From contig NEEC01000345.1 in NCBI GenBank assembly GCA_002189035.1, positions 1 through 48,112 of the forward strand: a stretch of DNA of 48,112 nucleotides, in the 5' to 3' direction. The notes under the pieces are model-generated. The model saw only the letters and a list, made by a program, of their open reading frames with translations, did not search any database and was not told where the DNA came from. This document shows, one piece after another, positions 1-48,112 of this stretch. The stretch's first letter is position 1; every line of letters begins with the position of its first letter. This DNA is from Utricularia gibba (Eukaryota; Streptophyta; Magnoliopsida; Lamiales; Lentibulariaceae). The translations under genes and the position numbers were made by a program.

Positions 1-120
1 TTTCGTGTTGAGAACTTGTTCGTCCGAGGAGCACAAATGCTCGAAAGATTGCCTTATATTAGCCTTCAGATGTGCAACGAAGTGGCCACCACGTTCGCGA
101 AAATGTGACTCGGGACACCT
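1..120. repeat. Partial satellite monomer at left edge
   Basis: This is the 3' third of a unit as phased here, running from TTTCGTGTTGAG to the base before the first GACTCGATG anchor. It carries the shortened GAGGAGCAC state in place of GAGGAGGCAC. The array therefore continues to the left of the window. Confidence 0.97.
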
Positions 121-460
121 GACTCGATGCGAATGTGATTTTTGACATGCAAACATATGTATTTCATGGACGATGTGAAATTTCGGATTTCGAGATGATC
201 ATTTAAGATGCCATGGGTGTGTCCCTAGCCACAACCTCATGGTGGCCTCGTGCACTCTTCGGTATCGAGTGGATATCTTGCAACGGTGATGAGTCATGTT
301 GCACATATACCGTTTCGAAGCTCGTTCCGAGCCGGTCTTCTTTCGTGTTGAGAACTTGTTCGTCCGAGGAGGCACAAATGCTCGAAAGATTGCCTTATAT
401 TAGCCTTCAGATGTGCAACGAAGTGGCCACCACGTTCGCGAAAATGTGACTCGGACACCT

Positions 461-778
461 GACTCGATGCGAATGTGATTTTTGACATGCAAAACATATG
501 TATTCATGACGATGTGAAATTTCGAGATGATCATTTAGATGCCATCGGTGTGTCTAGCCACAACCTCATGGTGGCCTCGTGCACTCTTCGGTATCGAGTG
601 GATATCTTGCAAATCATGTTGCACATACCGTTTCGAAGCTCGTTCCGAGCCGGTCTTTTTTCGTGTTGAGAACTTGTTCGTCCGAGGAGGCACAAATGCT
701 CGAAAGATTGCCTTATATTAGCCTTCAGATGTGCAACGAAGTGGCCACACGTTCGCGAAAATGTGACTCGGGACACCT
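461..778. repeat. 318-bp variant monomer lacking the bZIP-like site
   Basis: The unit has lost about ten bases in the TGCAAATGGTGATGAGTCATG region, which now reads TGCAAATCATG, so ATGAGTCAT is absent. The GAAATTTCGGATTTCGAG segment is shortened to GAAATTTCGAG, and CATGGACG is reduced to CATGACG. It is one of the shortest units in the array. Confidence 0.9.
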
Positions 779-1791
779 GACTCGATGCGAATGTGATTTT
801 TGACATGCAAGACATATGTATTTCATGGACGATGTGAAATTTGATTTCGAGATGATCATTTAAGATGCCATTGTGTCCCTAGCCACAACTCATGGTGGCC
901 TCGTGCACTCTTCGGTATCGAGTGGATATCTTGCAAACGGTGATGAGTCATGTTGCACATATCATACCGTTTCGAAGCTCGTTCCGAGCCAGTCTTCTTT
1001 CGTGTTGAGAACTTGTTCGTCCGAGGCTGCACAAATGCTCGAAAGATTGCCTTATATTAGCCTTCAGATGTGCAACGAAGTGGCCATTCGCGAAAATGTG
1101 ACTCGGGACACCTGACTCGATGCGAATGTGATTTTTGACATGCAAGACATATGTATTTCATGGACGATGTGAAATTTTGGATTTCGAGATGATCATTTAA
1201 GATGGGTGTGTCCCTAGCCACAACCTCATGGTGGCCTCGTGCACTCTTCGGTATCGAGTGGATATCTTGCAAATGGTGATGAGTCATGTTGCACATAGCA
1301 TACCGTTTCGAAGCTCGTTCCGAGCCGGTCTTTTTTCGTGTTGAGAACTTGTTCGTCCGAGGAGGCACAAATGCTCGAAAGATTGCCTTATATTAGCCTT
1401 CAGATGTGCAACGAAGTGGCCACCACGTTCGCGAAAATGTGACTCGGACACCTGACTCGATGCGAATGTGATTTTTGACATGCAAGACGTATGTATTTCA
1501 TGGACGATGTGAAATTTTGGATTTCGAGATGATCATTTAAGATGGGTGTGTTAGCCACAACCTCATGGTGGCCTCGTGCACTCTTCGGTATCGAGTGGAT
1601 ATCTTGCAAACGGTGATGAGTCATGTTGCACATATCATACCGTTTCGAAGCTCGTTCCGAGCCGGTCTTCTTTCGTGTTGAGAACTTGTTCGTCCGAGGA
1701 GGCACAAATGCTCGAAAGATTGCCTTATATTAGCCTTCAGATGTGCAACGAAGTGGCCACCACGTTCGCGAAAATGTGACTCGGGACACCT
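779..1791. repeat. Three-monomer block, first copy of a local duplication
   Basis: This block pairs with 2122-3135, four units downstream. Two rare changes define the pair. GAGGCTGCAC replaces GAGGAGGCAC near 1024 and 2364. GCAAGACGTATG replaces GCAAGACATATG near 1484 and 2831. I saw neither change elsewhere in the window. Both pairs are offset by about 1,340-1,346 bp, as expected if a four-unit segment was copied by unequal exchange and then altered by small deletions. Confidence 0.65.
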
Positions 1792-2121
1792 GACTCGATG
1801 CGAATGTGATTTTTGACATGCAAATATGTATTTCATGGGACGATGTGAAATTTCGATTTCGAGATGATCATTTAAGATGGGGTGTGTCCCTAGCCACAAC
1901 CATGGTGGCCTCGTGCACTCTCGGTATCGAGTGGATATCTTGCAAACGGTGATGAGTCATGTTGCACATATCATACCGTTTCGAAGCTCGTTCCGAGCCG
2001 TCTTCTTTCGTTGAGAACTTGTTCGTCCGAGGGCACAAATGCTCGAAAGATTGCCTTATATTAGCCTTCAGATGTGCAACGAAGTGGCCACCACGTTCGC
2101 GAAAATGTGACTCGGACACCT
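1792..2121. repeat. Recurrent variant monomer, copy 1 of 3
   Basis: The unit combines CATGGGACG (near 1835), a CCC-type linker, ACAACCATGG with the usual CT missing (near 1897), AAACGG, ATATCATACC and GAGGGCAC (near 2029). The same combination recurs at 5462-5799 and 10833-11173, so these three units share a more recent ancestor than their neighbours do. Confidence 0.75.
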
Positions 2122-3135
2122 GACTCGATGCGAATGTGATTTCATGCAAGACATATGTATTTCATGGACGATGTGAAATTTGGATTTCGAGATGATCATT
2201 TAAGATGCCATGGTGTGTCCCTAGCCACAACCTCATGGTGGCCTCGTGCACTCTTCGGTATCGAGTGGATATCTTGCAAACGGTGATGAGTCATGTTGCA
2301 CATATCATACCGTTTCGAAGCTCGTTCCGAGCCTCTTCTTTCGTGTTGAGAACTTGTTCGTCCGAGGCTGCACAAATGCTCGAAAGATTGCCTTATATTA
2401 GCCTTCAGATGTGCAACGAAGTGGCCACCACGTTCGCGAAAATGTGACTCGGGACACCTGACTCGATGCGAATGTGATTTTTGACATGCAAACATATGTA
2501 TTTCATGGACGATGTGAAATTTTGGATTTCGAGATGATCATTTAAGATGCCATGGTGTGTCCCTAGCCACAACCTCATGGTGGCCTCGTGCACTCTTCGG
2601 TATCGAGTGGATATCTTGCAAACGGTGATGAGTCATGTTGCACATATCATACCGTTTTCGAAGCTCGTTCCGAGCCGGTCTTCGTGTTGAGAACTTGTTC
2701 GTCCGAGGAGGCACAAATGCTCGAAAGATTGCCTTATATTAGCCTTCAGATGTGCAACGAAGTGGCCACCACGTTCGCGAAAATGTGACTCGGGACACCT
2801 GACTCGATGCGAATGTGATTTTTGACATGCAAGACGTATGTATTTCATGGACGATGTGAAATTTGGATTTCGAGAATCATTTAAGATGCCATGTGTGTAG
2901 CCACAACCTCATGGTGGCCTCGTGCACTCTTCGGTATCGAGTGGATATCTTGCAAACGGTGATGAGTCATGTTGCACATATCATACCGTTTCGAAGCTCG
3001 TTCCGAGCCGTCTTCTTTCGTGTTGAGACTTGTTCGTCCGAGGAGGCACAAATGCTCGAAAGATTGCCTTATATTAGCCTTCAGATGTGCAACGAAGTGG
3101 CCACCACGTTCGCGAAAATGTGACTCGGGACACCT
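2122..3135. repeat. Three-monomer block, second copy of a local duplication
   Basis: This is the partner of 779-1791. It carries the same two private changes, GAGGCTGCAC near 2364 and GACGTATG near 2833, in the same order and two units apart. The copies differ by small deletions, for example in the GAGCC-TCTT segment at 2331-2340. Confidence 0.65.
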
Positions 3136-4818
3136 GACTCGATGCGAATGTGATTTTTGACATGCAAGACATATGTATTTCATGGACGATGTGAAATTTC
3201 GGATTTCGAGATGATCATTTAAGATGCCATGGTGTGTCTAGCCACAACCTCATGGTGGCCTCGTGCACTCTTCGGTATCGAGTGGATATCTTGCAAATGG
3301 TGATGAGTCATGTTGCACATCATACCGTTTCGAAGCTCGTTCCGAGCCGGTCTTTTTTTCGTGTTGAGAACTTGTTCGTCCGAGGAGGCACAAATGCTCG
3401 AAAGATTGCCTTATATTAGCCTTCAGATGTGCAACGAAGTGGCCACCACGTTCGCGAAATGTGACTCGGGACACCTGACTCGATGCGAATGTGATTTTTC
3501 ATGCAAGACATATGTATTTCATGGACGATGTGAAATTTGGATTTCGAGATGATCATTTAGATGGTGTTAGCCACAACCTCATGGTGGCCTCGTGCACTCT
3601 TCGGTATCGAGTGGATATCTTGCAAACGGTGATGAGTCATGTTGCACATATCATACCGTTTTCGAAGCTCGTTCCGAGCCGGTCTTCTTTCGTGTTGAGA
3701 ACTTGTTCGTCCGAGGAGGCACAAATGCTCGAAAGATTGCCTTATATTAGCCTTCAGATGTGCAACGAAGTGGCCACCACGTTCGCGAAAATGTGACTCG
3801 GACACCTGACTCGATGCGAATGTGATTTTTGACATGCAAAACATATGTATTTCATGGACGATGTGAAATTTCGGATTTCGAGATGATCATTTAAGATGGT
3901 GTGTCCCTAGCCACAACCTCATGGTGGCCTCGTGCACTCTTCGGTATCGAGTGGATATCTTGAAACGGTGATGAGTCATGTTGCACATATCATACCGTTT
4001 CGAAGCTCGTTCCGAGCCGTCTTCTTTCGTGTTGAGAACTTGTTCGTCCGAGGAGCACAAATGCTCGAAAGATTGCCTTATATTAGCCTTCAGATGTGCA
4101 ACGAAGTGGCCACCACGTTCGCGAAAATGTGACTCGGACACCTGACTCGATGCGAATGTGATTTTTGACATGCAAGACATATGTATTTCATGGACGATGT
4201 GAAATTTCGGATTTCGAGATGATCATTTAAGATGCCATGGTGTGTTAGCCACAACCTCATGGTGGCCTCGTGCACTCTTCGGTATCGAGTGGATATCTTG
4301 CAAATGGTGATGAGTCATGTTGCACACATACCGTTTCGAAGCTCGTTCCGAGCCGGTCTTCTTTCGTGTTGAGAACTTGTTCGTCCGAGGAGGCACAAAT
4401 GCTCGAAAGATTGCCTTATATTAGCCTTCAGATGTGCAACGAAGTGGCCACCACGTTCGCGAAAATGTGACTCGGACACCTGACTCGATGCGAATGTGAT
4501 TTTTGACATGCAAAACATATGTATTTCATGGACGATGTGAAATTTGGATTTCGAGATGATCATTTAGATGCCATGTGTGTAGCCACAACCTCATGGTGGC
4601 CTCGTGCACTCTTCGGTATCGAGTGGATATCTTGCAAACGGTGATGAGTCATGTTGCACATATCATACCGTTTCGAAGCTCGTTCCGAGCCGGTCTTCTT
4701 TCGTGTTGAGAACTTGTTCGTCCGAGGAGGCACAAATGCTCGAAAGATTGCCTTATATTAGCCTTCAGATGTGCAACGAAGTGGCCACCACGTTCGCGAA
4801 AATGTGACTCGGACACCT

Positions 4819-5130
4819 GACTCGATGCGAATGTGATTTTTGACATGCAAAACATATGTATTTCATGGACGATGTGAAATTTTGGATTTCGAGATGATCA
4901 TTTAAGATGCCAAGCCACAACCTCATGGTGGCCTCGTGCACTCTTCGGTATCGTGGATATCTTGCAAACGGTGATGAGTCATGTTGCGAAGCTCGTTCCG
5001 AGCCGGTCTTTTTTCGTGTTGAGAACTTGTTCGTCCGAGGAGCACAAATGCTCGAAAGATTGCCTTATATTAGCCTTCAGATGTGCAACGAAGTGGCCAC
5101 CACGTTCGCGAAATGTGACTCGGGACACCT
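4819..5130. repeat. 312-bp monomer with two internal deletions
   Basis: This is the shortest unit apart from the one at 20007. The linker after TTTAAGATG is reduced to CCA before AGCC. A 17-base stretch between GTTGC and GAAGC is missing, which normally holds the CATATCATACCG segment; it is absent at about 4987. TATCGAGTGG is also shortened to TATCGTGG. ATGAGTCAT is retained. Confidence 0.9.
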
Positions 5131-5461
5131 GACTCGATGCGAATGTGATTTTTGACATGCAAGACATATGTATTTCATGGACGATGTGAAATTTGGATTT
5201 CGAGATGATCATTTAAGATGCGGTGTCTAGCCACAACCTCATGGTGGCCTCGTGCACTCTTCGGTATCGAGTGGATATCTTGCAACGGTGATGAGTCATG
5301 TTGCACATATCATACCGTTCGAAGCTCGTTCCGAGCCGGTCTTTTTCGTGTTGAGAACTTGTTCGTCCGAGGGCACAAATGCTCGAAAGATTGCCTTATA
5401 TTAGCTTCAGATGTGCAACGAAGTGGCCACCACGTTCGCGAAAATGTGACTCGGGACACCT

Positions 5462-5799
5462 GACTCGATGCGAATGTGATTTTTGACATGCAAGACATAT
5501 GTATTTCATGGGACGATGTGAAATTTGGATTTCGAGATGATCATTTAAGATGCCATGGGTGTGTCCCTAGCCACAACCATGGTGGCCTCGTGCACTCTTC
5601 GGTATCGAGTGGATATCTTGCAAACGGTGATGAGTCATGTTGCACATATCATACCGTTTCGAAGCTCGTTCCGAGCCGTCTTCTTTCGTGTTGAGAACTT
5701 GTTCGTCCGAGGGCACAAATGCTCGAAAGATTGCCTTATATTAGCCTTCAGATGTGCAACGAAGTGGCCACCACGTTCGCGAAAATGTGACTCGGACCT
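5462..5799. repeat. Recurrent variant monomer, copy 2 of 3
   Basis: The unit shares CATGGGACG, CCATGGGTGTGTCCCTAG, ACAACCATGG, AAACGG, ATATCATACC and GAGGGCAC with 1792-2121 and 10833-11173. It also has CTCGGACCTG in place of CTCGGGACACCTG just before the next unit. Confidence 0.75.
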
Positions 5800-8700
5800 G
5801 ACTCGATGCGAATGTGATTTTTGACATGCAAAACATATGTATTTCATGGACGATGTGAAATTTGGATTTCGAGATGATCATTTAAGATGCCATGTGTCCC
5901 TAGCCACAACCTCATGGTGGCCTCGTGCACTCTTCGGTGAGTGGATATCTTGCAAACGGTGATGAGTCATGTTGCACATATCATACGTTTCGAAGCTCGT
6001 TCCGAGCCGTCTTTTTCGTGTTGAGAACTTGTTCGTCCGAGGGCACAAATGCTCGAAAGATTGCCTTATATTAGCCTTCATGTGCAACGAAGTGGCCACC
6101 ACGTTCGCGAAAATGTGACTCGGGACACCTGACTCGATGCGAATGTGATTTTGACATGCAAAACATATGTATTTCATGGACGATGTGAAATTTGGATTTC
6201 GAGATGATCATTTAAGATGCCATGGTGTGTCCTAGCCACAACCTCATGGTGGCCTCGTGCACTCTTCGGTATCGAGTGGATATCTTGCAAATGGTGATGA
6301 GTCATGTTGCACATATCATACCGTTTCGAAGCTCGTTCCGAGCCGGTCTTTTTTCGTGTGAGAACTTGTTCGTCCGAGGAGGCACAAATGCTCGAAAGAT
6401 TGCCTTATATTAGCCTTCAGATGTGCAACGAAGTGGCCACCACGTTCGAAAATGTGACTCGGGACACCTGACTCGATGCGAATGTGATTTTTGACATGCA
6501 AAACATATGTATTTCATGGACGATGTGAAATTTCGGATTTCGAGATGATCATTTAAGATGCCATGGTGTTAGCCACAACCTCATGGTGGCCTCGTGCACT
6601 CTTCGGTATCGAGTGGATATCTTGCAAATGGTGATGAGTCATGTTGCACATATACCGTTTCGAAGCTCGTTCCGAGCCGGTCCGTGTTGAGAACTTGTTC
6701 GTCCGAGGAGGCACAAATGCTCGAAAGATTGCCTTATATTAGCCTTCAGATGTGCAACGAAGTGGCCACCACGTTCGCGAAAATGTGACTCGGACACCTG
6801 ACTCGATGCGAATGTGATTTTTGACATGCATATGTATTTCATGGACGATGTGAATTTTGGATTTCGAGATGATCATTTAAGATGGGTGTCTAGCCACAAC
6901 CTCATGGTGGCCTCGTGCACTCTTCGTATCGAGTGGATATCTTGAAATGGTGATGAGTCATGTTGCACACATACCGTTTCGAAGCTCGTTCCGAGCCGGT
7001 CTTTTTCGTGTTGAGAACTTGTTCGTCCGAGGAGCACAAATGCTCGAAAGATTGCCTTATATTAGCCTTCAGATGTGCAACGAAGTGGCCACCACGTTCG
7101 CGAAAATGTGACTCGGGACACCTGACTCGATGCGAATGTGATTTTTGACATGCATATGTATTTCATGGACGATGTGAAATTTCGGATTTCGAGATGATCA
7201 TTTAAGATGCAAGCCACAACCTCATGGTGGCCTCGTGCACTCTTCGGTATCGAGTGGATATCTTGCAAATGGTGATGAGTCATGTTGCACATATCATACC
7301 GTTTCGAAGCTCGTTCCGAGCCGGTCTTCTTTCGTGTGAGAACTTGTTCGTCCGAGGAGGCACAAATGCTCGAAAGATTGCCTTATATTAGCCTTCAGAT
7401 GTGCAACGAAGTGGCCACCACGCGAAATGTGACTCGGACACCTGACTCGATGCGAATGTGATTTTTGACATGCAAGACATATGTATTTCATGGACGATGT
7501 GAAATTTGGATTTCGAGATGATCATTTAAGATGCCATGGTGTGTCCCTAGCCACAACCTCATGGTGGCCTCGTGCACTCTTCGGTATCGAGTGGATATCT
7601 TGCAACGGTGATGAGTCATGTTGCACATATCATACGTTTCGAAGCTCGTTCCGAGCCGGTCTTCTTTCGTGTTGAGAACTTGTTCGTCCGAGGAGGCACA
7701 AATGCTCGAAAGATTGCCTTATATTAGCCTTCAGATGTGCAACGAAGTGGCCACTTCGCGAAAATGTGACTCGGACACCTGACTCGATGCGAATGTGATT
7801 TTTGACATGCAAAACATATGTATTTCATGGGACGATGTGAAATTTGGATTTCGAGATGATCATTTAAGATGCCATGGTGTGTCTAGCCACAACCTCATGG
7901 TGGCCTCGTGCACTCTTCGGTATCGAGTGGATATCTTGAAACGGTGATGAGTCATGTTGCACATATCATACCGTTTCGAAGCTCGTTCCGAGCCGTCTTC
8001 TTTCGTGTTGAGAACTTGTTCGTCCGAGGGCACAAATGCTCGAAAGATTGCCTTATATTAGCCTTCAGATGTGCAACGAAGTGGCCACCACGTTCGCGAA
8101 AATGTGACTCGGACACCTGACTCGATGCGAATGTGATTTTTGACATGCAAAACATATGTATTTCATGGACGATGTGAAATTTCGGATTTCGAGATGATCA
8201 TTTAAGATGCCATGGTGTGTAGCCACAACCTCATGGTGGCCTCGTGCACTCTTCGGTATCGAGTGGATATCTGGTGATGAGTCATGTTGCACATAGCATA
8301 CCGTTTCGAAGCTCGTTCCGAGCCGGTCTTTTTTCGTGTTGAGAACTTGTTCGTCCGAGGAGGCACAAATGCTCGAAAGATTGCCTTATATTAGCCTTCA
8401 GATGTGCAACGAAGTGGCCACCACGTTCGCGAAAATGTGACTCGGGACACCTGACTCGATGCGAATGTGATTTTTGACATGCAACATATGTATTTCATGG
8501 ACGATGTGAAATTTCGGATTTCGAGATGATCATTTAAGATGCCATGGTGTGTTAGCCACAACCTCATGGTGGCCTCGTGCACTCTTCGGTATCGAGTGGA
8601 TATCTTGAAATGGTGATGAGTCATGTTGCACATCCGTTTCGAAGCTCGTTCCGAGCCGTCTTCTTTCGTGTTGAGAACTTGTTCGTCCGAGAGGCACAAA

Positions 8701-9125
8701 TGCTCGAAAGATTGCCTTATATAGCCTTCAGATGTGCAACGAAGTGGCCACCACGTTCGCGAAAATGTGACTCGGACACCTGACTCGATGCGAATGTGAT
8801 TTTTGACATGCAAAACATATGTATTTCATGGACGATGTGAAATTTTGGATTTCGAGATGATCATTTAAGATGCCATGGTGTGTCTAGCCACAACCTCATG
8901 GTGGCCTCGTGCACTCTTCGGTATCGAGTGGATATCTTGCAAACGGTGATGAGTCATGTTGCACATATCATACCGTTTCGAAGCTCGTTCCGAGCCGGTC
9001 TTTTTTTCGTGTTGAGAACTTGTTCGTCCGAGGAGGCACAAATGCTCGAAAGATTGCCTTATATTAGCCTTCAGATGTGCAACGAAGTGGCCACCACGTT
9101 CGCGAAAATGTGACTCGGGACACCT

Positions 9126-12100
9126 GACTCGATGCGAATGTGATTTTTGACATGCAAATATGTATTTCATGGGACGATGTGAAATTTCGGATTTCGAGAT
9201 GATCATTTAAGATGCCATGGGTGTGTCCTAGCCACAACCTCATGGTGGCCTCGTGCACTCTTCGGTATCGAGTGGATATCTTGCAAATGGTGATGAGTCA
9301 TGTTGCACATAGCATACCGTTTCGAAGCTCGTTCCGAGCCGGTCTTCTTTCGTGTTGAGAACTTGTTCGTCCGAGGAGGCACAAATGCTCGAAAGATTGC
9401 CTTATATTAGCCTTCAGATGTGCAACGAAGTGGCCACCACGTTCGCGAAAATGTGACTCGGGACACCTGACTCGATGCGAATGTGATTTTTGACATGCAA
9501 GACATATGTATTTCATGGACGATGTGAAATTTTCGATTTCGAGATGATCATTTAAGATGCCATGGTGTGTCCCTAGCCACAACCTCATGGTGGCCTCGTG
9601 CACTCTTCGGTATCGAGTGGATATCTTGCAAATGGTGATGAGTCATGTTGCACATATACCGTTTCGAAGCTCGTTCCGAGCCGGTCTTCTTTCGTGTGAG
9701 AACTTGTTCGTCCGAGGGCACAAATGCTCGAAAGATTGCCTTATATTAGCCTTCAGATGTGCAACGAAGTGGCCACCACGTTCGCGAAAATGTGACTCGG
9801 ACACCTGACTCGATGCGAATGTGATTTTTGACATGCAAACATATGTATTTCATGGACGATGTGAAATTTGGATTTCGAGATGATCATTTAAGATGCCATG
9901 GTGTCCTAGCCACAACCTCATGGTGGCCTCGTGCACTCTTCGGTATCGAGTGGATATCTTGCAAATGGTGATGAGTCATGTTGCACATAGCATACCGTTT
10001 CGAAGCTCGTTCGAGCCGGTCTTCTTTCGTGTTGAGAACTTGTTCGTCCGAGGAGGCACAAATGCTCGAAAGATTGCCTTATATTAGCCTTCAGATGTGC
10101 AACGAAGTGGCCACCACGTTCGCGAAAATGTGACTCGGGACACCTGACTCGATGCGAATGTGATTTTTGACATGCAAGACATATGTATTTCATGGACGAT
10201 GTGAAATTTCGGATTTCGAGATGATCATTTAAGATGCCATGGGTGTGTCCCTAGCCACAACCTCATGGTGGCCTCGTGCACTCTTCGGTATCGAGTGGAT
10301 ATCTTGCAAATGGTGATGAGTCATGTTGCACATATCATACCGTTTCGAAGCTCGTTCCGAGCCGGTCTTTTTTTCGTGTTGAGAACTTGTTCGTCCGAGG
10401 AGGCACAAATGCTCGAAAGATTGCCTTATATTAGCCTTCAGATGTGCAACGAAGTGGCCACCACGTTCGCGAAAATGTGACTCGGGACACCTGACTCGAT
10501 GCGAATGTGATTTTTGACATGCAAAACATATGTATTTCATGGACGATGTGAAATTTGGATTTCGAGATGATCATTTAGATGCCATGGTGTGTTAGCCACA
10601 ACCTCATGGTGGCCTCGTGCACTCTTCGGTATCGAGTGGATATCTTGCAAATGGTGATGAGTCATGTTGCACATAGCATACCGTTTCGAAGCTCGTTCCG
10701 AGCCGGTCTTCTTTCGTGTTGAGAACTTGTTCGTCCGAGGAGGCACAAATGCTCGAAAGATTGCCTTATATTAGCCTTCAGATGTGCAACGAAGTGGCCA
10801 CCACGTTCGCGAAAATGTGACTCGGGACACCTGACTCGATGCGAATGTGATTTTTGACATGCAAACATATGTATTTCATGGGACGATGTGAAATTTCGGA
10901 TTTCGAGATGATCATTTAAGATGCCATGGGTGTGTCCCTAGCCACAACCATGGTGGCCTCGTGCACTCTTCGGTATCGAGTGGATATCTTGCAAACGGTG
11001 ATGAGTCATGTTGCACATATCATACCGTTTCGAAGCTCGTTCCGAGCCGGTCTTCTTTCGTGTTGAGAACTTGTTCGTCCGAGGGCACAAATGCTCGAAA
11101 GATTGCCTTATATTAGCCTTCAGATGTGCAACGAAGTGGCCACCACGTTCGCGAAAATGTGACTCGGACACCTGACTCGATGCGAATGTGATTTTTGACA
11201 TGCAAGACATATGTATTTCATGGACGATGTGAAATTTGGATTTCGAGATGATCATTTAAGATGCCATGGTGTGTCCCTAGCCACAACCTCATGGTGGCCT
11301 CGTGCACTCTTCGGTATCGAGTGGATATCTTGCAAATGGTGATGAGTCATGTTGCACATAGCATACCGTTTCGAAGCTCGTTCCGAGCCGGTCTTTTTTC
11401 GTGTTGAGAACTTGTTCGTCCGAGGAGGCACAAATGCTCGAAAGATTGCCTTATATTAGCCTTCAGATGTGCAACGAAGTGGCCACCACGTTCGCGAAAA
11501 TGTGACTCGGGACACCTGACTCGATGCGAATGTGATTTTTGACATGCAAGACATATGTATTTCATGGACGATGTGAAATTTCGGATTTCGAGATGATCAT
11601 TTAAGATGCCATGGTGTGTCCCTAGCCACAACCTCATGGTGGCCTCGTGCACTCTTCGGTATCGAGTGGATATCTTGCAAACGGTGATGAGTCATGTTGC
11701 ACATCATACCGTTTCGAAGCTCGTTCGAGCCGGTCTTCTTTCGTGTTGAGAACTTGTTCGTCCGAGGGCACAAATGCTCGAAAGATTGCCTTATATTAGC
11801 CTTCAGATGTGCAACGAAGTGGCCACCACGTTCGCGAAAATGTGACTCGGGACACCTGACTCGATGCGAATGTGATTTTTGACATGCAAGACATATGTAT
11901 TTCATGGACGATGTGAAATTTCGGATTTCGAGATGATCATTTAAGATGCCATGGGTGTGTCCCTAGCCACAACCTCATGGTGGCCTCGTGCACTCTTCGG
12001 TATCGAGTGGATATCTTGCAAATGGTGATGAGTCATGTTGCACATAGCATACCGTTTCGAAGCTCGTTCCGAGCCGGTCTTCTTTCGTGTTGAGAACTTG

Positions 12101-15100
12101 TTCGTCCGAGGAGGCACAAATGCTCGAAAGATTGCCTTATATTAGCCTTCAGATGTGCAACGAAGTGGCCACCACGTTCGCGAAAATGTGACTCGGACAC
12201 CTGACTCGATGCGAATGTGATTTTTGACATGCAAACATATGTATTTCATGGACGATGTGAAATTTGGATTTCGAGATGATCATTTAAGATGCCATGGTGT
12301 GCCTAGCCACAACCTCATGGTGGCCTCGTGCACTCTTCGGTATCGAGTGGATATCTTGCAAATGGTGATGAGTCATGTTGCACATATCATACCGTTTCGA
12401 AGCTCGTTCCGAGCCGGTCTTTTTTTCGTGTTGAGAACTTGTTCGTCCGAGGCACAAATGCTCGAAAGATTGCCTTATATTAGCCTTCAGATGTGCAACG
12501 AAGTGGCCACCACGTTCGCGAAAATGTGACTCGGGACACCTGACTCGATGCGAATGTGATTTTTGACATGCAAAACATATGTATTTCATGGACGATGTGA
12601 AATTTGGATTTCGAGATGATCATTTAAGATGCCATGGTGTGTCCTAGCCACAACCTCATGGTGGCCTCGTGCACTCTTCGGTATCGAGTGGATATCTTGC
12701 AAACGGTGATGAGTCATGTTGCACATATCATACCGTTTCGAAGCTCGTTCCGAGCCGGTCTTCTTTCGTGTTGAGAACTTGTTCGTCCGAGGAGGCACAA
12801 ATGCTCGAAAGATTGCCTTATATTAGCCTTCAGATGTGCAACGAAGTGGCCACCACGTTCGCGAAAATGTGACTCGGACACCTGACTCGATGCGAATGTG
12901 ATTTTTGACATGCAAGACATATGTATTTCATGGACGATGTGAAATTTGGATTTCGAGATGATCATTTAAGATGCGGTGTGTCCCTAGCCACAACCTCATG
13001 GTGGCCTCGTGCACTCTTCGGTATCGAGTGGATATCTTGCAAATGGTGATGAGTCATGTTGCACATATCATACCGTTTCGAAGCTCGTTCGAGCCGGTCT
13101 TCTTTTCGTGTTGAGAACTTGTTCGTCCGAGGAGGCACAAATGCTCGAAAGATTGCCTTATATTAGCCTTCAGATGTGCAACGAAGTGGCCACCACGTTC
13201 GCGAAAATGTGACTCGGACACCTGACTCGATGCGAATGTGATTTTTGACATGCAAAACATATGTATTTCATGGACGATGTGAAATTTTGGATTTCGAGAT
13301 GATCATTTAAGATGCCATGGTGTGTCCCTAGCCACAACCTCATGGTGGCCTCGTGCACTCTTCGGTATCGAGTGGATATCTTGCAAATGGTGATGAGTCA
13401 TGTTGCACACATACCGTTTCGAAGCTCGTTCCGAGCCGTCTTCTTTCGTGTTGAGAACTTGTTCGTCCGAGGAGCACAAATGCTCGAAAGATTGCCTTAT
13501 ATTAGCCTTCAGATGTGCAACGAAGTGGCCACCACGTTCGCGAAAATGTGACTCGGGACACCTGACTCGATGCGAATGTGATTTTTGACATGCAAAACAT
13601 ATGTATTTCATGGACGATGTGAAATTTGGATTTCGAGATGATCATTTAAGATGCCATGGTGTGTCCTAGCCACAACCTCATGGTGGCCTCGTGCACTCTT
13701 CGGTATCGAGTGGATATCTTGCAAATGGTGATGAGTCATGTTGCACATATCATACCGTTTCGAAGCTCGTTCCGAGCCGGTCTTTTTTCGTGTTGAGAAC
13801 TTGTTCGTCCGAGGAGGCACAAATGCTCGAAAGATTGCCTTATATTAGCCTTCAGATGTGCAACGAAGTGGCCACCACGTTCGCGAAAATGTGACTCGGG
13901 ACACCTGACTCGATGCGAATGTGATTTTTGACATGCAAGACATATGTATTTCATGGACGATGTGAAATTTGGATTTCGAGATGATCATTTAAGATGCCAT
14001 AGCCACAACCTCATGGTGGCCTCGTGCACTCTTCGGTATCGAGTGGATATCTTGCAAATGGTGATGAGTCATGTTGCACATAGCATACCGTTTCGAAGCT
14101 CGTTCGAGCCGGTCTTCTTTCGTGTTGAGAACTTGTTCGTCCGAGGAGGCACAAATGCTCGAAAGATTGCCTTATATTAGCCTTCAGATGTGCAACGAAG
14201 TGGCCACCACGTTCGCGAAAATGTGACTCGGACACCTGACTCGATGCGAATGTGATTTTTGACATGCAAGACATATGTATTTCATGGACGATGTGAAATT
14301 TGGATTTCGAGATGATCATTTAAGATGCCATGGGTGTGTCCTAGCCACAACCTCATGGTGGCCTCGTGCACTCTTCGGTATCGAGTGGATATCTTGCAAC
14401 GGTGATGAGTCATGTTGCACACATCATACCGTTTCGAAGCTCGTTCCGAGCCGGTCTTCTTTCGTGTTGAGAACTTGTCGTCCGAGGAGGCACAAATGCT
14501 CGAAAGATTGCCTTATATTAGCCTTCAGATGTGCAACGAAGTGGCCACCACGTTCGCGAAAATGTGACTCGGGACACCTGACTCGATGCGAATGTGATTT
14601 TTGACATGCAAGACATATGTATTTCATGGACGATGTGAAATTTCGGATTTCGAGATGATCATTTAAGATGCCATGGGTGTGCCTAGCCACAACCTCATGG
14701 TGGCCTCGTGCACTCTTCGGTATCGAGTGGATATCTTGCAAACGGTGATGAGTCATGTTGCACATAGCATACCGTTTCGAAGCTCGTTCGAGCCGGTCTT
14801 CTTTCGTGTTGAGAACTTGTTCGTCCGAGGAGGCACAAATGCTCGAAAGATTGCCTTATATTAGCCTTCAGATGTGCAACGAAGTGGCCACCACGTTCGC
14901 GAAAATGTGACTCGGACACCTGACTCGATGCGAATGTGATTTTTGACATGCAAACATATGTATTTCATGGACGATGTGAAATTTTGGATTTCGAGATGAT
15001 CATTTAAGATGCCATGGTGTGTCCCTAGCCACAACCTCATGGTGGCCTCGTGCACTCTTCGTATCGAGTGGATATCTTGAAATGGTGATGAGTCATGTTG

Positions 15101-18100
15101 CACATATCATACCGTTTCGAAGCTCGTTCCGAGCCGTCTTCTTTCGTGTTGAGAACTTGTTCGTCCGAGGGCACAAATGCTCGAAAGATTGCCTTATATT
15201 AGCCTTCAGATGTGCAACGAAGTGGCCACCACGTTCGCGAAAATGTGACTCGGGACACCTGACTCGATGCGAATGTGATTTTTGACATGCAAAACATATG
15301 TATTTCATGGACGATGTGAAATTTCGGATTTCGAGATGATCATTTAAGATGCCATGGTGTGCTAGCCACAACCTCATGGTGGCCTCGTGCACTCTTCGGT
15401 ATCGAGTGGATATTTGCAAATGGTGATGAGTCATGTTGCACATATCATACCGTTTCGAAGCTCGTTCCGAGCCGGTCTTCTTTCGTGTTGAGAACTTGTT
15501 CGTCCGAGGAGGCACAAATGCTCGAAAGATTGCCTTATATTAGCCTTCAGATGTGCAACGAAGTGGCCACCACGTTCGCGAAAATGTGACTCGGACACCT
15601 GACTCGATGCGAATGTGATTTTTTGACATGCAAAACATATGTATTTCATGGACGATGTGAAATTTGGATTTCGAGATGATCATTTAAGATGCCAGGTGTG
15701 TCCTAGCCACAACCTCATGGTGGCCTCGTGCACTCTTCGGTATCGAGTGGATATCTTGCAAACGGTGATGAGTCATGTTGCACATACATACCGTTTCGAA
15801 GCTCGTTCCGAGCCGGTCTTTTTCGTGTTGAGAACTTGTTCGTCCGAGGAGGCACAAATGCTCGAAAGATTGCCTTATATTAGCCTTCAGATGTGCAACG
15901 AAGTGGCCACCACGTTCGCGAAAATGTGACTCGGGACACCTGACTCGATGCGAATGTGATTTTTGACATGCAAAACATATGTATTTCATGGACGATGTGA
16001 AATTTCGGATTTCGAGATGATCATTTAAGATGCCATGGGTGTCCCTAGCCACAACCTCATGGTGGCCTCGTGCACTCTTCGGTATCGAGTGGATATCTTG
16101 CAAATGGTGATGAGTCATGTTGCACATATCATACCGTTTCGAAGCTCGTTCCGAGCCGGTCTTCTTTCGTGTTGAGAACTTGTTCGTCCGAGGAGGCACA
16201 AATGCTCGAAAGATTGCCTTATATTAGCCTTCAGATGTGCAACGAAGTGGCCACCACGTTCGCGAAATGTGACTCGGGACACCTGACTCGATGCGAATGT
16301 GATTTTTGACATGCAAAACATATGTATTTCATGGACGATGTGAAATTTCGGATTTCGAGATGATCATTTAAGATGCCATGGTGTGTCCTAGCCACAACCT
16401 CATGGTGGCCTCGTGCACTCTTCGGTATCGAGTGGATATCTTGCAAATGGTGATGAGTCATGTTGCACATATCATACCGTTTCGAAGCTCGTTCCGAGCC
16501 GGTCTTTTTCGTGTGGAGAACTTGTTCGTCCGAGGAGGCACAAATGCTCGAAAGATTGCCTTATATTAGCCTTCAGATGTGCAACGAAGTGGCCACCACG
16601 TTCGCGAAATGTGACTCGGACACCTGACTCGATGCGAATGTGATTTTTGACATGCAAAACATATGTATTTCATGGACGATGTGAAATTTGGATTTCGAGA
16701 TGATCATTTAAGATGCCATGGGTGTGTCCTAGCCACAACCTCATGGTGGCCTCGTGCACTCTTCGGTATCGAGTGGATATCTTGAAATGGTGATGAGTCA
16801 TGTTGCATCATACCGTTTCGAAGCTCGTTCCGAGCCGTCTTCTTTCGTGTTGAGAACTTGTTCGTCCGAGGAGCACAAATGCTCGAAAGATTGCCTTATA
16901 TTAGCCTTCAGATGTGCAACGAAGTGGCCACCACGTTCGCGAAAATGTGACTCGGGACACCTGACTCGATGCGAATGTGATTTTTGACATGCAAGACATA
17001 TGTATTTCATGGACGATGTGAAATTTTGGATTTCGAGATGATCATTTAAGATGCATGGTGTGTCTAGCCACAACCTCATGGTGGCCTCGTGCACTCTTCG
17101 GTATCGAGTGGATATCTTGCAAATGGTGATGAGTCATGTTGCACATAGCATACCGTTTCGAAGCTCGTTCCGAGCCGGTCTTCTTTTCGTGTTGAGAACT
17201 TGTTCGTCCGAGGAGGCACAAATGCTCGAAAGATTGCCTTATATTAGCCTTCAGATGTGCAACGAAGTGGCCACCACGTTCGCGAAAATGTGACTCGGAC
17301 ACCTGACTCGATGCGAATGTGATTTTTGACATGCAAAACATATGTATTTCATGGACGATGTGAAATTTCGGATTTCGAGATGATCATTTAAGATGCCATG
17401 GTGTGTCTAGCCACAACCTCATGGTGGCCTCGTGCACTCTTCGGTATCGAGTGGATATCTTGCAAACGGTGATGAGTCATGTTGCACATAGCATACCGTT
17501 TCGAAGCTCGTTCGAGCTCTTCTTTCGTGTTGAGAACTTGTTCGTCCGAGGAGGCACAAATGCTCGAAAGATTGCCTTATATTAGCCTTCAGATGTGCAA
17601 CGAAGTGGCCACCACGTTCGCGAAAATGTGACTCGGACACCTGACTCGATGCGAATGTGATTTTTGACATGCAAAACATATGTATTTCATGGACGATGTG
17701 AAATTTCGGATTTCGAGATGATCATTTAAGATGCATGGTGTGTCCTAGCCACAACCTCATGGTGGCCTCGTGCACTCTTCGGTATCGAGTGGATATCTTG
17801 CAAATGGTGATGAGTCATGTTGCACATATCATACCGTTTCGAAGCTCGTTCCGAGCCGGTCTTTTTTCGTGTTGAGAACTTGTTCGTCCGAGGAGGCACA
17901 AATGCTCGAAAGATTGCCTTATATTAGCCTTCAGATGTGCAACGAAGTGGCCACCACGTTCGCGAAAATGTGACTCGGGACACCTGACTCGATGCGAATG
18001 TGATTTTTGACATGCAAAACATATGTATTTCATGGGACGATGTGAAATTTCGGATTTCGAGATGATCATTTAAGATGCCATCGGTGTGTAGCCACAACCT

Positions 18101-20006
18101 CATGGTGGCCTCGTGCACTCTTCGGTATCGAGTGGATATCTTGCAAATGGTGATGAGTCATGTTGCACATAGCATACCGTTTCGAAGCTCGTTCCGAGCC
18201 GGTCTTTTTTCGTGTTGAGAACTTGTTCGTCCGAGCACAAATGCTCGAAAGATTGCCTTATATTAGCCTTCAGATGTGCAACGAAGTGGCCACCACGTTC
18301 GCGAAAATGTGACTCGGACACCTGACTCGATGCGAATGTGATTTTTGACATGCAAGACATATGTATTTCATGGACGATGTGAAATTTCGGATTTCGAGAT
18401 GATCATTTAGATGCATGGTGTGTAGCCACAACCTCATGGTGGCCTCGTGCACTCTTCGGTATCGAGTGGATATCTTTGGTGATGAGTCATGTTGCACATA
18501 TCATACCGTTTCGAAGCTCGTTCCGAGCCGGTCTTCTTTTCGTGTTGAGAACTTGTTCGTCCGAGGAGGCACAAATGCTCGAAAGATTGCCTTATATTAG
18601 CCTTCAGATGTGCAACGAAGTGGCCACCACGCGCGAAAATGTGACTCGGGACACCTGACTCGATGCGAATGTGATTTTTGACATGCAAAACATATGTATT
18701 TCATGGGACGATGTGAAATTTTGGATTTCGAGATGATCATTTAAGATGCCTGTGTCCTAGCCACAACCTCATGGTGGCCTCGTGCACTCTTCGGTATCGA
18801 GTGGATATCTTGCAACGGTGATGAGTCATGTTGCACATATCATACCGTTTCGAAGCTCGTTCGAGCCGGTCTTCTTTCGTGTTGAGAACTTGTTCGTCCG
18901 AGGAGCACAAATGCTCGAAAGATTGCCTTATATTAGCCTTCAGATGTGCAACGAAGTGGCCACCACGTTCGCGAAAATGTGACTCGGGACACCTGACTCG
19001 ATGCGAATGTGATTTTTGACATGCAAGACATATGTATTTCATGGGACGATGTGAAATTTTGGATTTCGAGATGATCATTTAATGTGTCCCTAGCCACAAC
19101 CTCATGGTGGCCTCGTGCACTCTTCGGTATCGATGGATATCTTGCAAATGATGAGTCATGTTGCACAGCATACCGTTTCGAAGCTCGTTCGAGCCGGTCT
19201 TTTTTTCGTGTGGAGAACTTGTTCGTCCGAGGAGGCACAAATGCTCGAAAGATTGCCTTATATTAGCCTTCAGATGTGCAACGAAGTGGCCACCACGTTC
19301 GCGAAAATGTGACTCGGGACACCTGACTCGATGCGAATGTGATTTTTGACATGCAAAACATATGTATTTCATGGACGATGTGAAATTTCGGATTTCGAGA
19401 TGATCATTTAGATGCCATCGGTGTGTCTAGCCACAACCTCATGGTGGCCTCGTGCACTCTTCGGTATCGAGTGGATATCTTACAAATGGATGAGTCATGT
19501 TGCACATAGCATACCGTTTCGAAGCTCGTTCCGAGCCGGTCTTCTTTTCGTGTTGAGAACTTGTTCGTCCGAGGAGGCACAAATGCTCGAAAGATTGCCT
19601 TATATTAGCCTTCAGATGTGCAACGAAGTGGCCACCACGTTCGCGAAAATGTGACTCGGACACCTGACTCGATGCGAATGTGATTTTTGACATGCAAACA
19701 TATGTATTTCATGCGACGATGTGAAATTTCGGATTTCGAGATGATCATTTAAGATGCCATCGGTGTGTCTAGCCACAACCTCATGGTGGCCTCGTGCACT
19801 CTTCGGTATCGAGTGGATATCTTGCAAACGGTGATGAGTCATGTTGCACATCATACCGTTTCGAAGCTCGTTCCGAGCCGGTCTTTTTTCGTGTTGAGAA
19901 CTTGTTCGTCCGAGGAGGCACAAATGCTCGAAAGATTGCCTTATATTAGCCTTCAGATGTGCAACGAAGTGGCCACCACGTTCGCGAAAATGTGACTCGG
20001 ACACCT
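9126..20006. repeat. Domain A2: 32 monomers, mean 340 bp
   Basis: Units start at 9126, 9469, 9807, 10146, 10493, 10833, 11174, 11518, 11858, 12203, 12542, 12884, 13224, 13564, 13907, 14238, 14580, 14922, 15261, 15601, 15942, 16285, 16626, 16963, 17305, 17643, 17986, 18324, 18657, 18995, 19325 and 19666. The markers are those of A1 (CCC-type linker, GCAAGACA or GCAAAACA, no ACCATTT, no CATGTGACG), but deletions are fewer. CACATAGCATACC and CACATATCATACC are mixed. A GTTCGAGCC form that lacks one C recurs at about 10010, 11722, 13088, 14103, 14787, 17511, 18861 and 19188 without a clear period. The first TTACAA state, otherwise typical of domain B, appears at 19491 in the unit starting 19325. 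Confidence 0.92.
10833..11173. repeat. Recurrent variant monomer, copy 3 of 3
   Basis: The unit shares CATGGGACG (near 10878), ACAACCATGG (near 10946), AAACGG, ATATCATACC and GAGGGCAC (near 11082) with the units at 1792 and 5462. It lies 16 units beyond the second copy and 27 beyond the first, so the three are dispersed rather than adjacent. Confidence 0.75.
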
Positions 20007-20283
20007 GACTCGATGCGAATGTGATTTTTGACATGGTGTGTGGCTAGCCACAACCTCATGGTGGCCTCGTGCACTCTTCGGTATCGAGTGGATATCTTAA
20101 ATGGTGATGAGTCATGTTGCACAAAGCATACCGTTTCGAAGCTCGTTCCCGAGCCGGTCTTTTTTCGTGTTGAGAACTTGTTCGTCCGAGGAGGCACAAA
20201 TGCTCGAAAGATTGCCTTATATTAGCCTTCAGATGTGCAACGAAGTGGCCACCACGTTCGCGAAAATGTGACTCGGGACACCT
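20007..20283. repeat. Truncated 277-bp monomer at the A/B subfamily border
   Basis: The unit runs normally through TTTTTGACATG and then jumps to GTGTGTGGCTAGCC. It omits 67 bases that normally contain CAAAACATATG, the CATGGACGATG segment and TTTAAGATGC. The junction falls on CATG (20032-20035). CATG is present at both ends of the lost segment in complete units, so the deletion looks like a 4-bp microhomology event. This is the largest deletion in the window. The unit is also the first with the GGCTAGCC state and the first with CACAAAGCATACC, the marks of domain B. It has TCTTAAATGG where neighbours read TTACAAATGG. Confidence 0.95.
20039..20052. other. 14-bp perfect palindrome TGTGGCTAGCCACA (first copy)
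   Basis: TGTGGCTAGCCACA is its own reverse complement. This is the first copy from the left. About three quarters of the 48 units between 20007 and 36381 carry it, and many units to the right of that also do. In domain A the corresponding bases are TGTCCCTAGCCACA or shorter forms, and I found no full GGC form among its 59 units. Two substitutions (CC to GG) therefore separate a symmetric from an asymmetric state. A dyad this long could be a homodimer binding site or extrude a small cruciform; no binding protein can be named from the sequence. Confidence 0.9.
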
Positions 20284-20970
20284 GACTCGATGCGAATGTG
20301 ATTTTTGACATGCAAAACATATGTATTTCATGACGATGTGAAATTTCGGATTTCGAGATGATCATTTAAGATGCCATCGGTGTGTGGCTAGCCACAACCT
20401 CATGGTGGCCTCGTGCACTCTTCGGTATCGAGTGGATATCTTACAAATGGTGATGAGTCATGTTGCACATAGCATACCATTTCGAAGCTCGTTCCGAGCC
20501 GGTCTTTTTTTCGTGTGAGAACTTGTTCGTCCGAGGAGGCACAAATGCTCGAAAGATTGCCTTATATTAGCCTTCAGATGTGCAACGAAGTGGCCACCAC
20601 GTTCGCGAAAATGTGACTCGGGACACCTGACTCGATGCGAATGTGATTTTTGACATGCAAAACATATGTATTTCATGGACGATGTGAAATTTCGGATTTC
20701 GAGATGATCATTTAAGATGCCATCGGTGTGTGGCTAGCCACAACCTCATGGTGGCCTCGTGCACTCTTCGGTATCGAGTGGATATCTTGCAAATGGTGAT
20801 GAGTCATGTTGCACAAAGCATACCGTTTCGAAGCTCGTTCCGAGCCGGTCTTTTTTGTTGAGAACTTGTTCGTCCGAGGAGGCACAAATGCTCGAAAGAT
20901 TGCCTTATATTAGCCTTCAGATGTGCAACGAAGTGGCACCACGTTCGCGAAAATGTGACTCGGGACACCT

Positions 20971-22672
20971 GACTCGATGCGAATGTGATTTTTGACATGC
21001 AAAACATATGTATTTCATGGACGATGTGAAATTTGGATTTCGAGATGATCATTTAAGATGCCATCGGTGTGTGGCTAGCCACAACCTCATGGTGGCCTCG
21101 TGCACTCTTCGGTATCGAGTGGATATCTTACAAATGGTGATGAGTTGTTGCACAAAGCATACCGTTTCGAAGCTCGTTCCGAGCCGGTCTTTTTTCGTGT
21201 GAGAACTTGTTCGTCCGAGGAGGCACAAATGCTCGAAAGATTGCCTTATATTAGCCTTCAGATGTGCAACGAAGTGGCCACCACGTTCGCGAAAATGTGA
21301 CTCAGGACACCTGACTCGATGCGAATGTGATTTTTGACATGCAAAACATATGTATTTCATGGACGATGTGAAATTTCGGATTTCGAGATGATCATTTAAG
21401 ATGCCATCGGTGTGTGCTAGCCACAACCTCATGGTGGCCTCGTGCACTCTTCGGTATCGAGTGGATATCTTACAAATGGTGATGAGTCATGTTGCACAAA
21501 GCATACCATTTCGAAGCTCGTTCCGAGCCGGTCTTTTTTCGTTGAGAACTTGTTCGTCCGAGGAGGCACAAATGCTCGAAAGATTGCCTTATATTAGCCT
21601 TCAGATGTGCAACGAAGTGGCCACCACGTTCGCGAAAATGTGACTCGGGACACCTGACTCGATGCGAATGTGATTTTTGACATGCAAAACATATGTATTT
21701 CATGTGACGATGTGAAATTTCGGATTTCGAGATGATCATTTAAGATGCCATCGGTGTGTGGCTAGCCACAACCTCATGGTGGCCTCGTGCACTCTTCGGT
21801 ATCGAGTGGATATCTTGCAAATGGTGATGAGTCATGTTGCACAAGCATACCATTTCGAAGCTCGTTCCGAGCCGGTCTTTTTTCGTTGAGAACTTGTTCG
21901 TCCGAGGAGGCACAAATGCTCGAAAGATTGCCTTATATTAGCCTTCAGATGTGCAACGAAGTGGCCACCACGTTCGCGAAAATGTGACTCAGGACACCTG
22001 ACTCGATGCGAATGTGATTTTTGACATGCAAAACATATGTATTTCATGACGATGTGAAATTTCGGATTTCGAGATGATCATTTAAGATGCCATCGGTGTG
22101 TGGCTAGCCACAACCTCATGGTGGCCTCGTGCACTCTTCGGTATCGAGTGGATATCTTACAAATGGTGATGAGTCATGTTGCACCATACCGTTTCGAAGC
22201 TCGTTCCGAGCCGTCTTTTTTCGTGTGAGAACTTGTTCGTCCGAGGAGGCACAAATGCTCGAAAGATTGCCTTATATTAGCCTTCAGATGTGCAACGAAG
22301 TGGCCACCACGTTCGCGAAAATGTGACTCGGGACACCTGACTCGATGCGAATGTGATTTTTGACATGCAAAACATATGTATTTCATGGACGATGTGAAAT
22401 TTCGGATTTCGAGATGATCATTTCCATCGGTGTGTGGCTAGCCACAACCTCATGGTGGCCTCGTGCACTCTTCGGTATCGAGTGGATATCTTACAAATGG
22501 TGATGAGTCATGTTGCACATACCGTTTCGAAGCTCGTTCCGAGCCGGTCTTTTTTCGTGTTGAGAACTTGTTCGTCCGAGGAGGCACAAATGCTCGAAAG
22601 ATTGCCTTATATTAGCCTTCAGATGTGCAACGAAGTGGCACCACGTTCGCGAAAATGTGACTCAGGACACCT
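20971..22672. repeat. Five monomers with alternate-unit CTCAGGAC variant
   Basis: CTCAGGACACC replaces CTCGGGACACC at 21301, at about 21989 and at 22661, in the units starting 20971, 21656 and 22339. The two units between them (21313 and 22000) have CTCGGGAC. I saw this variant nowhere else. Appearance in strictly every second unit suggests that a two-monomer block was copied twice. Confidence 0.6.
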
Positions 22673-25600
22673 GACTCGATGCGAATGTGATTTTTGACAT
22701 GCAAAACATATGTATTTCATGTGACGATGTGAAATTTCGGATTTCGAGATGATCATTTAAGATGCCATCGGTGTGTGCTAGCCACAACCTCATGGTGGCC
22801 TCGTGCACTCTTCGGTATCGAGTGGATATCTTACAAATGGTGATGAGTCATGTTGCACAAAGCATACCGTTTCGAAGCTCGTTCCGAGCCGGTCTTTTTT
22901 CGTGGAGAACTTGTTCGTCCGAGGAGGCACAAATGCTCGAAAGATTGCCTTATATTAGCCTTCAGATGTGCAACGAAGTGGCCACCACGTTCGCGAAAAT
23001 GTGACTCGGGACACCTGACTCGATGCGAATGTGATTTTTGACATGCAAAACATATGTATTTCATGGACGATGTGAAATTTCGGATTTCGAGATGATCATT
23101 TAACATCGGTGTGTGGCTAGCCACAACCTCATGGTGGCCTCGTGCACTCTTCGGTATCGAGTGGATATCTTCAAATGGTGATGAGTCATGTTGCACATAG
23201 CATACCGTTTCGAAGCTCGTTCCGAGCCGGTCTTCTTTCGTGTTGAGAACTTGTTCGTCCGAGGGCACAAATGCTCGAAAGATTGCCTTATATTAGCCTT
23301 CAGATGTGCAACGAAGTGGCCACCACGTTCGCGAAAATGTGACTCGGGACACCTGACTCGATGCGAATGTGATTTTTGACATGCAAACATATGTATTTCA
23401 TGTGACGATGTAAATTTCGGATTTCGAGATGATCATTTAAGATGCCATCGGTGTGTGGCTAGCCACAACCTCATGGTGGCCTCGTGCACTCTTCGGTATC
23501 GAGTGGATATCTTACAAATGGTGATGAGTCATGTTGCACATAGCATACCGTTTCGAAGCTCGTTCCGAGCCGGTCTTTTTCGTGTTGAGAACTTGTTCGT
23601 CCGAGGAGGCACAAATGCTCGAAAGATTGCCTTATATTAGCCTTCAGATGTGCAACGAAGTGGCCACCACGTTCGCGAAAATGTGACTCGGGACACCTGA
23701 CTCGATGCGAATGTGATTTTTGACATGCAAAACATATGTATTTCATGGACGATGTGAAATTTCGGATTTCGAGATGATCATTTAAGATGCCATGGGTGTG
23801 TGGCTAGCCACAACCTCATGGTGGCCTCGTGCACTCTTCGGTATCGAGTGGATATCTTACAAATGGTGATGAGTCATGTTGCACAGCATACCGTTTCGAA
23901 GCTCGTTCCGAGCCGGTCTTCTTTCGTGTTGAGAACTTGTTCGTCCGAGGAGGCACAAATGCTCGAAAGATTGCCTTATATTAGCCTTCAGATGTGCAAC
24001 GAAGTGGCCACCACGTTCGCGAAAATGTGACTCGGGACACCTGACTCGATGCGAATGTGATTTTTGACATGCAAAACATATGTATTTCATGGACGATGTG
24101 AAATTTCGGATTTCGAGATGATCATTTAAGATGCCATCGGTGTGTGGCTAGCCACAACCTCATGGTGGCCTCGTGCACTCTTCGGTATCGAGTGGATATC
24201 TTACAAATGGTGATGAGTCATGTTGCACAAAGCATACCGTTTCGAAGCTCGTTCCGAGCCGGTCTTTTTCGTTGAGAACTTGTTCGTCGAGGAGGCACAA
24301 ATGCTCGAAAGATTGCCTTATATTAGCCTTCAGATGTGCAACGAAGTGGCCACCACGTTCGCGAAAATGTGACTCGGACACCTGACTCGATGCGAATGTG
24401 ATTTTTGACATGCAAAACATATGTATTTCATGACGATGTGAAATTTCGGATTTCGAGATGATCATTTAAGGTGTGTCCCTAGCCACAACCTCATGGTGGC
24501 CTCGTGCACTCTTCGGTATCGAGTGGATATCTTACAAATGGTGATGAGTCATGTTGCACAGCATACCGTTTCGAAGCTCGTTCCGAGCCGGTCTTCTTTC
24601 GTGTTGAGAACTTGTTCGTCCGAGGGCACAAATGCTCGAAAGATTGCCTTATATTAGCCTTCAGATGTGCAACGAAGTGGCCACCACGTTCGCGAAAATG
24701 TGACTCGGGACACCTGACTCGATGCGAATGTGATTTTTGACATGCAAAACATATGTATTTCATGGACGATGTGAAATTTCGGATTTCGAGATGATCATTT
24801 AAGATGCATCGGTGTGTGGCTAGCACAACCTCATGGTGGCCTCGTGCACTCTTCGGTATCGAGTGGATATCTTACAAACGGTGATGAGTCATGTTGCACA
24901 TATCATACCGTTTCGAAGCTCGTTCCGAGCCGGTCTTCTTTCGTGTTGAGAACTTGTTCGTCCGAGGAGGCACAAATGCTCGAAAGATTGCCTTATATTA
25001 GCCTTCAGATGTGCAACGAAGTGGCCACCACGTTCGCGAAAATGTGACTCGGGACACCTGACTCGATGCGAATGTGATTTTTGACATGCAAAACATATGT
25101 ATTTCATGGACGATGTGAAATTTCGGATTTCGAGATGATCATTTAAGATGCCATCGGTGTGTGGCTAGCCACAACCTCATGGTGGCCTCGTGCACTCTTC
25201 GGTATCGAGTGGATATCTTGCAAATGGTGATGAGTCATGTTGCACAGCATACCATTTCGAAGCTCGTTCCGAGCCGGTCTTTTTTCGTTGAGAACTTGTT
25301 CGTCCGAGGAGGCACAAATGCTCGAAAGATTGCCTTATATTAGCCTTCAGATGTGCAACGAAGTGGCCACCACGTTCGCGAAAATGTGACTCGGGACACC
25401 TGACTCGATGCGAATGTGATTTTTGACATGCAAAACATATGTATTTCATGGACGATGTGAAATTTCGGATTTCGAGATGATCATTTAAGATGCCATGGTG
25501 TGTGGCTAGCCACAACCTCATGGTGGCCTCGTGCACTCTTCGGTATCGAGTGGATATCTTACAAATGGTGATGAGTCATGTTGCACAAGCATACCATTTC

Positions 25601-27464
25601 GAAGCTCGTTCCGAGCCGGTCTTTTTTCGTGTGAGAACTTGTTCGTCCGAGGAGGCACAAATGCTCGAAAGATTGCCTTATATTAGCCTTCAGATGTGCA
25701 ACGAAGTGGCCACCACGTTCGCGAAAATGTGACTCGGGACACCTGACTCGATGCGAATGTGATTTTTGACATGCAAAACATATGTATTTCATGTGACGAT
25801 GTGAAATTTCGGATTTCGAGATGATCATTTAAGATGCCATCGGTGTGTGGCTAGCCACAACCTCATGGTGGCCTCGTGCACTCTTCGGTATCGAGTGGAT
25901 ATCTTACAAATGGTGATGAGTCATGTTGCACAAGCATACCGTTTCGAAGCTCGTTCCGAGCCGGTCTTTTCGTGTTGAGAACTTGTTCGTCCGAGGAGGC
26001 ACAAATGCTCGAAAGATTGCCTTATATTAGCCTTCAGATGTGCAACGAAGTGGCCACCACGTTCGCGAAAATGTGACTCGGGACACCTGACTCGATGCGA
26101 ATGTGATTTTTGACATGCAAACATATGTATTTCATGTGACGATGTGAAATTTCGGATTTCGAGATGATCATTTAAGATGCCATCGGTGTGTGCTAGCCAC
26201 AACCTCATGGTGGCCTCGTGCACTCTTCGGTATCGAGTGGATATCTTACAAATGGTGATGAGTCATGTTGCACATAGCATACCATTTCGAAGCTCGTTCC
26301 GAGCCGGTCTTTTTTCGTGTGAGAACTTGTTCGTCCGAGGAGGCACAAATGCTCGAAAGATTGCCTTATATTAGCCTTCAGATGTGCAACGAAGTGGCCA
26401 CCACGTTCGCGAAAATGTGACTCGGGACACCTGACTCGATGCGAATGTGATTTTTGACATGCAAAACATATGTATTTCATGTGACGATGTGAAATTTCGG
26501 ATTTCGAGATGATCATTTAAGATGCCATGGGTGTGGCTAGCCACAACCTCATGGTGGCCTCGTGCACTCTTCGGTATCGAGTGGATATCTTGCAAATGGT
26601 GATGAGTCATGTTGCACATATCATACCGTTTCGAAGCTCGTTCCGAGCCGGTCTTCTTTCGTGTTGAGAACTTGTTCGTCCGAGGAGGCACAAATGCTCG
26701 AAAGATTGCCTTATATTAGCCTTCAGATGTGCAACGAAGTGGCCACCACGTTCGCGAAAATGTGACTCGGGACACCTGACTCGATGCGAATGTGATTTTT
26801 GACATGCAAACATATGTATTTCATGTGACGATGTGAAATTTCGGATTTCGAGATGATCATTTAAGATGCATCGTGTGTGGCTAGCCACAACCTCATGGTG
26901 GCCTCGTGCACTCTTCGGTATCGAGTGGATATCTTGCAAATGGTGATGAGTCATGTTGCACATAGCATACCGTTTCGAAGCTCGTTCCGAGCCGGTCTTT
27001 TTTCGTGTTGAGAACTTGTTCGTCCGAGGGGCACAAATGCTCGAAAGATTGCCTTATATTAGCCTTCAGATGTGCAACGAAGTGGCCACCACGTTCGCGA
27101 AAATGTGACTCGGGACACCTGACTCGATGCGAATGTGATTTTTGACATGCAAAACATATGTATTTCATGCGACGATGTGAAATTTCGGATTTCGAGATGA
27201 TCATTTAAGATGCCATGGTGTGTGGCTAGCCACAACCTCATGGTGGCCTCGTGCACTCTTCGGTATCGAGTGGATATCTTGCAAACGGTGATGAGTCATG
27301 TTGCACATAGCATACCGTTTCGAAGCTCGTTCCGAGCCGGTCTTCTTTCGTGTGAGAACTTGTTCGTCCGAGGAGGCACAAATGCTCGAAAGATTGCCTT
27401 ATATTAGCCTTCAGATGTGCAACGAAGTGGCCACCACGTTCGCGAAATGTGACTCGGGACACCT

Positions 27465-30200
27465 GACTCGATGCGAATGTGATTTTTGACATGCAAAACA
27501 TATGTATTTCATGTGACGATGTGAAATTTCGGATTTCGAGATATCATTTAAGATGCATCGGTGTGTGGCTAGCCACAACCTCATGGTGGCCTCGTGCACT
27601 CTTCGTATCGAGTGGATATCTTACAAATGGTGATGAGTCATGTTGCACAAAGCATACCATTTCGAAGCTCGTTCCGAGCCTTCTTTCGTGTGAGAACTTG
27701 TTCGTCCGAGGAGGCACAAATGCTCGAAAGATTGCCTTATATTAGCCTTCAGATGTGCAACGAAGTGGCCACCACGTTCGCGAAAATGTGACTCGGGACA
27801 CCTGACTCGATGCGAATGTGATTTTTGACATGCAAAACATATGTATTTCATGGACGATGTGAAATTTCGGATTTCGAGATGATCATTTAAGATGCCATCG
27901 GTGTGGCTAGCCACAACCTCATGGTGGCCTCGTGCACTCTTCGGTATCGAGTGGATATCTTGCAAACGGTGATGAGTCATGTTGCACATATCATACCGTT
28001 TCGAAGCTCGTTCCGAGCCGGTCTTCTTTCGTGTTGAGAACTTGTTCGTCCGAGGAGGCACAAATGCTCGAAAGATTGCCTTATATTAGCCTTCAGATGT
28101 GCAACGAAGTGGCCACCACGTTCGCGAAAATGTGACTCGGGACACCTGACTCGATGCGAATGTGATTTTTGACATGCAAAACATATGTATTTCATGTGAC
28201 GATGTGAAATTTCGGATTTCGAGATGATCATTTAAGATGGGTGTGTGGCTAGCCACAACCTCATGGTGGCCTCGTGCACTCTTCGGTATCGAGTGGATAT
28301 CTTACAAATGGTGATGAGTCATGTTGCACATAGCATACCGTTTCGAAGCTCGTTCCGAGCCGGTCTTTTTCGTGTGAGAACTTGTTCGTCCGAGGAGGCA
28401 CAAATGCTCGAAGATTGCCTTATATTAGCCTTCAGATGTGCAACGAAGTGGCCACCACGTTCGCGAAAATGTGACTCGGGACACCTGACTCGATGAATGT
28501 GATTTTTGACATGCAAACATATGTATTTCATGGACGATGTGAAATTTCGGATTTCGAGATGATCATTTAAGATGCCATCGGTGTGTCCTAGCCACAACCT
28601 CATGGTGGCCTCGTGCACTCTTCGGTATCGAGTGGATATCTTGCAAACGGTGATGAGTCATGTTGCACATATCATACCATTTCGAAGCTCGTTCCGAGCC
28701 GGTCTTTTTTCGTGTTGAGAACTTGTTCGTCGAGGAGGCACAAATGCTCGAAAGATTGCCTTATATTAGCCTTCAGATGTGCAACGAAGTGGCCACCACG
28801 TTCGCGAAAATGTGACTCGGACACCTGACTCGATGCGAATGTGATTTTTGACATGCAAACATATGTATTTCATGCGACGATGTGAAATTTCGGATTTCGA
28901 GATGATCATTTAAGATGCATCGTGTGTGGCTAGCCACAACCTCATGGTGGCCTCGTGCACTCTTCGGTATCGAGTGGATATCTTACAAATGGTGATGAGT
29001 CATGTTTGCACAAGCATACCGTTTCGAAGCTCGTTCCGAGCCGGTCTTTTTCGTGTGAGAACTTGTTCGTCCGAGGAGGCACAAATGCTCGAAAGATTGC
29101 CTTATATTAGCCTTCAGATGTGCAACGAAGTGGCCACCACGTTCGCGAAAATGTGACTCGGGACACCTGACTCGATGCGAATGTGATTTTTGACATGCAA
29201 AACATATGTATTTCATGGACGATGTGAAATTTCGGATTTCGAGATGATCATTTAAGATGCCATCGGTGTGTGGCTAGCCACAACCTCATGGTGGCCTCGT
29301 GCACTCTTCGGTATCGAGTGGATATCTTGCAAATGGTGATGAGTCATGTTGCACATAGCATACCGTTTCGAAGCTCGTTCCGAGCCGGTCTTTCGTGTTG
29401 AGAACTTGTTCGTCCGAGAGGCACAAATGCTCGAAAGATTGCCTTATATTAGCCTTCAGATGTGCAACGAAGTGGCCACCACGTTCGCGAAAATGTGACT
29501 CGGGACACCTGACTCGATGCGAATGTGATTTTTGACATGCAAAACATATGTATTTCATGTGACGATGTGAAATTTCGGATTTCGAGATGATCATTTAAGA
29601 TGCCATCGGTGTGTGGCTAGCCACAACCTCATGGTGGCCTCGTGCACTCTTCGGTATCGAGTGGATATCTTACAAATGGTGATGAGTCATGTTGCACAAA
29701 GCATACCATTTCGAAGCTCGTTCCGAGCCGGTCTTTTTTCGTGTGAGAACTTGTTCGTCCGAGGAGGCACAAATGCTCGAAAGATTGCCTTATATTAGCC
29801 TTCAGATGTGCAACGAAGTGGCCACCACGTTCGCGAAAATGTGACTCGGGACACCTGACTCGATGCGAATGTGATTTTTGACATGCAAAACATATGTATT
29901 TCATGGACGATGTGAAATTTCGGATTTCGAGATGATCATTTAAGATGCCATCGGTGTGTGGCTAGCCACAACCTCATGGTGGCCTCGTGCACTCTTCGGT
30001 ATCGAGTGGATATCTTGCAACGGTGATGAGTCATGTTGCACATCATACCGTTTCGAAGCTCGTTCCGAGCCGGTCTTTTTTCGTGTGAGAGAACTTGTTC
30101 GTCCGAGGAGGCACAAATGCTCGAAAGATTGCCTTATATTAGCCTTCAGATGTGCAACGAAGTGGCCACCACGTTCGCGAAAATGTGACTCGGGACACCT
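27465..30200. repeat. Two-monomer higher-order repeat, four dimers
   Basis: Three separated columns alternate in phase over eight units. Units 27465, 28148, 28827 and 29511 carry CATGTGACG (CATGCGACG at 28871), TTACAAATGG and GTGTGAG. Units 27804, 28487 and 29169 carry CATGGACG, TTGCAA and GTGTTGAG. Unit 29857 keeps the first two of these states but reads GTGTGAGAG. The dimer periods are 683, 679, 684 and 690 bp. The pattern breaks on the left, where 27121 has TTGCAA with GTGTGAG. On the right, 30201 and 30537 are both TTACAA. This is the clearest higher-order structure in the window. Confidence 0.8.
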
Positions 30201-33200
30201 GACTCGATGCGAATGTGATTTTTGACATGCAAAACATATGTATTTCATGGACGATGTGAAATTTCGGATTTCGAGATGATCATTTAAGATGCCATGGTGT
30301 GTCCCTAGCCACAACCTCATGGTGGCCTCGTGCACTCTTCGGTATCGAGTGGATATCTTACAAATGGTGATGAGTCATGTTGCACATAGCATACCGTTTC
30401 GAAGCTCGTTCCGAGCCTTTCGTGTGAGAACTTGTTCGTCCGAGGAGGCAAAATGCTCGAAAGATTGCCTTATATTAGCCTTCAGATGTGCAACGAAGTG
30501 GCCACCACGTTCGCGAAAATGTGACTCGGGACACCTGACTCGATGCGAATGTGATTTTTGACATGCAAAACATATGTATTTCATGTGACGATGTGAAATT
30601 TCGGATTTCGAGATGATCATTTAAGATGCCATCGGTGTGTGGCTAGCCACAACCTCATGGTGGCCTCGTGCACTCTTCGGTATCGAGTGGATATCTTACA
30701 AATGGTGATGAGTCATGTTGCACATAGCATACCGTTTCGAAGCTCGTTCCGAGCCGGTCTTTTTTCGTGTGAGAACTTGTTCGTCCGAGGAGGCACAAAT
30801 GCTCGAAAGATTGCCTTATATTAGCCTTCAGATGTGCAACGAAGTGGCCACCACGTTCGCGAAAATGTGACTCGGGACACCTGACTCGATGCGAATGTGA
30901 TTTTTGACATGCAAACATATGTATTTCATGGACGATGTGAAATTTCGGATTTCGAGATGATCATTTAAGATGCCATCGGTGTGTCCCTAGCCACAACCTC
31001 ATGGTGGCCTCGTGCACTCTTCGGTATCGAGTGGATATCTTGCAAACGGTGATGAGTCATGTTGCACATAGCATACCGTTTCGAAGCTCGTTCCGAGCCG
31101 GTCTTTTTTCGTGTTGAGAACTTGTTCGTCCGAGGAGGCACAAATGCTCGAAAGATTGCCTTATATTAGCCTTTCAGATGTGCAACGAAGTGGCCACCAC
31201 GTTCGCGAAAATGTGACTCGGGACACCTGACTCGATGCGAATGTGATTTTTGACATGCAAAACATATGTATTTCATGGACGATGTGAAATTTCATTTCGA
31301 GATGATCATTTAAGATGCCATCGGTGTGTGGCTAGCCACAACCTCATGGTGGCCTCGTGCACTCTTCGGTATCGAGTGGATATCTTGCAAACGGTGATGA
31401 GTCATGTTGCACATAGCATACCGTTTCGAAGCTCGTTCCGAGCCGGTCTTTTTTCGTGTGAGAACTTGTTCGTCCGAGAGGCACAAATGCTCGAAAGATT
31501 GCCTTTATAGCCTTCAGATGTGCAACGAAGTGGCCACCACGTTCGCGAAAATGTGACTCGGGACACCTGACTCGATGCGAATGTGATTTTTGACATGCAA
31601 AACATATGTATTTCATGGACGATGTGAAATTTGGATTTCGAGATGATCATTTAAGATGCCATCGGTGTGTGGCTAGCCACAACCTCATGGTGGCCTCGTG
31701 CACTCTTCGGTATCGAGTGGATATCTTGCAAATGGTGATGAGTCATGTTGCACATATCATACCGTTTCGAAGCTCGTTCCGAGCCGGTCTTCTTTCGTGT
31801 GAGAACTTGTTCGTCCGAGGGCACAAATGCTCGAAAGATTGCCTTATATTAGCCTTCAGATGTGCAACGAAGTGGCCACCACGTTCGCGAAAATGTGACT
31901 CGGACACCTGACTCGATGCGAATGTGATTTTTGACATGCAAAACATATGTATTTCATGGACGATGTGAAATTTCGGATTTCGAGATGATCATTTAAGATG
32001 CCATGGTGTGTGGCTAGCCACAACCTCATGGTGGCCTCGTGCACTCTTCGGTATCGAGTGGATATCTTACAATGGTGATGAGTCATGTTGCACATAGCAT
32101 ACCGTTTCGAAGCTCGTTCCGAGCCGGTCTTTTTCGTGTTGAGAACTTGTTCGTCCGAGGAGGCACAAATGCTCGAAAGATTGCCTTATATTAGCCTTCA
32201 GATGTGCAACGAAGTGGCCACCACGTTCGCGAAAATGTGACTCGGGACACCTGACTCGATGCGAATGTGATTTTTGACATGCAAACATATGTATTTCATG
32301 GACGATAAATTTCGGATTTCGAGATGATCATTTAAGATGCCATGGGTGTGTCCCTAGCCACAACCTCATGGTGGCCTCGTGCACTCTTCGGTATCGAGTG
32401 GATATCTTGCAAATGGTGATGAGTCATGTTGCACATATCATACCGTTTCGAAGCTCGTTCCGAGCCGGTCTTTTTTCGTGTTGAGAACTTGTTCGTCCGA
32501 GGAGGCACAAATGCTCGAAAGATTGCCTTATATTAGCCTTCAGATGTGCAACGAAGTGGCCACCACGTTCGCGAAAATGTGACTCGGGACACCTGACTCG
32601 ATGCGAATGTGATTTTTGACATGCAAAACATATGTATTTCATGGACGATGTGAAATTTCGGATTTCGAGATGATCATTTAAGATGCATGGGTGTGTGGCT
32701 AGCCACAACCTCATGGTGGCCTCGTGCACTCTTCGGTATCGAGTGGATATCTTACAAATGGTGATGAGTCATGTTGCACATAGCATACCGTTTCGAAGCT
32801 CGTTCCGAGCCGGTCTTTTTTCGTGTGAGAACTTGTTCGTCCGAGGAGGCACAAATGCTCGAAAGATTGCCTTATATTAGCCTTCAGATGTGCAACGAAG
32901 TGGCCACCACGTTCGCGAAAATGTGACTCGGGACACCTGACTCGATGCGAATGTGATTTTTGACATGCAAAACATATGTATTTCATGGACGATGTGAAAT
33001 TTCGGATTTCGAGATGATCATTTAAGATGCCATCGGTGTGTGGCTAGCCACAACCTCATGGTGGCCTCGTGCACTCTTCGGTATCGAGTGGATATCTTGC
33101 AAATGGTGATGAGTCATGTTGCACATAGCATACCATTTCGAAGCTCGTTCCGAGCCTTCTTTCGTGTGAGAACTTGTTCGTCCGAGGAGGCACAAATGCT

Positions 33201-36034
33201 CGAAAGATTGCCTTATATTAGCCTTCAGATGTGCAACGAAGTGGCCACCACGTTCGCGAAAATGTGACTCGGGACACCTGACTCGATGCGAATGTGATTT
33301 TTGACATGCAAAAATATGTATTTCATGGACGATGTGAAATTTCGGATTTCGAGATGATCATTTAAGATGCCATCGGTGTGTCCCTAGCCACAACCTCATG
33401 GTGGCCTCGTGCACTCTTCGGTATCGAGTGGATATCTTACAAACGGTGATGAGTCATGTTGCACAAAGCATACCATTTCGAAGCTCGTTCCGAGCCGGTC
33501 TTTTTTCGTGTGGAGAACTTGTTCGTCCGAGGAGGCACAAATGCTCGAAAGATTGCCTTATATTAGCCTTCAGATGTGCAACGAAGTGGCCACCACGTTC
33601 GCGAAAATGTGACTCGGACACCTGACTCGATGCGAATGTGATTTTTGACATGCAAAACATATGTATTTCATGGACGATGTGAAATTTCGGATTTCGAGAT
33701 GATCATTTAAGATGCCATCGTGTGTGGCTAGCCACAACCTCATGGTGGCCTCGTGCACTCTTCGGTATCGAGTGGATATCTTACAAATGGTGATGAGTCA
33801 TGTTGCACAAAGCATACCATTTCGAAGCTCGTTCCGAGCCGTCTTTTTTCGTGTGAGAACTTGTTCGTCCGAGGAGGCACAAATGCTCGAAAGATTGCCT
33901 TATATTAGCCTTCAGATGTGCAACGAAGTGGCCACCACGTTCGCGAAAATGTGACTCGGGACACCTGACTCGATGCGAATGTGATTTTTGACATGCAAAA
34001 CATATGTATTTCATGGACGATGTGAAATTTCGGATTTCGAGATGATCATTTAAGATGCCATGGGTGTGTCCCTAGCCACAACCTCATGGTGGCCTCGTGC
34101 ACTCTTCGGTATCGAGTGGATATCTTGCAAACGGTGATGAGTCATGTTGCACATAGCATACCGTTTCGAAGCTCGTTCCGAGCCGGTCTTCTTTCGTGTT
34201 GAGAACTTGTTCGTCCGAGGAGGCACAAATGCTCGAAAGATTGCCTTATATTAGCCTTCAGATGTGCAACGAAGTGGCCACCACGTTCGCGAAAATGTGA
34301 CTCGGGACACCTGACTCGATGCGAATGTGATTTTTGACATGCAAAACATATGTATTTCATGGACGATGTGAAATTTCGGATTTCGAGATGATCATTTAAG
34401 ATGCCATCGGTGTGTGGCTAGCCACAACCTCATGGTGGCCTCGTGCACTCTTCGTATCGAGTGGATATCTTGCAAACGGTGATGAGTCATGTTGCACATA
34501 GCATACCGTTTCGAAGCTCGTTCCGAGCCGGTCTTTTTTCGTGTGAGAACTTGTTCGTCCGAGGAGGCACAAATGCTCGAAAGATTGCCTTATATTAGCC
34601 TTCAGATGTGCAACGAAGTGGCCACCACGTTCGCGAAAATGTGACTCGGGACACCTGACTCGATGCGAATGTGATTTTTGACATGCAAAACATATGTATT
34701 TCATGGACGATGTGAAATTTCGGATTTCGAGATGATCATTTAAGATGCCATCGGTGTGTCCCTAGCCACAACCTCATGGTGGCCTCGTGCACTCTTCGGT
34801 ATCGAGTGGATATCTTACAAATGGTGATGAGTCATGTTGCACATAGCATACCGTTTCGAAGCTCGTTCCGAGCCGGTCTTTTTTCGTGTGAGAACTTGTT
34901 CGTCCGAGGAGGCACAAATGCTCGAAAGATTGCCTTATATTAGCCTTCAGATGTGCAACGAAGTGGCCACCACGTTCGCGAAAATGTGACTCGGACACCT
35001 GACTCGATGCGAATGTGATTTTTGACATGCAAACATATGTATTTCATGGACGATGTGAAATTTCGGATTTCGAGATGATCATTTAAGATGCATCGGTGTG
35101 TGGCTAGCCACAACCTCATGGTGGCCTCGTGCACTCTTCGGTATCGAGTGGATATCTTACAATGGTGATGAGTCATGTTGCACATATCATACCGTTTCGA
35201 AGCTCGTTCCGAGCCGGTCTTCTTTCGTGTTGAGAACTTGTTCGTCCGAGGAGGCACAAATGCTCGAAAGATTGCCTTATATTAGCCTTCAGATGTGCAA
35301 CGAAGTGGCCACCACGTTCGCGAAAATGTGACTCGGACACCTGACTCGATGCGAATGTGATTTTTGACATGCAAAAACATATGTATTTCATGGACGATGT
35401 GAAATTTCGGATTTCGAGATGATCATTTAAGATGCCATCGGTGTGTGGCTAGCCACAACCTCATGGTGGCCTCGTGCACTCTTCGGTATCGAGTGGATAT
35501 CTTACAAATGGTGATGAGTCATGTTGCACAAAGCATACCGTTTCGAAGCTCGTTCCGAGCCGGTCTTTTTTCGTGTTGAGAACTTGTTCGTCCGAGGAGG
35601 CACAAATGCTCGAAAGATTGCCTTATATTAGCCTTCAGATGTGCAACGAAGTGGCCACCACGTTCGCGAAAATGTGACTCGGGACACCTGACTCGATGCG
35701 AATGTGATTTTTGACATGCAAAAACATATGTATTTCATGTGACGATGTGAAATTTCGGATTTCGAGATGATCATTTAAGATGCCATGGGGTGTGGCTAGC
35801 CACAACCTCATGTGGCCTCGTGCACTCTTCGGTATCGAGTGGATATCTTGCAAACGGTGATGAGTCATGTTGCACATATCATACCGTTTCGAAGCTCGTT
35901 CCGAGCCAGTCTTCTTTCGTGTGAGAACTTGTTCGTCCGAGGAGGCACAAATGCTCGAAAGATTGCCTTATATTAGCCTTCAGATGTGCAACGAAGTGGC
36001 CACCACGTTCGCGAAAATGTGACTCGGGACACCT

Positions 36035-36381
36035 GACTCGATGCGAATGTGATTTTTGACATGCAAAACATATGTATTTCATGGACGATGTGAAATTTCG
36101 GATTTCGAGATGATCATCGAGATGATCATTTAGATGCCGGTGTGTGGCTAGCCACAACCTCATGGTGGCCTCGTGCACTCTTCGGTATCGAGTGGATATC
36201 TTGCAAATGATGAGTCATGTTGCACATATCATACCGTTTCGAAGCTCGTCCGAGCCGTCTTTTTCGTGTTGAGAACTTGTTCGTCCGAGGAGGCACAAAT
36301 GCTCGAAAGATTGCCTTATATTAGCCTTCAGATGTGCAACGAAGTGGCCACCACGTTCGCGAAAATGTGACTCGGACACCT
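36035..36381. repeat. Border monomer with 12-bp tandem duplication
   Basis: CGAGATGATCAT occurs twice in a row, at 36106-36117 and 36118-36129; every other unit has one copy. The linker is shortened to GATGCCGG, TGCAAATGATG has lost two bases, and CGTCCGAGCC replaces CGTTCCGAGCC. Net length is 347 bp. To the left the domain B markers TTACAA and CACAAAGC are common. To the right they almost vanish. The unit is thus a second one-off rearrangement lying on a subfamily border. Confidence 0.93.
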
Positions 36382-39300
36382 GACTCGATGCGAATGTGAT
36401 TTTTGACATGCAAAACATATGTATTTCATGGACGATGTGAAATTTCGGATTTCGAGATGATCATTTAAGATGCCATGGTGTGTCTAGCCACAACCTCATG
36501 GTGGCCTCGTGCACTCTTCGGTATCGAGTGGATATCTTGCAAACGGTGATGAGTCATGTTGCACATATCATACCGTTTCGAAGCTCGTTCCGAGCCGTCT
36601 TCTTTCGTGTTGAGAACTTGTTCGTCCGAGGAGGCACAAATGCTCGAAAGATTGCCTTATATTAGCCTTCAGATGTGCAACGAAGTGGCCACCACGTTCG
36701 CGAAAATGTGACTCGGGACACCTGACTCGATGCGAATGTGATTTTTGACATGCAAAACATATGTATTTCATGGACGATGTGAAATTTGGATTTCGAGATG
36801 ATCATTTAAGATGCCATCGGTGTGTCTAGCCACAACCTCATGGTGGCCTCGTGCACTCTTCGGTATCGAGTGGATATCTTGCAAACGGTGATGAGTCATG
36901 TTGCACATAATTTCGAAGCTCGTTCCGAGCCGTCTTCTTTCGTGTTGAGAACTTGTTCGTCCGAGGAGGCACAAATGCTCGAAAGATTGCCTTATATTAG
37001 CCTTCAGATGTGCAACGAAGTGGCCACCACGTTCGCGAAAATGTGACTCGGGACACCTGACTCGATGCGAATGTGATTTTTGACATGCAAACATATGTAT
37101 TTCATGGACGATGTGAATTTCGGATTTCGAGATGATTTTAAGATGCTGGTGTGTGGCTAGCCACAACCTCATGGTGGCCTCGTGCACTCTTCGGTATCGA
37201 GTGGATATCTTGCACGGTGATGAGTCATGTTGCACATATCATACCGTTTCGAAGCTCGTTCCGAGCCGTCTTTTTTCGTGTTGAGAACTTGTTCGTCCGA
37301 GGAGGCACAAATGCTCGAAAGATTGCCTTATATTAGCCTTCAGATGTGCAACGAAGTGGCCACCACGTTCGCGAAAATGTGACTCGGGACACCTGACTCG
37401 ATGCGAATGTGATTTTTGACATGCAAAACATATGTATTTCATGGACGATGTGAAATTTCGGATTTCGAGATGATCATTTAAGATGCCATCGGGTGTGTCC
37501 TAGCCACAACCTCATGGTGGCTCGTGCACTCTTCGGTATCGAGTGGATATCTTGCAAACGGTGATGAGTCATGTTGCACATACCGTTTCGAAGCTCGTTC
37601 CGAGCCGTCTTCTTTCGTGTTGAGAACTTGTTCGTCCGAGGAGGCACAAATGCTCGAAAGATTGCCTTATATTAGCCTTCAGATGTGCAACGAAGTGGCC
37701 ACCACGTTCGCGAAAATGTGACTCGGGACACCTGACTCGATGCGAATGTGATTTTTGACATGCAAACATATGTATTTCATGGACGATGTGAAATTTCGGA
37801 TTTCGAGATGATCATTTAAGATGCCATCGGTGTGTGGCTAGCCACAACCTCATGGTGGCCTCGTGCACTCTTCGGTATCGAGTGGATATCTTGCAAATGG
37901 TGATGAGTCATGTTGCACATATCATACCGTTTCGAAGCTCGTTCCGAGCCGGTCTTTTTCGTGTTGAGAACTTGTTCGTCCGAGGAGGCACAAATGCTCG
38001 AAAGATTGCCTTATATTAGCCTTCAGATGTGCAACGAAGTGGCCACCACGTTCGCGAAAATGTGACTCGGACACCTGACTCGATGCGAATGTGATTTTTG
38101 ACATGCAAAACATATGTATTTCATGGACGATGTGAAATTTCGGATTTCGAGATGATCATTTAAGATGCCATCGGTGTGTGGCTAGCCACAACCTCATGGT
38201 GGCCTCGTGCACTCTTCGGTATCGAGTGGATATCTTACAAATGGTGATGAGTCATGTTGCACATATCATACCGTTTCGAAGCTCGTTCCGAGCCGGTCTT
38301 TTTCGTGTTGAGAACTTGTTCGTCCGAGGAGGCACAAATGCTCGAAAGATTGCCTTATATTAGCCTTCAGATGTGCAACGAAGTGGCCACCACGTTCGCG
38401 AAAATGTGACTCGGGACACCTGACTCGATGCGAATGTGATTTTTGACATGCAAAACATATGTATTTCATGGACGATGTGAATTTCGGATTTCGAGATGAT
38501 CATTTAAGATGCCATCGGTGTGTGGCTAGCCACAACCATGGTGGCCTCGTGCACTCTTCGGTATCGAGTGGATATCTTGCAAACGGTGATGAGTCATGTT
38601 GCACATATCATACCGTTTCGAAGCTCGTTCCGAGCCGTCTTCTTTCGTGTTGAGAACTTGTTCGTCCGAGGAGGCACAAATGCTCGAAAGATTGCCTTAT
38701 ATTAGCCTTCAGATGTGCAACGAAGTGGCCACCACGTTCGCGAAAATGTGACTCGGACACCTGACTCGATGCGAATGTGATTTTTGACATGCAAAACATA
38801 TGTATTTCATGGACGATGTGAAATTTCGGATTTCGAGATGATCATTTAAGATGCCATCGGTGTGTGGCTAGCCACAACCTCATGGTGGCCTCGTGCACTC
38901 TTCGGTATCGAGTGGATATCTTGCAAACGGTGATGAGTCATGTTGCACATATCATACCGTTTCGAAGCTCGTTCCGAGCCGGTCTTTTTTCGTGTTGAGA
39001 ACTTGTTCGTCCGAGGAGGCACAAATGCTCGAAAGATTGCCTTATATTAGCCTTCAGATGTGCAACGAAGTGGCCACCACGTTCGCGAAAATGTGACTCG
39101 GGACACCTGACTCGATGCGAATGTGATTTTTGACATGCAAAACATATGTATTTCATGGACGATGTGAAATTTCGGATTTCGAGATGATCATTTAAGATGC
39201 CATGGTGTGTCCTAGCCACAACCTCATGGTGGCCTCGTGCACTCTTCGGTATCGAGTGGATATCTTGCAAACGGTGATGAGTCATGTTGCACATATCATA

Positions 39301-42243
39301 CCGTTTCGAAGCTCGTTCCGAGCCGGTCTTTTTTCGTGTTGAGAACTTGTTCGTCCGAGGAGGCACAAATGCTCGAAAGATTGCCTTATATTAGCCTTCA
39401 GATGTGCAACGAAGTGGCCACCACGTTCGCGAAAATGTGACTCGGGACACCTGACTCGATGCGAATGTGATTTTTGACATGCAAAACAATGTATTTCATG
39501 GACGATGTGAAATTTCGGATTTCGAGATGATCATTTAAGATGCCATGGTGTGTGGCTAGCCACAACCTCATGGTGGCTCGTGCACTCTTCGGTATCGAGT
39601 GGATATCTTGCAAACGGTGATGAGTCATGTTGCACATATCATACCGTTTCGAAGCTCGTTCCGAGCCGGTCTTTTTTCGTGTTGAGAACTTGTTCGTCCG
39701 AGGAGGCACAAATGCTCGAAAGATTGCCTTATATTAGCCTTCAGATGTGCAACGAAGTGGCCACCACGTTCGCGAAAATGTGACTCGGACACCTGACTCG
39801 ATGCGAATGTGATTTTTGACATGCAAAACATATGTATTTCATGGACGATGTGAAATTTCGGATTTCGAGATGATCATTTAAGATGCCATCGGTGTGTCCC
39901 TAGCCACAACCTCATGGTGGCCTCGTGCACTCTTCGGTATCGAGTGGATATCTTGCAAATGGTGATGAGTCATGTTGCACATATCATACCGTTTCGAAGC
40001 TCGTTCCGAGCCGGTCTTTTTTCGTGTGGAGAACTTGTTCGTCCGAGGAGGCACAAATGCTCGAAAGATTGCCTTATATTAGCCTTCAGATGTGCAACGA
40101 AGTGGCCACCACGTTCGCGAAAATGTGACTCGGGACACCTGACTCGATGCGAATGTGATTTTTGACATGCAAAACATATGTATTTCATGGGACGATGTGA
40201 AATTTCGGATTTCGAGATGATCATTTAAGATGCCATCGGTGTGTCCCTAGCCACAACCTCATGGTGGCCTCGTGCACTCTTCGGTATCGAGTGGATATCT
40301 TGCAAACGGTGATGAGTCATGTTGCACATATCATACCGTTTCGAAGCTCGTTCCGAGCCGGTCTTCTTTCGTGTTGAGAACTTGTTCGTCCGAGGAGGCA
40401 CAAATGCTCGAAAGATTGCCTTATATTAGCCTTCAGATGTGCAACGAAGTGGCCACCACGTTCGCGAAAATGTGACTCGGACACTGACTCGATGCGAATG
40501 TGATTTTTGACATGCAAAACATATGTATTTCATGGACGATGTGAAATTTCGGATTTCGAGATGATCATTTAAGATGCCATCGGTGTGTGGCTAGCCACAA
40601 CCTCATGGTGGCCTCGTGCACTCTTCGGTATCGAGTGGATATCTTGCAAACGGTGATGAGTCATGTTGCACATATCATACCGTTTCGAAGCTCGTTCCGA
40701 GCCGTCTTCTTTCGTGTTGAGAACTTGTTCGTCCGAGGAGGCACAAATGCTCGAAAGATTGCCTTATATAGCCTTCAGATGTGCAACGAAGTGGCCACCA
40801 CGTTCGCGAAAATGTGACTCGGACACCTGACTCGATGCGAATGTGATTTTTGACATGCAAAACATATGTATTTCATGGACGATGTGAAAATTTCGGATTT
40901 CGAGATGATCATTTAAGATGCCATCGGTGTGTGGCTAGCCACAACCTCATGGTGGCCTCGTGCACTCTTCGGTATCGAGTGGATATCTTGCAAACGGTGA
41001 TGAGTCATGTTGCACATATCATACCGTTTCGAAGCTCGTTCCGAGCCGTCTTTTTCGTGTTGAGAACTTGTTCGTCCGAGGAGGCACAAATGCTCGAAAG
41101 ATTGCCTTATATTAGCCTTCAGATGTGCAACGAAGTGGCCACCACGTTCGCGAAAATGTGACTCGGGACACCTGACTCGATGCGAATGTGATTTTTGACA
41201 TGCAAAACATATGTATTTCATGGACGATGTGAAATTTCGGATTTCGAGATGATCATTTAAGATGCCATCGGTGTGTGGCTAGCCACAACCTCATGGTGGC
41301 CTCGTGCACTCTTCGGTATCGAGTGGATATCTTGCAAACGGTGATGAGTCATGTTGCACATATCATACCGTTTCGAAGCTCGTTCCGAGCCGTCTTCTTT
41401 CGTGTTGAGAACTTGTTCGTCCGAGGAGGCACAAATGCTCGAAAGATTGCCTTATATTAGCCTTCAGATGTGCAACGAAGTGGCCACCACGTTCGCGAAA
41501 ATGTGACTCGGGACACCTGACTCGATGCGAATGTGATTTTTGACATGCAAAACATATGTATTTCATGTGACGATGTGAAATTTCGGATTTCGAGATGATC
41601 ATTTAAGATGCCATCGGTGTGTGGCTAGCCACAACCTCATGGTGGCCTCGTGCACTCTTTCGGTATCGAGTGGATATCTTGCAAACGGTGATGAGTCATG
41701 TTGCACATATCATACCGTTTCGAAGCTCGTTCCGAGCCGTCTTCTTTCGTGTTGAGAACTTGTTCGTCCGAGGAGGCACAAATGCTCGAAAGATTGCCTT
41801 ATATTAGCCTTCAGATGTGCAACGAAGTGGCCACCACGTTCGCGAAAATGTGACTCGGGACACCTGACTCGATGCGAATGTGATTTTTGACATGCAAAAC
41901 ATATGTATTTCATGGACGATGTGAAATTTCGGATTTCGAGATGATCATTTAAGATGCCATCGGTGTGTGGCTAGCCACAACCTCATGGTGGCCTCGTGCA
42001 CTCTTCGGTATCGAGTGGATATCTTGCAAACGGTGATGAGTCATGTTGCACATATCATACCGTTTCGAAGCTCGTTCCGAGCCGGTCTTCTTTCGTGTTG
42101 AGAACTTGTTCGTCCGAGGAGGCACAAATGCTCGAAAGATTGCCTTATATTAGCCTTCAGATGTGCAACGAAGTGGCCACCACGTTCGCGAAAATGTGAC
42201 TCGGGACACTGACTCGATGCGAATGTGATTTTTGACATGCAAA

Positions 42244-42293
42244 ACATATGTATTTCATGGACGATGTGAAATTTCGGATTTCGAGATGATCAT
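42244..42293. other. Cluster of three 8-bp palindromes in the monomer
   Basis: Within 50 bases lie ACATATGT (42244-42251), GAAATTTC (42268-42275) and ATGATCAT (42286-42293), each a perfect 8-bp dyad. GAAATTTC is lost where the next base column reads T or a gap. A fourth, TTCGCGAA, lies at 42529-42536. The clustering is notable for a 345-bp unit, but short palindromes are individually weak evidence of function. Confidence 0.6.
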
Positions 42294-42300
42294 TTAAGAT

Positions 42301-42315
42301 GCCATGGTGTGTCCC
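42301..42315. other. Hypervariable linker of the monomer
   Basis: This is the stretch between TTTAAGATG and TAGCCACAACC. In full form it reads GCCATCGGTGTGTGGC or GCCATGGGTGTGTCCC. In domain A it shrinks repeatedly, for example to GCCA at 4911-4914 and to GCA or GCCA near 7209 and 13996. It is the most length-variable part of the unit and also holds the GG/CC switch that makes or breaks the palindrome. Confidence 0.8.
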
Positions 42316-42379
42316 TAGCCACAACCTCATGGTGGCCTCGTGCACTCTTCGGTATCGAGTGGATATCTTGCAAACGGTG

Positions 42380-42388
42380 ATGAGTCAT
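42380..42388. promoter_or_regulatory. ATGAGTCAT, Gcn4/AP-1-type bZIP site, one per monomer
   Basis: ATGAGTCAT is the ideal pseudo-palindromic site for Gcn4/AP-1-type bZIP dimers; in plants the TGAGTCA core is the GCN4-like motif bound by Opaque2-type bZIPs. This is the copy in the reference unit. It lies in the well-conserved GGTGATGAGTCATGTTGCAC context and is present in essentially all units. I noted losses only in the units starting 461 and 20971. The match is seen directly; occupancy is speculative, since nine bases can be conserved simply by array homogenisation. Confidence 0.55.
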
Positions 42389-42513
42389 GTTGCACATATC
42401 ATACCGTTTCGAAGCTCGTTCCGAGCCGGTCTTCTTTCGTGTTGAGAACTTGTTCGTCCGAGGAGGCACAAATGCTCGAAAGATTGCCTTATATTAGCCT
42501 TCAGATGTGCAAC
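42389..42513. other. 9-bp inverted repeat arms, 107-base loop
   Basis: GTTGCACAT (42389-42397) and ATGTGCAAC (42505-42513) are exact reverse complements. In domain B units with GTTGCACAAAGC the pairing drops to eight bases. The pair could fold in a transcript or in single-stranded DNA, but a 107-base loop makes spontaneous extrusion in duplex DNA unlikely. Confidence 0.55.
42414..42426. other. Short hairpin GCTCG-TTC-CGAGC
   Basis: Five-base arms flank a three-base loop. The arms stay complementary in units that read GCTCGTTCGAGC, where the loop shrinks to two bases. There is no T-run arranged as in a bacterial terminator, and the eukaryotic satellite context argues against that role. Confidence 0.5.
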
Positions 42514-45500
42514 GAAGTGGCCACCACGTTCGCGAAAATGTGACTCGGGACACCTGACTCGATGCGAATGTGATTTTTGACATGCAAAACATATGTATTT
42601 CATGGACGATGTGAAATTTCGGATTTCGAGATGATCATTTAAGATGCCATCGGTGTGTGGCTAGCCACAACCTCATGGTGGCCTCGTGCACTCTTCGGTA
42701 TCGAGTGGATATCTTGCAAACGGTGATGAGTCATGTTGCACATATCATACCGTTTCGAAGCTCGTTCCGAGCCGTCTTCTTTCGTGTTGAGAACTTGTTC
42801 GTCCGAGGAGGCACAAATGCTCGAAAGATTGCCTTATATTAGCCTTCAGATGTGCAACGAAGTGGCCACCACGTTCGCGAAAATGTGACTCGGACACCTG
42901 ACTCGATGCGAATGTGATTTTTGACATGCAAAACATATGTATTTCATGGACGATGTGAAATTTGGATTTCGAGATGATCATTTAAGATGCCATGGTGTGT
43001 GGCTAGCCACAACCTCATGGTGGCCTCGTGCACTCTTCGGTATCGAGTGGATATCTTGCAAACGGTGATGAGTCATGTTGCACATATCATACCGTTTCGA
43101 AGCTCGTTCCGAGCCGGTCTTTTTCGTGTTGAGAACTTGTTCGTCCGAGGAGGCACAAATGCTCGAAAGATTGCCTTATATTAGCCTTCAGATGTGCAAC
43201 GAAGTGGCCACCACGTTCGCGAAAATGTGACTCGGACACCTGACTCGATGCGAATGTGATTTTTGACATGCAAAACATATGTATTTCATGGACGATGTGA
43301 AATTTCGGATTTCGAGATGATCATTTAAGATGCCATGGTGTGTGGCTAGCCACAACCTCATGGTGGCCTCGTGCACTCTTCGGTATCGAGTGGATATCTT
43401 GCAAACGGTGATGAGTCATGTTGCACATATCATACCGTTTCGAAGCTCGTTCCGAGCCGTCTTCTTTCGTGTTGAGAACTTGTTCGTCCGAGGAGGCACA
43501 AATGCTCGAAAGATTGCCTTATATTAGCCTTCAGATGTGCAACGAAGTGGCCACCACGTTCGCGAAAATGTGACTCGGGACACCTGACTCGATGCGAATG
43601 TGATTTTTGACATGCAAAACATATGTATTTCATGGACGATGTGAAATTTCGGATTTCGAGATGATCATTTAAGATGCCATCGGTGTGTGGCTAGCCACAA
43701 CCTCATGGTGGCCTCGTGCACTCTTCGGTATCGAGTGGATATCTTGCAAATGGTGATGAGTCATGTTGCACATATCATACCGTTTCGAAGCTCGTTCCGA
43801 GCCGGTCTTTTTTCGTGTTGAGAACTTGTTCGTCCGAGGAGGCACAAATGCTCGAAAGATTGCCTTATATTAGCCTTCAGATGTGCAACGAAGTGGCCAC
43901 CACGTTCGCGAAAATGTGACTCGGGACACCTGACTCGATGCGAATGTGATTTTTGACATGCAAAACATATGTATTTCATGGACGATGTGAAATTTCGGAT
44001 TTCGAGATGATCATTTAAGATGCCATGGTGTGTGCTAGCCACAACCTCATGGTGGCCTCGTGCACTCTTCGGTATCGAGTGGATATCTTGCAAATGGTGA
44101 TGAGTCATGTTGCACATAGCATACCGTTTTCGAAGCTCGTTCCGAGCCGGTCTTCTTTCGTGTGAGAACTTGTTCGTCCGAGGAGGCACAAATGCTCGAA
44201 AGATTGCCTTATATTAGCCTTCAGATGTGCAACGAAGTGGCCACCACGTTCGCGAAAATGTGACTCGGGACACCTGACTCGATGCGAATGTGATTTTTGA
44301 CATGCAAAACATATGTATTTCATGGACGATGTGAAATTTCGGATTTCGAGATGATCATTTAAGATGCCATGGTGTGTGGCTAGCCACAACCTCATGGTGG
44401 CCTCGTGCACTCTTCGGTATCGAGTGGATATCTTGCAAACGGTGATGAGTCATGTTGCACATATCATACCGTTTCGAAGCTCGTTCCGAGCCGGTCTTCT
44501 TTCGTGTTGAGAACTTGTTCGTCCGAGGAGGCACAAATGCTCGAAAGATTGCCTTATATTAGCCTTCAGATGTGCAACGAAGTGGCCACCACGTTCGCGA
44601 AAATGTGACTCGGACACCTGACTCGATGCGAATGTGATTTTTGACATGCAAAACATATGTATTTCATGGACGATGTGAAATTTCGGATTTCGAGATGATC
44701 ATTTAAGATGCCATGGTGTGTGGCTAGCCACAACCTCATGGTGGCCTCGTGCACTCTTCGGTATCGAGTGGATATCTTGCAAATGGTGATGAGTCATGTT
44801 GCACATATCATACCGTTTCGAAGCTCGTTCCGAGCCGGTCTTTTTCGTGTGGAGAACTTGTTCGTCCGAGGAGGCACAAATGCTCGAAAGATTGCCTTAT
44901 ATTAGCCTTCAGATGTGCAACGAAGTGGCCACCACGTTCGCGAAAATGTGACTCGGGACACTGACTCGATGCGAATGTGATTTTTGACATGCAAAACATA
45001 TGTATTTCATGGACGATGTGAAATTTCGGATTTCGAGATGATCATTTAAGATGCCATGGTGTGTAGCCACAACCTCATGGTGGCCTCGTGCACTCTTCGG
45101 TATCGAGTGGATATCTTGCAAATGGTGATGAGTCATGTTGCACATATCATACCGTTTCGAAGCTCGTTCCGAGCCGGTCTTCTTTCGTGTTGAGAACTTG
45201 TTCGTCCGAGGAGCACAAATGCTCGAAAGATTGCCTTATATTAGCCTTCAGATGTGCAACGAAGTGGCCACCACGTTCGCGAAAATGTGACTCGGACACC
45301 TGACTCGATGCGAATGTGATTTTTGACATGCAAAACATATGTATTTCATGGACGATGTGAAATTTCGGATTTCGAGATGATCATTTAAGATGCCATGGTG
45401 TGTCTAGCCACAACCTCATGGTGGCCTCGTGCACTCTTCGGTATCGAGTGGATATCTTGCAAATGGTGATGAGTCATGTTGCACATATCATACCGTTTCG

Positions 45501-47022
45501 AAGCTCGTTCCGAGCCGGTCTTCTTTCGTGTTGAGAACTTGTTCGTCCGAGGAGGCACAAATGCTCGAAAGATTGCCTTATATTAGCCTTCAGATGTGCA
45601 ACGAAGTGGCCACCACGTTCGCGAAAATGTGACTCGGGACACCTGACTCGATGCGAATGTGATTTTTGACATGCAAACATATGTATTTCATGGACGATGT
45701 GAAATTTCGGATTTCGAGATGATCATTTAAGATGCCATCGGTGTGTCCTAGCCACAACCTCATGGTGGCCTCGTGCACTCTTCGGTATCGAGTGGATATC
45801 TTACAAATGGTGATGAGTCATGTTGCACATAGCATACCGTTTCGAAGCTCGTTCCGAGCCGGTCTTTTTCGTGTTGAGAACTTGTTCGTCCGAGGAGGCA
45901 CAAATGCTCGAAAGATTGCCTATATTAGCCTTCAGATGTGCAACGAAGTGGCCACCACGTTCGCGAAAATGTGACTCGGGACACCTGACTCGATGCGAAT
46001 GTGATTTTTGACATGCAAAACATATGTATTTCATGGACGATGTGAAATTTCGGATTTCGAGATGATCATTTAAGATGCCATCGGTGTGTGGCTAGCCACA
46101 ACCTCATGGTGCCTCGTGCACTCTTCGGTATCGAGTGGATATCTTGCAAATGGTGATGAGTCATGTTGCACATATCATACCGTTTCGAAGCTCGTTCCGA
46201 GCCGGTCTTTTTTCGTGTTGAGAACTTGTTCGTCCGAGGAGGCACAAATGCTCGAAAGATTGCCTTATATTAGCCTTCAGATGTGCAACGAAGTGGCCAC
46301 CACGTTCGCGAAAATGTGACTCGGGACACCTGACTCGATGCGAATGTGATTTTTGACATGCAAAACATATGTATTTCATGTGACGATGTGAAATTTCGGA
46401 TTTCGAGATGATCATTTAAGATGCCATGGGTGTGTGGCTAGCCACAACCTCATGGTGGCCTCGTGCACTCTTCGGTATCGAGTGGATATCTTGCAAATGG
46501 TGATGAGTCATGTTGCACATATCATACCGTTTCGAAGCTCGTTCCGAGCCGTCTTCTTTCGTGTTGAGAACTTGTTCGTCCGAGGAGGCACAAATGCTCG
46601 AAAGATTGCCTTATATTAGCCTTCAGATGTGCAACGAAGTGGCCACCACGTTCGCGAAAATGTGACTCGGACACCTGACTCGATGCGAATGTGATTTTTG
46701 ACATGCAAAACATATGTATTTCATGGACGATGTGAAATTTCGGATTTCGAGATGATCATTTAAGATGCCATCGGTGTGTCCCTAGCCACAACCTCATGGT
46801 GGCCTCGTGCACTCTTCGGTATCGAGTGGATATCTTGCAAATGGTGATGAGTCATGTTGCACATAGCATACCGTTTCGAAGCTCGTTCCGAGCCGGTCTT
46901 CTTTCGTGTTGAGAACTTGTTCGTCCGAGGAGGCACAAATGCTCGAAAGATTGCCTTATATTAGCCTTCAGATGTGCAACGAAGTGGCCACCACGTTCGC
47001 GAAAATGTGACTCGGGACACCT

Positions 47023-48112
47023 GACTCGATGCGAATGTGATTTTTGACATGCAAACATATGTATTTCATGTGACGATGTGAAATTTTGGATTTCGAGATG
47101 ATCATTTAAGATGCCATGGGTGTGTCTAGCCACAACCTCATGGTGGCCTCGTGCACTCTTCGGTATCGAGTGGATATCTTGCAAACGGTGATGAGTCATG
47201 TTGCACATATCATACCGTTTCGAAGCTCGTTCCGAGCCGGTCTTCTTTCGTGTTGAGAACTTGTTCGTCCGAGGAGGCACAAATGCTCGAAAGATTGCCT
47301 TATATTAGCCTTCAGATGTGCAACGAAGTGGCCACCACGTTCGCGAAAATGTGACTCGGGACACCTGACTCGATGCGAATGTGATTTTTGACATGCAAAC
47401 ATATGTATTTCATGGACGATGTGAAATTTTGGATTTCGAGATGATCATTTAAGATGCCATGGTGTGTCCTAGCCACAACCTCATGGTGGCCTCGTGCACT
47501 CTTCGGTATCGAGTGGATATCTTGCAAAGGTGATGAGTCATGTTGCACATATCATACCGTTTCGAAGCTCGTTCCGAGCCGGTCTTCTTTCGTGTTGAGA
47601 ACGTTCGTCCGAGGAGGCACAAATGCTCGAAAGATTGCCTTATATTAGCCTTCAGATGTGCAACGAAGTGGCCACCACGTTCGCGAAAATGTGACTCGGG
47701 ACACCTGACTCGATGCGAATGTGATTTTTGACATGCAAAATATGTATTTCATGGGACGATGTGAAATTTCGGATTTCGAGATGATCATTTAAGATGCCAT
47801 GGGTGTGTGGCTAGCCACAACCTCATGGTGGCCTCGTGCACTCTTCGGTATCGAGTGGATATCTTGCAAACGGTGATGAGTCATGTTGCACATATTACCG
47901 TTTCGAAGCTCGTTCCGAGCCGGTCTTTTTCGTGTTGAGAACTTGTTCGTCCGAGGAGGCACAAATGCTCGAAAGATTGCCTTATATTAGCCTTCAGATG
48001 TGCAACGAAGTGGCCACCACGTTCGCGAAATGTGACTCGGGACACCTGACTCGATGCGAATGTGATTTTTGACATGCAAGACATATGTATTTCATGTGAC
48101 GATGTGAAATTT
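47023..48112. repeat. Right end: monomers with returning domain A markers
   Basis: Units start at 47023, 47367 and 47707, with a partial unit from 48048. GAAATTTTGG reappears at 47082 and 47425 after being absent since domain A. Short TCTAGCC and CCTAGCC linkers follow. CATGGGACG is present near 47750, and GCAAGACATATG at 48077 is the first GCAAGACA since about 19025. The unit at 47367 also lacks four bases in GAGAACTTGTTCG (near 47602). The array continues beyond the right edge. Confidence 0.75.

Follow-up and report, generated by a model that had tools for sequence, protein, structure and literature searches.

Single-base gaps at run-extending substitutions in a Utricularia gibba satellite array: a probable graph-consensus artefact

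Units of the satellite studied here carry one of two bases, or no base, at a set of variable columns. We consider it probable, at roughly 0.8, that the satellite and its substitutions are real and that most of the gap states are a graph-consensus artefact arising at run-extending substitutions. A gap needs a segregating column of which one allele equals the neighbouring base, so that a run is lengthened; segregation alone is insufficient. The original prediction, a consensus that drops a base where reads disagree, was right about the kind of artefact, which is supported by the segregation of the same columns across arrays, weak haplotype linkage, an excess of deletions, simulation, and a test specified beforehand, but disagreement alone is not enough, and run extension is also required. 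On balance, we do not take the three-state columns to be a genuine feature of the genome, and their interest is mainly technical.

The array and its three-state columns

Contig C184 (48,112 bases, forward strand) makes up the entire window and is satellite throughout. It holds 142 unit anchors, 136 of them exact, and 141 whole units on a single strand. The unit is about 345 bp, with 342 to 344 bp being the commonest lengths, and each unit was aligned to a reference of 347 columns. The 22-base unit anchor has at least 1,676 exact copies genome-wide (850 + 826) in an assembly of 100,091,633 bases and 516 contigs, and the satellite-bearing contigs include C107, C128, C145, C155, C180, C184, C198, C231, C290, C330, C331, and C334, among others. 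The same assembly has 140 NAC-domain matches, and TTTAGGG telomere arrays begin contigs C1 to C3 among the matches listed, as fits a small land plant. A search for 5.8S rRNA gave no match, a result of little weight with the method used.

The window divides into three sub-arrays (Table 1), of which the left is the gap-richest, with 4.53 deletion events per unit, followed by the middle with 2.68 and the right with 2.47. The 276-bp unit coincides exactly with a switch in the set of segregating substitutions, and it marks either a true boundary between arrays or a join made during assembly. A unit of about 345 bp and local sub-families arranged block-wise along the array are, as is generally known, shared with ordinary plant satellites, whereas ordinary satellite turnover would not predict gap states at substitution columns. 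The unit at 35957-36304 has an 11-bp insertion that duplicates TCGAGATGATCA, with the repeat located at 36105-36129. Positions 1-40000 of C107 hold a sub-family with linked substitutions at columns 59, 60, 64, 78, 101, and 103, as well as many irregular units of 142 to 623 bp interspersed with regular 345-bp stretches.

Table 1. Features of the window and forms of three example sites
Feature	Start	End	Strand	Basis or example
Satellite array, 141 whole units	1	48112	+	Anchor count and unit alignment
Left sub-array; columns 111, 144, 183-184, 245, 269, 304 segregate	1	20034	+	Column profile
276-bp unit, 69-bp deletion (columns 107-175)	19930	20205	+	Unit alignment
Middle sub-array; columns 240, 267, 276 segregate, 111 fixed A	about 20035	about 36200	+	Column profile
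Right sub-array; columns 240, 267, 269 nearly fixed	about 36200	48112	+	Column profile
Column 70, CTC[G/A/-]GGAC	10137	10137	+	Example in unit starting 10068
Column 111, GCAA[A/G/-]ACA	10178	10178	+	Unit starting 10068
Column 144, TTT[C/T/-]GGA	10210	10210	+	Unit starting 10068
Columns 175 and 183-184, CAT[C/G/-]GGTGTGT[GG/CC/fewer]CTAG	10241	10250	+	Unit starting 10068
Contrast sites 240 TT[G/A]CA and 245 AAA[T/C]GG: segregating, nearly gap-free	10306	10311	+	4/201 and 14/391 gaps
Column 267, CA[T/A/-]A (A lengthens run)	10333	10333	+	Unit starting 10068
Contrast site 276 ACC[G/A]TTT: segregating, 0/281 gaps	10342	10342	+	Gap counts over three arrays
Columns 298, 304, 313: CC[G/A/-]G, TCTT[C/T/-]TTT, GTGT[T/G/-]GAG	10364	10380	+	Unit starting 10068
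First example site: X CATGGGTGTGT, Y CATCGGTGTGT, shortened CATGGTGTGT				
Second example site: X GCAAAACATA, Y GCAAGACATA, shortened GCAAACATA				
Third example site: X CTCGGGACA, Y CTCAGGACA, shortened CTCGGACA				

All eight motifs that had been proposed to carry base X, base Y, or a gap are found in three states among the 141 units. At GCAA[A/G/-]ACA, 113 units have A, 23 have G, and about 20 to 24 have one A fewer, while TCTT[C/T/-]TTT has C in 68 units and T in 71, about 20 being one base short. CAT[C/G/-]GGTG is C in 58, G in 32, and without the base in 51, and up to three bases are missing from TGTGT[GG/CC/fewer]CTAG. The remaining counts, in the order of the bracketed states, are 93/12/25 for the main forms of TTT[C/T/-]GGA, 103/5/24 for GTGT[T/G/-]GAG, 109/2/30 for CC[G/A/-]GTCT, and 92/3/42 for CTC[G/A/-]GGAC. 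At the last two motifs (columns 298 and 70) the three states are there, but the partner base is almost missing in the window (2 and 3 units), and the coupling at these columns is therefore visible only in other arrays. The weak coupling of columns 70, 298, and 313 in the window contrasts with C231, where all three segregate (G 42/A 15, G 50/A 10, and T 62/G 17, respectively). At column 171 (ATG[C]CAT), ATGCATCGG replaces ATGCCATCGG in 19/80 units of C231 and 12/60 units of C180; a clear partner base is lacking in the two arrays, and this form could be a genuine length allele.

Segregation and run extension as determinants of gaps

Deletions in the window concentrate at substitution columns, as had been proposed. 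With a variable column defined as one where five or more units carry a substitution (13 columns), the slippage interval holds a variable column in 215 of the 482 deletion events, a total that excludes single-column gaps at column 127 (590 with them). Circular shifts of the variable columns gave a mean of 50.5 and reached 215 in 0/346 cases. When two or three flanking columns were allowed, 3/346 shifts reached the observed coupling, and with a non-degenerate plain reference 24.6% of the gap cells lie in 3.5% of the columns, reached by 0/345 shifts. The 482 deletion events compare with 24 insertion events. Constant blocks are indeed poor in indels, with 26/920 gap cells in 86 columns (blocks of at least 20 columns, selected for at most two gaps per column). 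The coupling does not extend to every segregating column: columns 276, 240, and 245, which the original prediction did not list, are nearly gap-free. Gaps co-occur weakly within units (observed variance reached in 95/2000 shuffles), the gap load per unit has a lag-1 autocorrelation of -0.215 (null -0.036, SD 0.084), and the gap rate is hardly raised by disagreement among the eight nearest units (69/318 versus 78/457, P = 0.11).

What distinguishes the gap-rich from the gap-poor segregating columns is run extension. For the five-array tests we compared the window with arrays of the same satellite in C107, C145, C231, and C180, dropping units outside 260-375 bp (kept: C184, 141/141; C107, 104/119; C145, 86/87; C231, 80/80; C180, 60/67), excluding pieces of C330 (22/30 units kept) and C508 (13/19), and leaving deletions longer than 4 bp out of the site counts. 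Gap cells number 772/3275 at 16 run-extending sites versus 60/1638 at the 6 remaining sites (site-level P = 2.7e-5), with site 51 segregating insufficiently in every array for this test. Among the segregating sites without run extension, column 276 has no gaps in three arrays, columns 64 and 114 have 2/104 and 3/190, respectively, and columns 240 and 245 are similarly poor (Table 1); the exception is column 269, where gaps number 35/391. Sites of the same A/G class diverge by context, with 41/227 gaps at AA[A/G]AC (column 111), 0/281 at ACC[G/A]TTT (column 276), and 4/201 at column 240, which speaks against an effect of mismatch type.

Homopolymer slippage alone is likewise a disfavoured explanation, as substitution-free runs in the window are gap-poor (0-3/141 in six runs, 6/141 in AAAA, and 2/141 in TTTTT). 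C145 is an exception: in this array the AAAA and TTTTT runs (columns 58-61 and 97-101) vary rarely and have 17/86 and 11/86 gaps, which points to hidden pooling or else counts against the run rule.

Across the five arrays, a given column in an unchanged context has a higher gap rate where it segregates and a low one where it is fixed. The correlation between heterozygosity and gap rate after removal of site and block effects is 0.359, reached in 0/5000 permutations (20 sites, 23 blocks). Column 25, for example, has 20/104 gaps in C107, where it segregates, versus 0/367 in the arrays where it is fixed. The corresponding segregating and fixed counts are 28/104 and 4/281 for column 78, 41/227 and 2/80 for column 111, 60/287 and 0/80 for column 144, and 45/140 and 5/190 for column 313. 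Exceptions are columns 298, with 38/331 gaps where it is fixed, and 304, with 19/104 in C107, where it is likewise fixed.

The run rule was noticed in these first arrays, and the site tests above are therefore not independent of it. For this reason a prediction was written down before further arrays were fetched. In six further arrays, gaps number 182/862 at 29 run-extending sites versus 24/543 at 15 others (P = 3.6e-4), with the adjacent columns 59/60, 140/141, 183/184, and 334/335 each counted separately. This second test is independent of the data that suggested the rule, except that another piece of C330 had already been inspected; the other five contigs were new to the analysis. Units outside 310-365 bp were dropped (kept: C128, 26/29; C155, 27/29; C290, 52/56; C331, 18/26; C334, 56/56; C330, 28/28), and a second C107 piece (24/27 kept) was, as stated beforehand, outside the primary count. 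Run-extending sites that newly join the list include CCAC[C/A]ACC, with 18/52 gaps in C290, and TTGC[G/A]AAC, with 16/56 in C334 and 1/52 in C290. Zero gaps are found at some run-extending sites, namely column 101 in C128 (0/26) and columns 70, 183, and 184 in C331 (0/18).

A proposed consensus mechanism and its simulation

This pattern would arise if a graph consensus were built on mixed noisy long reads, drawn from units that are not identical or from a pair of near-identical arrays. All reads would be aligned to one backbone, a mismatch being turned into an insertion plus a deletion and gaps being slid along runs. Where allele X equals its neighbour, an X/Y substitution would then be stored as a missing Y plus one X added at the opposite end of the run. 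The two events would be decided separately, and near 50:50 both would lose, leaving no base and a unit one short; rarely, both would win and the unit would be one base long. Without run extension by either allele, X and Y would compete at a single position, where one or the other would nearly always be written.

A review gives the U. gibba assembly as 82 Mb with a contig N50 of 3.4 Mb, made with HGAP (PMC5793159), PBdagcon is described as the major module in HGAP (PMC4906657), and a modified PBdagcon makes the contig consensus in Canu (PMC5411767) and HiCanu (PMC7545148). The present assembly was presumably built by HGAP with PBdagcon from U. gibba PacBio reads, and likelihood polishing (Quiver) probably left the ambiguous repeats unrepaired.

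We wrote our own graph consensus modelled on PBdagcon, in which the best path is scored by subtracting half the coverage from the edge count. Its core was exact in 20/20 trials with pure reads. At mixing proportions of 0.4-0.6, units were shortened at a rate of 0.140 at run-extending sites versus 0.016 elsewhere, and lengthening was at 0.015; the shortening follows from the substitution being stored as two independent events that both lose near equality. The contrast had the same direction in 7/7 parameter sets, the default included. A two-source array simulation with a high mismatch penalty gave 0.161 at run-extending sites (observed 0.216) and 0.016 at others (observed 0.037), with AUC values, as defined below, of 0.80 for bases (observed 0.78) and 0.48 for gaps (observed 0.53). 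The state with both bases kept, which the mechanism predicts, is found as TTCTTTT in four units and CATCGGG in one. The re-implementation thus yields the same third state as the arrays, chiefly at run-extending substitutions, with rates lower than those of C184; the comparison with PBdagcon itself runs through our own version of the algorithm and a presumed assembly pipeline.

The data agree with the mechanism in that gaps follow the segregation of a column, with the exceptions of 298 and 304, that segregating sites without run extension keep their base, with the exception of 269, and that gaps are hardly linked to haplotype apart from a few with an AUC of up to 0.77. Quantitatively, the prediction of rates failed: simulated deletion totals were too low, at 10-62 events for neighbour mixing and 109-313 for pooled sources versus 481 observed, and pooling of nearby units only was rejected for this reason. 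The better settings were chosen post hoc and assume, among other things, that three columns carry hidden minor alleles at 35%. The negative autocorrelation of gap load and the slight effect of disagreement among neighbouring units, both given above, also fit the mechanism poorly. Simulated and observed site rates correlate over all 22 sites (rho = 0.48, P = 0.024) and not within the run-extending class (rho = -0.15); at columns 59-60, for example, 0.20 was predicted and 4/104 gaps were observed.

A maximum-likelihood pair-HMM run on the mixtures dropped the base at 0/20 one-base sites and gave four calls of both bases at three of these sites. It shortened the two-base sites 183-184 in 11/45 and 59-60 in 2/45 cases, and 334-335 in none. 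A likelihood polisher was rejected as the source, since no one-base site was lost, though two-base sites were shortened. Likelihood polishing amply supplied with reads should therefore remove most such gaps, and the polisher presumably could not place reads within the repeat.

Haplotype linkage, rival explanations, and context

The gaps could instead be inherited length alleles, that is, single-base run deletions spread by unequal exchange and conversion, which would be linked to neighbouring base alleles. We predicted the state of each column from the rest of its unit and scored the prediction as AUC. Base alleles reach a median of 0.80 (58 tests) versus 0.57 for gaps (40 tests; P = 5e-8), so that the rest of the unit hardly predicts most gaps. 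A few gaps do show some linkage or regional clustering (AUC 0.7-0.77), such as column 313 in C184 (0.77) and columns 183-184 in C145 (0.75). Genuine length variants also exist in the family: in C334 a common deletion of several bases at columns 171-173 (about 171-174) is linked to unit type, being present in 11/15 units of one type versus 2/15 of another. Real length alleles thus occur and are recognisable, and most three-state gaps behave otherwise. The column-242 gap in the same array spans all four marker types (4/15, 6/15, 1/13, and 5/13). In the window, column 70 has gaps in 26/60 units of the left and 11/34 of the right sub-array, and column 298 in 12/34 of the right, with no A called there, and these, more than any other gaps, may be real. 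Overall, the expected linkage to neighbouring base alleles is seen for the C334 deletion and fails for the gaps at large; together with the gap-poor constant runs of the window and a gap rate that tracks the segregation of the column, this makes inheritance an unlikely general explanation.

In C334 the markers at columns 51 and 114, which do not extend a run, each segregate 28:28 and are unlinked (AG 15, GA 15, AA 13, GG 13). Such scrambling is expected from column-by-column decisions in a 50:50 pool, and recombination would also do. Dimeric alternation in this array was considered and rejected, the 43/55 differing neighbours being no excess over shuffles (mean 41.9). No case of the same locus assembled twice was found, with 82 shared gaps versus 71.1 expected in the best 14 tracts of 12 units, which overlap one another.

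A consensus artefact of another kind, in which a likelihood polisher or column vote drops any disagreed position regardless of context, would account for the deletion bias and for the coupling with segregating columns. It leaves the retained bases at the other segregating sites (60/1638) unaccounted for, and the pair-HMM lost none of the 20 one-base sites while shortening 13/90 cases at columns 59-60 and 183-184; we regard this variant as very unlikely. Lower still is the probability of a real process in the plant that shortens a run by one base where an array contains both units that carry the run-extending base and units that lack it, e.g., through the repair of single-base loops from out-of-register heteroduplex pairing beside the run. 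Gaps arising in this way would be continually remade and hence hardly linked to haplotype, mimicking the graph consensus.

Biological deletion of bases at heteroduplex mismatches between units had been named as the alternative of interest, and it does predict gaps at segregating columns and their scarcity at constant ones. The gap rate is, however, set by run context rather than by the mismatch, as the same A/G class yields 41/227 gaps in one context and 0/281 or 4/201 in others, and non-run-extending sites have 60/1638 gap cells against 772/3275. Moreover, no repair pathway is known to us by which the two partners of a mismatched pair are both lost. This alternative is not supported, and its probability is very low.

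The graph-consensus artefact at run-extending substitutions, which we prefer, shares with the generally known consensus errors of mixed or collapsed copies in long-read repeats the pooling of reads from non-identical copies, and differs in being bound to one context. A literature search, mostly of titles and abstracts, returned no paper on a run-extending gap signature, and we do not claim that it is unpublished. At face value, the arrays would point to a process in which deletion is linked to differences in sequence. As a forensic rule, one-base "indel alleles" at run-extending substitutions flag unresolved pooling of copies in graph-consensus assemblies, and run-extending sites should be masked before such assemblies are used to study indel rate, unit length, or satellite variation.

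One publication describes the putative centromeres of U. gibba as being without satellite repeats (PMC8333044), a statement with which the anchor copy number reported above sits oddly.
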